Source: Clostridia bacterium
GTDB taxonomy: Bacteria; Bacillota; Clostridia; Oscillospirales; CAG-272
Assembly (NCBI GenBank): GCA_017411605.1
Contig: JAFQPR010000062.1
Location: forward strand, 21,713 to 85,712
DNA: 64,000 bases
Direction of reading: 5' to 3'
In this document: positions 1 to 64,000 of the stretch, in pieces
Numbering within the stretch: the first letter of the stretch is position 1
Layout of the letters: each line of letters starts with the position of its first letter
Position numbers and translations under genes: made by a program
Notes under the pieces: model-generated
What the model was told of the DNA's origin: nothing
The model's database searches: none
What the model saw: only the letters and a program-made list of their open reading frames with translations

Positions 1-1049
1 CCCTTTATACCGAAGCTTACTACACCGCAGGTGCCGTTCGGCATATACTTCTGCGTCAGCGGATAATACTTATTTGACTTGAGCGCAGGATAATTTACCC
101 AGGATATTTTCTCGTGAGCCTCGAGAAATTCGGCAACCTTCGTTGCATTAAGGCAGTGCCTTTCCATTCTTACGTGAAGGCTTTCAAGCCCGAGGTTCAA
201 AAGATATGCGCTCTGGGGTGCGGGTGTGCTTCCAAAGTCACGCATAAGCTGAGCCGTTGCCTTATAAATAAAGGCTCCTTCTTTGCCGAATTTTTCAGCG
301 TAGGTTATTCCGTGGTAGCTATCGTCGGGCGTACATAATCCCGGGAATTTTTCGGCGTGAGCCATCCAATCGAATTTACCCGAGTCAACAATGCATCCGC
401 CAACGGCAGAGCCGTGACCATCCATATACTTGGTCGTTGAATGAGTTACGATATCCGCGCCGAACTCAAATGGGCGGCAGTTTACGGGAGTTGCGAAGGT
501 ATTATCGATGATAAGAGGAATACCGTTTTTATGAGCGACACGCGCGAATTTCTCTATATCGAGAACCGTAAGCGCGGGATTTGCAATGGTTTCTCCAAAG
601 AGCGCCTTAGTATTGGGACGTATAGCCGCCTCAAGCTCCTCTTCGGTGCAATCGGGATCAACGAAGGTAAAATCTATGCCCATTTTCTTCATCGTTACGG
701 CAAATAGATTATACGTTCCGCCATAGATACTCGTTGAGGAAACGACGTGATCTCCTGCATTCGCGATATTGAATACCGCGAAAAAGTTTGCAGCCTGACC
801 CGAGGAAAGGAGCATCGCAGCGGTACCGCCCTCAAGAGCGCATATCTTAGCCGCAACCGCATCGCAGGTAGGATTCTGAAGTCTTGAATAGAAGTATCCC
901 GATGCCTCAAGATCAAAGAGCTTTCCCATATCCTCGCTGGTAGCATATTTAAAAGTAGTACTTTGAATGATAGGTATCTGACGGGGTTCTCCGTTCGCGG
1001 GAGTATAACCCGCCTGAACACATTTTGTTTCAATTTCGTAGTTTTTCAT
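1..1049 (-). CDS. metY: O-acetylhomoserine sulfhydrylase, C-terminus cut by window edge
   Basis: This is a PLP-dependent Cys/Met metabolism enzyme that makes homocysteine from O-acetylhomoserine and sulfide in the cytoplasm. Translation from the ATG at 1049 gives MKNYEIETKCVQAG and continues in frame to base 1 (349 residues), so roughly 80 C-terminal residues of the usual 425-430 are missing. Visible motifs are the N-terminal PIIQSTTFKY, the YSRLQNPT substrate region, SSGQAA, and STTKYMDGHG, whose Lys207 is the expected Schiff-base lysine. A longer open frame at 695-1033 on the same strand is out of frame with these motifs and is a shadow. The gene lies 55 bases downstream of the double-SGNH lipoprotein gene, with a GC-rich hairpin between them. 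Family assignment is firm; the choice of O-acetylhomoserine sulfhydrylase over cystathionine gamma-synthase rests on overall resemblance. Confidence 0.93.
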   Translation of the reverse strand, partial: MKNYEIETKCVQAGYTPANGEPRQIPIIQSTTFKYATSEDMGKLFDLEASGYFYSRLQNPTCDAVAAKICALEGGTAAMLLSSGQAANFFAVFNIANAGDHVVSSTSIYGGTYNLFAVTMKKMGIDFTFVDPDCTEEELEAAIRPNTKALFGETIANPALTVLDIEKFARVAHKNGIPLIIDNTFATPVNCRPFEFGADIVTHSTTKYMDGHGSAVGGCIVDSGKFDWMAHAEKFPGLCTPDDSYHGITYAEKFGKEGAFIYKATAQLMRDFGSTPAPQSAYLLNLGLESLHVRMERHCLNATKVAEFLEAHEKISWVNYPALKSNKYYPLTQKYMPNGTCGVVSFGIK

Positions 1050-1065
1050 TTCTTTACACTTTCTA

Positions 1066-1088
1066 TGCGGGGTGAAGATCACCCCGCA
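1066..1088 (-). other. Perfect 10-bp GC-rich hairpin between the lipoprotein gene and metY
   Basis: The arms TGCGGGGTGA and TCACCCCGCA flank a three-base loop. It lies 16 bases downstream of the lipoprotein stop and 16 bases upstream of the metY start. No T run follows the stem on the minus strand, so it does not look like a standard intrinsic terminator. It may stabilise or separate the two messages. Confidence 0.6.
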
Positions 1089-1104
1089 CATAATAAAATT
1101 TAAA

Positions 1105-4100
1105 TTATTTTATTCCGTACTCTGAAAGAAACGCATTGTATGCAGTTTCATTTTCGGATTTCACGGCGAGCTCAACATTGTAAACAGCAACGTTCATCTG
1201 AAGAGCGCCTATATTAAAGAACTCAAGAACAGGATTATCAAAGGTCTCCATAAGCGTACCGTTTATATACCAATAAGCTTTGCCGTTATTAACTACTACA
1301 GCCCAATCGAGGACTAAAAGACTATTCGCATCAAAAAGCGCGGCGCCTGCGGTCTTGTCATTTTTATTTGCAAGTCCTGTCGCTGTATAACCTGCACCAA
1401 GAACTCCGTCATTCGAACTGTCCCAGAGTAAAAATCTATATCCGGAACTGAATCTAAACTGAAGATGAGCATTTGATTTATTGATTGCGGTGATAGCAAG
1501 TGTACCCTTGATCGCATAGTTGTTGGTAAGAGCGGCACCGTTTGCATCGGTGTAATTTTTTCCGGTTCCGTTTATATTAGAGCTGTTGCCGTAGGAATTA
1601 ATGAGTAACGCATTCGGATCTGCTACTGCCATAATAATCTTATTGTATTCTGCAAATCTAGCGTTATATTCTTCTTCGTTCTCGGATTTTACCGTCAGAT
1701 CAACGTCATATATCGCGAGGTCCATTTCAAGGGCACCAACGTTGAAATATTGAAGTGTAGGAGAATCAAATTTTTCCAAAAGAGTATTATTGATAAACCA
1801 ATAAGCCTTGCCGTTATCTACAACTATAGACCAATTGAGAGTAAGCTCGCTCGTAGCATCAAAAAGAACCGCGCCCGGCGTTTTATCGTTCTTAGTTGTC
1901 AACCCCGTTGCAATATAACCCGCGCCAAGCTTTCCGTCCATATCCGCATCCCAAAGAAGGAATCTGAAGCCTTGACTGAATCTGAACTGAATATGAGGCT
2001 TTGCGGAAGCATTAGAAGCCGTAACGGTAAGAGTTCCGCTTATAATGTAGTTATTCGTAAGAGCGCTACCGTCTGCCGCTGTATAATACTTTCCGACCGA
2101 GTTAATATCCCCGCCGACACCGTAATTCTTTATATAGTGAGCATTCGGGTCGTCCGTAATTGAAGGAACGTAGTTTTCAACGCCTCTAACTTCATTGAGT
2201 ATTGCGCGGATCTCATCATACGCAGCGAGTGTAGGATGAGAAAGGTCTGTCGAAAGATAAGAGCTCTGCTTAATTACGCCGTTCGAATCAACAAATACCG
2301 ACATAGTGTCAACATATGTAAACCAATCTTTACTTTCAGCATACTCTTTAATTCTTGCGGTGAGCTCAGGCGCCTTAACTGTTGAACTATTGTAATAAGC
2401 CGTTCCCGCAGTATATCCGTTCTTCTTAGGCTCAACGCCTATGAAGTAGATCTTAACGTCGGGAAGAGCTTCTTTATACTTTTCGCAAAGGGCAGTGATT
2501 CTTGCGTAAAGCTCATCGACGGTAAGAGGACCGTGGTGAACGTCATTGAAGCCGATATGCACAACTATTTCCTTCGGCTCCATAGGATATACTATACGCT
2601 CGGAAACCACCTCAAGGTCATCTATCTGAGAGGAAGAAATACCCATAAGGAATGCTTTTTCATTCGGGAAGTCAGAATAGAAGTCGGACCAGAAGGGGGG
2701 CTTTTCAATTTTATATCCGTCAAAGTAAGAATCTCCAACGAAAATAATACCACCCTTATTCTCTTCTTTGATAATGTATTCCTCGTAATACTGAACCTTA
2801 GTTTCCGCTTGAACATCACCTGTAAAAGTGGATACGTTCACCGTAAACGTCTGCGCTTCATGGTACTGCGTGGATGCGGTGACTGTAACGCTAAATGCTT
2901 CTTCGTATACACCCGTTGCGTATATTTTACCGTTTTCAACGAAAACGTTCGCATTATCCGTCACATACGTAACCTCGGTTGCATAATCGGGATTAGAGAA
3001 GGTTACCTTTATTTCCTTGCCCGCATAGTTAGAATAAATTGACGAAGGTGCTTCTACGGAAAACGTTCCGTAGTCAACAGGAGCATCGGGAATCTCTGTT
3101 CCACCACCGGGATTCTCGGGAGTCTGTGTTCCACCGTTAGGATCCTCGGGGTCAACTACAGGAGTATCTCCTGTTCCATCTCCGTCACTCGGCTGATCGG
3201 GATCTGCGGGAGCGTTAGCTGCCGCTCTAGCTTCATTAATTATCTCACGAATTTCATCATACGCAGGAAGAGTCGGATGAGAAAGGTCTGTCGAAAGATA
3301 AGAGCTCTGCTTTATTACTCCGTTAGAATCGACAAAGACAGGCATTGTTTCAAGATAAATAAACCAATCGTGCTCTTCCGCATACGCCTTTATCATATCT
3401 GTTACTATGGGGGCTCTAAGCGTCGAGGTCATATAATACTGAGTTCCCTCGGTATATCCGTTTTTCTTAGGTTCAATACCCATAAAGTAGATTTTTACAT
3501 CCGGGAGCTGTTCTTTATATTTCTCGCAGAGAGCTACGATCCTTGAGTAAAGCTCATCGGTGGAAAGAGTTCCGCTATGAACGTCATTAAAGCCAATGTG
3601 TAAAACTATCTCTTTCGGCTCCATAGGGTATACGATACGCTCGGAAACTATCTCAAGGTTATCAATCTGAGCCTGCGAAATACCTAAAAGGAACGCTTTC
3701 TCATCGGCATAATCCTCATAGAAATCAGACCAGAATGAAGGCTTTCCATCTCTGAGCTGACCCGAGAAATAAGAGTCACCGATAAATATAAGACCGCCTT
3801 TATTCTCTTCTTTTATTATGTTCTGTTCATAATAAAGCAAGGTTTTTTCAATATTGATTCCGTCATCATAATTGGAGACCTCAATGGTAAAGCGCTGCGG
3901 CTCGTGATGCTCGGATACCGCTGTAACCGTAACCGTTTCGGGCGTATTAAACATTCCTGTTGCTGAAATTATTCCGTTATTTACCGTAACCTTGCTGTTA
4001 TTAGTCGTGAAGGTCACGTCCGATGCATATTCGGGATTAGTAAAGGTTACCTTTATTTCCTTGCCCGAATAGTTCGAGTAAATTGATTTTGGAGCGTCTA

Positions 4101-4506
4101 TTATCATAGTACCTTTATCCACGGGCTTTTCATCCTCATTAGAATCCTCACCGCCGTCATCCGGACTGTTACCTTCATCAGACGGAACGTCAACCTTGTC
4201 ACCAAGCAAAACTATTACCTTGAATTCCGTTTCAACGTTTCCGTATTTAACGGTTACTACGGTCGTAGTTTCCGCTACGAGAGCTTTCAGAATTCCGTAT
4301 TCGATGGAAATGTTATTTCCCGAATAGGAATATTCTACAGTTTCATTCTTAAGACCGGTATTCACCGAGGTAGGAAGTTCAACCTCCTCTCCGTATTTCA
4401 TCGTTATATCGGGAAAATCGATCTTTGGCATAAGTGCATCGCAGCTTGAAAGCAAAAGCATCGCCATACAAGTTATAATTATCAAAAAACAAAGAATTTT
4501 CTTCAT
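1105..4506 (-). CDS. Secreted lipoprotein with two SGNH/GDSL esterase domains
   Basis: The 1133-residue product starts with a lipoprotein signal ending in LLLSSC (Cys22), so it should be tethered outside the membrane. Order: Ig-like segments about 30-100 and 130-210; SGNH domain 1 about 230-425; an Asp/Pro/Gly linker about 435-475; a second Ig-like segment; SGNH domain 2 about 575-765; then two C-terminal repeats of about 170 residues (786-955 and 960-1133). Each SGNH domain shows GDSYF (nucleophiles near Ser245 and Ser593), HIGFNDVH (the Asn block) and DLSHPTL (the catalytic Asp-x-x-His block), so both look active. Such domains de-esterify acetylated glycans, but the substrate cannot be read from sequence. 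The C-terminal repeats, with RFSxGxRFLLWD, look like a beta-sandwich of LamG or carbohydrate-binding type; that is inference. ATG at 4506 is preceded by an AAGGGAA-like ribosome site. Confidence 0.88.
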   Translation of the reverse strand: MKKILCFLIIITCMAMLLLSSCDALMPKIDFPDITMKYGEEVELPTSVNTGLKNETVEYSYSGNNISIEYGILKALVAETTTVVTVKYGNVETEFKVIVLLGDKVDVPSDEGNSPDDGGEDSNEDEKPVDKGTMIIDAPKSIYSNYSGKEIKVTFTNPEYASDVTFTTNNSKVTVNNGIISATGMFNTPETVTVTAVSEHHEPQRFTIEVSNYDDGINIEKTLLYYEQNIIKEENKGGLIFIGDSYFSGQLRDGKPSFWSDFYEDYADEKAFLLGISQAQIDNLEIVSERIVYPMEPKEIVLHIGFNDVHSGTLSTDELYSRIVALCEKYKEQLPDVKIYFMGIEPKKNGYTEGTQYYMTSTLRAPIVTDMIKAYAEEHDWFIYLETMPVFVDSNGVIKQSSYLSTDLSHPTLPAYDEIREIINEARAAANAPADPDQPSDGDGTGDTPVVDPEDPNGGTQTPENPGGGTEIPDAPVDYGTFSVEAPSSIYSNYAGKEIKVTFSNPDYATEVTYVTDNANVFVENGKIYATGVYEEAFSVTVTASTQYHEAQTFTVNVSTFTGDVQAETKVQYYEEYIIKEENKGGIIFVGDSYFDGYKIEKPPFWSDFYSDFPNEKAFLMGISSSQIDDLEVVSERIVYPMEPKEIVVHIGFNDVHHGPLTVDELYARITALCEKYKEALPDVKIYFIGVEPKKNGYTAGTAYYNSSTVKAPELTARIKEYAESKDWFTYVDTMSVFVDSNGVIKQSSYLSTDLSHPTLAAYDEIRAILNEVRGVENYVPSITDDPNAHYIKNYGVGGDINSVGKYYTAADGSALTNNYIISGTLTVTASNASAKPHIQFRFSQGFRFLLWDADMDGKLGAGYIATGLTTKNDKTPGAVLFDATSELTLNWSIVVDNGKAYWFINNTLLEKFDSPTLQYFNVGALEMDLAIYDVDLTVKSENEEEYNARFAEYNKIIMAVADPNALLINSYGNSSNINGTGKNYTDANGAALTNNYAIKGTLAITAINKSNAHLQFRFSSGYRFLLWDSSNDGVLGAGYTATGLANKNDKTAGAALFDANSLLVLDWAVVVNNGKAYWYINGTLMETFDNPVLEFFNIGALQMNVAVYNVELAVKSENETAYNAFLSEYGIK

Positions 4507-4558
4507 AAGATTCCCTTCTTTCCTTAGTAATTATTTCGAGAATTTCTGCTATATAACT

Positions 4559-4587
4559 ATATTATCACAAAAGTATAAAAAAAGCAA
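4559..4587 (-). promoter_or_regulatory. Sigma-A promoter for the SGNH lipoprotein gene
   Basis: Read on the minus strand, TTGCTT is separated by 17 bases from TAATAT, about 50 bases upstream of the lipoprotein start. Confidence 0.65.
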
Positions 4588-4734
4588 TAAATTTTTAAAA
4601 TATCTTATTTAAAGGCTTTAAAAACGTTTTCATATTTTACATCAAAAAACCCTTGAGCTTAAGAATTCTTCATCTTTTTTGATAGCTTTAATTGTGAATT
4701 TTTTTAAAAAAGATAAATTGTTTTGAAAGTAATA

Positions 4735-4763
4735 TTGAAAATCGGTTTTGTATATGATAAAAT
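4735..4763 (+). promoter_or_regulatory. Sigma-A promoter for the glycyl-radical enzyme operon
   Basis: TTGAAA, a 17-base spacer and TAAAAT lie about 48 bases upstream of the membrane-protein start at 4811. Confidence 0.6.
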
Positions 4764-4810
4764 TAAAAAGGAAAACTATGAACAAGAACAAAACACATAC
4801 GGAGTAATAT

Positions 4811-5386
4811 ATGAAAAGCATTTACATACTATCAACCAAGCTTTGGGTATATCTGACAGAGATACCCGTGCTAATTTTACTATGGGTTTCAATAAGCACA
4901 AATCATCTTGCGGAAGGGACTTTGAAATATTATCCGCTGATAATCTTCTTATCTCTTGCCGTCGTATTTATAATGGTATATTTTTTCAGCGTTATTTCCA
5001 TAAGCTGTGAAGAAATAAGGTATCACGGACTCTTTTCTTCAAGGGACAGCGCTTTTATAACAGAAAACAAAACTTTGGTAATACGGATAAAACCACGAAG
5101 AAATTTGGATATTGAACTTTACGGAGATGCAGGCGCGGAGCCCGCATTTGATTGGATGAAGGCAGACGACGTTATACACCGTGATATATGCCTTTTCCGC
5201 GGACGAGCTAACGGCTCGGTCGGTACAGCTAAGAGAATTCTGAAGTTTTTTAACGTACCGGAAGAAGAGCGCATAAGCGCCATGAATGACGGGTTTTCTT
5301 ACGAAGATGATGCCATACGTGTTAATTCTTGCCAAAAAAACGAGGTCTTTGAAATCTCGCTAAGTTTTAAAATAACAATAGTTTGA
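4811..5386 (+). CDS. Small two-helix membrane protein of unknown function
   Basis: The 191-residue protein starts at an ATG preceded by ACGGAGTA, a good ribosome site. Two hydrophobic helices (about 10-30 and 40-65) are followed by a soluble, probably cytoplasmic domain of about 120 residues rich in charged residues. I do not recognise the family; the layout resembles small two-helix proteins with a PH-like C-terminal domain, but no motif proves this. It is first in an operon: the glycyl-radical enzyme begins only 20 bases after its stop. An accessory role at the membrane for the radical enzyme is possible but not shown by sequence. Confidence 0.7.
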   Translation: MKSIYILSTKLWVYLTEIPVLILLWVSISTNHLAEGTLKYYPLIIFLSLAVVFIMVYFFSVISISCEEIRYHGLFSSRDSAFITENKTLVIRIKPRRNLDIELYGDAGAEPAFDWMKADDVIHRDICLFRGRANGSVGTAKRILKFFNVPEEERISAMNDGFSYEDDAIRVNSCQKNEVFEISLSFKITIV

Positions 5387-5406
5387 TAATATTAGAGGAT
5401 AAACGA

Positions 5407-7386
5407 ATGATGAACAAAGCACTTTATAATTTCTATATAGTTGATCGCTCTTACAGAGAGATGTATCGCAAAGAATTTGACAGAAATCTTGCAGAAGAAT
5501 TTCATTCAGCAGATCTTTCCGATGAGGAAAGACTTATACGCCGTTTCGAGCTCCTATGCGAAAAAGAGGTTGCTCATATTCACGACTTTGAAAAGATAGT
5601 AATGCTCAGAACAAACAAGAACATTCCCGAGTGCTTCACCGACGGGGAATGGGCAGAACGCAGAAAAAATCATTATATTCACGAAAACGGTTACGTATCT
5701 AATCTCAGTCCGAATTACGCAAAGGTTATAGAAAAAGGGCTTTTACACTTCCGCAAAGACGCAAACGAATACGGCGTGCGCGCTATAGATGCATGCTTAT
5801 CGGTATGCGACAGGTATCTTGAAGAAGCGAGGAAGCAGGACAGGCAAGACCTCGTTAAGATTTTTTCTCAAATCCCAAGATACGGCGCACGAAATTTCCG
5901 CGAAGCGCTTCAGTTTTTCCGTATAATTCACTTCTTCCTTTGGCTTGAGGGAGATTATCACAACACTGTCGGTCGATTCGACCAATATATGTACCCCTAC
6001 TTTATTGCTGATATTGAGCGCGGTGTTTATACAAAGGAAACAGCTCTCGACCTCATTGAAGACTTCTTTATCTCCTTTAACAAGGACTCAGATCTCTACG
6101 TCGGAGTTCAGCAGGGTGATAACGGGCAAAGTATGGTCCTCGGTGGAACGGACAAGGATGGGAACGATACGTACAATATGCTATCCGAGCTTTGCCTTAT
6201 TGCATCCGAAGAACTCAAACTAATAGATCCTAAGATAAATCTCAGAGTCAGTAAAAACACTCCCCTTTCTGTCTTCGAGCAATGCACAAAGCTGACACGC
6301 GCAGGACTCGGCTTCCCTCAGTATTCCAATGATGACGTCGTTATTCCCGCGCTCATCAAATACGGATATGCTCCCGAGGATGCTATAAATTACGTTGTTG
6401 CGGCGTGCTGGGAATTCATTATTCCCGGAGTCGGAAACGATATCGCAAATATCGGAGCACTTAACTTCCCCGCCGTTATCGACCGCGCTATAAGGGAGGC
6501 AATTGGCAGCGCGAAGGGCTTTAATGAGCTTTTAGAGCGCACCCGTTCGCTGATTTTTGAGGAATGCGATAAAATCAGAGCCTCAATTCACGACGTGCTC
6601 GTTGCGCCTTCTCATTTTATGGATATTCTCAGAGACGGCAAGAAATATAACAATTTCGGTATTCACGGCTCAGGAATAGCTTCTGCGGCAGATGCGCTTG
6701 TCGCCGTTAAAAAATATGTATTTGACGAAGGTTCGGTTACACCCGAAAGACTTATTTCCGCGCTTGATTCAAACTTTGAGTCAGATGCCGAGCTTCTTCA
6801 CAAGCTCAGATTTGAAGCACCAAAAATGGGGCATGCTGATCCCGAGGTTGACAAGCTCGCAGGATTTATAATCAACACATTTGCAGATGCGCTTGACGGA
6901 AAAACCAACTGTCTCGGCGGCTGCTACAGAGCGGGCAGCGGCACTGCAATGTATTATCTCTGGCACGCGCGCGAACTTGGCGCAACGGCTGACGGAAGAT
7001 TTGCATCAGAGCCCTTCGGTACAAATTTCTCACCAAATCTTTTTGCAAAGATCCCCGGTCCCATTTCGGTTATTGAGTCGTTTACCGCAAACGATATGAC
7101 GAGAAATATGAATGGCGGTCCCCTTACCCTTGAGTTTGCATCAAGCATTTTCAACAACGAAGAAAGTATGCGAAAGGTTGCGGAGCTTATAAAATATTTC
7201 ATTATGAGAGGCGGTCACCAGCTTCAGCTTAATGCCGTTAACCTCGATACAATGAAAGCTGCTCAGAAAAACCCCGAGCTTTATCGCAATCTTGTTGTAC
7301 GAATATGGGGTTGGTCTGCTTACTTCGTTGAGCTTGACCGCGAATTCCAGAATCACGTTATGCTAAGACAGGAATACACCGTTTAA
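5407..7386 (+). CDS. Glycyl-radical enzyme, pyruvate formate-lyase-like, CxE type, substrate unknown
   Basis: The 659-residue product begins at the ATG at 5407 (AGAGGAT six bases upstream); an in-frame TTG at 5383 overlaps the previous gene and lacks a ribosome site. The thiyl-radical loop reads VVAACWEFIIPG, with Cys334 and Glu336 in the Cys-x-Glu arrangement typical of glycyl-radical dehydratases and lyases rather than the Cys-Cys of true pyruvate formate-lyase. The C-terminal radical site reads VVRIWGWSAYF with Gly635, about 25 residues from the end as expected. At 659 residues it is clearly shorter than PFL (about 760), HypD (about 790) or CutC-like enzymes, so it belongs to a compact branch whose substrate I cannot name. 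It is oxygen-sensitive by family and activated by the gene that overlaps its stop. No microcompartment shell genes are nearby. Confidence 0.9.
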   Translation: MMNKALYNFYIVDRSYREMYRKEFDRNLAEEFHSADLSDEERLIRRFELLCEKEVAHIHDFEKIVMLRTNKNIPECFTDGEWAERRKNHYIHENGYVSNLSPNYAKVIEKGLLHFRKDANEYGVRAIDACLSVCDRYLEEARKQDRQDLVKIFSQIPRYGARNFREALQFFRIIHFFLWLEGDYHNTVGRFDQYMYPYFIADIERGVYTKETALDLIEDFFISFNKDSDLYVGVQQGDNGQSMVLGGTDKDGNDTYNMLSELCLIASEELKLIDPKINLRVSKNTPLSVFEQCTKLTRAGLGFPQYSNDDVVIPALIKYGYAPEDAINYVVAACWEFIIPGVGNDIANIGALNFPAVIDRAIREAIGSAKGFNELLERTRSLIFEECDKIRASIHDVLVAPSHFMDILRDGKKYNNFGIHGSGIASAADALVAVKKYVFDEGSVTPERLISALDSNFESDAELLHKLRFEAPKMGHADPEVDKLAGFIINTFADALDGKTNCLGGCYRAGSGTAMYYLWHARELGATADGRFASEPFGTNFSPNLFAKIPGPISVIESFTANDMTRNMNGGPLTLEFASSIFNNEESMRKVAELIKYFIMRGGHQLQLNAVNLDTMKAAQKNPELYRNLVVRIWGWSAYFVELDREFQNHVMLRQEYTV

Positions 7387-8210
7387 TGAAGGCTACGATT
7401 TTTGATATTAAGGAATTTGCGTTAAACGACGGCGAGGGCATCCGTACTACGGTCTTTTTCAAGGGTTGCCCACTTCGCTGCGCCTGGTGCCACAATCCCG
7501 AGGGGCTATCCCCTGCCCCCGAGCTTTACATAAAAAAGAACGGCTGCAGGAACTGCGGCTTATGTAAAAAGGATTGCAGGCATCCCGAATGCAAGCCTTT
7601 TGGCAGATGTATCCATATCTGCCCTATGGATCTTGTTTCAGTGGCAGGGCGCGAATGGAATGTTAACGAGCTTTACGACATGCTAATGCGTGGCAAAGCC
7701 ATTTATGAGTCAACGGGGGGCGGTGTGACCTTCTCCGGCGGAGAGCCTCTTATGCAAAGCGAGTTTTTATTTGAAATTCTCGAAATGCTTCGAGGAAAAG
7801 TACATACTGCGATTGAGACCTCAGGGTTCGCAAGTGAAAATGTATTCAAAAAAATCGCATCTGCTTGCGACTTTGTTATAATGGATATAAAATTCATCTC
7901 CGGTGAACTTCACAAAAAATATACGGGCTGCTCAAACGAAAAGATACTTGATAATGCAAAATGGCTTATAAGGTCTAACATTCCGCATCTTTTCAGAACT
8001 CCGCTTATTCCCACAATAACCGATACAGAAGATAATCTTCGAGCAATTTCCGATTTTATCGGAGAAGAAAAAATTGAGCTCTTAAAGTATAACACCTTAG
8101 CTTCCGCAAAATACGCAAGCGTTGGCAGAGTATTTGATTTAAATATTTCCAGCGAAGAAGTAAGCATCCCGAATGTTTCGTTTTTCAAAAACGCTACTGT
8201 AAGAAAATAG
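7386..8210 (+). CDS. Glycyl-radical enzyme activating enzyme (radical SAM)
   Basis: The 274-residue PflA-type protein uses S-adenosylmethionine and a [4Fe-4S] cluster to place the radical on the partner enzyme's glycine. The cluster motif GCPLRCAWCHNPEG gives Cys28, Cys32 and Cys35 in the CxxxCxxC spacing. A Cys-rich insert at about 52-80, starting CRNCGLCKKDC, should carry extra iron-sulfur clusters, as in activases of the dehydratase-type glycyl-radical enzymes; PflA itself lacks this insert. GGGVTFSGGEP is the usual SAM-binding glycine motif. Its ATG overlaps the stop of the glycyl-radical enzyme by one base (TAATG), so the two are translationally coupled. The operon ends at the terminator at 8283-8316. 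Confidence 0.95.
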   Translation: MKATIFDIKEFALNDGEGIRTTVFFKGCPLRCAWCHNPEGLSPAPELYIKKNGCRNCGLCKKDCRHPECKPFGRCIHICPMDLVSVAGREWNVNELYDMLMRGKAIYESTGGGVTFSGGEPLMQSEFLFEILEMLRGKVHTAIETSGFASENVFKKIASACDFVIMDIKFISGELHKKYTGCSNEKILDNAKWLIRSNIPHLFRTPLIPTITDTEDNLRAISDFIGEEKIELLKYNTLASAKYASVGRVFDLNISSEEVSIPNVSFFKNATVRK

Positions 8211-8282
8211 CTTGTTAAAAAATACAATTTAATAGCAAAATAGCATCGATATGTAAATTCATTTTTACATATCGAAAGAAAA

Positions 8283-8316
8283 ACCCGTGTGCCTTTCGAC
8301 ACACGGGTCTTTTTTT
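8283..8316. terminator. Bidirectional intrinsic terminator
   Basis: A 9-bp stem ACCCGTGTG/CACACGGGT with an 8-base loop is followed by a T run on the plus strand and by TTTTTCTTTC on the minus strand. It serves both the glycyl-radical operon and the converging 2016-residue membrane protein gene. Confidence 0.9.
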
Positions 8317-8337
8317 ATGTCAAGCTATATTTCAGCT

Positions 8338-8560
8338 TTATACATATTTTTTAGCTACACCGCCTGCAAGAGTAATCATCTTAACAGCCTGGAGCGAGAA
8401 CTTATCTGCTTCAACGGTCAAGCACTTAGTCATTGTACCGTTAGCAAGCACCTTAAGTCTGCCTGCGGCCTTATTAACGATTCTCTTAGCCTTGAGTGCA
8501 TCGAGAGTTACGACTTCTCCGTCCTCGAAGTTAGCGCAGATCTGGTCGATATTAACTTCA
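8338..8560 (-). other. uL15-like C-terminal domain within the giant membrane protein
   Basis: About 74 residues align by eye with the conserved C-terminal part of bacterial uL15: the VNxDxLxxFEDGxVVT block, then KVLxNGxxTKxLTV, then a KFS-containing helix ending with AGG. A separate functional rplO would normally sit in the ribosomal protein operon, which is not in this window, so this is a domain re-use rather than the ribosomal gene. Confidence 0.72.
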
Positions 8561-11500
8561 ACCATCTTTCCGCTTCTGCCCTTCTTGATTACCTCGATAG
8601 AATGCTCTGCTACATCGTCGGAAATCATCTCGTCTGCATGAACAGCATCGGTGAATACTTCATGATGCTCTTCGACAGGAGCTTCTTCGACGGGAGCTTC
8701 CTCGGCGGGAGCTTCCTCAACGGGAACTTCCTCAACAGGAGCTTCTTCGACGGGAGCTTCCTCAACGGGTGCTTCTTCAACGGGAACTTCCTCAACAGGA
8801 GCTTCTTCGACGGGAGCTTCTTCAACGGGAGCTTCCTCAACGGGAGCTTCCTCAACAGGAGCTTCCTCGGCAGGAGCTTCCTCGGCGGGAGCTTCTTCGA
8901 CGGGAGCTTCCTCGGCGGGAGCTTCCTCAACGGGAGCTTCTTCGATGGGAGCTTCCTCAACGGGAGCTTCCTCGGCGGGAGCTTCTTCGGCGGGAGCTTC
9001 CTCAACAGGAGCTTCTTCGGCGGGAGCTTCCTCGGCAGGAGCTTCCTCGGCGGGAGCTTCCTCGGCAGGAGCTTCTTCGACGGGAGCTTCCTCGGCGGGA
9101 GCTTCCTCGACGGGAGCTTCAACTACGGGAATTTCTTCTACCGCAGAAGCTTCGCTTTCCTGCTTATGGCTATCAATAAGACTATCTACGTTTTCTTCGA
9201 GAAGAACGGTAGACTGATCAAGCTTAACGCCTGCAGGAAGAATAATCTTCATAAGTCCACGCTTAGCAAGACTGCTATTTGATTCGTAAGGCTTATGGTA
9301 ATCTGCGTTCTGCACCTTACCAACAGGGATATCAAGGCTCTTCATAAGCTCTCCAATAAGCTCAAGCGCATACTTAAGAGCTCTTGCGCTTCTTACCTTA
9401 AGAAGCATAGGAAGCTTATCGAACTTAGGATTATCCGAAAGGTCGGTGAAGTGATACTTGGATGCATTGTATTCCTGAGGAACGAGAGCAAGGTTAATGG
9501 TAAGGGTCTTACCCTTGATATTAATTCTTGCGAGCTGGTCACGTCCCTTTGAGAAGGTTTCGTAGTTCCAGCTTGTTCTGGACTTAACGCCCTTGTAGGA
9601 AAGAAGGTGATTCTTAAGGGCTGTGTAGTAATCCTGAACATCGTTCTCGGACTGGATAAGACGGGATGTGAAGGAGCTTCTGTATCTGATAAGAACAACG
9701 TTTCCGCCAACGTCAACGGTGTTTTCACCGATGATAACAGGTGCGCCTGCAGAAACAGATGCAGTTTCGGTTGCAACAGCAACGTCGGGTTCAGCCTCAA
9801 CAGCTTCCTCTGCTACAGTTTCCTCTGTGGGAGCTTCTTCGATGGAAGCTTCCTCTGCAGTTCCTTCTGCGGCAGCTTCTTCTGCGGCAGCTTCAACAGC
9901 TACGTCTGCTTCATCCTCAATAATTTCGCTGACCTCTTCCTGGTCATAGAGGAATACCTCTTCACGGGTTGCGGTAGCTTCGCCACCGTCAATAATGTCA
10001 GCAACGTTTGCTTCACGAATCTCAAGCGAAGGATCATACTTAACGCCCTCGGGAAGGATTACCTTCACGATGCCGCGCTTAGCAAGGCTTGCGTTGGATT
10101 CATAAGGCATATGGTAATCAACAGTGGGTATCTCACCCTGTTCAATACCGAGATTCTTCATTACGTCAGCGATAAGCTCAAGCGCGTACTTAAGAGCTCT
10201 GTCACTTCTTACCTTAAGAAGCATAGGAAGCTTCGCGAACTTAGGATTATCCGAAAGATCGGTGAAGTGATACTTAGTTACGCTGTATTCCTTAGGATTA
10301 AGCGCAAGATGAAGTGTCAAGGACTTGCCCTTTACATTGAGCTTCACGCACTGAGTTCTGCCCTTTGTAAATACTTCGTAATTCCAGCTTGCCTTTGCCT
10401 TAATTCCTGCATAGGAAAGGATGTAATTCTTAATTGTTGTGTAGTAATCCTGGAGATTTGCGCTTGCCTGGATAAGGCGGGACGTGAAGGAGCTTCTGTA
10501 ATGTACGTAAACAACTTCGCCGTCAACAAGTACGCTATCTGTATTGTCCTCATTTTCTTCAACAGAAGGAACGACAATCGCAGCAGCCACGGGCTCTTCA
10601 ACCACAGGCTCTTCTGCCACGGGCTCTTCAACCACAGGCTCTTCAACCACGGGTTCTTCAGCAACGGGTTCTTCTACTACAGGTTCGATAGCAACCTCAG
10701 GCTCTACAACCTCGGGTTCTACGATAGCCTCGGGCTCTTCAACCACAGGCTCTTCTACTACTTCATCAGCTACGGGCTCTTCTACTGCGGGTTCCTCCAC
10801 AGCAATTTCGTCTGCGACCTCCTCGACCTCAGGCTCTGCTTCTTCAGCAACCTCAGTCACGGGTTCTTCAGCAATAACTTCGGATTCGGGAGATTCTGCA
10901 TCTGCTGATGTTACTTCTTCGGGAACCTCGACGGCAGCCTCTCCCACAGAAGGGGTGGTAGGCACGGGATCTCCTTCTTCCTTTAATGCATCTTCAAGTG
11001 CCTGCGCTTCTTTCTTGCGTTTGATAAGGATCACTGCAAGTACAACACCGCCTGCTACGAGAAGTACGCCAAGTATAACAAGCAGCCAGATCCACCATTT
11101 GCTCTTAGGTTTATCATCGGAACCGTCGGGATCGGTAGGATCATCGGGGGTAGTTCCACCACCGGGACCACCGGGATTGTAATTAGGATCAACAGCTCCG
11201 CATTCGCACTTACCGTCTACAAAGTTATGCTCATGCTCAGGCTGCTTATCCTCGAAAGCAACGATAGCATAATCCGAGAAGCTATCTGCCTCGAATGTGA
11301 TCGTACCGTCAGAGTTAATAGTAGAAACCTCTACAAGCTCCGGCGCACCGTTAACAATATGATATATCTTGAGTGTAGGATCGTTCTCGTATCCTGCTTT
11401 GATTGCAACGGTAATGGTATACTTAGAAGATCCGTTTGCATATCCCTCATAAGGAGTGATATCGTACGCGATAATTACTTTACCGATTTTATTTCCGTTT

Positions 11501-14388
11501 TCGAGTTCGATTATAAGACTGCTATAATCATTTGCGCTGAGTTTTACATCAAATTCATTCGCTCTGTTACCCGAAATATGAGCAGCGCCGTCAGGCCAAG
11601 TACCCTCGTTTATCACAGGAGTAGTAGGCTCCTCGAGAATATACCACTCAATAGCCTCATCACAATTGAATACTACATTAGAAGTATCTATGCTGTAGTT
11701 AGTGGAGTCGTACGTTCCAAGAAGAGAATAAACTATTTTCGCGGTATCTATCTGTGCAAAATAACCGTTTGCATTTACTTCGCTTGCTTCAATAACAGAA
11801 CCTGAAGTGTATCCGTTTGCATTAGCATCGACAACAGAACTATCAGTAATTACAAACTCAACAGTGTAGGTTACGCCATTTTTAGCGTATACAACGTAGT
11901 TTTTACCATCTTTCGTCTGCCACTCAACCTTATTACCGTTTGCCTTGACTATCCACTCGGCAGAGTTGATATAATCTTTAGCATAAATAGTCTTAGGTGT
12001 GATGTTAACACTAAACGTTTCAGACGTATAAGTTCCTAACTCTTGACCAATCTCATTATCTACAAGAGTTGCAACGAAATAATACTCACCGTTTTGAGCA
12101 ACGTTCTGAATATCTATCCAAGCGTCATCAAGATTATCCCAAGTTTTAACTTCTTCCGCAGCTCTGCTGACACCGTTAGCTACCTTATACCAAGCACCGA
12201 TTACGGTAGACTTATCGAGTCTGTTATAACTTACAGAAGCGGAGAGCTTATGTATAAGATTTTCACCATAAGTAACGCCGTCCTCATACTCGTCGGATAC
12301 AACGATATCGTTAAGGCTGAAGCCGTAACCTATAGGATAAAGCTCAACATCATCTGTGGGCATCTCGCGAACGATGTTACCGTCTGCGTCAACCCATGCG
12401 GGGATGTTTTCATTGTTTCCGAAGAAATCAATATCCGCACCTACAGGAAGGAATCCGTGAACTGCGTGAGTATCACTGTAATTATACGTTACCTGATAGA
12501 TGTCTTCAAACTCAACGGTAAGATCAAGTCCAACAGTTATGGATTCACGGTTTTCGAATACGTTTTCAACAAGAAGCTTTATTGCACTCTGCGTCTTGTC
12601 GATAACAAGATCATAAAGCCACTTCTTGCTTGCGAGAGTTTCGTTACCGTTAATTACGTCTTCAACGTTATCTTCAAGGTGATTGAAATAAATATCAAAC
12701 GCCTTATCTACAACCTTGTTAACGCGGTCAGCAGTAAAGGTAATGTCCTCGCTTGCATGGAACTTGTTAGTTTCGGTATCGTAGAAATCGGATATAGTCT
12801 TGTTCATGAATCTGTCATCGACATAGTTATCCATGAGGCTTACGACTTTATTGATTACTCTCTCATAGAGATCTCCATACTGAGAAAGACGATCGATTAT
12901 TTTATCCTTATCGAGATTTTTGATTTCATCATCGATGTGGAAGTATTTAGCAATCTTTTCAAGGGAGATATCTTTATATTCCTTGGTGAAGAGCTCATCG
13001 TAAGGAATCTTGCTGAGGATCGTGATTATATCATCAAACGTAAGGTCTTCGCTGAGGAAGAGTTTGATATCCTCGCCGTTTTTATCAAGAGCGGCAAATA
13101 CCTTATGCTTATAATGATCGGGAATCACATCAGCCTTCGTTGCAAGAAGAATTATCGATGCGAACTCATCGGGAACGGTAAGTCCAACAACAAGAGTGTT
13201 ATTCGCACCGAGAGAAACGTCTACATACTTCGAAAGAATTGTAAGCGCTTTTCTCACATGACCGCAATCACCCTTAAATCCAACGGTAAGATCAATGTCA
13301 AAATTCGCAAAGGTCAGTTCAAGACCAAGATTATAGTTAAGAAGGTCCTCAAACTGCTTGTCATCATATTCTGCCATCTCGCCGGGCATAGGAATATCAC
13401 GGATAAGCTCTTTTGCAAGATCGTAATTAAAGCCAATGTCCAAGCCGTTTACAGTTACAAGCTTTTCTCCGTTAACGGAAACACTCTTGAAAGCTGCGAT
13501 TACGTCATCAACACTAAGCATACTGAGGATATTCTTGCCTTCCTTCTTTGCAGCAACAGTATCCTTAACATTAGTTTCAATAGACTTGCTGACACTCGTC
13601 TTAACGCTCTCTATTTTTGCCTCAGCCGCTTCCTTCTCCTCGGGAGTAGCATCATCTGCGGGCGCATAGATAGTTTCAATTACCGTCGGAAGAACGTCGT
13701 CAACAACATTCTGAATCTTGTTAACGATCTCGGTTGCATCAAGGTTTTTGATTTCATCCTGAGTATACTTATTACCAACGTATGTATCGACAGCAGCCTT
13801 AATAGCAATGTCCCATCCACCGTTAGCAATATCGTCAACCTTTTCTTGAATTTCTACCTTCTTAGTGTCATCGGTAAGTACATCTTTAACTGCTTCCTTG
13901 AGATCTTCGGGATCGTTGCTTTCGGGAAGCGTGATACCAAAGTTTGTTGCAATCATTCCTTTGAGGAACTCAATGTCAGAAGCAGAAATTCCGCTCAGAT
14001 TGTTTGCACTTACGCCATCGTTAGCTGCAAGAGCAAATACCAGTGCTGCAGCAGAATCATTATCTGCCTCTTCAACACCAAATACAGTCTGCATAACGTA
14101 GCGCATAGCAACAGACTTAACATCCTCAAAAAGATCAACAAGCGCCTGCTTGTTTATATTGGTATAATCCCAATATTCAGCGCTGATCAGGATCTTCAGT
14201 CCTGCAGGTTCATCGCCAACCGGAGCAGTATAGCTTATGGTATACCACTCAGTGACGTGCTCTTCATTGGGTTCATTCGCTGTGTTAGGAGTTGCCGCAA
14301 AAGCGGTAACAGCAACAACGCTGAACAGCATCATAGCCACCAGAAGAAGAGCAACAGCTACTTTAAGTTTTAAGCCGTTTCTTTTCAT
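8338..14388 (-). CDS. Giant membrane protein with acidic cytoplasmic tail ending in a uL15-like domain
   Basis: ATG at 14388 follows GAGAGGTGAG; an upstream in-frame ATG lacks a site. The 2016-residue product has a signal peptide (about 1-32), a large extracellular part with alpha-helical segments and Ig/MBG-like stretches, then a small Cys motif (GKCECGA), a Gly/Pro/Asp linker and a transmembrane helix at about 1098-1122 followed by IKRKK, which places the last 890 residues inside. The tail contains Glu/Pro/Val repeats, two copies of a globular domain (about 1285-1455 and 1555-1735, each with YRSSFTSRLIQ and FTDLSDNPKF), about 29 EEAPx pentads, and a C-terminal domain (about 1943-2016). That domain has VNIDQICANFEDG, RLKVLANGTMTK and LTVEADKFS, matching the C-terminal half of ribosomal protein uL15 in order and spacing. 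Function unknown; a scaffold or ribosome/RNA-facing membrane anchor is an inference. Confidence 0.85.
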   Translation of the reverse strand: MKRNGLKLKVAVALLLVAMMLFSVVAVTAFAATPNTANEPNEEHVTEWYTISYTAPVGDEPAGLKILISAEYWDYTNINKQALVDLFEDVKSVAMRYVMQTVFGVEEADNDSAAALVFALAANDGVSANNLSGISASDIEFLKGMIATNFGITLPESNDPEDLKEAVKDVLTDDTKKVEIQEKVDDIANGGWDIAIKAAVDTYVGNKYTQDEIKNLDATEIVNKIQNVVDDVLPTVIETIYAPADDATPEEKEAAEAKIESVKTSVSKSIETNVKDTVAAKKEGKNILSMLSVDDVIAAFKSVSVNGEKLVTVNGLDIGFNYDLAKELIRDIPMPGEMAEYDDKQFEDLLNYNLGLELTFANFDIDLTVGFKGDCGHVRKALTILSKYVDVSLGANNTLVVGLTVPDEFASIILLATKADVIPDHYKHKVFAALDKNGEDIKLFLSEDLTFDDIITILSKIPYDELFTKEYKDISLEKIAKYFHIDDEIKNLDKDKIIDRLSQYGDLYERVINKVVSLMDNYVDDRFMNKTISDFYDTETNKFHASEDITFTADRVNKVVDKAFDIYFNHLEDNVEDVINGNETLASKKWLYDLVIDKTQSAIKLLVENVFENRESITVGLDLTVEFEDIYQVTYNYSDTHAVHGFLPVGADIDFFGNNENIPAWVDADGNIVREMPTDDVELYPIGYGFSLNDIVVSDEYEDGVTYGENLIHKLSASVSYNRLDKSTVIGAWYKVANGVSRAAEEVKTWDNLDDAWIDIQNVAQNGEYYFVATLVDNEIGQELGTYTSETFSVNITPKTIYAKDYINSAEWIVKANGNKVEWQTKDGKNYVVYAKNGVTYTVEFVITDSSVVDANANGYTSGSVIEASEVNANGYFAQIDTAKIVYSLLGTYDSTNYSIDTSNVVFNCDEAIEWYILEEPTTPVINEGTWPDGAAHISGNRANEFDVKLSANDYSSLIIELENGNKIGKVIIAYDITPYEGYANGSSKYTITVAIKAGYENDPTLKIYHIVNGAPELVEVSTINSDGTITFEADSFSDYAIVAFEDKQPEHEHNFVDGKCECGAVDPNYNPGGPGGGTTPDDPTDPDGSDDKPKSKWWIWLLVILGVLLVAGGVVLAVILIKRKKEAQALEDALKEEGDPVPTTPSVGEAAVEVPEEVTSADAESPESEVIAEEPVTEVAEEAEPEVEEVADEIAVEEPAVEEPVADEVVEEPVVEEPEAIVEPEVVEPEVAIEPVVEEPVAEEPVVEEPVVEEPVAEEPVVEEPVAAAIVVPSVEENEDNTDSVLVDGEVVYVHYRSSFTSRLIQASANLQDYYTTIKNYILSYAGIKAKASWNYEVFTKGRTQCVKLNVKGKSLTLHLALNPKEYSVTKYHFTDLSDNPKFAKLPMLLKVRSDRALKYALELIADVMKNLGIEQGEIPTVDYHMPYESNASLAKRGIVKVILPEGVKYDPSLEIREANVADIIDGGEATATREEVFLYDQEEVSEIIEDEADVAVEAAAEEAAAEGTAEEASIEEAPTEETVAEEAVEAEPDVAVATETASVSAGAPVIIGENTVDVGGNVVLIRYRSSFTSRLIQSENDVQDYYTALKNHLLSYKGVKSRTSWNYETFSKGRDQLARINIKGKTLTINLALVPQEYNASKYHFTDLSDNPKFDKLPMLLKVRSARALKYALELIGELMKSLDIPVGKVQNADYHKPYESNSSLAKRGLMKIILPAGVKLDQSTVLLEENVDSLIDSHKQESEASAVEEIPVVEAPVEEAPAEEAPVEEAPAEEAPAEEAPAEEAPAEEAPVEEAPAEEAPAEEAPVEEAPIEEAPVEEAPAEEAPVEEAPAEEAPAEEAPVEEAPVEEAPVEEAPVEEAPVEEVPVEEAPVEEAPVEEAPVEEVPVEEAPAEEAPVEEAPVEEHHEVFTDAVHADEMISDDVAEHSIEVIKKGRSGKMVEVNIDQICANFEDGEVVTLDALKAKRIVNKAAGRLKVLANGTMTKCLTVEADKFSLQAVKMITLAGGVAKKYV
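8672..9121 (-). repeat. 15-bp tandem minisatellite encoding about 29 EEAPx pentads
   Basis: Near-perfect 15-base units, often paired as 30-base units, encode EEAPV, EEAPA and a few EEVPV or EEAPI. All variants keep the reading frame. The opposite strand is also open, giving repetitive GSF-type frames that are shadows. The number of units is likely to vary between strains. Confidence 0.95.
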
Positions 14389-14437
14389 TTTCTCACCTCT
14401 CATATTTTTACTTCGCAAATACACACGTGAGGGAGGT

Positions 14438-14451
14438 ATATTCGCGAATAT
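14438..14451. promoter_or_regulatory. 14-base perfect palindrome in the leader of the giant membrane protein gene
   Basis: ATATTCGCGAATAT lies between the promoter and the start codon. It could be an operator or a short RNA hairpin; nothing else supports either role. Confidence 0.4.
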
Positions 14452-14480
14452 TATAAGTATTATAAATACTATACACGTCG

Positions 14481-14509
14481 ATTATAGCACCTTTTTTTAC
14501 CAAAATCAA
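14481..14509 (-). promoter_or_regulatory. Sigma-A promoter of the 2016-residue protein gene
   Basis: On the minus strand TTGATT, 17 bases and TATAAT, with a TGC extended -10. The leader to the ATG at 14388 is about 85 bases. Confidence 0.75.
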
Positions 14510-14601
14510 TAGCTTTTGATAAATTTGTACGAAAATTTGACATATTTTTTTAAAAAAGTGGGGTACGTGCCCATTTTTAGCATTAAAAAAACGAAAAATT
14601 C

Positions 14602-14637
14602 GGGAGCGCAGCAGCTTTCAAAACTTACCACGCTCCC
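14602..14637 (-). terminator. Probable terminator of the coiled-coil secreted protein gene
   Basis: A 7-bp GGGAGCG/CGCTCCC stem with a 22-base loop, followed on the minus strand by GAATTTTTCG and a further T run. It lies about 50 bases past the stop at 14688 and upstream of the next gene's promoter. Confidence 0.55.
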
Positions 14638-14687
14638 ATTTTTTTAAAACATCAGCAGATATTCAGGTAAAAGCAATTTCGTACTAA

Positions 14688-17600
14688 TTACTCTTGGCCG
14701 GAGCTATCGGTTCCGCCCGAAGCATTACCGTTCTCAGTGTCTGTGTTTACGTTATTACCCTTTTTGTTTTTTTCCTTTTTGACTTTGATTTTATCTTTTT
14801 TAGCACGGGGAGTCCTTTTCGCGCCCCTGTTTTTATCGCCGTTCGAGGGGGATGGGCTCGCCGTATTATCAGCGCCAGAGGTTGCGTTTTCACCGTTTTT
14901 CTTCTTCGCTTCAAGTCTTGCGGCAATGCGCTTATTACGGCGCACACTCCTTACGATGAAGAAGGTGATGAGTCCGATAGCACCCAAAATAACCACGCTA
15001 AGCACTATAATACCTATTTTCAAGAATTTTGCAAGCTTTACAGGAGAATCCGATGAATTGTTAGGATCAATCACGGGGGCGGGTATCTTTTCAAACTGCG
15101 CCTCGTACGTAATATCACACGTCACAGCGGTAACCTCAGGGCTCCATCCTTTAAATTTATAACTATACTCACTATCCGTGGCAACAGACGGCGATTTAGG
15201 TGCTTTGGGCATTGAGCCGTGAGCTACCTCCTGCTCGGAAATTACCACACCGTTTGCAATAAACACTACATTATATATTATATACTTGGCACGGACCGCT
15301 ATTACAACGTTACTGTCGTTCAATTTAATTTTCCCGTCCGACGTCAATTTAATAGGTTTTCCCGCTTCATCGGTTACGTCAATACCGATAATATTAACAC
15401 CCGGTTTTGCTTCAACATTAAACGTTACTAAGTCATTTTTGTAACCGTAATCTTTGTCTACGGTAATCTCGCAAAGCTGATTTTTTACCACGGTTACGGA
15501 GTATTCCTTCTTCAAAGTATACTTAACCGATGGATTTACTCTCAACGAAACGGTGGATGCGTCCATTTTATGCAACGTATATTCGCCATTGTTTAAAAGT
15601 ACAAAATTTGACACGTCATCAAACGAATGCGCAATGTTAAGCTCCGGACGAATAGCTGAATCGCTTATTTTCTTATTGCTGCTATTGTACATTTCCACTT
15701 CAAACGAAGCAGATTCGTCGTCGCTGAAGTCTGATCTCAAAATCAAAGCTGAAACATCAGCATTGTTCATTGTAACAACGTCAGTAAAGCTGAAGCTGAG
15801 CTTAAACACAGGAAGCTTACTGTTCGTTGCATTATTTACAATAGTTAGTGACTTCTTACCCGCTATTTTCGGCATAAGTACAGAAAGATCAAAAATAGGG
15901 TATTTAAACTCCGAAACGTCACACGTCACGGTACTTCCGTCATCGGTGACAGTGGCTCCGCCGTTTCCGCCTTGAAGAAGATAGATTCTGTCAAAACGAG
16001 CTATATACGTAACGTCCGTGTAAAGTTCGCTGACATTTTCATAATTAACAGAATTATACCATGCTCTGAAAACGTAGGCATAATCGCCGCTATCAGGCAA
16101 AGTGGGAACAAACGACGGCGCGGGAACCGATCCCGAAATGTGTTTTTCCTTGATCTCTTGATCACCAACGACCCAAGTTACGGTATAATAGGTAGGCATT
16201 CTATTATAATGAGGAATGAGAACGGTATCAGAATCAAATCCATCTGTAAGATCAACTCTTTTTCCGTTTGCTTTGTTTATCCAACCTGCGAATCTATAAG
16301 ACCCCGTAACATCCGTATAATCATTAGGAAGAATTCCGTCATATACCACCGCGGTTGAAATATCCGTAACAATTTCTTCTTGAAAAGCATTTGCAACACC
16401 TTTTATTTCAGAAACTTCAAATGTAAGCTTTACCGTATTGGAATTATGCTTTTTGTCAACAGTTGTTTGCAGAACAATGTTTTTTGAGTTATTAATACCC
16501 GTTCTTTGCTTGATAGTTCCATTGTCAAGTCCGCCTATCAAAGCAGCTACACCGTCGGGATTAATTTTTGAATAAGCTTCTTTTGCCTGAGCCACGATCG
16601 GCACCGGAAGAGTCGGCGCCACAACCGTTTGCGGTGCTACGGGCTGCGCTACAGCATCGGGCTTAATAGGTTTCGATGACGGCTTTATCGGCAAAGTAGG
16701 CTCCTCAACTACCGCAAGGTTAGGATCGGGAACCTCAGCAGGATATCCACCCGCAAGAGGTGCCGAGGTGTTATCATCTGTGAAATAAGTTACGTTGTTA
16801 AGAACCTGACTATAGGTTCTTTTATCCATTTTCCACTGATCATTATATGTTACGGTGCCATCGGGAGTGCTTACCGTACCGTCAATCAAGGCATTTGATG
16901 TTAGAACAAGCTGAGCTACGAGTATAACGTATTTTTCGTGCTTATCAAGAGCTTTCATTCCCGCCTTAACGCCGGGAGCGTAATAAAGTCTATCCAAAGA
17001 CCAAGTCAACTCATACACGCTCTCGCACATCTTGGTGTAATTTGACACGTAGAAGGAATACTTCTCTTCCTCGCTCTCAAGCGCTCGATACTCAGTCATA
17101 AGACCTCGAACGTTCTTTGTAGCTCGCTCGGCGGTTTCAACCATATCCCTATACTCTTTACCAAGCTCCTTGATTATCTGGCCGACACTTCCGAGAACCT
17201 GGTCAACCGTTCCGCCCATAACCGCGCTGTAGATATCACGGTTATCCTTCATTCTTACGTAAACGAGCTCAAAAGCAGAAAGCTGCTTTCTTACCTTTTC
17301 AAGCTTTGATAAATATTCTTCGTACTTTTTGATATCCTCGGCTTTAGTCTTAAGGCTTTCTATATATGCGTCATACTTAGCCTTGTCGATCTCATACTGA
17401 GCCATCAGCTCATCGTAATGCTCGTACTTATAGAGAATATCGTTGTATTCCTTTAAATCCTCAAGATATCTGTTATACTCTGCAAGCGCATCGTCATAAA
17501 GCCTTTTTTCATATACGTACTTTTCATATGCCGCAAGCTTCGTTTCGTAATCTGCCATATCGGACGCATATTTCGCAGTATAATAATGGAGATTGAGTAT

Positions 17601-18101
17601 AACGTTGAAATCATCCTTTGATATCTCCGTTGACGCCTTATAAAGAACCGACGCATCCTTCGCAGAATCTGCGGCTATCGAGGCAATATAAGTGTCTGCC
17701 GAGGCAGTAAACGGTAATTCATGACCGTCTACTATCGCTCTCTCGGGTATCCACGTCAGCTTTTTGCCACTTTCTGCCGTATATTCAAATTTCTTTGCCG
17801 CAACCGTCAGTATTCCTGCGGTATAGTCTATCGACACCTTATTAGCATTTATAACCGAGTTGTATTTCAGAACGAGTGTTGAATAAGAATCAAGGAAGCT
17901 TCGTTCTGCCTCGGAAAGCTTTGTACCAATATGCTCTTCTACGAGTTCGGTAGAGCTTTTTTCATCTGTTTTATCCGAGCCCCTATCGCTTACGTCATAA
18001 TCTTCAAATGCCGCAAATGCAGGAACAGTAAGCGCAAGCGCTGAGATAATTACCAGTATAAGGGCTAAAAGCCTGGTAGTTTTTTTATTAGTGGGTTGCA
18101 T
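14688..18101 (-). CDS. Secreted coiled-coil protein with InlB-type repeats, C-terminal membrane anchor and basic tail
   Basis: Translation from the ATG at 18101 (GAGAGGTG five bases upstream) gives 1137 residues. A signal peptide ends at about Ala30. A shared N-terminal domain is followed by a long Tyr/Glu/Lys-rich coiled coil (about 175-290), a helical domain to about 440, a Pro-rich linker (about 460-520) and beta-rich domains resembling the InlB B-repeat (Listeria-Bacteroides repeat; examples begin near FAGWINKANG and FRAWYNSV, with a third near FKGWSPEV). A transmembrane helix at about 1024-1050 is followed by RRNKR and a Lys-rich tail of about 80 residues in the cytoplasm. It is a paralogue of the gene upstream at 18236-21337 over nearly its whole extracellular part. 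A role in envelope structure or adhesion is likely by architecture only. Confidence 0.82.
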   Translation of the reverse strand: MQPTNKKTTRLLALILVIISALALTVPAFAAFEDYDVSDRGSDKTDEKSSTELVEEHIGTKLSEAERSFLDSYSTLVLKYNSVINANKVSIDYTAGILTVAAKKFEYTAESGKKLTWIPERAIVDGHELPFTASADTYIASIAADSAKDASVLYKASTEISKDDFNVILNLHYYTAKYASDMADYETKLAAYEKYVYEKRLYDDALAEYNRYLEDLKEYNDILYKYEHYDELMAQYEIDKAKYDAYIESLKTKAEDIKKYEEYLSKLEKVRKQLSAFELVYVRMKDNRDIYSAVMGGTVDQVLGSVGQIIKELGKEYRDMVETAERATKNVRGLMTEYRALESEEEKYSFYVSNYTKMCESVYELTWSLDRLYYAPGVKAGMKALDKHEKYVILVAQLVLTSNALIDGTVSTPDGTVTYNDQWKMDKRTYSQVLNNVTYFTDDNTSAPLAGGYPAEVPDPNLAVVEEPTLPIKPSSKPIKPDAVAQPVAPQTVVAPTLPVPIVAQAKEAYSKINPDGVAALIGGLDNGTIKQRTGINNSKNIVLQTTVDKKHNSNTVKLTFEVSEIKGVANAFQEEIVTDISTAVVYDGILPNDYTDVTGSYRFAGWINKANGKRVDLTDGFDSDTVLIPHYNRMPTYYTVTWVVGDQEIKEKHISGSVPAPSFVPTLPDSGDYAYVFRAWYNSVNYENVSELYTDVTYIARFDRIYLLQGGNGGATVTDDGSTVTCDVSEFKYPIFDLSVLMPKIAGKKSLTIVNNATNSKLPVFKLSFSFTDVVTMNNADVSALILRSDFSDDESASFEVEMYNSSNKKISDSAIRPELNIAHSFDDVSNFVLLNNGEYTLHKMDASTVSLRVNPSVKYTLKKEYSVTVVKNQLCEITVDKDYGYKNDLVTFNVEAKPGVNIIGIDVTDEAGKPIKLTSDGKIKLNDSNVVIAVRAKYIIYNVVFIANGVVISEQEVAHGSMPKAPKSPSVATDSEYSYKFKGWSPEVTAVTCDITYEAQFEKIPAPVIDPNNSSDSPVKLAKFLKIGIIVLSVVILGAIGLITFFIVRSVRRNKRIAARLEAKKKNGENATSGADNTASPSPSNGDKNRGAKRTPRAKKDKIKVKKEKNKKGNNVNTDTENGNASGGTDSSGQE

Positions 18102-18235
18102 AATAACACCTCTCAATGCCGCAACAAAAAATCACGGCAGTACTTAATACCGCAAGCAGAATATTAATATTCTATCAGTCGCCAAGAATAATCTTCGCGA
18201 GTCTTATAGAATTGAGTCTTCAAAAGTCATTAAAT

Positions 18236-21200
18236 TTACGAGAAAAGCTCATCAAAGAATGATCTTATGCTCTTCATAACGTTATAAACCGCGATAAACA
18301 CCGTTTTGAAAACACGGCTGAAGAAATTATCTCTCGAAGGTCTCTCGTTTTCATTTGCATGAAGCGGAGTTTTTTCGAAGTAAGCTTCGTAAAGAGCATC
18401 CTCCGTCACCTCTTTGACCTCGGGGCTCCAACCTTTAAACGTATACGAATATTCTTCGTCCGAGAGCATCGTAGGAGTACTCGGGAGTTTAGGCATTGTA
18501 CCGTACGTAAGTTCCTGGTGAGATACCACGACACCGTTTGAAACAAAAACTACGTCATAAACCGTATATTTTGCGGTAAGCGATATTACAATATCACTGT
18601 CCGTAACTATTACGGCATTATTTTCTTTATCAAATTCAAGCGGATTTCCGTTTTTATCGGTTACAGATACCGAGATGATCTCGACGCCGGGCTTTTTAAT
18701 TATTTCAAATCTGACTGCATCATCGGCGTAGGCAATAGTCCTATCTGCTTTTATTTCCGCAAGCTCATTTTTTATAACGACAACCGAAAACTCTTTTATA
18801 AGCATATATGGATTGCAAGCTTCTGCGCGGTAAAAAATATAATCCACGTCACTTGAGAATTTTACGTAATCCTCACCGCATTTCAAAACTGTATCCGAAA
18901 GGGTCTCAAGGTCGTGATATATTTTTACATTCGCAAATACGTTGCTATCCGTAATTATAGCTCCGTCATTACTGTAAAGATTGAAAACGGATTCGGATTG
19001 GCTGATTCCGTTCGATTGATAGAGCATCTCAATTCTATCAACCCCCAACAATGCCATTTTGCCGACGTCGGTAAAGCTGAATTCAAGCTCTCCGATTTCC
19101 GTTATCAGCTTAAGCGCGTATCTTCCGTCAAGACGTGGCATCAGGAGTGATACGTCAATCATGTCGTTTTCAAATTCGGATGCATCGCAAGTCAAAACAC
19201 CGTTATCAGTTGTTATAGCAGCTCCGCTTTCCCCGATAGGCACAATATACTTTTTATTAAACACAGCCGTATACGTTATATCCTCGGTGACGGCTTCAAG
19301 CTCCTTATCCCATCCCGCGAACTCAAAGTAAAAATCACCGTCATCCGGAATTGAAGGCACAAACTGCGGCTCGGGAATAAGGTTAGACGGATGCGTTTCG
19401 ACTATACTTTCATTGCCAACCTTCCACGTCACGTCAAAATAAGTTGTTACGTTCTTATATTTCGGAACAAATACGGTATTTTCACTGTATCCCAAGGATA
19501 GCTCAGCGCTCTCATTCGTTGCCTCGAGCAGCCATCCATCAAAGGCAAACGTTCCCGTTTCATCGGTATAGGTATCGGGAATAGGACCGTCATAAGCAAC
19601 GGGGGTATCCTTATCTGTTATCAAGCTGTATGTCTGAATTTCTCCGCTTGCATTGCGATACTTAAAATCGAGTGTAACCGTCTCAGAACCCAGCTTTTTG
19701 AAAACTTTGGTTTGCAAATTTATAGTTTTAGGAGTATCTATCGCGCTCCTTATTCTTATTTCGTTGTTTTTAATTCCTTCACAAAGTTTAGCTTTTTCAT
19801 CTGCGCTGAGTTTATCATAAAGACTTTCGGCAGCAGCAATTTTCGCCTCGGGAAGCACTGCGGGGCTTATCTCCTCCGGAGCATCTCCCGGGTGGTCAAC
19901 CTTCTTTGGTGGAATAGGCTTTGACGACGGTTTTTCGGGAAGTACAGGATTCTCAACTTCTTCTATATCCGGCTTCGGAACAGGCACGGGATATCCCTTT
20001 TCAAGAGGCTTTGAAGTATCATCATCAACGAAGTAGGTTTTGTTTTCAAGAACCTCGGTATAAGTTCTTTTATCAATCTTCCACGTATCACCGTAAAGAG
20101 TGTTTTCATGGCGCACCTCGCCGTCTATCAAAGCGCACGAGGTAAGAACGAGCTGAGCAACCAATATAACGTATTTCTCGTGCTTTCCCGCGCTTTTCAT
20201 TACAGGTATGATACCCGGTGCGTAATAAAGTTCATCCAGCGACCAGGTCAGACCAAACATACTTTCACAGATTTTTTTGTAGTTCGTTATATAGAAATTA
20301 TATTTTTCTTCTTCTGTTTCGCAAAGAAGATATGCTTCCATCAGACGGCGCAGATCCTTTGTAGATCTATCCGCAACGGCAACGATGTTCTTATATTGAG
20401 ATCCAAGCTCGGAAAGTATAGCTCCCTCATTGACGAGCACCTGATCTACAGTTCCGCCCGTTACGGCGTCGTATATATTACGGTCCATCTTCATATCAAC
20501 GTATACGAGCTCAAACGCAGAAAGCTGCTTTCTTACGAGAGCGAGCTCTTCCTCGTATTTTTCGTACTTCTTTATATCCTCTTCGTGTGTTCTGAGGCTT
20601 TCAAGATATTCATTGTACTTTATCTTATCCTGCTCGTACTTTATAAGCAGCTCATCGTAGTGCTCGTATATGTATTTTGTTTCTTCGTATTCGGCATAAT
20701 CGTCGAGATAGCGATTATACTCCGCGAGAGCATCATCGTAAACACGTTTTTCGTATACGTATTTTTCATACGCCGCATGCTTCTCAGTGTAATCCGACAT
20801 ATCAGACGCATACTTCGCGGTATGGTAATACAAATTCAGAATAACGTCCAAATCGCTTTTGGATATCTCGGTCTCTGCTTTGTAGTAAACTTCTGCATCC
20901 TCGGCAGTATCGGATTCAAGCAGAGCAACGTATTCTTCTTCCGTTTTCTCAAAGTTCTTCGACTCGCCTTTAACGGTTACGTAATCGGGAATCCAAACAA
21001 ATGTCTTACCGTTTTCGGCAGAATAAGAATATTCCTTTGCGCGAACGGTAAGAACACCCGACTCATGCTCAAGTGTCACTTTGTTTGCGTTTATAACCGA
21101 GTTGTATTTCAACGCAAGTGTTGAATAGCTTTCAAGAAAGCTTCTTTCTGCCGTGGAAACAGATTCTGACAGTTGCTCTTCAAGTATATCCGCGGGCGAG

Positions 21201-21337
21201 AAATACTCGCTTTTATCCGATCCGCGGTAGGTGTAATCGTAATTCCACTCAAGTCCAAATACGGGTATGCAGAGTGTAAATGCTGTAATAACAGCGAGCA
21301 CTAAAGCTATAAGTCTTATTAATCGTTTTTTGTTCAT
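18236..21337 (-). CDS. Secreted coiled-coil protein with InlB-type repeats, paralogue with amphipathic C-terminus
   Basis: The ATG at 21337 is preceded by GAGAGG; earlier in-frame ATGs overlap the mnmM stop and have no site. The 1033-residue product has a signal peptide, the same N-terminal domain (AERSFLESYSTLALKYNSV), coiled coil, Pro-rich linker and InlB-like repeats as its neighbour at 14688-18101. Instead of a transmembrane helix and basic tail it ends in an amphipathic, Phe-rich segment of about 30 residues (FFSRVFKTVFIAVYNVMK and onward), which might associate with the membrane surface. It starts 16 bases after the mnmM stop, so it is probably transcribed from the rqcH promoter. The pair looks like a tandem duplication that then diverged in anchoring. 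Confidence 0.8.
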   Translation of the reverse strand: MNKKRLIRLIALVLAVITAFTLCIPVFGLEWNYDYTYRGSDKSEYFSPADILEEQLSESVSTAERSFLESYSTLALKYNSVINANKVTLEHESGVLTVRAKEYSYSAENGKTFVWIPDYVTVKGESKNFEKTEEEYVALLESDTAEDAEVYYKAETEISKSDLDVILNLYYHTAKYASDMSDYTEKHAAYEKYVYEKRVYDDALAEYNRYLDDYAEYEETKYIYEHYDELLIKYEQDKIKYNEYLESLRTHEEDIKKYEKYEEELALVRKQLSAFELVYVDMKMDRNIYDAVTGGTVDQVLVNEGAILSELGSQYKNIVAVADRSTKDLRRLMEAYLLCETEEEKYNFYITNYKKICESMFGLTWSLDELYYAPGIIPVMKSAGKHEKYVILVAQLVLTSCALIDGEVRHENTLYGDTWKIDKRTYTEVLENKTYFVDDDTSKPLEKGYPVPVPKPDIEEVENPVLPEKPSSKPIPPKKVDHPGDAPEEISPAVLPEAKIAAAESLYDKLSADEKAKLCEGIKNNEIRIRSAIDTPKTINLQTKVFKKLGSETVTLDFKYRNASGEIQTYSLITDKDTPVAYDGPIPDTYTDETGTFAFDGWLLEATNESAELSLGYSENTVFVPKYKNVTTYFDVTWKVGNESIVETHPSNLIPEPQFVPSIPDDGDFYFEFAGWDKELEAVTEDITYTAVFNKKYIVPIGESGAAITTDNGVLTCDASEFENDMIDVSLLMPRLDGRYALKLITEIGELEFSFTDVGKMALLGVDRIEMLYQSNGISQSESVFNLYSNDGAIITDSNVFANVKIYHDLETLSDTVLKCGEDYVKFSSDVDYIFYRAEACNPYMLIKEFSVVVIKNELAEIKADRTIAYADDAVRFEIIKKPGVEIISVSVTDKNGNPLEFDKENNAVIVTDSDIVISLTAKYTVYDVVFVSNGVVVSHQELTYGTMPKLPSTPTMLSDEEYSYTFKGWSPEVKEVTEDALYEAYFEKTPLHANENERPSRDNFFSRVFKTVFIAVYNVMKSIRSFFDELFS

Positions 21338-21353
21338 CGATAAACCTCTCATT

Positions 21354-21923
21354 TCAATCGTTGCATTTAGGCGATTTTTCAATTAAGAAGAAGTACGGTG
21401 AAGTCGGTGAATTAAGTATTCTGAATTCGGATGCGCATATTTTAAACCTCGAAAGAGTAGCAAAATATTCTCGCAGCATCTCTCCTTCAAGTCTTCCCTC
21501 CTCGTGCCCGGGATAGATCGCTACAATAAGTACTCCGTCGGGTAAAAGAAGATCGATCGCGGCTTCAACTGCCGCCATAGTGGTCTCGCGCATCGTGGTT
21601 ACTGCTTTTTTTCCGCTTCTCGGGAGATAGCCAAGGTTGAACATTCCCGCCTTGATAGGTTCTTTAACGTAATCCTTGACAAGATGATGCGATGCGCAGA
21701 TAAGAGTATAGTTTTCGGGAGCGCCGCTTGCCTCAAGATGATTTCTCGTCGAAACGAGCGCTGACTCCTGTATATCAAATGCATAGACTCTTCCCTCACT
21801 ACCTACGGTATTCGACAAAAAAAGTGTATCATTTCCGTTTCCCATAGTAAAGTCTACTGCAACCTCACCCTCTCTTAGGTGCTCGAGTATAAAATGCTTA
21901 TGCAAGCCCGTAAGGTCTACCAT
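21354..21923 (-). CDS. mnmM: tRNA (mnm5s2U34) methyltransferase, MnmM/YtqB family
   Basis: The 189-residue class I methyltransferase matches the YtqB family, first called rRNA methylase and later shown in Bacillus and Staphylococcus to be MnmM, which methylates the wobble uridine (nm5s2U to mnm5s2U). The SAM-binding motif VDFTMGNGNDT is near residue 25, and the family motif NLGYLPRSGKK is near residue 97. Length is typical. It follows rqcH by 41 bases on the same strand, and its stop lies 16 bases before the next secreted-protein gene. The ribosome site is weak (GCGAG), consistent with expression by read-through from rqcH. Confidence 0.88.
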   Translation of the reverse strand: MVDLTGLHKHFILEHLREGEVAVDFTMGNGNDTLFLSNTVGSEGRVYAFDIQESALVSTRNHLEASGAPENYTLICASHHLVKDYVKEPIKAGMFNLGYLPRSGKKAVTTMRETTMAAVEAAIDLLLPDGVLIVAIYPGHEEGRLEGEMLREYFATLSRFKICASEFRILNSPTSPYFFLIEKSPKCND

Positions 21924-21964
21924 AGTAAGTCTCGCTTTCTAAACTCCGCGTACACGGAAGCCTG

Positions 21965-23698
21965 TTAAATAATTTCTTTTATAGGTTTAACGTATGCGGT
22001 ATAGTTGGTCTTATAAGTCACAAAGCCCGGCTTTGCACCCGCAGGTTTTTTAATATTCTTGACACGGGTATAGTCTACCGCAACATGATCTCCCGTTGCC
22101 TTCGAATAGCCCGCCGCGATTCCCGCCGCTTCTGTATAATCCCTGTCAGAAGGCTCGCGCCCTTCAGTAACAAGGATAACGTGAGAGCCGGGGATATCCT
22201 TGACGTGAAACCAGATATCGTCCTTTTCGGCGACCTTGAAGGTCAGCCTGTCATTCTGTACGTTATTCTTTCCAACGTATAACGTAAGTCCATCAGTTGT
22301 AGTAAATGTTAACGGCTTGGACTTCGATACTTTTGGCGCCTTATAGCCTTTCATTCTGGATGCATAACCCGAGGAATAAAGCTCATCTCGCAAGTCCGCT
22401 ATATCCTGCTCGGTTTCCGCCGCATCAAGGAAGCTCTGAACGCTTTCAAGATATAAAAGCTCGTCCTCCCATTTTGTTATCTGTTCGGTGAGAACCGTTT
22501 TTGCGGTCTTGCATTTATTGTATAGCTTATACATTCTCTGCGCGTTTGCTGCAGGGGAAAGCCTTTCATCAAGCTCAACTGTTATCTCAGGACAGCTTTC
22601 ATCATAATAGTCTATCGCGGTAAGCGATCTGTCACCACGCTTTATCCTGTAAATATTCGCGGTTATAAGGTCGCCCGCGCGCTTATAGGATTCGCCCTTC
22701 TCGCTATCGGCAAGTTCTTCTCTTTGGATGAGAAGCTTCTTCTCCGTGCGCGATTTCGCGTTTGAGAGAAGCGTTCTGATGTCATGCGCACGTTGATGGA
22801 TTTTTTCGAGTCTGTCTTTTTCGGCAAAATAAAGATCGAACAGCTCGCCGAGCGTTTCAAATTTCCGACACGTCGCATAATCTCCAAGATACGTTATGTC
22901 CATATAGGAATAATCTATCGGCTTGCCCGACTGATCGAGTGCAACCGTAGGGGTATAACGTTCTTCTATAAGCAAGCTCTGCCACTCGGAAAATACAGAA
23001 CAGAATTTTTCTTTATTTATAGCGGCTACAGGAGTATCCACACTGCCCGTTGCACGGAAAACCAGTTCATGCGCTATCTGCGTAGCGATTCCCGAGTAGG
23101 TAGTTGTTATAAATTTTTCACCGCTTTTTTCACTCGGAAAATCGGAGAGCTTTGCATAAAAAGCATTTTCGTCTATCTCAAACGGCGAAAGCTTTTCCTG
23201 CATCGCGGGAGCTCTATACTTGAGTCCCGGAAGAACCTGGCGTATCGTGCTTGCAGAGAAATCTATCATTTTCAAAGCGGAAATTATTTTATCCTCACCG
23301 TCGAGAAGAATAAAGTTTGCATACTTACCCATTATCTCACAAACTATCTTCATCTCCGACGGAAATCCCATTTCATCGTAACCGGATACCGAAAACATCG
23401 CTATTCTGTCAAACCCGGGCTGAACAACCCCCGTTATCTTCGCCCCAAGCAATCTTTTTCTTAAAAACATGCAGAACATAGGTGCCTTGAGAGGATTCTC
23501 TTTCACCTTGTCGGTAAGCTGAAGACGAGGAGCATTCGGTCCAACATTAAAAAGAAGGCGCGATGACTTTTTCCCATAATGTATAACAAGATCTATTTCA
23601 TCATTTGCCGGTTGAAGAACCTTTTCAATCTTTGCCTCGGGGAAGTTATCGGAAAACTCCGAAAGCACCGCCCTCATCATACATGCATCAAATGCCAT
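21965..23698 (-). CDS. rqcH: Ribosome quality control protein RqcH (NFACT family)
   Basis: RqcH binds stalled 50S subunits carrying peptidyl-tRNA and directs C-terminal alanine tailing. The 577 residues carry an NFACT-N domain, a central coiled coil (about 285-430) and an NFACT-R domain with DIWFHVKDIPGSH (about 490-502). The Asp-Arg pair needed for tailing in Bacillus RqcH is present at exactly positions 97 and 98 (GFDRIAMF), so the protein should be active. The older family name is fibronectin-binding protein A. It has its own promoter at 23744-23772. Confidence 0.95.
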   Translation of the reverse strand: MAFDACMMRAVLSEFSDNFPEAKIEKVLQPANDEIDLVIHYGKKSSRLLFNVGPNAPRLQLTDKVKENPLKAPMFCMFLRKRLLGAKITGVVQPGFDRIAMFSVSGYDEMGFPSEMKIVCEIMGKYANFILLDGEDKIISALKMIDFSASTIRQVLPGLKYRAPAMQEKLSPFEIDENAFYAKLSDFPSEKSGEKFITTTYSGIATQIAHELVFRATGSVDTPVAAINKEKFCSVFSEWQSLLIEERYTPTVALDQSGKPIDYSYMDITYLGDYATCRKFETLGELFDLYFAEKDRLEKIHQRAHDIRTLLSNAKSRTEKKLLIQREELADSEKGESYKRAGDLITANIYRIKRGDRSLTAIDYYDESCPEITVELDERLSPAANAQRMYKLYNKCKTAKTVLTEQITKWEDELLYLESVQSFLDAAETEQDIADLRDELYSSGYASRMKGYKAPKVSKSKPLTFTTTDGLTLYVGKNNVQNDRLTFKVAEKDDIWFHVKDIPGSHVILVTEGREPSDRDYTEAAGIAAGYSKATGDHVAVDYTRVKNIKKPAGAKPGFVTYKTNYTAYVKPIKEII

Positions 23699-23743
23699 TA
23701 TCTGTTTTCTCCGTAAATCGCGAACACATAAAATATTTTTTTA

Positions 23744-23772
23744 ATTTTATCATATTTTAAATAAATAGTCAA
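23744..23772 (-). promoter_or_regulatory. Sigma-A promoter for rqcH
   Basis: On the minus strand TTGACT, 17 bases and TAAAAT, about 45 bases upstream of the start codon. Confidence 0.75.
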
Positions 23773-23816
23773 TAGCGAAACTGTTAACACTTGTTAAACA
23801 ATAACAAAAGTAAAAA

Positions 23817-23849
23817 GGCTATCTTGCTTCATTTTAAAACAAAATAGCC
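23817..23849 (-). terminator. Terminator of the DapF-like gene
   Basis: GGCTATTTTG pairs with CAAGATAGCC with one mismatch, followed on the minus strand by TTTTTACTTTTG. Confidence 0.75.
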
Positions 23850-23862
23850 AAAAGCCCAAAGG

Positions 23863-24612
23863 TCAAACGATTTTATATACCTTCGGGTCAGGGTCGTAAA
23901 CGGATACGCCGTGTGAAGAGAATTCACATTCAGCAAAAATATTTCCCGAACGTATCATATTCACTTTTTCATTTTGCAGAATACCTAGCAAATAATATGC
24001 TGCGGCATACGCCGTTGTATGCGGAAGCGACGAGGCATCGATATACCTTACCGATATATCGGCAATTCCCGCCGAAAAAGATATCGCCATAGCGGCTGAC
24101 AGACTTATTCCTACCGACATCTCTGTAATCGACATAGAAATTATCCTGGCGAGATCGACGCTGCTTGGATTGTCGCAAAGAACGACTGCATAGCAACCTA
24201 TCGGTGTTTGTACAAAATTGATATCAACATCACCTTTTTCTGCACATTTCAATGATTTTGAACATAATAGTTTACATTTACCGACATTCCCTCCGTACTT
24301 CCCACAACAGTCAGGCAAGATAATCCGCTTGTTATCCATCACCGAAAATAAATCGTATTCCGAGTACGGATAGCCCTTTAACAGATAAAGGAATACAAGT
24401 AGCGCACGATAAAGGTCCGGATAATATACGTTCACCGGCGACGGAATATCAATTATATAATCCCACTCCAAATTCTGCGAAATCTCAACACGGATACCAT
24501 CTTCTCTTTCCTGTAAAACTTTTTCATCGGAAAAATTTGTACCCTCACGTAAAAATCCCTTGTTTGCGATTACAAAGCTTTTACCTAACGTTGAAATTTT
24601 ATACATCTGCAT
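23863..24612 (-). CDS. Degenerate diaminopimelate epimerase-like protein
   Basis: The 249-residue product begins at ATG 24612, five bases after AGGTG. I see DapF-like blocks: an N-terminal half with a helix after the strand IDIPSPVNVYYPD, a middle segment GCYAVVLCDN in the place of the GNPHxV block, and a C-terminal segment ISVRYIDASSLPHTTAYAAAYYL in the place of the RxxERGxGxTxACGTGA block, followed by strands ending DPDPKVYKI like the final GPAxxVFxG strand. Both catalytic cysteines of DapF are missing at these places, so it is probably not a diaminopimelate epimerase. The match is by eye; a PhzF-like or unrelated protein is possible. It sits between cca and rqcH with its own terminator. 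Confidence 0.5.
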   Translation of the reverse strand: MQMYKISTLGKSFVIANKGFLREGTNFSDEKVLQEREDGIRVEISQNLEWDYIIDIPSPVNVYYPDLYRALLVFLYLLKGYPYSEYDLFSVMDNKRIILPDCCGKYGGNVGKCKLLCSKSLKCAEKGDVDINFVQTPIGCYAVVLCDNPSSVDLARIISMSITEMSVGISLSAAMAISFSAGIADISVRYIDASSLPHTTAYAAAYYLLGILQNEKVNMIRSGNIFAECEFSSHGVSVYDPDPKVYKIV

Positions 24613-24655
24613 AACTACACCTGTAAATCGGGTAATTGAATATTGTAATAAAAAG

Positions 24656-24685
24656 CCGCGAGAAGAAGCGATATCCCCCTCGCGG
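24656..24685 (-). terminator. Terminator of cca
   Basis: CCGCGAG/CTCGCGG stem with a 16-base loop, then CTTTTTATT on the minus strand. Confidence 0.85.
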
Positions 24686-24743
24686 TCTTATTACATTATA
24701 TGCAAAACTGTTTTTTTAGTAAGTCTTACTTCTTTCGTAAATC

Positions 24744-25925
24744 TTATTTTCCCGCCGAAGCGGCGTATTCTTTCAGCTTGTGCTTCTCATTCTCAATCTT
24801 ACCCATTGCAACAAGTGTCAAAAGCTCCTTCAGCATTCGTCCGATTCGCTCTCCCCTAAAGCCAAGATCGATAAGTTCTCTACCATCTATTTTGAGATCG
24901 GCTATGCTCCGCGGAGTATCAGCTTCAATAAGATGCTTTAGACGTTCATATACAGACTCGGAGCATCTTCCAAGAGCAAAAGCTATTCTTGCGGCTGTGA
25001 GAGCCGCTTCATCGGCTACGTTACATAGATACAGTCTAAGCTCAGGCTCTGTCATACCATCCGATAAGGTAAGATTATTTATAACGGTCATTCCGAGGTC
25101 TTTTGTTTTATTATCCACTCTTAGCCTGCACATAGCATTTTCATATACTTTTGAGTCCCCTACGCATGCAAAAAGAATTATTTGCCGCTCTTCTGCGGTC
25201 AATGCGTCGAATTTAACACGCTCCGGGAGCTTTATACCGTTAAGCTCGGGAATGCACTCCGTAATAACGTCAAGATATTCCTCTATAACAGTATACGCCC
25301 ATTTACCTGACAGAAGCTTTTTCCACTCGATATAAATTCTCTCAACGGATATGTTTTTTAGGCTTGTCTTATACTCGCGTATTGCTCGTTTCGTTTTGTC
25401 TTCAATATTAAATCCCAGAACTGCCGCAAACCTTATCGCTCTGAAAACTCTGAGGGCGTCCTCTGAAAATCTGAGCTCGGGATCTCTTACCGCTCTGATA
25501 ATCTTATTTTCAAGGTCGGAAATACCGCCGAAAGCATCAATAATTCCACTTTCGTGATTATAACACAACGCATTTACCGTAAAATCTCTTCTTGCAAGGT
25601 CAAGTTCAACCTTTTTTGTGAAAGAAACCGACACGGGGTGGCGCGAATCCTGATATTCGCCGTCTATTCTGAACGTCGTTACCTCATACGGCACTCCATC
25701 GCAGATAACGGTAACCGTACCGTGAGCTATTCCCGTATCAACCGTTTTTTCAAATATTGATTTTATCTCTTCGGGAAGAGCTGACGTAGTTATATCATAA
25801 TCGTACGGAGCTTTTCCTAGCAGCGCATCTCTGACGCATCCGCCGACAATATACGCCTCGTGACCGTTAGTTTTCAGTTTTTCTATAATTCTTTCCGCGC
25901 CTGCAGGTATGAATAATTTTTTCAT
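24744..25925 (-). CDS. cca: CCA tRNA nucleotidyltransferase
   Basis: The enzyme adds or repairs the 3' CCA end of tRNAs. The 393-residue protein has the class II nucleotidyltransferase signature YIVGGCVRDALLG followed by the metal-binding DYD in APYDYDITT, then the RRDFTVNAL motif, a DAFGGISDL block and the RVFRAIRFAA neck region. The C-terminal helical body is of the usual length. A Gram-positive ribosome site AAAGGAAAAG precedes the ATG. It is divergent from the CE15-like esterase gene. Confidence 0.97.
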   Translation of the reverse strand: MKKLFIPAGAERIIEKLKTNGHEAYIVGGCVRDALLGKAPYDYDITTSALPEEIKSIFEKTVDTGIAHGTVTVICDGVPYEVTTFRIDGEYQDSRHPVSVSFTKKVELDLARRDFTVNALCYNHESGIIDAFGGISDLENKIIRAVRDPELRFSEDALRVFRAIRFAAVLGFNIEDKTKRAIREYKTSLKNISVERIYIEWKKLLSGKWAYTVIEEYLDVITECIPELNGIKLPERVKFDALTAEERQIILFACVGDSKVYENAMCRLRVDNKTKDLGMTVINNLTLSDGMTEPELRLYLCNVADEAALTAARIAFALGRCSESVYERLKHLIEADTPRSIADLKIDGRELIDLGFRGERIGRMLKELLTLVAMGKIENEKHKLKEYAASAGK

Positions 25926-25956
25926 TACTTTTCCTTTTATTTATTCTTTATTACTA

Positions 25957-25985
25957 TTGACTTTGATCTAAATTAATTATATAAT
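25957..25985 (+). promoter_or_regulatory. Sigma-A promoter for the CE15-like esterase
   Basis: TTGACT, 17 bases and TATAAT, 34 bases upstream of the start codon. Confidence 0.85.
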
Positions 25986-26019
25986 GTGATTAGTTAAAAC
26001 ATCTATACGGAGGTATATT

Positions 26020-27102
26020 ATGAAGATCTGCGAAAGACTCTCTACTCTTAACGTTCCCGACGTTCTCGCGCCTTTTGGCAAGAAAATCACCACTGCCGCA
26101 GAATTTGATGCAGTCAAGCCTGCTATACAGAAGCTTCTTCAAGAAGAGGAATACGGATTTATCCCAAATAAACCCGACAGTATTTCTGTTGAGGTCATCA
26201 ATTCCGATTCTAAGTTCTGCGCCGCAAAGGCAACTTTTACAAAATACAAACTCACTGCAAAATATGGCGAAGAAAGCACAGAGTTTGTTTTCTATTCTGT
26301 GATACCTAAAGCCATCCCCGAGAAAATGCCCGTATTCGTACATATTAATTTCAGTGATGCTATCCCTCATAAATATCAGCCTACCGAGGAAATTATTGAC
26401 AACGGGTGCGCGGTTTTCACGATTTACTATCAGGACGTATCTACCGATAACAATGATTTTGAGAACGGTTGCGCAAAGCTCCTCTGCCCTGACAGAAGCG
26501 CGCCTCACGCACCGGGCAAAATAGCTATATGGTCATGGGCTATTATGAGAGTTATTGACTACATCGAAACTCTCGATATATATAACCCCGATGCGCTTGC
26601 CGTTATTGGTCACTCAAGACTTGGCAAAACCACACTCCTGACCGCAGCATTTGACAGCAGAGTAAAATTTGCTTGCGTTAACAACTCGGGTGCTTCGGGT
26701 GACGCGCTCTCGAGAGGAAAGGGTGGCGAAAGCATCAAGGATATCACTAAAAAGTTCCCATTCTGGTTCTGCCCCGAATACTTTAAATATGCAGACAAAG
26801 AAGATGAGCTTCCCTTCGATCAGCACTTCCTTATCTCACTTGTCGCTCCAAGGCACGTGCTCACAGGAACCGCCAAGGAGGATACCTGGGCTGATCCGCA
26901 GAATCAATACCTCGCTCTTACTTTAACAGATCCCGTATACGCGCTCTACGGCTCAAACGGACTTATCCACACCGAAAATATGCCTATATGCCCGGAGTAT
27001 CTCCCCGACGGCGACTGCTACTATCACTTAAGAGAAGGCTCGCACTATCTATCGCGCGACGATTGGAATAATTACATTAAATATATCAAAGCAAGAATTT
27101 GA
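26020..27102 (+). CDS. CE15-like alpha/beta hydrolase (acetylxylan or glucuronoyl esterase relative)
   Basis: The 360-residue protein has the nucleophile elbow GHSRLGKTT (Ser199) followed by DSRVKFACVNNSG, the arrangement seen in carbohydrate esterase family 15 and its bacterial relatives, and a C-terminal REGSHYLSRDDW that supplies the catalytic His. There is no signal peptide, so it acts in the cytoplasm, presumably on imported esterified oligosaccharides. GGAGG lies upstream of the ATG. It has its own promoter and converges on the AraC gene. Whether the ester is a 4-O-methyl-glucuronoyl ester or an acetate cannot be decided. Confidence 0.82.
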   Translation: MKICERLSTLNVPDVLAPFGKKITTAAEFDAVKPAIQKLLQEEEYGFIPNKPDSISVEVINSDSKFCAAKATFTKYKLTAKYGEESTEFVFYSVIPKAIPEKMPVFVHINFSDAIPHKYQPTEEIIDNGCAVFTIYYQDVSTDNNDFENGCAKLLCPDRSAPHAPGKIAIWSWAIMRVIDYIETLDIYNPDALAVIGHSRLGKTTLLTAAFDSRVKFACVNNSGASGDALSRGKGGESIKDITKKFPFWFCPEYFKYADKEDELPFDQHFLISLVAPRHVLTGTAKEDTWADPQNQYLALTLTDPVYALYGSNGLIHTENMPICPEYLPDGDCYYHLREGSHYLSRDDWNNYIKYIKARI

Positions 27103-27106
27103 TTGC

Positions 27107-27991
27107 TTACGATGGCTCTTCCGCTTTTCTGTGGAAGAGCTTTCTGTATTTTGCAGGGGTCATCGAGTGCGCCTCTCTGAATTTAGCAATAAAATATGCC
27201 GAGGTTGAAAAGCCGACGCACTCACCTATTTCTGTAATGCTCATATCTGTCGATATAAGCATTCTCTCCGCTTCTCTTATTTTTATTGACGTGACGTAAG
27301 AGGAGAATGATTTTTTCATTCCCTTTTTGAATACTCTTGAAAGGTACGAGGTGCTGACACCCAGCGCCTTTGCCGCGCTCTCCTCCGTCATCTCACTGTA
27401 ATTTAAATTAATATAGCTGATAGCTTTTTCTATAAGCTCGCCTTGCCAAACACTGACCTGAATATCACCCATATTTTTCTCATGCCAACGGCGTAAAATG
27501 TGTAAAAAAATTGAGGTAACGTCTGCGCGAAGGCTAAGCTCATATCCGAACTTCTCTCCCTCCCACTCGTAAAATGCGTGGTGAAAAAGACTCGGAACGG
27601 GAGTTTCGGAAAGCTCGTCGCTCTTAAAAAACACTTGTCTTTTATCCGTATTCTGCATAAGAGTCAGCGTATAACTGTACTCCGAGAAGCTCTGCTCGGC
27701 AGTAAGCAATATTGACGGCAAAAATTTGATAACATAATAGTTTGAAGGCTCGCCCGTTCCCGTTACGTCATGAAGCTCGTGGTTATGAACTATGACCATA
27801 TCGCCGGCACAAAGCTTATAATTCTTATTTCCAACGTAAACGTCTGCGACGCCTTCAAGACCGAACAAGAGCTCGGTGTAATCGTGATAGTGATAGTCGA
27901 GCTTCGGACGAGGTTTATTCTGCTTTATTCTTATACACTGAATAGACATCGGGACGCCGTCTCTCAGATATCTTTTCTCATAATACGGCAT
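27107..27991 (-). CDS. AraC-family transcriptional regulator with N-terminal cupin
   Basis: The ATG at 27991 follows GAGGAG, giving 294 residues; 30 codons upstream are open but not supported. A cupin domain (about 10-110, with DYHYHDYTELLFGLEG) should bind a sugar. The C-terminal 100 residues form two helix-turn-helix motifs with EESAAKALGVSTSYLSRVF and ITEIGECVGFSTSAYFIAKF. It is divergent from the ThuA-like operon, 192 bases away, and probably controls that operon and possibly the CE15-like gene. Confidence 0.93.
   Translation of the reverse strand: MPYYEKRYLRDGVPMSIQCIRIKQNKPRPKLDYHYHDYTELLFGLEGVADVYVGNKNYKLCAGDMVIVHNHELHDVTGTGEPSNYYVIKFLPSILLTAEQSFSEYSYTLTLMQNTDKRQVFFKSDELSETPVPSLFHHAFYEWEGEKFGYELSLRADVTSIFLHILRRWHEKNMGDIQVSVWQGELIEKAISYINLNYSEMTEESAAKALGVSTSYLSRVFKKGMKKSFSSYVTSIKIREAERMLISTDMSITEIGECVGFSTSAYFIAKFREAHSMTPAKYRKLFHRKAEEPS
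27115..27145 (+). terminator. Probable terminator of the CE15-like gene, inside the end of the AraC gene
   Basis: GCTCTTCC/GGAAGAGC, an 8-bp stem, then TTTCTG. The structure overlaps the last AraC codons on the other strand. Confidence 0.5.
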
Positions 27992-28130
27992 ATCGTTTCT
28001 CCTCGGTTTATGAGTAATTTCTTTTGTAGCACACCAAAAAAAATGATTTTTTCCTAAAAAGATTATAATTATAAATGACAAAAAATTGATACTTTATGTA
28101 AAACATATTATATCACATATTTTTGGAATA

Positions 28131-28139
28131 TGCTATAAT
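28131..28139 (+). promoter_or_regulatory. Extended -10 promoter of the ThuA-like operon
   Basis: TGCTATAAT lies 44 bases upstream of the ThuA-like start; no good -35 is present, which fits an activator-dependent promoter next to a divergent AraC gene. Confidence 0.55.
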
Positions 28140-28183
28140 TTTCTTGTAATTTATAAAACTTTTTTTAATAGAAAGGAAAAAAT

Positions 28184-28915
28184 ATGATTCGCGTACTTGT
28201 TTGGAATGAATACAGACACGAAAAAAAATCTGAAAAAGTAAAAGAGATATACCCTAACGGTATTCATGAAGCTATTGCGGATTTTATTCGCGATGACGAT
28301 ATCGAGGTCAAGACCGCTTGGCTCGATCAGGAAAACTGCGGTATAACAAAAGAGCTGCTCGATAATACCGACGTGCTTATCTGGTGGGGACATATGGCTC
28401 ACGGTGAGGTTCCCGACTCGGTTGCATTTATGGTAAGAGATGCGGTTCTCTCGGGAATGGGAGCTATCTTCCTTCATTCGGGACATCATTCAAAGCCATT
28501 CAGATACCTTCTCGGCACTTCCTGCAATCTTACCTGGCGTGAGAGCGGCGACTCCGAAACCCTTTGGGTTATCGAGCCCGGTCATCCTATAACAAGAGGT
28601 ATCGACAGATACTTTACACTTCCTCACGAGGAAACATACGGCGAGCCCTTCACCATTCCTACTCCCGACAAGCTTCTCTTCATCGGTAACTTCTCGGGCG
28701 GGGAGGTATTCCGCTCAGGCTGCCTCTTTGAAAGAACTAACGGAAAAATATTCTACTTCCAGCCAGGTCATGAAACCTTCCCTACCTTCTATGATAAGAA
28801 CGTGCAAACTATTATCAAAAATGCCGTTCGCTACGTTGCTCCCGTTTATCGCGAGTTTATCGATTGTCCTCACGTTCGTAAGATAACAGATGAAGAGACT
28901 TACGTAATCAAATAA
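28184..28915 (+). CDS. ThuA-like protein
   Basis: The 243-residue protein has the class I glutamine-amidotransferase-like fold of the ThuA (trehalose utilization) family: VLVWNEYRHE at the start, DVLIWWGHMAHGEV in the middle, AIFLHSGHHSKPF, and a C-terminal YFQPGHETFPTFYD. ThuA-like proteins often neighbour Gfo/Idh/MocA oxidoreductases in sugar catabolism, as here, and take part in keto-sugar metabolism; the exact reaction is not certain. An AAAGGAAA site precedes the ATG. It is the first gene of an operon. Confidence 0.9.
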   Translation: MIRVLVWNEYRHEKKSEKVKEIYPNGIHEAIADFIRDDDIEVKTAWLDQENCGITKELLDNTDVLIWWGHMAHGEVPDSVAFMVRDAVLSGMGAIFLHSGHHSKPFRYLLGTSCNLTWRESGDSETLWVIEPGHPITRGIDRYFTLPHEETYGEPFTIPTPDKLLFIGNFSGGEVFRSGCLFERTNGKIFYFQPGHETFPTFYDKNVQTIIKNAVRYVAPVYREFIDCPHVRKITDEETYVIK

Positions 28916-28977
28916 TAATCAGTTTTATAGTAAAACACAATATATGTATATAATTGTTAACAAAAGGAGATAAAACA

Positions 28978-30072
28978 ATGGCAAAGCTTATTAAAGTTGG
29001 TATTATAGGTTGCGGTGGTATTGCAACAAAAAAGCATATGCCCGCGCTCAAAAAGGTTCCTGATTGCGAGATGGTTGCATTCTGCGATATCATTCCCGAA
29101 AGAGCCGAAAATGCTGCTAAGAATTTCGGTACTCCCAACGCTACCTGGTGCACAGATTACAAGGAGCTTCTCGCTAATCCCGATATTGACGTAGTACACG
29201 TCTGCACACCTAACAGAAGCCACAGCTTCATTACGGTCGATGCGCTTGAAGCAGGAAAGCACGTTATGTGCGAGAAGCCTATGGCGATCAACTCTGCCGA
29301 AGCTAAAAAGATGCTCGACGCGCATAAGAGAACAGGCAAAAAGCTCACTATCGGATATCAGAGCAGATTCAGAGACGATTCTCAGTATATGAAAGCAGAG
29401 GCTGATGCGGGAACTTTCGGTGAGATCTATTATGCAAAAGCAACCGCGCTCAGAAGAAGAGCTGTTCCCACCTGGGGAGTATTCCTCAACGAATACGAGC
29501 AGGGCGGCGGTCCTCTTATCGATATAGGTACACACGCTCTCGACCTTACCCTTTGGATGATGAATAATTACAAGCCTAAATACTGTCTTGGAACAACCTA
29601 TCATAAGCTTAATAAGGATACCAATCAGGGTAACGCTTGGGGTAATTGGGATCCCGAAAAATTTACGGTTGAAGACTCCGCTTTCGGCTTCGTCGTTATG
29701 GAGAACGGAGCAACTATTATTCTCGAATCCGCGTGGGCGCTTAACACACTTGACGTAAGAGAGGCAGTTACTACTCTTTGCGGTACTCTCGCAGGCGCTG
29801 ATATGGGTGGCGGCGGTCTGCGCATCAACGGTATCAAGAATAACAGACAGTATGTGCTCGAGCCTAACTTCAAGGTTGGCGGCGCGGCATTTAACGACGG
29901 AAAGGGCGGTGCAACCTCTGCTGAGGTCGAAGAGAGACTCTGGATCGAAGCTGTAAGAAACGATACTGAGCCCGTAACTCTTCCCGAGCAGGCTTTTGTT
30001 GTTACAAGAATTCTTGAAGGTATCTACGAATCCGCCAAGACCGGTACTATTTACACCTTCAATAACGATTAA
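28978..30072 (+). CDS. Gfo/Idh/MocA-family oxidoreductase
   Basis: The ATG at 28978 follows AAAGGAGA, giving 364 residues. The Rossmann motif VGIIGCGGIATKKHMPAL binds NAD(P), and VHVCTPNRSH and HVMCEKPMA (with the catalytic-site Lys-Pro) are typical of the family. The C-terminal beta-sheet domain follows. It is expected to oxidise or reduce a sugar or cyclitol together with the ThuA-like protein encoded 62 bases upstream. Confidence 0.95.
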   Translation: MAKLIKVGIIGCGGIATKKHMPALKKVPDCEMVAFCDIIPERAENAAKNFGTPNATWCTDYKELLANPDIDVVHVCTPNRSHSFITVDALEAGKHVMCEKPMAINSAEAKKMLDAHKRTGKKLTIGYQSRFRDDSQYMKAEADAGTFGEIYYAKATALRRRAVPTWGVFLNEYEQGGGPLIDIGTHALDLTLWMMNNYKPKYCLGTTYHKLNKDTNQGNAWGNWDPEKFTVEDSAFGFVVMENGATIILESAWALNTLDVREAVTTLCGTLAGADMGGGGLRINGIKNNRQYVLEPNFKVGGAAFNDGKGGATSAEVEERLWIEAVRNDTEPVTLPEQAFVVTRILEGIYESAKTGTIYTFNND

Positions 30073-30093
30073 TTTAAATTTATTTAAAAAATG

Positions 30094-30149
30094 GGTTGGC
30101 ATCGGGCAAAAGTTGTGATATACTTAAACCGATGCCAACCTTTTTGTTT
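30094..30149 (+). terminator. Terminator or attenuator inside the ThuA-like operon
   Basis: A 12-bp perfect stem GGTTGGCATCGG/CCGATGCCAACC with a 23-base loop is followed by TTTTTGTTT. It lies between the oxidoreductase and the lyase-like gene, so it probably reduces rather than abolishes downstream expression unless a promoter was missed. Confidence 0.8.
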
Positions 30150-30179
30150 GAGAGGTTAATTATTATCGGAGAAAATGAT

Positions 30180-32687
30180 ATGAGCATATTTAAAAACAAG
30201 CTGTCCATCGGAAGCTCTATATCGCCTTTTATGGTGGCTGGTGTTCCCTCAAAGCGTTACGAGGGAGAGAGATCTTATGCGGCTTACGAGCGCGCGGCAG
30301 ATGAGATGCTTTACAAAGCGGCAAACGATATGAAGGATAAAGTCTTTGCCGAATATGATGAATTTGAAATTTTAGATTCAGTTGCAAACTGGGAAGCGTT
30401 CTGCGATATCCCAACGTATGCGGCAGGAACATATACCGTTTTTGAAAGATATGCGATTATGCCTATCTATATCGTTCTCGAAAGTGAAAAGAAACAAAAA
30501 GTAAAGCTGGGAATCTACGCAGACAGATGCATAATTCTCCATAACGGAATTACCGTATTCGATAATCCCGATATTTATTCAAAGCCGAAGGAACGCGTCT
30601 ACGTTTTCGAGCATAAGGCGAGAGTTAACGTTGAAGAGGTCGAGCTGGAGCTCGACGCGGGCGATAACAGAATACTGATTCTGACAGGACGCGTAAACCG
30701 CTCTACGGGATTTATGTTTACCGCATTTCTCAAAGAGGCTGAGCACGGTATCTATGCTAAAATACCAATCTCAATAGACAGCGACTTGCGCGAAAAAATA
30801 TACGCAAGCCAAGCAGCCACTCATCTAACCGATGATTCGTATAAGGACGGTGAAGGCGCCGTTCTTATTATAGGCGGAAATCCCGACAAGGATTTTTCAG
30901 TTGAAGTCACGCACAATGATAAAACCGATATTCTCCCGATAGAAAACGGTTGCGTGAAGCTCCCCGAGCCGCGCAAAATAGGCAGACATACCGTTAATGT
31001 TGTTTGGAGATCGTCTTCGGGAAAAATAATGGCAAAAAGCAGCTTTGCCTACGGTATCTCACGGATAGTCGAGCCTATGCCCGGATTTGAAAACTTCGAC
31101 GTCAGGCGTAAGGTAGCTCTTGAAGATCTCGCGAAAAAGAATAATTATCTGGCGCTCTACAGACTAGGGCGTTATTCCGAGGTTACTTCGGAGCTTATCA
31201 CACCTATTACGGAAAAGGTGCTTCGCCGTGACGATTGCGCGGATTTCCACCTTTTGCCGCTTCTATGGTTAGCCTGGGAGGACAGAGGTAAGCGTGCCCT
31301 CTCCGAGGATATCCGTGAGAAAATCAAAGAGGCAGCTCTCGCCTTTAAATATTGGGTTGACGAGGGCGGAGCTTCTTCGATGATATTCTGCTCCGAGAAC
31401 CACAGAATAGGCTTCCACGTTTGCGAATATCTCGCAGGGCTTCTCTATCCTGCAGATAACTTTACAAACTCAAATCAAAACGGAGTATTCCACTCGCTTA
31501 AGGGCAGAATGCACCTTATGGAGTGGTTGACTCAACGCTCGAAATTCGGTTTTGACGAGCCGCATTCGGATAACTACTTCCCCGTTTCCTTCACGGCGCT
31601 ACTTGTTTTGCGCGAGATTCTGCCTCTTGAGGAATATCCGCTTCGGAATATGGTGAACGTGCTTCTTGATTTTATGGTATATATTGCAGCAACAAGTATG
31701 CTCGACGGTGTTATGGCAACGCCGAGGGCGAGAAGCTATTCTCCTCAGCTCAGAAGCAAATATTCATCTCCAATGACACCTTTATGCTGGATGCTATTCG
31801 GTAACAGCGATGCAAATCCCGCAGGATTTTTACCCGAGCTCGCTTTCAGCTACTATGTACCTCCTAAGGCTCTTTGCGACCTCGCGGATGATTATACACC
31901 GACAAGCTTCCATTTCAAAGAAGGTCTTATGCATTTCGATAAATTCAATGCAGATTTTACTATACGCAGAACGGCAGACTATATGATGGGCGGTGTCCGA
32001 GATCATAACGAAGGTATGTGCGATATGCACTTCACACCTATGTTTGCGGCACTCAAAGGCAATATTCCTATATTTATCTCAGCACCTCAGAACAATGCGG
32101 ATGGCATGGGACTTCGTCCCGACTATTGGGCAGGCGAGGCTCACTTGCCGAGAGTACTTATGCACGGACGGATGCTTATCACAATATTTAATGAGGTCAA
32201 GAATTTCCGCATCTGGATGACCCACTGCCATTTCCCTCGCAGACGTTTTGATGAGATAAAAAAACAGAACGGGTGGACCTTTGGCAGAAAAGAAAACGGC
32301 TACGTTGCGATTTGGTCAAGCAATCCGCACGAGCTTGCCCTAACAGGTAAATACGCCGAACGTGAGCTCATTGCATATGGACGCGAGTGCGTTTGGCTCA
32401 CCGTTTGCGGCAGTGCCGATGAGGACGGAAGTTTTGAACACTTTATTGAAAAAATAACTGATATGAATATTATACTTGACGGAAAAGAATGCAGTATTGT
32501 CACGCCGGAGGGTATAAAACTTGATTTCAATCTATCCATGGGATTCAAGGCAGACGGAAAAGATGTTGAAATTCCCGAATATTTATCACTCAGTCCTTGG
32601 CTCAAATCAAAATTCGGAAGCGGAAAATACGAATACACTATAGGTGATTACGTTCACACCGATTGGACGTACCCCGCAACAGTTTAA
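30180..32687 (+). CDS. Large cytoplasmic protein of polysaccharide-lyase-like architecture, function unknown
   Basis: The ATG at 30180 follows CGGAG; 835 residues without a signal peptide. Two N-terminal beta-rich domains (about 1-300) precede a helical region (about 300-560) with SENHRIGFHVCEYLAG and FGFDEPHSDNYFPVS, which resembles the alpha/alpha toroid of heparinase- or alginate-lyase-like enzymes, then a beta-rich C-terminal half with DHNEGMCDMHFTPM and MTHCHFPRRRFDE. The conserved His, Tyr, Asn and Arg could form a lyase site, but I cannot assign a family. Neighbours (ThuA-like, oxidoreductase, NodB-like) indicate a role in glycan breakdown inside the cell. Confidence 0.72.
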   Translation: MSIFKNKLSIGSSISPFMVAGVPSKRYEGERSYAAYERAADEMLYKAANDMKDKVFAEYDEFEILDSVANWEAFCDIPTYAAGTYTVFERYAIMPIYIVLESEKKQKVKLGIYADRCIILHNGITVFDNPDIYSKPKERVYVFEHKARVNVEEVELELDAGDNRILILTGRVNRSTGFMFTAFLKEAEHGIYAKIPISIDSDLREKIYASQAATHLTDDSYKDGEGAVLIIGGNPDKDFSVEVTHNDKTDILPIENGCVKLPEPRKIGRHTVNVVWRSSSGKIMAKSSFAYGISRIVEPMPGFENFDVRRKVALEDLAKKNNYLALYRLGRYSEVTSELITPITEKVLRRDDCADFHLLPLLWLAWEDRGKRALSEDIREKIKEAALAFKYWVDEGGASSMIFCSENHRIGFHVCEYLAGLLYPADNFTNSNQNGVFHSLKGRMHLMEWLTQRSKFGFDEPHSDNYFPVSFTALLVLREILPLEEYPLRNMVNVLLDFMVYIAATSMLDGVMATPRARSYSPQLRSKYSSPMTPLCWMLFGNSDANPAGFLPELAFSYYVPPKALCDLADDYTPTSFHFKEGLMHFDKFNADFTIRRTADYMMGGVRDHNEGMCDMHFTPMFAALKGNIPIFISAPQNNADGMGLRPDYWAGEAHLPRVLMHGRMLITIFNEVKNFRIWMTHCHFPRRRFDEIKKQNGWTFGRKENGYVAIWSSNPHELALTGKYAERELIAYGRECVWLTVCGSADEDGSFEHFIEKITDMNIILDGKECSIVTPEGIKLDFNLSMGFKADGKDVEIPEYLSLSPWLKSKFGSGKYEYTIGDYVHTDWTYPATV

Positions 32688-32737
32688 CAATTTGCAATAC
32701 AAACAATTAATAGAACTTCTATCAAAGGAGAAAGACT

Positions 32738-33601
32738 ATGCGTTATCAGTTTTTAAGATTTCCCGGAGGAAAAATGAAAGCATTGACCTTGAGCTATGAC
32801 GATGGTATTCAGGCAGACAAAAGGCTTGCCGAAATCATAGGAAAATACGGTCTTAAGTGCACCTTTAATATCAACACAAGCAATTTTGGCAAAACCACAA
32901 ACCCAAACAAACTTCAACCCAATGAAATTAAAGAGTTTCTTATTGATGAAGGACACGAAGTAGCAGTTCACGGAGATAGCCATATAGCGCCCGGTATTGC
33001 ATATCCCGTCGGTGCTATTCGCGACGTGCTCGTATGCCGTGAAAAACTCGAGTGTGCATTCGGTATGATAATACGAGGTATGGCATATCCCGATTCGGGA
33101 ATAACCCGTATGTTCAACGGAAACGACAGGGAGAATATCTACTCTTACTTAAAGAATCTCGGCATAGTTTATTCACGAACTCTCGCAGACGATAACGACA
33201 GCTTTATGCTGCCCGATAACTTCTACGCCTGGATGCCTACGGCGCATCACACTAATCCAAATCTGCTAAAATGGGCAAAAAGCTTCGTCGAGATAAACGA
33301 AACAAATACTTATATTACAAGGCAGTATCCCAGACTTTTCTACCTCTGGGGACACAGTTATGAATTTGACAACAACGACAACTGGAATCTGCTTGAGGAG
33401 TTCTGCGAAACCGTCAGTGGAAAAGACGATATTTGGTATGCTACTAATATTGAAATATACGATTACGTAACCGCTTATAACAGCCTCGTTATGAGCGCTG
33501 ACGGAAAACTCGTTTACAATCCAACCCTAATCGAAGTGTTCTTTATGCGAGATGGCAAAAATTACTCGGTAAAATCCGGAGAAACCTTAGTTATCAATTA
33601 A
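32738..33601 (+). CDS. Polysaccharide deacetylase-like protein (NodB fold), cytoplasmic
   Basis: The 287-residue protein begins after AAAGGAGAAAG. LSYDDGIQADKR (Asp21, Asp22) and VAVHGDSH give the metal-binding Asp and the His-x-x-x-His of carbohydrate esterase family 4, and LFYLWGHSYEF is a late motif with a conserved His. There is no signal peptide, so the substrate is probably an oligosaccharide or sugar in the cytoplasm. It is last in the operon and ends at the bidirectional terminator at 33643. Confidence 0.88.
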   Translation: MRYQFLRFPGGKMKALTLSYDDGIQADKRLAEIIGKYGLKCTFNINTSNFGKTTNPNKLQPNEIKEFLIDEGHEVAVHGDSHIAPGIAYPVGAIRDVLVCREKLECAFGMIIRGMAYPDSGITRMFNGNDRENIYSYLKNLGIVYSRTLADDNDSFMLPDNFYAWMPTAHHTNPNLLKWAKSFVEINETNTYITRQYPRLFYLWGHSYEFDNNDNWNLLEEFCETVSGKDDIWYATNIEIYDYVTAYNSLVMSADGKLVYNPTLIEVFFMRDGKNYSVKSGETLVIN

Positions 33602-33642
33602 AAAATGGACGTTTTGACAACTTAAGTTTTCAGAATATACAA

Positions 33643-33684
33643 AAAGAGGGCAAATCGGTTCAAGCCGAAATGCCCTCTTTCTTT
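33643..33684. terminator. Bidirectional terminator between converging genes
   Basis: AAAGAGGGCA/TGCCCTCTTT stem with an inner TCGG/CCGA stem, then TCTTTATT on the plus strand and T-rich sequence on the minus strand. Confidence 0.9.
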
Positions 33685-33686
33685 AT

Positions 33687-34478
33687 TCAATTCTCGGAAT
33701 TATTCTCATTATTTTCAAAATTGTTTTTTGCTTGCTTTCTCGCGCTCATCATCTTGTTAAATTTAAACGCGAAGAAGAATACAAGGCAAATCAAGATTAT
33801 GCACAAGGCGATAAATCCTATCCAATGCCAAGCACTTGTAAATTTATCAAAAGGCACTATCGAGAAGCCGAATATGATAGTCGCAATTCCTATTCCGCGT
33901 CCGATAACGATCGAAGGAATAAACCACTTAAGCGACATCTTAAGCGTTCCGGCGATCATAACGAGCGCATCGTCGGGAAATATCGGGAACATCATCATAA
34001 ACGGGAAAAATACCGTTCCTTTATCACGAAGAAGTCCAAGCGCCTTAGCACAGTCCTCTTCACCAAGGAACTTAGCGCAGAGCTTATAGCCACCAAATCT
34101 TCCGACAAGATACATAGCAGTACTGGAAATCATCACGCTCGAGAACGAGAGTAAAAACGCTTGCCATGCGACGGGATAAATAGCCTGGCTTAAGAAAATG
34201 AATGCCATCGCCGCGCCCGGAATAACACAAAGAAGAATACTGAGCACAGTCTGAGATAATATGAATATGATCCAACCGTACCAAGAGGATCTGAAAGAAT
34301 CAAACAGCTCGATATTGAAATGCATTCCGTCTTCAAAATATATAACGTCAAATGCCATAAGCAACAGCATCGCGATAACCGATAGAAGCACAAACGCCGC
34401 TAAGGTGATCAAAATATTTATTATGCCTTTTTTCTCTTTTTTCAAAAAGGCTTTAATATTTTCCAAACCCTTTTTCAT
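33687..34478 (-). CDS. TVP38/TMEM64 (VTT, DedA-related) membrane protein
   Basis: The 263-residue protein has about five or six membrane helices. The core carries VIPGAAMAFIFL and SSTAMYLVGRFGG, and FFPFMMMFPIFPDDALVMIAGTL, the typical VTT-domain motifs. Relatives act as lipid scramblases or transporters (for example of undecaprenyl phosphate or phosphatidylethanolamine). N- and C-termini are charged and probably cytoplasmic. It has its own promoter and no operon partner. Confidence 0.9.
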   Translation of the reverse strand: MKKGLENIKAFLKKEKKGIINILITLAAFVLLSVIAMLLLMAFDVIYFEDGMHFNIELFDSFRSSWYGWIIFILSQTVLSILLCVIPGAAMAFIFLSQAIYPVAWQAFLLSFSSVMISSTAMYLVGRFGGYKLCAKFLGEEDCAKALGLLRDKGTVFFPFMMMFPIFPDDALVMIAGTLKMSLKWFIPSIVIGRGIGIATIIFGFSIVPFDKFTSAWHWIGFIALCIILICLVFFFAFKFNKMMSARKQAKNNFENNENNSEN

Positions 34479-34535
34479 TAGTGAAAACCTCTAAAACAAA
34501 CTGCAAATTTAATAATATTTAATATTTACACATAT

Positions 34536-34564
34536 ATTGTAACAAAGTATCCTTCCAAAGTCAA
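34536..34564 (-). promoter_or_regulatory. Sigma-A promoter for the TVP38-type gene
   Basis: On the minus strand TTGACT, 17 bases and TACAAT, about 58 bases upstream of the start. Confidence 0.75.
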
Positions 34565-34708
34565 CCAATTCGACATATTAATTAAGTAAATTTTTTATTA
34601 ACAAGTTGAACAACTGACAACATTTTGCTTTGGTAAAATTATATAAAAACCAGAGTCATTATATTCTCTTTTAAATTTATATTTTGCAGACTATTTAGAC
34701 TTTTATTA

Positions 34709-34737
34709 TTGACAAAGCCAGCGCGCACATATATAAT
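34709..34737 (+). promoter_or_regulatory. Consensus sigma-A promoter for glycerol-1-phosphate dehydrogenase
   Basis: TTGACA, 17 bases and TATAAT, a perfect match to consensus, 35 bases upstream of the start at 34773. Confidence 0.92.
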
Positions 34738-34772
34738 ATATTTATGAAAAAAAGTTATTTACGGAGTACGAT

Positions 34773-36092
34773 ATGTTAAAATTAATGCAAAAAATGAATC
34801 ACAGAAAATGCTCTTGCGGAAAGGTTCATAGCTTCGACTGCGATATTTACGCGGGCTCGGGAGCAATAAAGAATCTTTCTCTTGCTTTAAAAAAATATGA
34901 AACGAAAAAGGCGTTCGTTTTTGCGGATAAAAACACTTATTCGGTAGGTGGCGCTGCAGTCGAAAAAATACTAAGCGATTCGGGGATAAATTATTCTATC
35001 TTCATTTTTGAAGAGAGTCCTAAGCCTGATGAAAAAGCGGTAGGCTCTATCGCACTGCATTGCCCAAGCGATGCGGATACCGTTATTGCTATAGGATCGG
35101 GAGTTCTTAATGATATCGGTAAGATCCTTACATCAATCGGTAACAAGACGTATATGACCGTGGCAACAGCGCCCTCTATGGACGGATACGTTTCGAAATC
35201 CTCTTCAATGTGCCGCGACGGTCTTAAGGTAACTATATCATCAAAGAGCCCCGACGTTATTATAGGAGATACCGATATTCTCAAAACCGCTCCTACAAAA
35301 ATGATGATCTCCGGCATTGGAGATATGCTTGCAAAATATATCAGTATCTGCGAGTGGAGAATAAGCAATCTTCTCACGGGTGAATACTACTGCCCCGAGA
35401 TAGCGGAGCTTACAAGACTCGCGCTGAAGGGCTGCCTCGAAACTGCTGACGGACTTCTTGAAGGTGATGAAAACGCCGTTGCCGCAGTATTTGAAGGTCT
35501 TCTTATCGGAAGCGCGGCTATGAATTACGCAGGTATATCAAGACCCGCATCGGGAGTTGAGCATTACATCTCTCACGTTATTGATATGAGATACGAAGAA
35601 TTTGGAACGCCATGTGATTTCCACGGAATTCAGTGCGCTATCGGCACTTATATTTCCGCAAGGCTCTATGATAAGCTGAAAAACGTTACTCCCGATTATG
35701 ACAAGGGCGTTTGCTACGCAAAAAGCTTTGATAAAGCCGATTGGAATAAAAGGCTTACGGCTCTTCTCGGCCGTGGCGCTGACAGTATGATTAAGCTTGA
35801 AGAAAAGGAAGGAAAATATGACGTAGCCAAGCACGCATCGCGCCTTCCGCTAATAATTAAAGAATGGAGTACCATTTTAAAGATAATGGAAGAAGAGCTC
35901 CCCTCGCCCGAGTATCTTGACAATCTTTACGATAAGCTCGGTCTTCCAAAATCTCCGACAGAAATAGGAACCGATTCATCTCTTCTCCCCGAAATATTCC
36001 GAGCATCAAAGGACATCCGCGATAAGTATGTTCTCCCCCGTTTGCTCTGGGATCTCGGTATTTTAGATGAATTTGCAGAAACGGTAAAATGA
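34773..36092 (+). CDS. egsA: sn-glycerol-1-phosphate dehydrogenase (AraM/EgsA type)
   Basis: The 439-residue enzyme reduces dihydroxyacetone phosphate to sn-glycerol-1-phosphate with NAD(P)H. Visible marks are the N-terminal CSCGKVH typical of the AraM group, the nucleotide site VIAIGSGVLNDIGK, TAPSMDGYVSKSSS, and the metal ligands Asp in ISGIGDMLAK, His in SGVEHYISH and His in PCDFHGIQ. In Bacillus the product feeds heptaprenylglyceryl phosphate synthesis; AraM homologues also occur in arabinose loci. ACGGAG precedes the ATG. It stands alone between a perfect promoter and a strong terminator. Confidence 0.93.
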   Translation: MLKLMQKMNHRKCSCGKVHSFDCDIYAGSGAIKNLSLALKKYETKKAFVFADKNTYSVGGAAVEKILSDSGINYSIFIFEESPKPDEKAVGSIALHCPSDADTVIAIGSGVLNDIGKILTSIGNKTYMTVATAPSMDGYVSKSSSMCRDGLKVTISSKSPDVIIGDTDILKTAPTKMMISGIGDMLAKYISICEWRISNLLTGEYYCPEIAELTRLALKGCLETADGLLEGDENAVAAVFEGLLIGSAAMNYAGISRPASGVEHYISHVIDMRYEEFGTPCDFHGIQCAIGTYISARLYDKLKNVTPDYDKGVCYAKSFDKADWNKRLTALLGRGADSMIKLEEKEGKYDVAKHASRLPLIIKEWSTILKIMEEELPSPEYLDNLYDKLGLPKSPTEIGTDSSLLPEIFRASKDIRDKYVLPRLLWDLGILDEFAETVK

Positions 36093-36136
36093 GATATTAT
36101 CAAGAATTTGCCAACAAATATTTACTTTTATACGCT

Positions 36137-36178
36137 AAAAGGCTTACTCACATGAGATGAGTAAGCCTTTTCTTTGTT
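36137..36178. terminator. Bidirectional terminator after egsA and facing the peptide gene
   Basis: A 14-bp stem AAAAGGCTTACTCA/TGAGTAAGCCTTTT with a 7-base loop, followed by CTTTGTTTTTG. Confidence 0.93.
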
Positions 36179-36259
36179 TTTGCAGTTTTGCTAGGTTAAC
36201 CAAACATTCAGTTTTATTATTTAAACCGAAAATATCAGTTTATTTTCAAAACCAAGAAA

Positions 36260-36391
36260 TCAACCGAGGTCAAAGTCCCAAATACCGTCGTTATCTTCTT
36301 TAGGAGTCGTTTCGGTACCCGGAGAGGTAGTTATGATATCTTCCATTCCAAGCTCAATGACCTCAAGCTCGGGAGTTATATATTTATTCAT
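36260..36391 (-). CDS. 43-residue acidic peptide, copy 1, translationally coupled to giant A
   Basis: The ATG at 36391 lies two bases after the stop of the 2329-residue protein and is preceded by AAAGGAGATG, a near-perfect ribosome site located inside the last codons of the giant. The product starts MNKYITPELEVIELGMED, has a Thr/Ser/Pro stretch (IITTSPGTETTP) and ends DNDGIWDFDLG. It has no Cys, no signal peptide and no membrane helix. Two more copies lie at 54955 and 62952, each just downstream of a giant protein with the same C-terminal module. The N-terminal part YxxPExExIExxxEDIITTS recalls small leader-like proteins of Clostridia; function unknown. Longer in-frame reading upstream overlaps the giant and is not supported. 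Confidence 0.85.
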   Translation of the reverse strand: MNKYITPELEVIELGMEDIITTSPGTETTPKEDNDGIWDFDLG

Positions 36392-37244
36392 TCTCACATC
36401 TCCTTTCCTACTACGAAATTCTTGTATACTTCTGCTGATTCGGAATACTTGATAAGTCTTGCAAGCAAAGCTTGAACTGAAGCCGAAGTATTTTCGTAAT
36501 AGCACATAAGGTTAAACGAACCAGAAACATCCGTTCCCGAAACCGTGTATTCAACGGTATTTCTTATAGCGTAGCCGTAAGTCGTCAGATATACCTTATT
36601 ACCGACTACTGTCTTTTCAAGCTTGGCACCGCCCATAGTGAACTCGAAGTCCTCGGGAGCGTATCCGCTTCCAACTACGAAGACGAGTGAAATCTTTTCG
36701 CCGAGATCAACGGATGCGCTTGAAATCTCTCCACCAACGGTATTAATTGCCTCTTCATTCATCTCGGGAGTGTTATTTGCATCGTAATCCGCGCCTATGA
36801 GCTCGTCAACGAGTGCCTTTGCACGCAGAAGCTCCTCATCGCTAACACGTCCCGTCGTGTTGAAGTAAACGTACGCTGCTCTTGCATAAGAAAGCATATC
36901 GCGAACGAGTGATTTTTCTTCGTCACTCTCATTTCCGCCAAGAACGATCTTTGCGTATTTAGCAACGTTCAAGGTCCACTTTGCGCTAACCGTGCTATCG
37001 CCCGATATAAGCGATACTGAAAGCACTATATCGTCAAGCGAGTCAGCAACCGCAAGTGACACGGGTATGCGGTAATACTTACCGTCTGCTAGCTCGGTTA
37101 TCATACTTTCGTCAAGAATAACGTTCTCTCCGTTAACCGATACTGACGATAAGTAATCGTTGATAGGTACGTATATATTGTATATAAGATTTGAATAAAG
37201 GCTTACGCTGGACTTGATCTTATAACCGACCATAACCTCGGGAT
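36262..37244 (-). repeat. Segmental duplication copy 1 (C-terminal module plus peptide gene)
   Basis: This stretch matches 54957-55939 without a length change over 983 bases. In a sampled stretch of about 175 bases I counted four differences. It covers the last 282 codons of giant A and nearly all of the peptide gene. Confidence 0.9.
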
Positions 37245-40200
37245 ATGCCTGATATGTTGCATATTCTCCATCTACAGAAGTCTTAGCAAATACGCACTCA
37301 ACGCCGGTATCAAGAGTAACCTTATTATTAACCGTGGAAGAAGTTACTTTAGATGGAACGGTGAGTTTTAAGTAACTACCGTCACTTCCCTTGCCAAAGG
37401 TTACATTGGATTTATCGTTAGAGGTGTAGATGGTAGAATTTGCAGTTGTGCTGCCAAGAACGATTTCACCACCGTTTACATTAACTGTTGCCGCAACGGG
37501 AGTTGCCTCTGAGGTATTGTTAAAGTTAAGCACATTAGTAGCCTTAAGAAGTCCGCTTACGTCAAATACGCAATTGGTAAATTCTATAGTGTAGTAAACG
37601 GGCATAGTCATAGGCTGACTGCCATTCGAATAATGAGCAAGGAAATCGTTTCGCTCAATACCGTAAGCTGCGGTTATCTTAACGTTCGTGAAGTTAAGAT
37701 TTGCGCTCTTATATTGCTCGTAGGTTGAGTTAGACTGCGTTCCAAGTGTTAAGAGATTACCGCGAACAATAATTTCACCACCGTATACGTTAAGAGTGAA
37801 GCTCTGTTTATCTGCACTATAGGTTTTTGTTCTTGCAAAGAAGAGCTGGGTTGTATCGGTCTGCGTAACGGTGAAGCCGTTAAGGTTTACGTCAATCGTA
37901 CCGACTGCAGCACCGAGATTCTGGTCATTTGCCGTAGCCGTAACATTACCACGAAGAAGAAGTTTTGCATCAGCCGCACCAACTGTGCCAACAGCGCTTC
38001 TTGCCGCGCTCATCGCTTCGGTGAACTGCGATTTGGTGTATGCACCCTTGAACTCTCCGCTCTGGAAGAATACTATTGGATATGCGTTTGCATCAGCTTT
38101 TTCCGCTGGAATAGTGCCGTAGCCTTCGATATATACCTCAGGCTGCAAGGTATAACTTACATAATCACCAATGGTCACGGGATTTATAAATTTGGCAACT
38201 GCTCCGTCATTTGTGTAGAACGTCTTGTTGTTAATGATAGTTGGATTATTCTTAGAAAGATATGTGTTTATATCCGTATGAGCGGTAAGCGTGAGATATT
38301 TGCCATCACCGCCCTTGCCAAAGGTCATCGAAGCATTACTGCTGCCCAGAGCATAAAGTGACGTTCTCCATGGATGAGTACCGCTTCCGTCACCCTGCCC
38401 TGCTATAAGCTCACCGCCGTTGATTTCAAAATCAATATTAGTGTTCGCAGCATTCAACTGGAAGATCTGATTTGCCTTCTTAAGCTTTGTAAGATCGATC
38501 ACGCAATCGTTCATACGAACGTCAAACTGAGCCAATGTATCACTTGTTCCGGATACTGTACCCGAAGTGGAAACTACAAACCAAGTGTTGCTTCCCATGG
38601 GAGCACTTAATGACACGTTAAGATTAGTAAAGTTCAACTCCGCATCCTTAAGAGGACCTGTTGTTGTACCGCCATTCTGTGTTCCAATCGCAAAGAACTG
38701 ACCGCCAAGAACTATATTTCCATCATAAACGTTCAAGGTGAATTTCTGTGCAAAATTATTGACAGTTTTCGTTCTCGTGTAGAACAAATAACTTGTATGA
38801 GTTTGAGTAAGAGTAAATCCATTGAGGTTAATATCTATTACTCCTGCGGTTTGGCCAAGGTTTTGATCCTCTGTTGTAACCGTTGCATCACCGCGAAGAA
38901 GAATCTTTGCAGGAGCCGGGTTCGCTTCGTCTTTGAGACCTAAATTCGTTCTGGGATAGGAAAGAGCCTTATCGAATTCGTCTTTACCAAAAGCAGCTTT
39001 AAATTCACCGTTCTGGAAGATTACTATCGGATAAGTCTTTTCATCTGCTTTATCCGCAGGAATTGTTCCATAGCCTTCGATATAAACTGCTTCGGATGTT
39101 TTGTTTTGCAAACTATACGTTACATTAAGAGCCGTTTCTTCAGTTTTAACGAACTTAGCTTCGTTTCCGTCCGACGTTCCATTGCTGCTAATTTCGGAAT
39201 CCAAGTAAAGAGAATTATTAGTCAAAGCTGCCGCAGTTGTTACTTGGGTAGGAAGAACAAGACCGACATATTTATCGTTGCTACCCTTACTTAACGTCAA
39301 GGATGATACATCGTTTAAAGCATAGATAGTAGTATCAACGCTACCTCTCGAGAGCTTAATCTCACCGCCTTCGATTGCGAAGCTAACCGCAGGTTTAACT
39401 GCTACCGCGGCGTTGTTGAGGTTAAATATGAGAGAATTCTTTGCTGCCTTGCTAAGATCAAATACACAATCGGTAAAGGTGATATTATAATCTACGGTAG
39501 TGTTAGTGTTGTTAGAGATACTGCCGTTGGTGGTCAAAATCAACGAATCGTTAAGCTTGACGCCTCTCTGAACTTCGATATTAACGTTCTCGAAGATAAG
39601 GTCAGCACTCTTGAACTCACCGGTAGTACTTCCCTGAGTTCCTATTGCGAAGAGATAGGATTTTATAGAGATAGAACCGTTTCTTACCTTGAAGGTTAGG
39701 CTCTGAGACTCGTTGCTATAAGTCTTCGTTCTGAGCCAGAATAGAGCGCCGTCGTGGTTCTGAGTGAGAGTAAATCCGTTAAGGTTGATATCAATCTTAC
39801 CAACTGCCTGACCTACATTTTCTTCGCGTGACAAAGAAACAGCATCTCCGCGAAGAAGAATCTTTGCAGCAGGCTTATCGGGATCCTGAACGCCTGTATG
39901 AGAAAGAACGAGTCCTCTAGCGTCTGTTAATGCTTCTTTAAACTGGTTAGCTGCAAATGCCTGCTTGAACAAGCCATCTTGGAAGAGAACTATCGGATAA
40001 AGCTCAGCGTCCGCATAATTTGAAGGAAGCGTTCCGTAACCATCGATTTCAACGTCGGAGAAGCTCTTGAAGGTAAAGTTATCAATGAATACCGTACCGT
40101 CCTCGCATCTGAAGACCATCGTCTGAAGAAGAGAGTCGCTTGCTACGTTTACGTAGTTATCCTTAGTTCTTGAGCCGGTGATAGTTTTACCCTTGCTGTC

Positions 40201-43200
40201 GGTCACCGTGCTTGTTATGGTTTTACCGCACCACTCGATTCTTATACGGAAGGTCTCCTCACCGTCATAGGTATATGCGTGAGTCGTTGTTTCTCCAACC
40301 TGCATAGTGGAGTCCGAATGATGAAGACCTACCTGGTTATAATATCCGCCGGGCGCGACGTAAAGCGTTCTCGTGCTTGCCGCGCTGTTCGTTCCCCAGC
40401 TCGTTACGTTTGCATCAAACTCGAATACGTATGTATTGGTTGGGTCATAATTCTCTATTCCGCCAATAGCTTTCAGCCAATTAAACTGAACGCTTTGTTT
40501 ATCGGTAAGCTCAATGCGCTGAGAAGAGAATGAAGGAGCTTTAGCGGAGTATTTTCCACTGTTTTCCGTCTCCCACATACCGAGAGCAGCAAGGTCTGCA
40601 TAGGTGAAGTAATGGAAGTCATCGGTATAAACAACATCTTCAGGCTTCTCTTCCTCTTCTTCAGCCTCCACTATAGAAAACTCATCAAGAACGAGTCCGT
40701 TAACCTGCTTGATTGTTACTTTGATAGAATTTTCGGTAACATTAAAGACCGCATAGGTAGGCTGCTCTCCTACATTGGATATTACAACCGCCTGCTCTTC
40801 TATGTTAGGATAATCGCCAATACGATCGTGGTTCAGCGCGGTTGCTCCGATGAGCATATAAACCGTACCGTCACCCTTGGTTATAAGGTCGGGATTCTCC
40901 TTAGTTACGATCTCGCCGTTCTTCATAGGATAGCTTCTGGTTACAAGATGGGAGTGACCCTGAATAACGAGGTCAACATCAAAGCCCTCAAGAATATCAG
41001 CGAGGGTATTTCTGTCATAACCGCCGCCGTAACGGTGATAAACGCCTTGATGCGCAAGAACTATAGTCCATTTAGCATCCTTATTTGCTTCAAGGTCTGC
41101 CTTGAGCCAAGCTCTTTGAGCTTTCATAATAAGATCATCCTGCGCACTGTAGGAGCCGGAATTGTATACGATGAAATGGGCATCTCCGTAGTTATACGAA
41201 TAGAAGGTTTCATCCATATACTTAATAAGCAACTGCGCCCATGCAGCATCTTTTACATCAGAGCCAAGAGCGTTGATAGCGCTTACAACAGTTGGATCCA
41301 GGTAAGCATTTCCGCCGTTATCGGGATGGTTGAAATGCATTCCAAAGTAGAAGTTCTGATTTGCCGTAGTGAGGTTATCATCGTGGTTTCCGGGAGTTGC
41401 AAAATGTGGTATGGAGGCGCCTGCTTCTCCAAGAGCCTTGAAGTAGAGATTCCACTGTTCTTCCTTAAGTCCTTCTTCCACAACGTCACCGGTGTGAAGA
41501 ATAAAGGCGGGATTCTTAACCTCTTCCAAAGCCTCGTCGAAGGCAGCCTTCGTATACATAAAGCCTTTGTTTGCAACTTCTGTTCCGCCCCAGGTGATAC
41601 CCTGAGTATCTCCTACAGCGATAAAGGTGAATTCTTTTTCGTCACCTGTTGCAGTAGTGAAAGTATAAGCCTTACTCCAATCATTTACTTCATCGGAGCT
41701 ACCCTTAACGCCTATTTTATATTCATATTCGGTATTTGCAACAAGACCCGACACATCTGCCTTGAAGTAATCTTCATCGGCATATTCGGTAGGCTCGGTA
41801 AGCTTATAAGCATCGGCAACAATCCATTCGGATGCGCCATTAACTCTATACTTTATAGCCATAGCATTGCTACCGATAAACTCAGCCTTTGCGGTCCATG
41901 CAAAATGCCTTGACGAAGTCGCATCGGTAAACGAGGTAACGAGGTTATATACGTTAGCTCCAAAGCCTTCCGATGATGGCTCGATAGTTACAACCTCATA
42001 TTCGTTAAGAACGAGATTTTCATAAGACAGGCTAACGTCCTTAACCCTTTCCGCATTAGTCGCATACGCAACAATTCCGCTACCGGAATGCTTATTGTAA
42101 GCACCCTTGCGAACGATTCCACCATCGGGAAGAGTTACTTCAACGATAGTCATATTCTGTGCAGGATTTACGCTCACGTAAACTTTATAGTCACCGCTTC
42201 TGTAATCACCGTTAACTTCAGCGCCGAGTATTGTAAGTCCACCGTCCGAAATTGAGAAGAGCTCTGTAGTTCCGAGTTTAATATTAACTTTACATCCGAT
42301 TACGTAGTTTGCAACAGCGCTGTAAAGAGCCTGCTCGTTGTTTGCAATAGTAACAGGAGTGGTGCTTACAGCAGTGAGATTAGCCGTAGCAAAGGAATAA
42401 GCCTTTCTTACGAACGCCTCACCAATCATCTGCTGAGTAAGAGTATCGTAGTGCCAGCCGTCCTGCTGAACAAGGTCTTTTGCTTTGCCGCTCTCGGGAT
42501 CAACAAGATCGTATCTTGTGTCAAGCATCGCAACGTTTTTAATAGTTGTATCAGCAGCTAATTTATCCTGACCTGCCTGAACTGCAGCAAGTCCCGCCTC
42601 ACTGTTGGGAGCATATGCGGGGTTGCGGTACACTCTGCCGTAAACCGCCGGCATATCCGAAAGATCCTCTCCCGTGATGATTCCAACATCACGTCTTACG
42701 TCGGATATAAGAGTTTTAAGGAGAGTGGAATAAAGGTCAGCAGTCATATCACCGTGATTTCCGTCTCGCTCTCCCTGCATCCACCAGAAGCCCTGAACGA
42801 CGGGGGTATAACCTTCTTTTTCGAGCTTTGTAAGAGCTTCTTTAACGGTAGAAATAAATCCGTCGTAAAGGTCGCCTATTTTATCACCGTCAAAAGCTAT
42901 ATCGGGATTAGCCTCGATATATGATGGCGGTGTCCAAGTTGCTATATTGTTATCCGCCGTAACACCGTTTGCAGAGAGCTGAGTATCTCCGTTTGCATAC
43001 TTGATTATAACGTGCTTCTCACCGCTTTTGCTAAGCGCGGTTGCAATTCCGATTTCAGCACCGGAATATGACGCATCCTTACCAAGTCCGAAGGTAACGG
43101 GAACAAAATTCGTGATATCGTTTCCATACCCCTTTCCGTAGTAGAGAACGTTTTCGATTCCAGCATCAAGAATAGCTCCGTCGGAGTATCCATCCGGGTA

Positions 43201-43383
43201 ATTCGTCGTTTCTCCGTAGCCTACCGCATTCGATTGACCTGCGATAAGCCATACATTGATTTTTTTGTCGGGTTCAACATTATCTCTACCCGACACACTT
43301 GCGCTTATAACAAGTGCAAGACTAGAGAAGACCAATGCCAAACTAAGCATAACCAATAAAAGTCTTTTGGTTTTGGTTTTCAT
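36394..43383 (-). CDS. Giant secreted protein A: SASA-type esterase, metallophosphoesterase, beta-repeat domains
   Basis: The 2329-residue protein has a signal peptide (about 1-28). Order: SGNH/sialate O-acetylesterase-like domain about 40-330 (VWLIAGQSNAVGYG, GFWWMQGERDG, QDGWHYDTLTQQ); beta domain 345-450; fibronectin-III-like domain 470-575, as before purple acid phosphatases; calcineurin-like phosphoesterase 580-895 (VGDTQG, HTGDVVEEG, TPGNHDD, LAHQGVYH, IQGHSHL); a ConA-like domain about 918-1110; three repeats of about 300 residues (1111, 1431, 1751) opening with GYGTxPxxxAD and containing INLNGFTLTQ, probably beta-helices; and a C-terminal module 2048-2329. No LPXTG signal is seen. It closes the long operon and is translationally coupled to the peptide. 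The esterase and phosphoesterase look catalytically complete; the substrate is unknown, probably an acetylated, phosphorylated or sulfated glycan (inference). Confidence 0.88.
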   Translation of the reverse strand: MKTKTKRLLLVMLSLALVFSSLALVISASVSGRDNVEPDKKINVWLIAGQSNAVGYGETTNYPDGYSDGAILDAGIENVLYYGKGYGNDITNFVPVTFGLGKDASYSGAEIGIATALSKSGEKHVIIKYANGDTQLSANGVTADNNIATWTPPSYIEANPDIAFDGDKIGDLYDGFISTVKEALTKLEKEGYTPVVQGFWWMQGERDGNHGDMTADLYSTLLKTLISDVRRDVGIITGEDLSDMPAVYGRVYRNPAYAPNSEAGLAAVQAGQDKLAADTTIKNVAMLDTRYDLVDPESGKAKDLVQQDGWHYDTLTQQMIGEAFVRKAYSFATANLTAVSTTPVTIANNEQALYSAVANYVIGCKVNIKLGTTELFSISDGGLTILGAEVNGDYRSGDYKVYVSVNPAQNMTIVEVTLPDGGIVRKGAYNKHSGSGIVAYATNAERVKDVSLSYENLVLNEYEVVTIEPSSEGFGANVYNLVTSFTDATSSRHFAWTAKAEFIGSNAMAIKYRVNGASEWIVADAYKLTEPTEYADEDYFKADVSGLVANTEYEYKIGVKGSSDEVNDWSKAYTFTTATGDEKEFTFIAVGDTQGITWGGTEVANKGFMYTKAAFDEALEEVKNPAFILHTGDVVEEGLKEEQWNLYFKALGEAGASIPHFATPGNHDDNLTTANQNFYFGMHFNHPDNGGNAYLDPTVVSAINALGSDVKDAAWAQLLIKYMDETFYSYNYGDAHFIVYNSGSYSAQDDLIMKAQRAWLKADLEANKDAKWTIVLAHQGVYHRYGGGYDRNTLADILEGFDVDLVIQGHSHLVTRSYPMKNGEIVTKENPDLITKGDGTVYMLIGATALNHDRIGDYPNIEEQAVVISNVGEQPTYAVFNVTENSIKVTIKQVNGLVLDEFSIVEAEEEEEKPEDVVYTDDFHYFTYADLAALGMWETENSGKYSAKAPSFSSQRIELTDKQSVQFNWLKAIGGIENYDPTNTYVFEFDANVTSWGTNSAASTRTLYVAPGGYYNQVGLHHSDSTMQVGETTTHAYTYDGEETFRIRIEWCGKTITSTVTDSKGKTITGSRTKDNYVNVASDSLLQTMVFRCEDGTVFIDNFTFKSFSDVEIDGYGTLPSNYADAELYPIVLFQDGLFKQAFAANQFKEALTDARGLVLSHTGVQDPDKPAAKILLRGDAVSLSREENVGQAVGKIDINLNGFTLTQNHDGALFWLRTKTYSNESQSLTFKVRNGSISIKSYLFAIGTQGSTTGEFKSADLIFENVNIEVQRGVKLNDSLILTTNGSISNNTNTTVDYNITFTDCVFDLSKAAKNSLIFNLNNAAVAVKPAVSFAIEGGEIKLSRGSVDTTIYALNDVSSLTLSKGSNDKYVGLVLPTQVTTAAALTNNSLYLDSEISSNGTSDGNEAKFVKTEETALNVTYSLQNKTSEAVYIEGYGTIPADKADEKTYPIVIFQNGEFKAAFGKDEFDKALSYPRTNLGLKDEANPAPAKILLRGDATVTTEDQNLGQTAGVIDINLNGFTLTQTHTSYLFYTRTKTVNNFAQKFTLNVYDGNIVLGGQFFAIGTQNGGTTTGPLKDAELNFTNLNVSLSAPMGSNTWFVVSTSGTVSGTSDTLAQFDVRMNDCVIDLTKLKKANQIFQLNAANTNIDFEINGGELIAGQGDGSGTHPWRTSLYALGSSNASMTFGKGGDGKYLTLTAHTDINTYLSKNNPTIINNKTFYTNDGAVAKFINPVTIGDYVSYTLQPEVYIEGYGTIPAEKADANAYPIVFFQSGEFKGAYTKSQFTEAMSAARSAVGTVGAADAKLLLRGNVTATANDQNLGAAVGTIDVNLNGFTVTQTDTTQLFFARTKTYSADKQSFTLNVYGGEIIVRGNLLTLGTQSNSTYEQYKSANLNFTNVKITAAYGIERNDFLAHYSNGSQPMTMPVYYTIEFTNCVFDVSGLLKATNVLNFNNTSEATPVAATVNVNGGEIVLGSTTANSTIYTSNDKSNVTFGKGSDGSYLKLTVPSKVTSSTVNNKVTLDTGVECVFAKTSVDGEYATYQAYPEVMVGYKIKSSVSLYSNLIYNIYVPINDYLSSVSVNGENVILDESMITELADGKYYRIPVSLAVADSLDDIVLSVSLISGDSTVSAKWTLNVAKYAKIVLGGNESDEEKSLVRDMLSYARAAYVYFNTTGRVSDEELLRAKALVDELIGADYDANNTPEMNEEAINTVGGEISSASVDLGEKISLVFVVGSGYAPEDFEFTMGGAKLEKTVVGNKVYLTTYGYAIRNTVEYTVSGTDVSGSFNLMCYYENTSASVQALLARLIKYSESAEVYKNFVVGKEM

Positions 43384-43414
43384 TTCTTTTTTCCTTTCTT
43401 ATCTTTGATATATT

Positions 43415-44260
43415 TCAATTATTTGCGTACAAATAAATAAAATCTGTTTCCATTCCCTTACCGAAAATCCTTAACTTTTCTTCATCGATAGAAACAAGAC
43501 AATAAGTTTCTTCTTTAAAATCGCATACGGAACGCACGGTTTTATGAACGACGCCACGTCTTACGGAAAGTCCGCCGGGATGATAATGACCTGCTATGTA
43601 CGCTCTGACATTACTGTAACTATCCAAGAGCGCAAGCATTTTTTCATATTCAATAATTCTAGCAACAGGCTCTGTTTCTCCGGGTTCTCTGAGGCACGAA
43701 AGATCATACACGGGAACATGACAGAAGATTACAACATCCTCGCCTTTATTGACGGCATCATCAAGTGTGGTTTTGAGTGCATTCCAAGAGCTTTCTCGGT
43801 AAAGTCCCGGCCATTCCTGAACCGGAACATCAGGATTGTTTTTCCTGAAATTCCAATACGCTTCCCTTTCCTTTTCGTCACGGCTATATCTGCTTATCTC
43901 AAAAGCGTTTAAAACGATAAATCTGAATCCGTTAACAGAAAAATCGTACATAGGCGCGGGCATCTTCAGAAGCTCCGTATGCTCCCACTCACCGCGGCGG
44001 CAAAGATCGTGATTTCCTATAGCGTACTTAACAGAATGCTTGCATCTCGAAAAAGCATCTACAATTTCGGGAGCTTCGCTTATATCATGTCCATCTCCGA
44101 GATCTCCCAGACTGAAAACAAAATCCAATTTCCTCTCATTTAATTTATCTACTATCGAACAAACTTTTCTCTTTGCGCCAAGGCAATCACGCGTTGAATA
44201 ATTTCCTTTTTCAGAATAGTGACAATCACCTATAACTGCAAAATTTACAGATTTACTCAT
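43415..44260 (-). CDS. Calcineurin-like metallophosphoesterase, cytoplasmic
   Basis: The 281-residue protein carries the five family motifs in order: VIGDCHYSE, SLGDLGDGHD, AIGNHDLC, IFCHVPVYD and IAGHYHPGG, so a two-metal centre is expected. There is no signal peptide. It begins five bases after the rhamnosidase stop with its ribosome site AAAAGG overlapping that stop. It may hydrolyse a phospho-sugar or phosphodiester produced in glycan breakdown. The giant encoded next carries a secreted phosphoesterase of the same superfamily. Confidence 0.93.
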   Translation of the reverse strand: MSKSVNFAVIGDCHYSEKGNYSTRDCLGAKRKVCSIVDKLNERKLDFVFSLGDLGDGHDISEAPEIVDAFSRCKHSVKYAIGNHDLCRRGEWEHTELLKMPAPMYDFSVNGFRFIVLNAFEISRYSRDEKEREAYWNFRKNNPDVPVQEWPGLYRESSWNALKTTLDDAVNKGEDVVIFCHVPVYDLSCLREPGETEPVARIIEYEKMLALLDSYSNVRAYIAGHYHPGGLSVRRGVVHKTVRSVCDFKEETYCLVSIDEEKLRIFGKGMETDFIYLYANN

Positions 44261-44265
44261 ATTTT

Positions 44266-46392
44266 CTACCTTTTAAAATCCGATTTGCATTTTATATATC
44301 CAAGTTTATCAAGCCAGACCAAAACATGAGAAGCAAATCCGTGATTACAGCTTGCCTTTATGTCCTTATGCTCCCAAAGTGTTCCGGTAAGACTTGCCAT
44401 ATAATCAAAGTATCCGCATATATTCTCTTCAAGCTTATCGTATCTTCCGTTTTGGCAAAGAAGCTCAAGACGCAGATAATTCCCAATAAACGCATTCGAC
44501 GGGTATATTTCTTTCCATTTACCTGTTTCTTTACGCTCGGGGCCGAAATCATCTACAAGCGTTTTCCAAAGCTCTTTATCTTCTTCATCGGTAGCTACGC
44601 CGGTAAAGAATGCGTAATATTGGCAGGTTTCGGTACGTTCTCCGGAAAGTGTAAGTTCTCCGTCTTTGAACACTGAATTATCACAGTAGAATATGCCTAT
44701 CTTACTCTCTCGCCTTATTGTTTCTTTTAGCTTTTCGGCTTTTTGATTATACTTTTCGTCACCGTAAAGCTCGTACATCGTTTTTAAAAATTTATAGTAC
44801 AGCATATTTGAAGGATAATTAACATCCTGAACAAGATTGTTGCACATAGACCACTCAACGAATACCCATCCATCGAGCTTTTCAAGAAGCCCATTATGAT
44901 TTTCATAAGCTTCGAAATACTTGCAAAGCTCAAGCATCTTGGAATAAAGATCGTTTACAAATTCGCGATCTCCCGTTCTGTCAAGATATTCCTTTAGTTC
45001 AAGAACATACCACATAGCCCAGTTCGGTATAAATTCCGGATTTCTAAAGTCTGATGGATAACACATCGGAAGCATACCGCGAGGTATGCTTTTATAGGAA
45101 TCCTCCATTGCGAAGTTTGATAAAAAACACTTCTCAACCGTACTTTTACCTGAAAGCAATCTCTCAACTCTCGCTGTGAAGAAGCTATCGCAAAGCCAAC
45201 CGGCTCTTTCTCTGGAAGGGCAGTCCATATATATATCAAACGTGTTTTGACGAAATGTTTCAACAGCGGCATTATATATACGGGAGATAGCGGCACTTGC
45301 CTTATCAGAATCAAGCTCAACTTTTATTTCTGAGATATTAAAATCTACTCTTATCATACCGACATAACTAAGCTCGATTTTTCCGCCTGACGTGATTATA
45401 TTTATATATTTAAAGGTGTATGGTTCTGCGGTTATTAGCTTATATTCGTTCCCGCCATTTAATCGGTATAACACTACATTTGACGTATGGTTTCTTGTGA
45501 AATCAACTCTGCCGTCAACAAGCAACTCATCAAAGGTCATATAGAGCTCCGTATCTTCAAGGCAGTTTAACGAAATTTCAATAAATCCCGTTGTGTTCAC
45601 TCTCAGTGAGCCCGAAATATAAGTATCCGAGTTCATCACCGCAGGCAATGAAGGCTTGTGTCCGTCAGGGCAAAGCTTCAATTCCTCCGCTTTATGTATA
45701 CTTATTATCTCTGTTTCTTCCGGCGCAAATCCGTCAACGGTTTTACCTGCGTTCACTACCTCGCGGCTATCGTAATATTTTTCCGGCTTGATACGAGTAA
45801 CTGAACCGCCACTGTATATATCACACAGTGGCTCACGCGGAAACTCAGGATAACTTACTTCTCTTTCAATAAATTTCTTCTCACCGCAAATCTCAAGCTC
45901 TACCTCTTTGGCATCATCAAGACGGCTCATATCATAAACCTCTGCAAATGCCCGTTGATAAGAATATCTTTGCACCTTTCTTATTTTTTCCGAATAGGAG
46001 TATGCTTTCCAGCCTTCACCACCCGTAAAGGCAACGACTTTTCCATTCGAAACAAGCTCGGCAATAATAAACGACGGCTCTTTGAGCCACTCGAAGCTAT
46101 CAACATAATAGCCCGTTGCAATAACGGTTATAACATTCTTTTCATACGTTAAATACTTTGAGACAGAAAGCTCATCCACTCTATAATATCCGCGCCCTGC
46201 CCTTGCGGGTCCATAATGAACAAACTGACCGTTTATAAAAATCTGATAGCCTGTGTAACACGAAATACGGAGAAATGCATCTTTGCATTCCTCAATATTT
46301 GAAACAAATTTCAGAGAATGGTTAAGCTCAGTCTGCATCCCCTTTTCCCATACAGGACACGCTTTTACAAATTGAGTTTCTTTAAATTTCAT
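44266..46392 (-). CDS. GH78-like alpha-L-rhamnosidase, cytoplasmic
   Basis: The ATG at 46392 follows GCGAGGAT, giving 708 residues. An N-terminal beta-sandwich with INGQFVHYGPARAG and NVITVIATGYYVDS is followed by an alpha/alpha barrel with DIYMDCPSRERAGWLCDSF, the hallmark DCPxRERxGW block of GH78 that carries an acidic catalytic residue, and later NGLLEKLDGWVFVEWS. There is no signal peptide, so it acts on imported rhamnosides. It is the clearest indicator that this operon degrades a rhamnose-containing glycan, for example rhamnogalacturonan or a rhamnosylated surface polymer. Confidence 0.87.
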   Translation of the reverse strand: MKFKETQFVKACPVWEKGMQTELNHSLKFVSNIEECKDAFLRISCYTGYQIFINGQFVHYGPARAGRGYYRVDELSVSKYLTYEKNVITVIATGYYVDSFEWLKEPSFIIAELVSNGKVVAFTGGEGWKAYSYSEKIRKVQRYSYQRAFAEVYDMSRLDDAKEVELEICGEKKFIEREVSYPEFPREPLCDIYSGGSVTRIKPEKYYDSREVVNAGKTVDGFAPEETEIISIHKAEELKLCPDGHKPSLPAVMNSDTYISGSLRVNTTGFIEISLNCLEDTELYMTFDELLVDGRVDFTRNHTSNVVLYRLNGGNEYKLITAEPYTFKYINIITSGGKIELSYVGMIRVDFNISEIKVELDSDKASAAISRIYNAAVETFRQNTFDIYMDCPSRERAGWLCDSFFTARVERLLSGKSTVEKCFLSNFAMEDSYKSIPRGMLPMCYPSDFRNPEFIPNWAMWYVLELKEYLDRTGDREFVNDLYSKMLELCKYFEAYENHNGLLEKLDGWVFVEWSMCNNLVQDVNYPSNMLYYKFLKTMYELYGDEKYNQKAEKLKETIRRESKIGIFYCDNSVFKDGELTLSGERTETCQYYAFFTGVATDEEDKELWKTLVDDFGPERKETGKWKEIYPSNAFIGNYLRLELLCQNGRYDKLEENICGYFDYMASLTGTLWEHKDIKASCNHGFASHVLVWLDKLGYIKCKSDFKR

Positions 46393-46440
46393 ACTTATCC
46401 TCGCACCATATCGCATTTAAAATAATATGAATTTTACATA

Positions 46441-49400
46441 TTAATTAGCAGAGAGGGTAGCCACTCCGGTGTCAGGAACAATATTTACGTATACGTATGC
46501 GCTACCATCACTGTTTCTGTGAACTTCAAGAATTTCCGAGCCCACGATTGCTGAGTCCCATGTAGCAGGAACGCTTACCTTCACGGTAAGAGCTTCGGTG
46601 AAAATCTCATTATCTTCTTTGTCTGTTAGGGTCACCTTAACCGTACCGTTTTCATACGCGGAAGAAACAGTTGCCGTGGACCATTCTGCGTAATACATAG
46701 ATGCTGAGGTATACGTTGCAACCCATATATTTTTATTTGAAGCATAAGCAAACAGTGCCTCTGCCTGATCCTCGGTTATCCGATGACCGTTGGGAGATGA
46801 GGATGCGGAAGACGGACGAATATCGTGTATGCAGAAGCCTGCCCAGCCATTCATTGCTATCGCGGCATCGATATAGGCTGTCCAATTAGATATATCGTCA
46901 TTTACTACACCATCGGGATTTGCATTATAATGCTCTACCATATAGCCGGGTGTGTTAAATCTTTCGTCCCTAGTGTCATATCTTGACGGAGTAACAACCT
47001 TAGTCGAAAGATCTAAATTCGGGTCATACGTTGAGCCAAATGTGGTTCTTACACTTATAAGATCCCCTGTTTCATAAGCGCTATTCCAAAGTGCTATAAA
47101 GAATACCTTATAGGTAGGATACGTTACACCGTCGATTACAACGTTACCCGTCTTTACACCTATTCCTGCATCAACAAGAGAAATAGCCGTTCCGTTCTTT
47201 GAAATGTAATCGGAGAACAGATCCTCAAGTATTTGCTTCGATGCGTACAGCTCCTTTGTGGAGTTGCCCTCCGGCATAAGAGTGGATGTATTTATATTTC
47301 CCTTATTATCAACGTAGGTATAATATCCGCCATTATCGTCAAGTCCCCAGAATATGTGAGTATGAGTGTGAGATACGATTTCGCTTGTTCCCGCAGAAAG
47401 AACATCGTTCCAAAAATCTACGTTGCCTTGGTTTACGTCGTACTGATACTCACCGTCCACAATTACGTATTCGGGGATTCCGTCACCGTCTGCATCGAGA
47501 GTTTTAAGAGTTGCAAGATCTTTTGTTTTAACGGCAAACGAAAGAGCGAGTTCGGAATATTTCTGAAGCATGGATTTGGCAAAGGTCGCCGTCTGCTTCT
47601 CGCCATCGTCTATAACGAAGGTAACCGTAGCATCGGTACCGTTCTTATTAACTATCTCAGCGGTGGTATTTCCTATAAAGGTGAAATTGATCTTATATTC
47701 GCTGACAGAGTTGCCGTCAGCACTCGTCACTTTAATGGTAGCAACATTTCCGTTTGAAGCAGTGGGTGCAGTGTATTCAACGCTTGCGCCAAACGATGAT
47801 GCGGTATATTCGATCTTTATTCCCGACGTAATCTGAAGAGTTACGGAATACTCAAGCTTTGAGGAGGAGAATCCCGAGACGTTACTGCCGTTAACCCGGA
47901 TGTCCAGAAGCTTAGAATCGTTTGAGTCGAATTCACGGTAGCTTCCATCCTTATTAGCAACGTAATCGGAGTAGGATTTTCCGTATATGGTTATTGCCTT
48001 TCTGATGTCGTTTATGTAAAGAGCGTAATGTCCTATATTGCTGACGTCAGCACTCTCAAACACGACGAGCATATCCTCCGCAGTGTTATAGAACGGTGAG
48101 TCATATACGTTCGCATTTGCGGGGATATCTGTCAGGGTTGCGGGGATATAGATGCTCCTAAGTGACGAGCATCCGGAGAATGCAGAGATGCCGATGGTTT
48201 TAACAGCACTTCCTATAACGACCTCCTCAATACCCGAGCATCCCCAGAAGGCGTATGCTGGGATTTTAGTACAAGCGCCGTTAAGAACTAACTTTTCAAG
48301 AGTATCGGGAAGGTTCGCCTCATTTGCGGAGTAATTCTTAGCTCCAAAGATATAACCGATGAAGCTATTCGATGAGGTGTGGCTTCCACCTATGAAGGGG
48401 ATGGTTATCGACTCAAGAAGAGTGTCTGCAAAGGCTCCGCTGCCTATTGTGATAAGCGTTTCGGGAAGTTCTGCATTTTTGATCTTCGTGCCCTTGAACG
48501 CTGATGCGCCAATAACCTCGAGCTCATTTCCGAACCTTACGTTCTCAAGAGCAGAAAAAGCAAATGCACTGTTGCCTATATTGGTTATTTCATCGGAAAT
48601 GTAAATATAGGTTATAATTTCGTTGCTTTTGAAGGCCTCCGTCGCTATAGACGTAACCTTAGTACCATTTATAAACTTAGGAATAACTATTGCACAATCG
48701 TTACCATTATATCCTGTGATCTGGAAAGTTCCGTTGGAACGCTGCGAGTACTCGAATTCCGAAGCAGGAGTTTCGTATGAGCCAAGCTCAACGACTACGA
48801 TTGCACTGATATCCTCGATATCGTTATATCGTCCATCAGTGGTAAACACCGCAGTTACCGTATACATACCGGGAAGCATAAATCGGTTACCTATATATTC
48901 AACGGTTATACCGGCAGGAAGCTCGCCCTCAACAAATATGGAATGCTCCTTTGCATCGAAGCTAAATGTAGCATTTTTAAACACGGGTACGTACGTTCCC
49001 TTGTTGATAGTCATAGTAGCTGTCAAAATCGGGAACTCTCCGTAATTTTCGTTTTCGGTCTCAAAGCTTACAGTAACGGCATAGCTACCAACGTCGGTCT
49101 TGCCATTTCCCTCGTATATTACCTTAACATCGGTGGGAACGGTTCCGGTAATGAAGATGGATTTTTCCTCTCCGTCATATTCAAACGACTGATCGTTAAA
49201 GCTTATTCCACTAACCGAGAAGGGTTCTATTGTAAGTTTTGCGCTCATATCCGGAATAGGCTCGTAATTTTCACTGTTTCCGGCGAAAGAAGCCACTACC
49301 GTGTAAGATCCCACGTCGCTTTTTCCGTTTCCGGCATAGCTTACGCTAACGCCCTCGGGAAGATTCCCGCTGATCTCTATACCGTACTCTTCGCGAGAGT

Positions 49401-49998
49401 AGGTAACGGTCTTATCGGTGAAGGAGACACCCGACATATCGTACGTTGCCTTTTTAACTGTAAGCGTTGCGCTCATATTGGGAATTTCCTCGTAGTTTTG
49501 AGCGTTGTACTCAAAGCTGGCGGTAACGTTATAAGTTCCTGCGTTTACTTTACCGTTTCCGTCGTAGCTTACTCTAACACCGACAGGAAGCTTACCGGTA
49601 AGTTCTATAGAGTGCTCTGCACCGTCATAGATTACCTCCTTGTCAGCAAGGGAAATGCCCGACATATTGTATGTTGCCTTTTTAATTGTGAGCGTTGCGT
49701 TCTTTGTCGCCAAAAGCTCCTCATCGTAATAGAATTTTGCCGTTACGGTGTATTCACCGGCGTTAATTTTTCCGTTACCCTCGTAAATCACTTGGACACC
49801 TTCGGGAACGTTGGTTGCGAAAACGTTTTTCTCGCACCCGTCGTAGGTTACCGTATTATCCTCGAAGACTACGCTTTCAAGATCAGCCGCGGTAACTCCC
49901 GTATCATTACCACCTAACAAGCCTCTGATAACGTCACATGACGTGAGCGTAAGGCAGAAGAAGGCTAAAGCGAAGATTATCGTAAATATTTTTTTCAT
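46441..49998 (-). CDS. Lipoprotein with MBG-like repeats, BspA-type LRRs and a polysaccharide deacetylase domain
   Basis: The 1185-residue product has a lipobox LTLTSC (Cys21). About five MBG-type beta repeats (40-430; each with YDGxExSI and GxYTVxAxF) are followed by BspA/LRR_5 repeats (about 440-640; IGNSAFAFS, IGASAFKGT, IPAYAFWGC), a cadherin-like beta-sandwich (about 700-780), a NodB-like catalytic domain (about 790-1087) and a beta C-terminus. The deacetylase shows ATVTFVIDDGEKQT (Asp pair) and VSHTHTH (His-x-x-x-His) and a late FCIHDIRP with a His. The LRR and beta repeats would hold it on a glycan or partner while the enzyme removes acetyl groups. It lies 11 bases after the SASA protein gene. 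Confidence 0.88.
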   Translation of the reverse strand: MKKIFTIIFALAFFCLTLTSCDVIRGLLGGNDTGVTAADLESVVFEDNTVTYDGCEKNVFATNVPEGVQVIYEGNGKINAGEYTVTAKFYYDEELLATKNATLTIKKATYNMSGISLADKEVIYDGAEHSIELTGKLPVGVRVSYDGNGKVNAGTYNVTASFEYNAQNYEEIPNMSATLTVKKATYDMSGVSFTDKTVTYSREEYGIEISGNLPEGVSVSYAGNGKSDVGSYTVVASFAGNSENYEPIPDMSAKLTIEPFSVSGISFNDQSFEYDGEEKSIFITGTVPTDVKVIYEGNGKTDVGSYAVTVSFETENENYGEFPILTATMTINKGTYVPVFKNATFSFDAKEHSIFVEGELPAGITVEYIGNRFMLPGMYTVTAVFTTDGRYNDIEDISAIVVVELGSYETPASEFEYSQRSNGTFQITGYNGNDCAIVIPKFINGTKVTSIATEAFKSNEIITYIYISDEITNIGNSAFAFSALENVRFGNELEVIGASAFKGTKIKNAELPETLITIGSGAFADTLLESITIPFIGGSHTSSNSFIGYIFGAKNYSANEANLPDTLEKLVLNGACTKIPAYAFWGCSGIEEVVIGSAVKTIGISAFSGCSSLRSIYIPATLTDIPANANVYDSPFYNTAEDMLVVFESADVSNIGHYALYINDIRKAITIYGKSYSDYVANKDGSYREFDSNDSKLLDIRVNGSNVSGFSSSKLEYSVTLQITSGIKIEYTASSFGASVEYTAPTASNGNVATIKVTSADGNSVSEYKINFTFIGNTTAEIVNKNGTDATVTFVIDDGEKQTATFAKSMLQKYSELALSFAVKTKDLATLKTLDADGDGIPEYVIVDGEYQYDVNQGNVDFWNDVLSAGTSEIVSHTHTHIFWGLDDNGGYYTYVDNKGNINTSTLMPEGNSTKELYASKQILEDLFSDYISKNGTAISLVDAGIGVKTGNVVIDGVTYPTYKVFFIALWNSAYETGDLISVRTTFGSTYDPNLDLSTKVVTPSRYDTRDERFNTPGYMVEHYNANPDGVVNDDISNWTAYIDAAIAMNGWAGFCIHDIRPSSASSSPNGHRITEDQAEALFAYASNKNIWVATYTSASMYYAEWSTATVSSAYENGTVKVTLTDKEDNEIFTEALTVKVSVPATWDSAIVGSEILEVHRNSDGSAYVYVNIVPDTGVATLSAN

Positions 49999-50009
49999 AT
50001 TGCCACCAC

Positions 50010-53000
50010 TTATTCTCCGTATCCTACAGCAAGCATAAACGTTGGCATAGGATGACCGGATTCATTCGTTAAGTTTCCTACATATCTGGTTTCTATCACA
50101 AGAGAAGGATCTCCCTCAAATACGTACTCGGTGCCGTCGGGACCTTTAATAACCGCCTTGCCATTGGCAACTGCATTATAAAGACTCGGGTTAGAAATCA
50201 CGGTACCATCTTTGAGAATAAGCTGCATACTTGAATATGCATATCTCACGTATGCGGGAGAATCAACACCGTCAGCTGTGAGCGTTACGGTATTTCCCGT
50301 TATTTCTCCGACTGCCGTCTCGAATTTCTTGTCCGCACCTGCGATCTCAAAGCCAAGGAGCACGTTGCCGTAAGAAAGCGAAAGCTCAGTATCAAAGGTT
50401 ATTATAAGCTTATTTCCGTTTGCGGTAACGCTTACGACACGGGGTGCTTCAACGACCTCGTCAGCATAAAGTTCGTAAACGTTCTTAAGAACCGAGTCTG
50501 CAACTCTATGTCCTATGGGAGATTTTATCGAGGGATGTATAGTTCCATGCGCAAGATCGCTCGCGTTAAGCACAGGGCCCTCTCTCGAAGTGCTGATAAC
50601 GAAGGTATCGTCAGCTTCCCCGAGATTATACTGAGTTACCGTGAAATCTCCCTGATTGGTGGCATAAGGTGCAAGCTGAACTGCAAAGAACTTAAGGTCT
50701 TCGTTAGAAAACGCCTTTTTATAGCTTTCTTTGAGAGCATCGAAGAAGATTCCGTATGTATCCTTATGGCTTAAACTGTTCTCCTCGCCCTGATACCAAA
50801 TGACACATTTTGCCGTATAGCCTTCAATGGGTGCTATCATCGCGTTATAGCAAACACCCGGAGTCTTTCTGTAAGGCTTTTCAAAGTAGGACGCGACCTC
50901 GTTCGCAGAGGTGGGATACCTTCCGTTTTCAAGATAGAAGGAAACGTAATCATTATATCTTTCTATTCCCTCCTGAACACCGGTATAAGAAGTATTACCA
51001 AAGGTTTCTTTGAAATAATTAAACTCTATCCATGAATATATTCCAGAGCCTACGTAGGATGCATCTATGATAGCAATAGCTACGTCGTCTCCAAGCTCAT
51101 CTGCCATTCTCGTGGCGAGAACGTATCCGATAGCAGAAACGTCTCCTGAGATGACACTCGATTTTTTGAGGAGCTCACTCGTTACGGTATACCAGCTTCC
51201 GATTCCCTCCTCGATCTCGTAGAACTCCCATTTTGTCGGTGTTCTAAAAACTTTTATGCTGCTGTAGTTATCAGCGTTTGCGATATATTCCGCAGCGTCT
51301 TCCATTTTGTAGAGCTCGTATGCGGCGTTGCTCTGTCCGCTTATCACAATGACCTCACCTATGGCAACATCGGTATATGTAAATACGGTGGGGATATCAA
51401 CGCCAAGCTGCTCAACGGTAAGAGTTAAGCCCCTTGCGGCGGCTCTTGCACCGAAGGTTGCCTTGAAGTTACCGGTAGAGTCAACGACTGCAATGACTGT
51501 TTCTCCGCCGAGCGTTACCTTGATCTCGGCGCCTATTTTACGGCAAGTACCGAAAACGTTTATGGGCATATCTCTTTGGAATACCATTCCGTCCGAATAG
51601 ATGGAAGTCATTTTTACAGTGGAAAGTCCAACATCGCTGCCAATAACGTACTTTCCGTTTCCGTAAGGAATGAAGGCATAACCTTCCTCGACAAAGAAGT
51701 TACCGGTAATAGCGCTCCCGTTTGCTAACGAGACGGAGGTCTTGCCCTCTCCGTAATTGAAGGTTACTCGTCCGGTGGTGCTTGAGAAGGTGCTATTCGT
51801 GGTTATAAGCTCACTGTCGGTAACCGTGAACGATGCTCCGCCAAGAAATACATCGGAAGTGACGGATATCTTGCTATTTGTAATTACGTTAGTTCCCGTA
51901 TTGCATTTCAATCCGCCATAGGCTTTTACGGTAGTATTATTCATACTGAAGGTTGCAGTGTTCCAGGTCTGAATACCGTAAACGTTAAGCTTTCCTGAGC
52001 TCTTATCGACAAGGGTACAATTTTCAAGCACGAGATTTGCACTCTGTTTCACTGCGATAAGATACTTATCCTCGATCGTTCCGCCCTGGGGGAAATCAGT
52101 GCCGGTATACGTAACGTTGACATTCTTCATCGTAGTAATTCCCGATGCAAGATGGAGAACCGGCTGTTCCGTCGACGAAAGATTGGTGCAAACGATATTG
52201 ATGTTCTCTATATTAGCTCTGGCATCAGCGCCTGCACTCAGCTGCATATAGAACATTGATGCGGCGTTACCTACAGCGCGCCAGGTTCCTATGTTACCTT
52301 GATCGTCAGTTCCTTCCATATTGAGCGTATAAGGCGTTCTGACCTGAACTACGTTTCCGGAGCTCGCAGTAACCGTGTGACCGTTAAGGTCAATGTTAAG
52401 GGTTGCGGTCGGGCTCATATTTCGAAGCTCCCACCAGCCCTTGCCGCCAATCGTAAAGCTCTTGTTCATAACAACATTATACGTAGTGTTCTCCGACAAA
52501 GCGGTTTCCTGATTATCAAGCTCCTGCATAAACTCATCAAAGCTGCAGTCCTTCGTTGTTGTTACGCCGTTCTTTACGATCGTAACGGTTACCTCTTCGA
52601 GCTTTCCTGATTTAAGAATGTATTTACCGTTACCTTGATAAGCGAAGTATGCTTCAACATCCGTGCTATAATTATCAGAAAATTCTATTCCGCTTCCAAC
52701 GGTAACGGAGTTATTTCCCGTTCCGTACTTGTACGTAATATCGCAATTAGCAGCGGAGATGCTCTCACCGTACGTTATAAGCTCCGAATCGGTAACGACA
52801 ACAACAGAGGTTCCTTTAAATACTTCTGCATTCGTCGTTGCTTTGCAATTTTCCATAGTTATCGAGGAGTTTGTAGATTTAAAGCCGTAGTAAGCCTTGA
52901 TCTCGGTGTTTTTCAGCTCGACATTTGGATTTGTTGGGTTTGAATAAGAGTAGATTGCTGTGAATTTGAGTTCTCCCGAACTCGTATCCTCCAAAATGCA

Positions 53001-53672
53001 ATTATCAAGGCCGAGTTTTCCCGAACCTAATTTGATAATGTTCTTCTCCACAATCGTTCCACCCTGGGGGAAACTTGTTCCGGTGTAAGTAACTCTGACA
53101 TTCTTCATAAAAACGTCGCCTATCATAAAATGAAGAATCGGTTGATCCGCTGTAGAAAGATTTGTAGAAACGATATTGAGATTCTCTACGTTTACTTCCG
53201 TCCGGACGTCCCTGACGAAGAACATAGATGCACCGTTTCCGGTAGCAATCCACGTTCCTGATTTACCGCTCTCATCGGCACCGTCTATGTTAAGCTTATA
53301 GCCGGTTCTTACCTGAATGACGTTTCCTGAATTCGCCGTTACGGTATGACCGTTAAGGTTCAGATTAAGCGTTATGGTAGGGCTCATATTTCTGAACTCC
53401 CAGTAACCCTTTCCGCCTACCTGAAAATCCTTGTTAACGTCGATCGTTATGACTGCGTTTTCATTTTCCGCAGTTGTTGCGCTGTCAAGCTCCGCCATAA
53501 ATTCATCGAAGCTTCCGTGTCTTGTGTCAGTCTCTCCGTTTTTCGTTACCGTCATCGTCACTTCCTCTGTGGAATACGTTGATGCATCCACGGCGTTGAC
53601 CGCAATGACGATACTAAAAACGAATACGATGAGCATAAGACAGATCAAAAATAATTTTCGTTTGATACTCAT
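50010..53672 (-). CDS. Secreted sialate O-acetylesterase-like protein with two beta-helix repeats
   Basis: The 1220-residue product has a signal peptide (about 1-28), two homologous repeats of about 310 residues (50-355 and 365-680) that open with SFDEFMxELD and contain NLNGHTVTAxSGNVxQVRT, and an SASA-type esterase (about 684-1064). Catalytic blocks are VIVISGQSNAAYEL, CVIWYQGEENS and GTIHPSIKSPIGH. A C-terminal beta domain (to 1220) has an unusual YVFEGDPSLVIETRYVG tail but no anchor. It is the first gene of the long operon, divergent from lysR. Confidence 0.9.
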   Translation of the reverse strand: MSIKRKLFLICLMLIVFVFSIVIAVNAVDASTYSTEEVTMTVTKNGETDTRHGSFDEFMAELDSATTAENENAVITIDVNKDFQVGGKGYWEFRNMSPTITLNLNLNGHTVTANSGNVIQVRTGYKLNIDGADESGKSGTWIATGNGASMFFVRDVRTEVNVENLNIVSTNLSTADQPILHFMIGDVFMKNVRVTYTGTSFPQGGTIVEKNIIKLGSGKLGLDNCILEDTSSGELKFTAIYSYSNPTNPNVELKNTEIKAYYGFKSTNSSITMENCKATTNAEVFKGTSVVVVTDSELITYGESISAANCDITYKYGTGNNSVTVGSGIEFSDNYSTDVEAYFAYQGNGKYILKSGKLEEVTVTIVKNGVTTTKDCSFDEFMQELDNQETALSENTTYNVVMNKSFTIGGKGWWELRNMSPTATLNIDLNGHTVTASSGNVVQVRTPYTLNMEGTDDQGNIGTWRAVGNAASMFYMQLSAGADARANIENINIVCTNLSSTEQPVLHLASGITTMKNVNVTYTGTDFPQGGTIEDKYLIAVKQSANLVLENCTLVDKSSGKLNVYGIQTWNTATFSMNNTTVKAYGGLKCNTGTNVITNSKISVTSDVFLGGASFTVTDSELITTNSTFSSTTGRVTFNYGEGKTSVSLANGSAITGNFFVEEGYAFIPYGNGKYVIGSDVGLSTVKMTSIYSDGMVFQRDMPINVFGTCRKIGAEIKVTLGGETVIAVVDSTGNFKATFGARAAARGLTLTVEQLGVDIPTVFTYTDVAIGEVIVISGQSNAAYELYKMEDAAEYIANADNYSSIKVFRTPTKWEFYEIEEGIGSWYTVTSELLKKSSVISGDVSAIGYVLATRMADELGDDVAIAIIDASYVGSGIYSWIEFNYFKETFGNTSYTGVQEGIERYNDYVSFYLENGRYPTSANEVASYFEKPYRKTPGVCYNAMIAPIEGYTAKCVIWYQGEENSLSHKDTYGIFFDALKESYKKAFSNEDLKFFAVQLAPYATNQGDFTVTQYNLGEADDTFVISTSREGPVLNASDLAHGTIHPSIKSPIGHRVADSVLKNVYELYADEVVEAPRVVSVTANGNKLIITFDTELSLSYGNVLLGFEIAGADKKFETAVGEITGNTVTLTADGVDSPAYVRYAYSSMQLILKDGTVISNPSLYNAVANGKAVIKGPDGTEYVFEGDPSLVIETRYVGNLTNESGHPMPTFMLAVGYGE

Positions 53673-53719
53673 TTCTTACCTCCGATTTTTATAATGATAA
53701 TTGTGCTTTTTTTAGACCC

Positions 53720-53745
53720 GGTATTAATTATAATAATAAAATACC
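53720..53745. promoter_or_regulatory. Inverted repeat in the lysR / operon intergenic region
   Basis: GGTATT and AATACC face each other across 14 bases near a TATAAT-like element for the minus-strand operon. The size and place suit a LysR-type operator; this is inference. Confidence 0.4.
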
Positions 53746-53806
53746 AGTATTATTGTAACACGCTTTTGCTATATTGTACACAATCAAATTATATATACAC
53801 TATACC

Positions 53807-53835
53807 TTGACAAGTATAGCAAATTTTGATATAAT
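53807..53835 (+). promoter_or_regulatory. Consensus sigma-A promoter for the LysR gene
   Basis: TTGACA, 17 bases and TATAAT, 74 bases upstream of the start. Confidence 0.88.
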
Positions 53836-53909
53836 CAAGAAAAGGCTTATCGTGCCTACACAATCTATGAAATTAAAAGGCCGCAAAATGCGGCAGAACG
53901 GAGATACTT

Positions 53910-54752
53910 ATGGAGCTTCTTCAGTTAATGTATTTTTGCGATGCGGCAAAGGAGCAAAATTTTTCAAAGACCGCAAGGAATTTTCAAGTCCCCGCTTCTA
54001 ACATATCGAATTCAATAAAACGACTTGAAACCGAGCTTGGATGCGAGCTTTTTGATCATTCTTCAAATAAGGTAATCTTAAATGAACGCGGAAAAAATTT
54101 TTATGATAAGATCGGATCAGCTCTAACACTAATTGATGACGCAAAAACCGAAATAAATGAAGAACTCGACGAATTCTCGGGAGATCTTTATATCAAGTGC
54201 AAGAGTAACCGTAAACTTGTTACTCACGTTGTAAAACAATATATCAATAAATATCCCAACGTGAATATCCATTTAACCTTTGGTGAAGCGGAAATGAAGA
54301 AAACCGATTTGATTATCTCATATGAAATGAATTGCGAGTATAAAAGTCGTACGCTGCTTCTTGAAGAGGACGTGCCTATTGCTTTTTGCAAAAAACATCC
54401 TCTCGCTGAAAAACCGAATTTATCTGTTTCCGATTTAAAAGGAGAAAAATTCATCACGGGTCTTAGCATTGAAACCAACAGCTTTTGCAGAGAGGCGGGA
54501 TTTATCCCTAACATTGTCCTCGAAATCAACGATCCCGCCTATGTCAGAGATTATATTGAGATGGGATTCGGAATAGGATTCATTCCATCTTATTCATGGA
54601 AAGGCCTATTTACCGATAATATAGTATTAAGATCTGTTGGAAAAACGAGAAAAACCTATGCATATATCCCCAAAAACAAGTATATCAAAAGAATTACGAA
54701 GGAATTTCTTAAAGCGCTTTTGAAAGAAGCACAGAAAATTACAAATTGTTAA
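53910..54752 (+). CDS. LysR-family transcriptional regulator
   Basis: The 280-residue protein starts after CGGAG. Residues 1-60 form the winged helix (LMYFCDAAKEQNFSKTAR, then ISNSIKRLETELGCELFDH), and the rest is a periplasmic-binding-like effector domain (about 90-280). It is divergent from the large minus-strand glycan operon starting at 53672 and is its likely regulator. It ends before a strong terminator at 54845. Confidence 0.93.
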   Translation: MELLQLMYFCDAAKEQNFSKTARNFQVPASNISNSIKRLETELGCELFDHSSNKVILNERGKNFYDKIGSALTLIDDAKTEINEELDEFSGDLYIKCKSNRKLVTHVVKQYINKYPNVNIHLTFGEAEMKKTDLIISYEMNCEYKSRTLLLEEDVPIAFCKKHPLAEKPNLSVSDLKGEKFITGLSIETNSFCREAGFIPNIVLEINDPAYVRDYIEMGFGIGFIPSYSWKGLFTDNIVLRSVGKTRKTYAYIPKNKYIKRITKEFLKALLKEAQKITNC

Positions 54753-54844
54753 TTTTGAATTAATCAATTTAAAACATCGCACTTTACTCTTTTAAATAAA
54801 TATAGCTCGTTTTGTAAGTTATAGTTTACATAAACCAAAAAAAT

Positions 54845-54885
54845 AAGCATCCGTTAAGTTTTCAAAATTTAACGGATGCTTTTTT
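54845..54885. terminator. Strong terminator after lysR
   Basis: A 13-bp stem AAGCATCCGTTAA/TTAACGGATGCTT with an 11-base loop, then TTTTTT. The A-run before the stem makes it work for the opposing peptide transcript too. Confidence 0.95.
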
Positions 54886-54954
54886 AATGTATTCAGATAA
54901 TTTTAAAAATAATTAGTCGTTACTGCCACGGTATTTTGAAAAACAGACGATTTT

Positions 54955-55086
54955 TTAACCGAGGTCAAAGTCCCAGATACCGTCGTTATCTTCTTTGGGT
55001 GTCGTTTCGGTACCCGGAGAGGTAGTTATGATATCTTCTCTTTCAAGCTCGATGACCTCAAACTCGGGAGTTATATATTTATTCAT
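54955..55086 (-). CDS. 43-residue acidic peptide, copy 2, translationally coupled to giant B
   Basis: It is placed exactly like copy 1: ATG two bases after the giant's stop, with AAAGGAGATG inside the giant's last codons. It differs from copy 1 at only three residues (Phe for Leu in ITPEFEVIELERED, and Glu-Arg for Gly-Met). The Thr/Ser/Pro middle and the DNDGIWDFDLG end are unchanged. The peptide could be exported, bound by the giant's C-terminal module, or processed; none of this is shown by the sequence. Confidence 0.85.
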   Translation of the reverse strand: MNKYITPEFEVIELEREDIITTSPGTETTPKEDNDGIWDFDLG

Positions 55087-55939
55087 TCTCACATCTCCTT
55101 TCCTACTACGAAATTCTTGTATACTTCTGCTGATTCGGAATACTTGATAAGTCTTGCAAGCAAAGCCTGAACTGAAGCCGAAGTATTTTCGTAATAGCAC
55201 ATAAGGTTAAACGAACCAGAAATATCCGTTCCCGAAACCGTGTATTCAACAGTGTTTCTTATAGCGTAGCCGTAAGTCGTCAGATATACCTTATTACCGA
55301 CTACTGTCTTCTCAAGCTTGACACCGCCCATAGTGAACTCGAAGTCCTCGGGAGCGTATCCGCTTCCAACTACGAAGACGAGTGAAATCTTTTCGCCGAG
55401 ATCAACGGATGCGCTTGAAATCTCTCCTCCAACGGTATTAATTGCCTCTTCATTCATCTCTGGTGCGTTATTTGCATCATAGTCCATGCCGATAATCTCG
55501 TCGACGAGTGCCTTTGCGTGCAAAAGCTCCTCATCGCTAACACGGCCCGTCGTGTTGAAGTAAACGTACGCCGCTCTTGCGTAAGAAAGCATATCGCAAA
55601 CGAGTGCTTTTTCTTCGTCGCTTTCATTACCAGAAAGAACTGCTTTTGCATATTTAGCTACGTTCAAAGTCCACTTTGCACTAACCGTGCTATCGCCCGA
55701 TATAAGCGATACTGAAAGCTCTATATCGTCAAGTGAGTCAGCGACCGCAAGCGACACGGGTATGCGGTAATACTTACCGTCTGCTAGCTCGGTTATCATA
55801 CCTTCGACGAGAGTAACGTTCTCTCCGTTAACCGATACTGACGATAAGTAATCGTTGATAGGTACGTAAATATTATATACAAGATTTGAATAGAGACTTA
55901 CGCTAGACTTGATCTTATAACCGACCATAACCTCGGGAT
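54957..55939 (-). repeat. Segmental duplication copy 2 (C-terminal module plus peptide gene)
   Basis: Same-strand match to 36262-37244 with constant offset 18695, so no indels. Similarity drops sharply upstream of 55939, where the two giants have different repeats. Confidence 0.9.
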
Positions 55940-58900
55940 ACAAGCTATAGTTTGAATAGCCGTTTTCCACGGATGACTTAACGAATATACAATCGATTCC
56001 TTCTTCGGTTGCAACTACATTGCTAATTTCGGAAGATGCAATTCCTTCGGGAATGCTAATGGTAGTGTATTTTCCCGATGCTTTTCCAAAGATGATCGAG
56101 GACTCTGAGTTGCCGCCTTCAAGATTTACAAATGTGATACCCTTTGTAAGTATCTCACCGCCGTTTATCTCGGCAACAGCTTTACAAAGTGCGTGACTGA
56201 AGTCAAACAGAAGAACGTTTTCATTCGAAGATCCCTCAAGATCTAAGGAACAGTTATTAAACGTAATGTTACAGAACTGATCGGGATCGGCTTCCTTAAA
56301 CGCGTTGGTCGTCAATACCGAATCGGTAATAGCCCCCTCTGTCAATACTATATCAACATTATCGAAAACAAAGTCAAATCCGTTTCCACCGGGATATGCT
56401 GCCCAGCCACCCGTCGAGGGATCCCAGCTTGAGAATTTCATAAACGGATGAGAGCCGAGGACAAACGATCCGTTCTTGATATTCAAAGCAGTATTATTAG
56501 TTGTCTTTTTCTGCGCTGAAAATACTACTCTATCTGTAGACGTAAACGTATGTCCACCAAGGTCAAAGGTAATGGAATAAGTCTGGCTTAAATTGTTATA
56601 CTGACCTTCTTTATAAGTGAAATCACGGCGCATCAAAATTACGGACCCGTTCACCTTTGCATTGCTTAGCGCACTTGTCGCATTATCTCTTCCAAAGTAC
56701 GGTGTCGCAAGAACAAGTTTACCTCCGAGGAATACCACGAAGGGATACGTATTAGCATCGGTATACTTATAAGGAATAGTTCCATACTCGGTTATAACAT
56801 CCTCGCCGAGAGTATATACAACGTCAGTGCCCGAAGCGACGCCTTCGGAATATGAAAGCTTTGATCCGCTGACCGAATCAAACTGCTGATTGGTTATCTC
56901 AACACCGTTTGCAAGAATGCATTTTATATATCCATCTAATCCTTTGCCAAATTTAATTGTATCAGCGTTGTCCTTGGTTGCGAACTCAGCCATTCCTACC
57001 GTTCTATCGGAAATGATCTGACCGCCGTTTACCGTTACGTGGAATACCGCGCCAAGACCTGAACGATTTTGAAGATTAAACATTATCTCGCTTGCGTGAC
57101 TGCCGGTATAGTCGAATATACAATCGTTAAAGACCATATTTGCCGTTATTGTATTAGAGGTAGCTCCCACGCCGTCCTCCCATGTTTCTATAATAACGTT
57201 ATTTGCCTTTTCCGATACAAAACGAACGTTTTCAAATTCAAAATCGAAGTAAACGTCACCATTAAGGCCGCCGCCATAGTTATAGCAGAAGAATGCACTC
57301 CACTCTTTGTTTACCATGGTTCCGTTCTTAACTGTAAGCTTACCGCCGTCAAATGCGCCGCCGCTATAATATCCCTCAAGGATATATGGCGATGCCGCCT
57401 TGGTAATAGTGAATCCGCCAAGGTCAAGAGTTATACTACCCTTAAGATTAGATATGAAAGCACCGTTTGTCTGAGAAACGTTATTTCTAAGAAGGATTAC
57501 ATAATCACCACTTGGATTTTGCATTGCTTTATTGGCAGCATCGGTGACATTCTGATAAGCGCCGATGTAAGCTTTAGCCTTTGTGAATAGTACTACAGGG
57601 TACTCATCCGCCGAGGACTCATCCTTAGGAATAAAACCGTAATCGGTTTCTACGTCATATGCGTTTTTCGCAATTGCCGTAAAGGTGGTATTATCTTCGC
57701 AAACGAAGCTGTAGCTCATATTGTCAAGCGATTCAAGAATGGATATAGCATCGCCTGAACCTACCTTCATATTTAAGGTATTGATCTCATATTCATTAGG
57801 AATATCAAAAGTAATGTTTACATTTTCGCCTTTTTTGTAAAGTCCACCGCCGTTTGCGCTCACGTTTGCGCCTGCAATTTCAACGATATATTCACCGTTA
57901 ATAACATTAGCTTTTTCTACGAAGCTTCTACCAAGATAGCTCTGTGTTGCGGCATTGAAGTGCCATTGATCCTGAGTATCGTATTCCGAACATCCCTTGG
58001 GACTTACGAGAGAAGCATAAGGATCGGATTCAACGTAAGCGCTCTGCTGCTGTTGCACTTTGTTTATTCCTTCTTCGAGGTCAGCACGCTTTTCGGTGTA
58101 TATCTGACCTATAACGAAAGGCATATTAGACATATCGCTGCCGATTACTGACGCAAGGTCATCTCTTACGTCTGAAGCAAGGTAATCAAGAAGCTCAGCA
58201 TATACGTCTGCACCGCCATTGTAGGTCTCCTCTTCGCCTTGCATCCACCACATACCCTTAATTACGGGAGTATAACCCATGCGGCGAAGCTCAGCTACCG
58301 CGGATTCAACAGTATTTATAAAGTTGACATAAAGGTCTCCTGTCTTATTTCCGTCGGTTGAAATACCCTTATCTGAAATATAAGAAGGAGATGTCCATGT
58401 TCCGAAGTTGGTAGCTGCCCACGAATCGGTAACGGGATAAAGCGCGGTTGCGCCCTGTGCATATTTGATAATAGCATTCATCTCTCCCGTATTTCCGAGA
58501 GCTGCCGCGATTCCGAGCTCTGCGCCCGCGGTATTTGTATTATTACCAAATCCGAGCTTAACGGGAGCAAACGAGGACTGCCACTTTTCACCGTATCCGT
58601 AATAAAGAATGTTATTAAATCCATTCGTGTATCTCGGATCTGCCATCTGAGCTGAAGTCAATCCCTCTGCGTATCCTACCGCATTTGACTGACCGCCGAT
58701 AAGCCATACGTTGATCTCACCCTTGCTTTCCTCCGCGGGAGCTTCTTTAATAGTGAAATCAAACTGATTTGCTCTGTTGAAGAGTATTTCTTTACCCTCG
58801 TTATTAGCTGTTCTGCAAGTCGAAACGTATTCTACCGATACGTCCTTACCGCCGTTTCTGAAGTAGAGCATAGCAACCATTCCTGTTTTGAATCCGTATG

Positions 58901-61745
58901 CTCTGTCCATCTTCTGCGGATCTATGAGGAACTGATGGACCGTATTTCCATGATCGCCGATGTCTTCTCTCATAACGATATTGTTATAATCGATATGTCC
59001 CGAAAGAACAAGCGCGATATTTGCGTGCTTTCTGACAAATTCGTCCCAGATCTCATCACCGTTATTATACTTGAGATAATGCTCATTGGTTGTTCCCGTA
59101 GGCTTTGGAGCAGCATAATCACCGCCGTCAATAGTAGTTCCGTCAGCGTACATATAACCGTGAGTTGTAACTATTACTCTTCTGTGATTATTCTGTGCAA
59201 CAACGTCATTTGCCCAGGCAAGAACATCATCATTTGCGCCATACTCGAGAGCGAGAAGCATATAAGGCGTTCCATCTACCTCGAAGTTCATATAATAGTT
59301 ATAAACGTCATTCCCCTGGTAATATCCTGTGATATTCTTGGTAAGACTTGTTTCATCCTTGAAGTTTTCGTTAAATCCCGTATCCCAAGGACGCATAAAG
59401 TCGTGGTTACCGCCTATAACCGAGTAAGGGATATTGTTCGCGCCAAGCTTGCTTACGATAAGATTCTTAGCATATGCCCATTCTACACTTGCGGAGCCTG
59501 TTCCATCCGCGAGCTTGCCGTTATCAATTATATCTCCGAGGCCGAAGACATATTTCATCTTCTTTGTATTGTAATTGTTTGCTATCCAATTATAGATATA
59601 CTCGGTATAGTTCGTGCCGTTAACGGCATCCTGATATACCATAAACTGAGTATCACCCACAACAGCGAAGGAATAATCGTAATCCTCGGTGGTGAAATCC
59701 TTCTCATAGAAGAGGTGAGCCATATCGTAGCCGTTGCCCGATTGGTCTATAACAACATCAGCCGTTGCCTGATCGCCCGTCGTATTATAATAAGCAATAA
59801 GGCTATCCTTATTTGCTTCAACTCCGTTTTTATATGAAGCCATTATCTCATCGGCACTCAGCGCTCTGTTATGAAGAGCAACGTTTTTCATATTTCCGTG
59901 CCAATAAAGTGATGTGCGAACGCAAGCACCAAGAGAAACGGGGCCTGTCAGCTTCATCTTCTGCATATCCATAGTGAAAACGTAACCTGACTTCGTGTAC
60001 GTATCTACAAGCTTACCGTCAACGTAACACATGAATACGGTATTATTTCCTACGGTTTCGTGAGTTATAGCAACGTGAACAAACGCGTTTCTTCTAACGT
60101 CATAGTTAAATGCGTGATTTATCTTATTCTCACCGTTCTCGTAAATATAAATACCGGGTTTACCACCACTCTTGATCTCAAACTGGAAGCTATCACCATT
60201 GCTATTAGGATAGTTGCCTATTATTACACCTGGTCTGTCAACGTTCATTGGAGCATATATAAGCGCCTCGTACGTATAGGGTGCAACGTCAAGATCCTTA
60301 GTTAAATATATGGGCTCTTCGGTTTCGGTAAAGGTTCTGCCCTCTGTAGGCTTCCACTCCGAGTAGTTCGCGTGATATCCGTTGCCCGACTTATCTTCGA
60401 TAAATCCGTCCTTAGTAGCAGTAAGATCGTAATAAGCGATTACACCATCATCAGCTACATCAACTCCGTTTGTATAGGAGCTCTTGATCTCATCCGCGCT
60501 GAGCGCTCTGTTATGTACAGCTATATTTTTGATGCTTCCCTTCCAATAAAGATTGGGGCGTCCGCACTGACCTATGGACACTTTTCTTGTTTTTGCATAC
60601 GCTTCGGGATCAAGTGTAAATACATAGTTCGCCACTGTGTAAGAATCTACCAGCTCACCGTCTACGTAGCATTTAAAGATAGTATCACTTCCAACGGTTT
60701 CGTGAGTTATAGCAAGATGAACGAAAGTGCCACGTCTTATATCATAATTAAACTGATAATTGACCTTGGCTGCTCCCTCGTCCCAAATATAGATGCCGGG
60801 GCGTCCATTACCTCTTACCTGGAACAAGAAGCTATCCCCACCCGCATTTGGATAGTTCGCTATAATTGTTCCCGTATCGGTTACTCCGGGAGGCGCATAT
60901 ACTACAGCCTCGTAAGTAAACGGAGCCTCGGTGTAGTCCTTGGTAACGTAAGGAATATTAGTTGTTTGTGTAAACGTTGTTCCCTCGGCGGGTCTCCAAT
61001 TTTTATTACTTGCGTGATTCTTATTCAATGATTGATCAACAAATATTCCATCTTTGACGTCCGTAAGATCGTATGCATAAAGAAGACTCGTGTCAGTAGT
61101 ATTGTAAAACGTAGCTGCGTGATCTGCAGCGATCTGCGTTTCCGTTCTGATACCTTTATACATAGCAAGATTTTTTAAAACACCTTTGAAGTAAGAGCCG
61201 TTTCCGTCACGTCTGTCACCACCTATGACAAGCGTATGGGTGGTATTGTACATATCAGTTGCGGCATTAGAATAAGTAATAGTTGCGTTAGTATTCTTTC
61301 CGTTTACGAAAAGAGTAGCTACACCCGTAGCTGTATCAACGGTAACTGCTATCTTAGCAAACTTAGGATCGGCATCGGTACCCATGTGCTGAGTAATATC
61401 ATAGTCAATCGTCAGATAGCAGGTTCCGCAATCAATGAAAACAAATACTTTTCCAGCCCGAATCTCAAATGCATACGCATCGGGATTGTTATAGTTTGAT
61501 ATTATTGCTCCCGCTCTGTCCGCTTTTTTGTAAGCATCGGGAATATAAAGCTCAGCTTCGAACGTTATCGGTCCATCAGGCTTTAAATTACCGTGCATTT
61601 CATAAAGCTCTGCTGCGGTGAATTTTTTGCCCTCAATGTTCGCCGCATCCGTTTTCAATGACATTGCGAAAAACACGCCTATCGTCAGACAAAAAACTGC
61701 AAGAGCTATGAATAATTTTCGTGAATTTAACAGTTTTGCTCTCAT
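55089..61745 (-). CDS. Giant secreted protein B: three LamG domains, metallophosphoesterase, SASA-type esterase
   Basis: The 2218-residue product has a signal peptide (about 1-35) and three LamG/ConA-like domains (about 50-225, 270-420, 485-635; the last two share LHNRALSADEI or HNRALSADEI). A calcineurin-like phosphoesterase at about 690-985 shows VVGDTQFM, GLGDIIDNG, IGGNHDF, VTTHGYMY and LSGHIDYNN; the last motif has Ile-Asp in place of the usual His. An SASA-type esterase at about 1005-1285 shows VWLIGGQSNAVGYA, GMWWMQGEEE and QDQWHFNAATQ. Two large beta repeats (1368 and 1652 onward, with EYGTIPYKY and LDLGGFTI) precede the C-terminal module (about 1934-2218), which is nearly identical to that of giant A. 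The same catalytic pair occurs in giant A in the reverse order. Confidence 0.88.
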   Translation of the reverse strand: MRAKLLNSRKLFIALAVFCLTIGVFFAMSLKTDAANIEGKKFTAAELYEMHGNLKPDGPITFEAELYIPDAYKKADRAGAIISNYNNPDAYAFEIRAGKVFVFIDCGTCYLTIDYDITQHMGTDADPKFAKIAVTVDTATGVATLFVNGKNTNATITYSNAATDMYNTTHTLVIGGDRRDGNGSYFKGVLKNLAMYKGIRTETQIAADHAATFYNTTDTSLLYAYDLTDVKDGIFVDQSLNKNHASNKNWRPAEGTTFTQTTNIPYVTKDYTEAPFTYEAVVYAPPGVTDTGTIIANYPNAGGDSFLFQVRGNGRPGIYIWDEGAAKVNYQFNYDIRRGTFVHLAITHETVGSDTIFKCYVDGELVDSYTVANYVFTLDPEAYAKTRKVSIGQCGRPNLYWKGSIKNIAVHNRALSADEIKSSYTNGVDVADDGVIAYYDLTATKDGFIEDKSGNGYHANYSEWKPTEGRTFTETEEPIYLTKDLDVAPYTYEALIYAPMNVDRPGVIIGNYPNSNGDSFQFEIKSGGKPGIYIYENGENKINHAFNYDVRRNAFVHVAITHETVGNNTVFMCYVDGKLVDTYTKSGYVFTMDMQKMKLTGPVSLGACVRTSLYWHGNMKNVALHNRALSADEIMASYKNGVEANKDSLIAYYNTTGDQATADVVIDQSGNGYDMAHLFYEKDFTTEDYDYSFAVVGDTQFMVYQDAVNGTNYTEYIYNWIANNYNTKKMKYVFGLGDIIDNGKLADGTGSASVEWAYAKNLIVSKLGANNIPYSVIGGNHDFMRPWDTGFNENFKDETSLTKNITGYYQGNDVYNYYMNFEVDGTPYMLLALEYGANDDVLAWANDVVAQNNHRRVIVTTHGYMYADGTTIDGGDYAAPKPTGTTNEHYLKYNNGDEIWDEFVRKHANIALVLSGHIDYNNIVMREDIGDHGNTVHQFLIDPQKMDRAYGFKTGMVAMLYFRNGGKDVSVEYVSTCRTANNEGKEILFNRANQFDFTIKEAPAEESKGEINVWLIGGQSNAVGYAEGLTSAQMADPRYTNGFNNILYYGYGEKWQSSFAPVKLGFGNNTNTAGAELGIAAALGNTGEMNAIIKYAQGATALYPVTDSWAATNFGTWTSPSYISDKGISTDGNKTGDLYVNFINTVESAVAELRRMGYTPVIKGMWWMQGEEETYNGGADVYAELLDYLASDVRDDLASVIGSDMSNMPFVIGQIYTEKRADLEEGINKVQQQQSAYVESDPYASLVSPKGCSEYDTQDQWHFNAATQSYLGRSFVEKANVINGEYIVEIAGANVSANGGGLYKKGENVNITFDIPNEYEINTLNMKVGSGDAISILESLDNMSYSFVCEDNTTFTAIAKNAYDVETDYGFIPKDESSADEYPVVLFTKAKAYIGAYQNVTDAANKAMQNPSGDYVILLRNNVSQTNGAFISNLKGSITLDLGGFTITKAASPYILEGYYSGGAFDGGKLTVKNGTMVNKEWSAFFCYNYGGGLNGDVYFDFEFENVRFVSEKANNVIIETWEDGVGATSNTITANMVFNDCIFDYTGSHASEIMFNLQNRSGLGAVFHVTVNGGQIISDRTVGMAEFATKDNADTIKFGKGLDGYIKCILANGVEITNQQFDSVSGSKLSYSEGVASGTDVVYTLGEDVITEYGTIPYKYTDANTYPFVVFLGGKLVLATPYFGRDNATSALSNAKVNGSVILMRRDFTYKEGQYNNLSQTYSITFDLGGHTFTSTDRVVFSAQKKTTNNTALNIKNGSFVLGSHPFMKFSSWDPSTGGWAAYPGGNGFDFVFDNVDIVLTEGAITDSVLTTNAFKEADPDQFCNITFNNCSLDLEGSSNENVLLFDFSHALCKAVAEINGGEILTKGITFVNLEGGNSESSIIFGKASGKYTTISIPEGIASSEISNVVATEEGIDCIFVKSSVENGYSNYSLYPEVMVGYKIKSSVSLYSNLVYNIYVPINDYLSSVSVNGENVTLVEGMITELADGKYYRIPVSLAVADSLDDIELSVSLISGDSTVSAKWTLNVAKYAKAVLSGNESDEEKALVCDMLSYARAAYVYFNTTGRVSDEELLHAKALVDEIIGMDYDANNAPEMNEEAINTVGGEISSASVDLGEKISLVFVVGSGYAPEDFEFTMGGVKLEKTVVGNKVYLTTYGYAIRNTVEYTVSGTDISGSFNLMCYYENTSASVQALLARLIKYSESAEVYKNFVVGKEM

Positions 61746-61783
61746 TTTTCTCTCCTTAATTGTTTATTTAGCACTAGCAATAC

Positions 61784-61812
61784 TTGACACTGCTAATCCT
61801 CTATGATATAAT
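61784..61812 (+). promoter_or_regulatory. Consensus sigma-A promoter of the AraC gene
   Basis: TTGACA, 17 bases and TATAAT, 78 bases upstream of the ATG at 61890. Confidence 0.9.
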
Positions 61813-61819
61813 TATAGCA
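61811..61819 (-). promoter_or_regulatory. Extended -10 promoter of giant B, overlapping the AraC promoter
   Basis: On the minus strand TGCTATAAT overlaps the last two bases of the plus-strand -10. There is no good -35, so activation by the divergent AraC protein is plausible. Confidence 0.55.
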
Positions 61820-61889
61820 ATAAAATTTACAAAATAAAATTCACAATACAAGATTTATATACTAAAAAGATATAAAAAAGGCGCATTAT

Positions 61890-62780
61890 ATGGAAAAATA
61901 TACTACATTTGACGTAATTAGGAACGAGGATATTCAAAGTTTTTGCGGACTCGAAAATGAAATATCCTTAGCACCCTTCCCTGCAAACGACATTCTCCCC
62001 TTGGATATAAGTCGTTTTGGAATTACTTTTCCCGACAAGAACTACCGAATAAAAAGGAATCCTGCCCCCTGCTTTATAGTTGAGTACATATGCTCAGGTG
62101 TTGGCTACATTGAAATAAATGGGACAAAGTATAAGCTTACTGCAAATGATATATATATAGTTCACCCAGGTGACTATGTTGAATACTATGCTGATAAGAA
62201 GAATCCTTACAAAAAATACTGGATAAACTTTCGTTCCTCCTTCTTTTTTGAGTTTTTAAAAAGCTATAATTTGAACGATAGAGTTATACACGGACTTGAT
62301 ATTTCAAAGCATTTTGAAGACATCTTCGAGCTTGAAAAAATCTCTCGAAGAAATGACGATCTGTATTTACCGGTAAGTAAAATTCTTTTCTCTATGATAG
62401 TTGATATAGCCATTTACAAAAAGAGTCTGCTCGAAAGTAAAGAGCTTGGACTTGCGAGAACCATTAAAGATTATTTGCAGTTCGGATTTAATGAGGATAT
62501 CACTATGGATTTGCTCGAAAAGCGCTTTTACCGTTCAAAATCGCAGATAACAAAGCTTTTCAAGGCGGCGTATAACATTACGCCTTATGCTTATCTTCTT
62601 GATATCAGAATCGAGTTTGCAAAAAACATTTTAAAAACTTCAAAAACACCAATCAAAGAAATTGCCGAATACCTCAGGTTTTCCTCGGAATATCATTTTT
62701 CGGGAAGCTTCAAAAAGAAAGTCGGTATTTCTCCAAGAAAATACAGAGCTCAGTTTACTAATTCAAATAAAGAATTATAA
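61890..62780 (+). CDS. AraC-family transcriptional regulator
   Basis: The 296-residue protein has an N-terminal cupin-like sensor (about 45-130, with CSGVGYIEINGTKYKL and YIVHPGDYVEYYA) and a C-terminal AraC double helix-turn-helix (about 190-290, with MDLLEKRFYRSKSQITKLF and IKEIAEYLRFSSEYHFSGSF). It is divergent from giant B with overlapping promoters and is its likely activator. A terminator-like hairpin follows at 62863. Confidence 0.92.
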   Translation: MEKYTTFDVIRNEDIQSFCGLENEISLAPFPANDILPLDISRFGITFPDKNYRIKRNPAPCFIVEYICSGVGYIEINGTKYKLTANDIYIVHPGDYVEYYADKKNPYKKYWINFRSSFFFEFLKSYNLNDRVIHGLDISKHFEDIFELEKISRRNDDLYLPVSKILFSMIVDIAIYKKSLLESKELGLARTIKDYLQFGFNEDITMDLLEKRFYRSKSQITKLFKAAYNITPYAYLLDIRIEFAKNILKTSKTPIKEIAEYLRFSSEYHFSGSFKKKVGISPRKYRAQFTNSNKEL

Positions 62781-62862
62781 ATTCACATTGTCATCATATA
62801 AACACAAATTATCATATCTATAGACTCGGTGCTTTGACAATGTTTATTTACTTTTTAAATCA

Positions 62863-62900
62863 AAAAGGCTTACTCGCACAAGGCTAGCAAGCCTTTTATT
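62863..62900. terminator. Terminator between the AraC gene and the third peptide gene
   Basis: AAAAGGCTT/AAGCCTTTT, 9 bp, with a 17-base loop and a following ATTTG. It resembles the hairpin at 36137 in sequence and in its place beside a peptide gene. Confidence 0.75.
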
Positions 62901-62951
62901 TGTTTGTTCTTCTGATTGGTTTATACGCTTAGATCAAAACTCAATCGAGAT

Positions 62952-63131
62952 TTAAGCAAGATCAAAGTCCCAGATACCGTCGTTATCTTCTTTGGGTGTC
63001 GTTTCGGTACCCGGAGAGGTAGTTATGATATCTTCCATTCCAAGCTCAATAAACTCAAGCTCGGGAGCCATATAACTCATAACCCCGAATTCATTCTTTT
63101 CATTCTGCATTCCGAATTTTGAATTCTGCAT
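62952..63131 (-). CDS. 59-residue acidic peptide, copy 3, downstream of a third giant
   Basis: The ATG at 63131 follows AAGGAGGGG and lies 13 bases after the stop of the giant. From MSYMAPELEFIELGMED onward the peptide matches copies 1 and 2, with the identical middle IITTSPGTETTP and end DNDGIWDFDLA. It has an additional N-terminus of 17 residues (MQNSKFGMQNEKNEFGV) that looks derived from a short nucleotide repeat (GCATTCTGAATTC-like). A start at the internal ATG of MSYMAPE would restore the short form, but the strong ribosome site favours 63131. Confidence 0.8.
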   Translation of the reverse strand: MQNSKFGMQNEKNEFGVMSYMAPELEFIELGMEDIITTSPGTETTPKEDNDGIWDFDLA

Positions 63132-63144
63132 TAAACGCCCCTCC

Positions 63145-64000
63145 TTATTCGGTCACTACCGACGCTTTGTAATCTCTTGCGCTCTGACAATACTTCCAGA
63201 AGCGCGCTACAAGATTTTCAAGCTCTGCATCATTTTGAGTCTTTGCCCACTCGTAATATGCTCTGATATGGAAGCTGCCCGACTCCGTACCGTTTACGGT
63301 ATAGGTCACAGTTTCGCATACCGCGTACGCGTAAGCATCTATATCAACGTACGCACCTGTGCTGTTTGTACCCGATACCGTGTTAACTTCTACGCCACCG
63401 ATATAGAATTTATACGAGCTTGCGTCAGCTCCGTCTGCAAGATAGAATCTCATTGCGGGCGTGCCGTCAAGAACGAAGGTTGCACCCTTAAGACCGTTTG
63501 TTGCCGCAGTAGCGCTTCCCTCTATCGCAGGCGCATTATTCTCGTCATAATTCTCACCGAGAATTTCATCTATCCTTGCGATAGCTTCCGCATCGACAGT
63601 TCCGAAGTGCGCGTATGCCGCTCTTACGTATGAGAGCACGTCGCATACAAGAGTCTTTTCTACATCGGTACCGTCAGCGAGTATCTTCTCGGCATACTTG
63701 ATTATACCAAAGCTAAACGTTGCCGTAGCATTCTTTCCATCGACTGTAAGATTTGCAATGAGTTCAATATTTCTTGCTGCTTCTTTTGCGGAAAGCTCAA
63801 TTGAAATGCGATAATAGTCACCGCTATCAAGAGTTACGGTCGCTACGTCATATTCACTTTGCGCCTTTCCGTCAAGCGTGAAGCTGTTTAGGAAGTCTTT
63901 TACGGGAACGTAAACGTTAAGGATAAGATCTCTGTCAAGCGTGAGGCTCATCTTTGGAACGAAGTCAACATTCGCGAGCGACTCGGGTCTGAGTCTGTAC
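63145..64000 (-). CDS. C-terminal part of a third giant secreted protein
   Basis: The frame is open from the stop at 63145 to the window edge (about 284 residues; the apparent ATG at 63951 is internal). It is homologous over its length to the C-terminal modules of giants A and B: both families have a strand region with NVYVPVKDFLNSF, a helix SYVRAAYAHFGT, GLKGATFVLDGTPAMRFYL, and a final helix ending ARFWKYCQSARDYK. Identity is moderate, so this copy is older than the A/B duplication. The upstream part, which would show the enzymes, lies outside the window. Confidence 0.85.
   Translation of the reverse strand, partial: YRLRPESLANVDFVPKMSLTLDRDLILNVYVPVKDFLNSFTLDGKAQSEYDVATVTLDSGDYYRISIELSAKEAARNIELIANLTVDGKNATATFSFGIIKYAEKILADGTDVEKTLVCDVLSYVRAAYAHFGTVDAEAIARIDEILGENYDENNAPAIEGSATAATNGLKGATFVLDGTPAMRFYLADGADASSYKFYIGGVEVNTVSGTNSTGAYVDIDAYAYAVCETVTYTVNGTESGSFHIRAYYEWAKTQNDAELENLVARFWKYCQSARDYKASVVTE

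Follow-up and report, generated by a model that had tools for sequence, protein, structure and literature searches.

Three small peptide genes lie on the minus strand of the window, that is, the whole 64,000-nucleotide stretch of DNA analyzed here. As the first-pass annotation had described, they are genuine open reading frames (ORFs) at positions 36260 to 36391, 54955 to 55086, and 62952 to 63131, share the core EDIITTSPGTETTPKEDNDGIWDFDL, and begin 2, 2, and 13 nt, respectively, downstream of the stop codon of the preceding gene. Each is preceded by a Shine-Dalgarno sequence of the AAGGAG type. Copy 1 (36260 to 36391) encodes 43 amino acids and is a putative precursor similar to those of the linear polyphosphorylated peptides (LPP). 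Its leader part, counted up to and including a conserved Ser, is MNKYITPELEVIELGMEDIITTS and contains a YxxP motif (36323 to 36391, minus strand); this probable processing point was placed by comparison with the LPP study (PMC13381572). The remaining tail, PGTETTPKEDNDGIWDFDLG, spans 36263 to 36322 (minus strand), and the Shine-Dalgarno sequence, AAAGGAG (36400 to 36406, minus strand), lies inside the preceding gene, at its 3' end. Copy 2 (54955 to 55086) likewise encodes 43 amino acids, whereas copy 3 (62952 to 63131) encodes 59, with an N-terminal extension of about 17 residues, MQNSKFGMQNEKNEFGV, ahead of the leader. Searches of Pfam and NCBIfam with the peptides returned no match, and no confirmed relative was found in the viral contigs searched.

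The gene upstream of copy 1 (36394 to 43383, minus strand) encodes a secreted-type protein of 2,329 amino acids with a SASA esterase domain, a purple acid phosphatase N-terminal domain, a metallophosphoesterase domain, and a C-terminal module (36406 to 37233, minus strand). AlphaFold2 predicted this module to consist of two units, each combining a beta-sandwich with a helix, at a mean pLDDT of 90.8; the fold search yielded weak matches only, to Ig-type tandems and IsdB/IsdH complexes (TM of approximately 0.2). The host protein of copy 2 (55089 to 61745, minus strand; 2,218 amino acids) carries LamG-like, metallophosphoesterase, and SASA domains and the same type of module (55101 to 55928, minus strand). 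Since the module ends upstream of copies 1 and 2 are nearly identical, the likeness of these two peptides carries little weight on its own. The host gene of copy 3 is cut by the contig end, leaving its 3' end at 63145 to 63999 (minus strand); its module (63151 to 63972, minus strand) is the top-scoring module match of the genome. By hydropathy, the hosts of copies 1 and 2 have signal-like N-termini. The description as giant secreted proteins can thus be seen to hold for the hosts of copies 1 and 2 only; of the host of copy 3, 285 codons including the stop are visible, and the N-terminus lies beyond the contig. Pair 2 is adjoined by a divergent gene for an AraC-like regulator, assigned by eye (61890 to 62780, plus strand). 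A similar layout was read by eye at many other pairs of this genome.

Peptide family and purifying selection

The genome contains 32 members of the peptide family and one fragment. Twenty-four members are full core copies and eight are further members, one of them cut at a contig edge. The tail GTETTPK..xDGIWD.D is retained in the 24, while synonymous change approaches saturation. Median dN and dS values of the core were 0.02 and 1.33, respectively, and of the 276 pairs, 157 had a defined dS, each of these with dN below dS. Equal rates of synonymous and nonsynonymous change had been named as the outcome that would speak against selection on the peptide itself; dN was instead well below dS, which supports the earlier suggestion. 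The amino acid sequence of the peptide is under strong purifying selection, which implies that the peptide is translated.

In this genome, a long gene immediately precedes nearly every assessable copy, and its product mostly has a signal-like N-terminus and carries a module of the same family. Of 27 members with enough upstream sequence, 25 start between -4 and 28 nt from the stop codon of a long ORF, and, approached from the other side by a module search, 27 of 33 assessable module genes are adjoined by a family peptide. The proposed coupling to module-bearing proteins was thus borne out in this genome. In relatives, approached from the peptide side, some hosts (for example, those of G005 and G133) end differently at the loci that were read, a choice of 60 plus 43 of the matches.

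Leader, enzymes, and likeness to LPP

The family has a common N-terminus, YxxP...D[IV]ITTS, which is an RRE-type leader; by sequence, the peptides look like RiPP precursors rather than chaperones. YxxP occurs in 107 of 127 distinct peptides, and 122 of them have Tyr at the aligned first position; the Ser is found in all 127, which is not evidence, as the split into leader and tail presupposes it. This set leaves out L208 (G366, internal stops), the fragment L030, L031, which is cut by a contig end, and the peptides on C8, C62, and C49 of the window's own genome. Between species, the leader stays and the tail changes.

LPP were described in 2026 from the lppAKBSDN cluster of Paenibacillus alginolyticus, with a role that is not known; the clusters contain one to three precursors, are often located near capsule loci in Bacilli, and have the leader consensus YxxPxVLxHQxIxFETxxS (PMC13381572). 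Several features described in that paper recur here: a YxxP leader, a discrete RRE, a SipW-like leader peptidase with Ser, His, and Asp, an HprK-like kinase, and an NTP transferase, as well as a Ser at the border of leader and core and a conserved N-terminus followed by a variable C-terminus. The full leader consensus is not matched, however, and agreement is confined to YxxP and the Ser, with neither HQ nor FET; the spacing from Tyr to Ser is 19 here and 18 in LPP. Unlike the one to three in-cluster precursors described there, up to 32 are scattered over a single genome here, nearly all assessable copies of this genome stand beside the gene for a large protein, and tails are common to the members within several genomes. 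The terms related to secretion, Clostridia, and orphan status that were looked for in the main text of the LPP paper do not occur there, and no report of scattered, exoprotein-coupled precursors was found in the literature searched.

The matching enzyme set goes with the peptides, as is evident from co-occurrence and from gene neighborhoods in other genomes. Among 291 genomes of the class, 37 were peptide positive and 254 were not. The RRE was present in 35 of the 37 and 61 of the 254, the SipW-like peptidase in 34 and 43, and the HprK-like kinase in 36 and 50, respectively. In the set of 117 relatives, the peptidase was found in 53 of 58 peptide-positive and 15 of 59 peptide-negative genomes; four of the five positive genomes that miss it are 55 to 68% complete and the fifth is 87% complete. 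NTP_transf_5 was detected in 19 of 20 peptide-positive and none of six peptide-negative genomes tested, and it also matches two of the 14 named control genomes. Before these tables were drawn up, ten class genomes whose peptidase E values were weaker than 1e-20 (up to 1e-8) were set aside, together with the relatives G069 and G110, and, because the genomes share ancestry, Fisher values on the co-occurrence are descriptive. As each enzyme occurs in 43 to 61 of the 254 peptide-negative class genomes, the enzymes are not dependent on this type of peptide. The peptidase is absent from G120 and G398, the latter also lacking the RRE. A further exception is G370, whose four peptides retain the Tyr but not the Pro; its peptidase match is weak (1.3e-9), and no match to the RRE, kinase, or NTP transferase was found.

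In the window's own genome, the enzymes are spread over three contigs, none of which is that of the window. A stand-alone RRE (C80:14915-15178) and the SipW-like Ser/His/Asp peptidase together occupy C80:14915-15632, the HprK-like kinase is encoded at C26:6303-6992, and the NTP_transf_5 protein at C70:17704-18405. Two large ORFs near the kinase gene resemble an ABC transporter pair by eye, and ABC-like ORFs were also seen by eye beside the RRE or peptidase in G133, G332, G162, G167, and G265. No family peptide was found on the stretch of the kinase contig or, genome-wide, near the RRE-peptidase pair. At 12 of 15 RRE loci the peptidase gene lies directly beside the RRE, at one it is about 4 kb away, and at two it was not seen. 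All 12 aligned peptidase rows have the same Ser, His, and Asp, which are equivalent to the LppS triad; family matches were to SEC11 (E value of 1.8e-4) and an archaeal-type signal peptidase (3.2e-7, below the cutoff of that model). The leader-binding residues N33, Y60, D70, and F74 of LppB appear to have counterparts in the RRE of this genome, and in an alignment of 11 rows the N and Y are invariant, the D is present in at least 90%, and the F is less conserved.

Elsewhere, peptide and enzymes stand together. Nine loci were selected for a peptide match near RRE, peptidase, or kinase matches, several of the peptide matches being close to the E-value limit of the class-set search, and a family peptide was confirmed at all nine. 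In G327 and G091 the gene order is peptide, HprK, RRE, peptidase, NTP transferase; variant arrangements occur in G129, G332, G162, G265, G167, G221, and G111. The peptide accompanies cassette genes in G327, G091, G129, G332, G162, G265, and G167. The cassette peptides of G129, G265, G167, and G221 are without the Ser. The reading of neighborhoods covered G012, G014, and L239 of G326 in part.

We consider it probable that the peptides are LPP-like RiPP precursors encoded in trans, each made together with an exoprotein and relying on a common enzyme set. By analogy with LPP, the RRE would bind the YxxP strand, the HprK-like kinase would phosphorylate DIITTS at its conserved Ser, the peptidase would cut off the leader close to that residue, and an ABC pump would export the acidic tail. 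Among the roles put forward in the first-pass annotation, that of a processed peptide is therefore favored by the leader and the LPP-type enzymes, as far as sequence comparison can tell, and that of a surface-anchoring partner might apply to the mature peptide. In this class of bacteria, an LPP-type enzyme set that accompanies dozens of precursor genes next to large, apparently secreted proteins, with esterase, phosphoesterase, and lectin-like domains in the window, connects the LPP pathway with exoproteins and opens its function to testing. Searches conducted only around the enzymes would miss precursor families that are scattered in trans.

Prochlorosins are another case in which one enzyme set serves many scattered precursors, with fixed leaders and varying cores. 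The family described here shares the scattering, but conservation is reversed in G000 and some relatives, the chemistry differs, and prochlorosins are not known to be coupled to exoproteins.

Possible roles of the mature tail

Once outside the cell, a tail that is much alike from dozens of loci might act together with the module proteins. Our first choice of end use, to which we give slightly less than an even chance, is a mature tail that serves the module as a partner at the surface or in assembly. More tentatively, the system may be an undescribed way of equipping exoproteins, in which a RiPP precursor made with each large secreted protein is matured centrally by the RRE, HprK-like kinase, SipW-like peptidase, and NTP transferase to a species-typical phosphopeptide and exported so as to tether, assemble, or mark its module-bearing partner on the cell surface. 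Coevolution of tail and host C-terminus was also considered. Pooled correlations with the host C-terminus were 0.40 for tail type and 0.37 for the leader; the tail tracks the host end no better than the leader does, and coevolution is not separable from coinheritance.

The second choice, which we regard as unlikely but worth weighing, involves the same machinery: many loci would feed a single mature phosphopeptide, a species-specific signal of total exoprotein output directed at kin. In keeping with this, tails differ strongly from genome to genome (mean identity of 0.57 within genomes and 0.22 between them; permutation maximum of 0.30), an AraC-like regulator stands beside many pairs by eye, and tails change less than leaders in four genomes, with median dN values for tail and leader of 0.09 and 0.48 in G000, 0.06 and 0.24 in G029, 0.03 and 0.10 in G005, and 0.05 and 0.10 in G065. 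The pattern is reversed, however, in G042 (0.27 and 0.13) and group A of G133 (0.14 and 0.02); for group B of G133, tail indels make tail dN/dS uninterpretable. Also against a common signal, tails are varied inside G326, G370, G241, G014, and G132, G133 has two tail types that match two host-protein C-termini, and the tight gene spacing suggests a stoichiometry with the protein.

An unprocessed peptide that acts in the cytoplasm as an export chaperone, as proposed earlier, or as a pilot of the giant protein is improbable. Coupling to secreted-type proteins and a small, acidic product without a signal sequence would suit such a role, but it leaves aside the leader motif and the co-occurring RRE, peptidase, and kinase, and the same tail is found behind hosts with different C-terminal ends, although the hosts of L010, L024, and L027 have the module internally. 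Nor do we think it at all probable that the scattered peptides are decoys or regulators that bind the RRE while the true LPP product derives from another, unseen precursor. The placement of enzymes and window peptides on different contigs agrees with this, but in other genomes family members are found where the precursor sits in the cassette, and more than 30 intact copies maintained by selection would be hard to account for as decoys.

A reading as lasso peptide precursors of the paeninodin type, matured by an RRE, a B2 peptidase, and a macrolactam cyclase, was prompted by YxxP, and an RRE, an HprK-like kinase, and a nucleotidyltransferase are indeed common to such clusters and the set described here, as far as the published accounts cover them (PMC13381572; PMC7533575). 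We dropped this highly improbable reading for want of B2, as PF13471 was above the cutoff in none of 24 peptide-positive genomes (with one match below it, in G241). Furthermore, the paeninodin leader has WxxP, with Trp in place of Tyr, and by eye the tails of this genome are without Asp or Glu at ring positions 7 to 9 if the core begins at the conserved Ser. Triceptide, graspetide, and ESX-type readings were considered on general grounds only and set aside. Finally, hitchhiking, by which a peptide without function of its own is copied with the module gene through duplication or gene conversion, would fit the near-identical duplicates that hold copies 1 and 2 and the coinheritance of host end and peptide, but it deserves next to no credence, being contradicted by the dN/dS data of the core and facing a peptide that is present in 37 of 291 class genomes.

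Peptide genes, their hosts, and the C-terminal module

All three peptide ORFs proposed in the first-pass annotation were found in the window (C52:21713-85712 of our 104-contig genome, completeness 81.8%), on the minus strand at 36260-36391, 54955-55086, and 62952-63131, starting 2, 2, and 13 nt past the stop codon of an adjoining host gene. The description of these hosts as giant secreted proteins held for copies 1 (2329 aa; SASA-esterase and metallophosphoesterase domains) and 2 (2218 aa; SASA-esterase, metallophosphoesterase, and LamG-like domains), whose N-termini look signal-like under a hydropathy rule rather than by a dedicated signal-peptide program; the host of copy 3 runs off the contig end, so that neither its full length nor its N-terminus is visible. 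Upstream of pair 1, at 46441-53672, two further secreted-type proteins are encoded on the same strand with no peptide directly behind; one shows leucine-rich-repeat similarity and a C-terminus resembling, by eye, the ends at loci L010 and L027.

A protein search of the genome yielded 31 peptide matches, comprising 24 full core copies, one copy cut by a contig edge, one 3' fragment, and five relatives with an N-terminus of the same kind and different tails. Two extra members adjoin diverged module genes (contigs C62 and C49), and one on C8 was confirmed; the total is 32 family members and one fragment. For 24 own members, 190 nt or more could be read on the upstream side. In 22 of them, a long ORF (at least 83 codons, many extending beyond the stretch fetched) has its stop -1 to 28 nt from the peptide start chosen; the other two (L025 and L032) precede a secreted-type gene by 153 and 87 nt. 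Members on C62, C49, and C8 also lie close behind a long ORF (14, -4 to -1, and 13 nt, from coordinates). Where the N-terminus of the upstream protein was called (16 cases), a hydrophobic segment preceded by Lys/Arg was present in 15; the start of the exception, L012, was probably mis-called. An ORF of 120 aa or longer ends within -9 to 45 nt on the upstream side of 95 of the 127 distinct peptides from 17 genomes; the misses include contig edges and members preceding their secreted-type gene.

The proposed coupling to module genes was borne out in this genome: 27 of 39 module profile hits adjoin a family peptide by manual count, that on C85 having it on the upstream side. Six hits are cut by contig ends, and another six, namely the four giants in tandem on C80 and single genes on C49 and C98, have no adjacent peptide. 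Hosts at L010, L024, and L027 carry a different terminal domain, the module being internal. An AlphaFold2 model (mean pLDDT, 90.8; pTM, 0.85) predicts two beta-sandwich plus helix units; Foldseek returned only weak matches to it (TM about 0.2), and thus the fold gives no function. The tandem giants (L274, 2702-18378; L275, 2-3923) carry a diverged module; no family peptide was found beside them, and they share a contig with the RRE-peptidase pair (C80:14915-15632). Contigs C12, C46, C2, C72, C83, C19, and C73 break off inside or right next to module-peptide pairs, as would be predicted where near-identical repeats interrupt assembly.

Conservation of leader and tail

Selection on the peptide itself, suggested earlier, was confirmed by dN/dS. 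Over the 20-codon core, median dN was 0.02 and dS 1.33 among own copies, with dN below dS in all 157 pairs with defined dS (among 276 pairs); third codon positions of GTETTPK[ED][DE]xDGIWD[FLM]D were highly variable. For the N-terminal 19 codons, dN was below dS in 141 of 153 such pairs. Split directly after the conserved Ser, median dN was 0.09 for the tail versus 0.48 for the leader; the opposite applies to G042 and G133 group A, where tail changes exceed leader changes.

Profile A1 was positive in 58/117 relatives (E<=0.01) and the broader A3 in 37/291 class genomes (E<=0.001). Across 60 + 43 chosen loci from the relatives' matches, a single leader, Y-x-x-P-x-[LIV]-E-[IV]-x-x-[LF]-x-x-x-D-[IV]-I-T-T-S, precedes changing tails. 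Tails are shared within our genome, G029 (GTETTPKEENDGIWDLDL), G065 (GTELPPQDETDVNWN), and G005 (INSQGNNDNTVGIWELPLNWDL), shared in part or among subgroups within G042, G041, G158, G133, and G054, weakly shared within G132 and G051, and hardly shared within G326, G370, G241, and G014. Mean tail identity was 0.57 for peptides of one genome versus 0.22 for those of different genomes (permutation maximum, 0.30). Leader identity was likewise higher within a genome (0.59 versus 0.42; permutation maximum, 0.46).

Four family-like peptides of G370 (L202-L205) keep the Tyr and have lost the Pro; no RRE, HprK, or NTP transferase was detectable in that genome, and these peptides are perhaps a relic or served by a different reader. 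At L208 (G366), the peptide frame has several stop codons shortly past the leader. At L030 (C44:24918-25205), two copies of the peptide-gene 3' end, spaced 165 nt, lie on either side of some 115 nt containing an inverted repeat (GAAAACGAT..ATCGTTTTC); the arrangement resembles a small insertion that has had its end duplicated. An in-frame extension of the MQNSK[CF][RKG]MQNEKNE type, derived from a short repeat-like stretch (CAGAATTCAAAATGCAGAATG), precedes the leader at window positions 63081-63131 and in eleven other own copies (L009, L011-L015, L017, L019-L021, and L031).

A co-occurring enzyme set

Because the YxxP of the peptide resembled RRE-bound leaders, PF05402 was searched for. It was present in 11/13 peptide-positive genomes; of eight peptide-negative genomes, G083 and G125 gave strong stand-alone hits and two others weak ones, and 3/14 named control genomes had matches. 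A small protein with the invariant Ser, His, and Asp of the SipW/SEC11-type signal peptidase pattern lies directly beside the RRE in 12 of 15 loci and about 4 kb off in G083; none was seen beside the RRE at L237 and L239. Within the same 291 class genomes, peptide-positive versus other genomes contained the peptidase (E<=1e-20) in 34/37 versus 43/254, RRE (E<=1e-5) in 35/37 versus 61/254, and HprK (E<=1e-10) in 36/37 versus 50/254; p values are descriptive only, the genomes being related and some positives having supplied profile rows. The peptidase occurred in 53/58 positive versus 15/59 negative relatives, and NTP_transf_5 in 19/20 positive versus 0/6 negative genomes tested. The lasso B2 peptidase (PF13471) was above cut-off in 0/24 peptide-positive genomes, with one sub-threshold match.

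Nine genomes were chosen for a peptide match near RRE, peptidase, or kinase matches on the same contig. The order in G327 is secreted-type protein, peptide, HprK, RRE, peptidase, and NTP-transferase-type protein. G091 repeats it from the peptide onward, the contig ending upstream; G129, G332, and G162 are similar, the latter two with an ABC-like ORF as well; G265, G167, G221, and G111 are variants in which part of the set is detached, encoded on the opposite strand, or found on a different contig. By eye, the ORF preceding the peptide is long or signal-bearing wherever the upstream side can be read. Four bridging-locus peptides (G129, G265, G167, and G221) lack the Ser.

Comparison with linear polyphosphorylated peptides (LPP)

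According to the LPP report (PMC13381572), the RRE holds the leader Tyr and Pro, LppK adds phosphate to core Ser 3, and LppS cleaves two residues ahead of that Ser. By analogy, our tail would emerge as a short, acidic phosphopeptide in which TTS or S precedes PGTETTPKEDNDGIWDFDLG. LppB N33, Y60, D70, and F74 have aligned counterparts in our RRE (Asn, Tyr, Asp, and Phe, respectively); a gap-free check, which is shifted by one before the loop, reproduced Tyr, Asp, and Phe only, the Asn match coming from the HMM alignment.

The system is like LPP in anatomy and enzyme set. However, the exact leader consensus and in-cluster precursor layout described in PMC13381572 were not found in our genome, and we therefore call the system a new, dispersed, exoprotein-coupled LPP variant, not a plain member. 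The coupling and the two G133 tail types favour a partner role for the peptide alongside its host protein; tails shared inside some genomes favour a signal just as much. In a test for specific tail-host co-evolution, tail type followed the host C-terminus no better than the leader did. The HprK-like kinase (L251, C26) adjoins an ORF resembling, by eye, a Wzz-type polysaccharide protein, which recalls the capsule neighbourhood reported for LPP clusters (PMC13381572).
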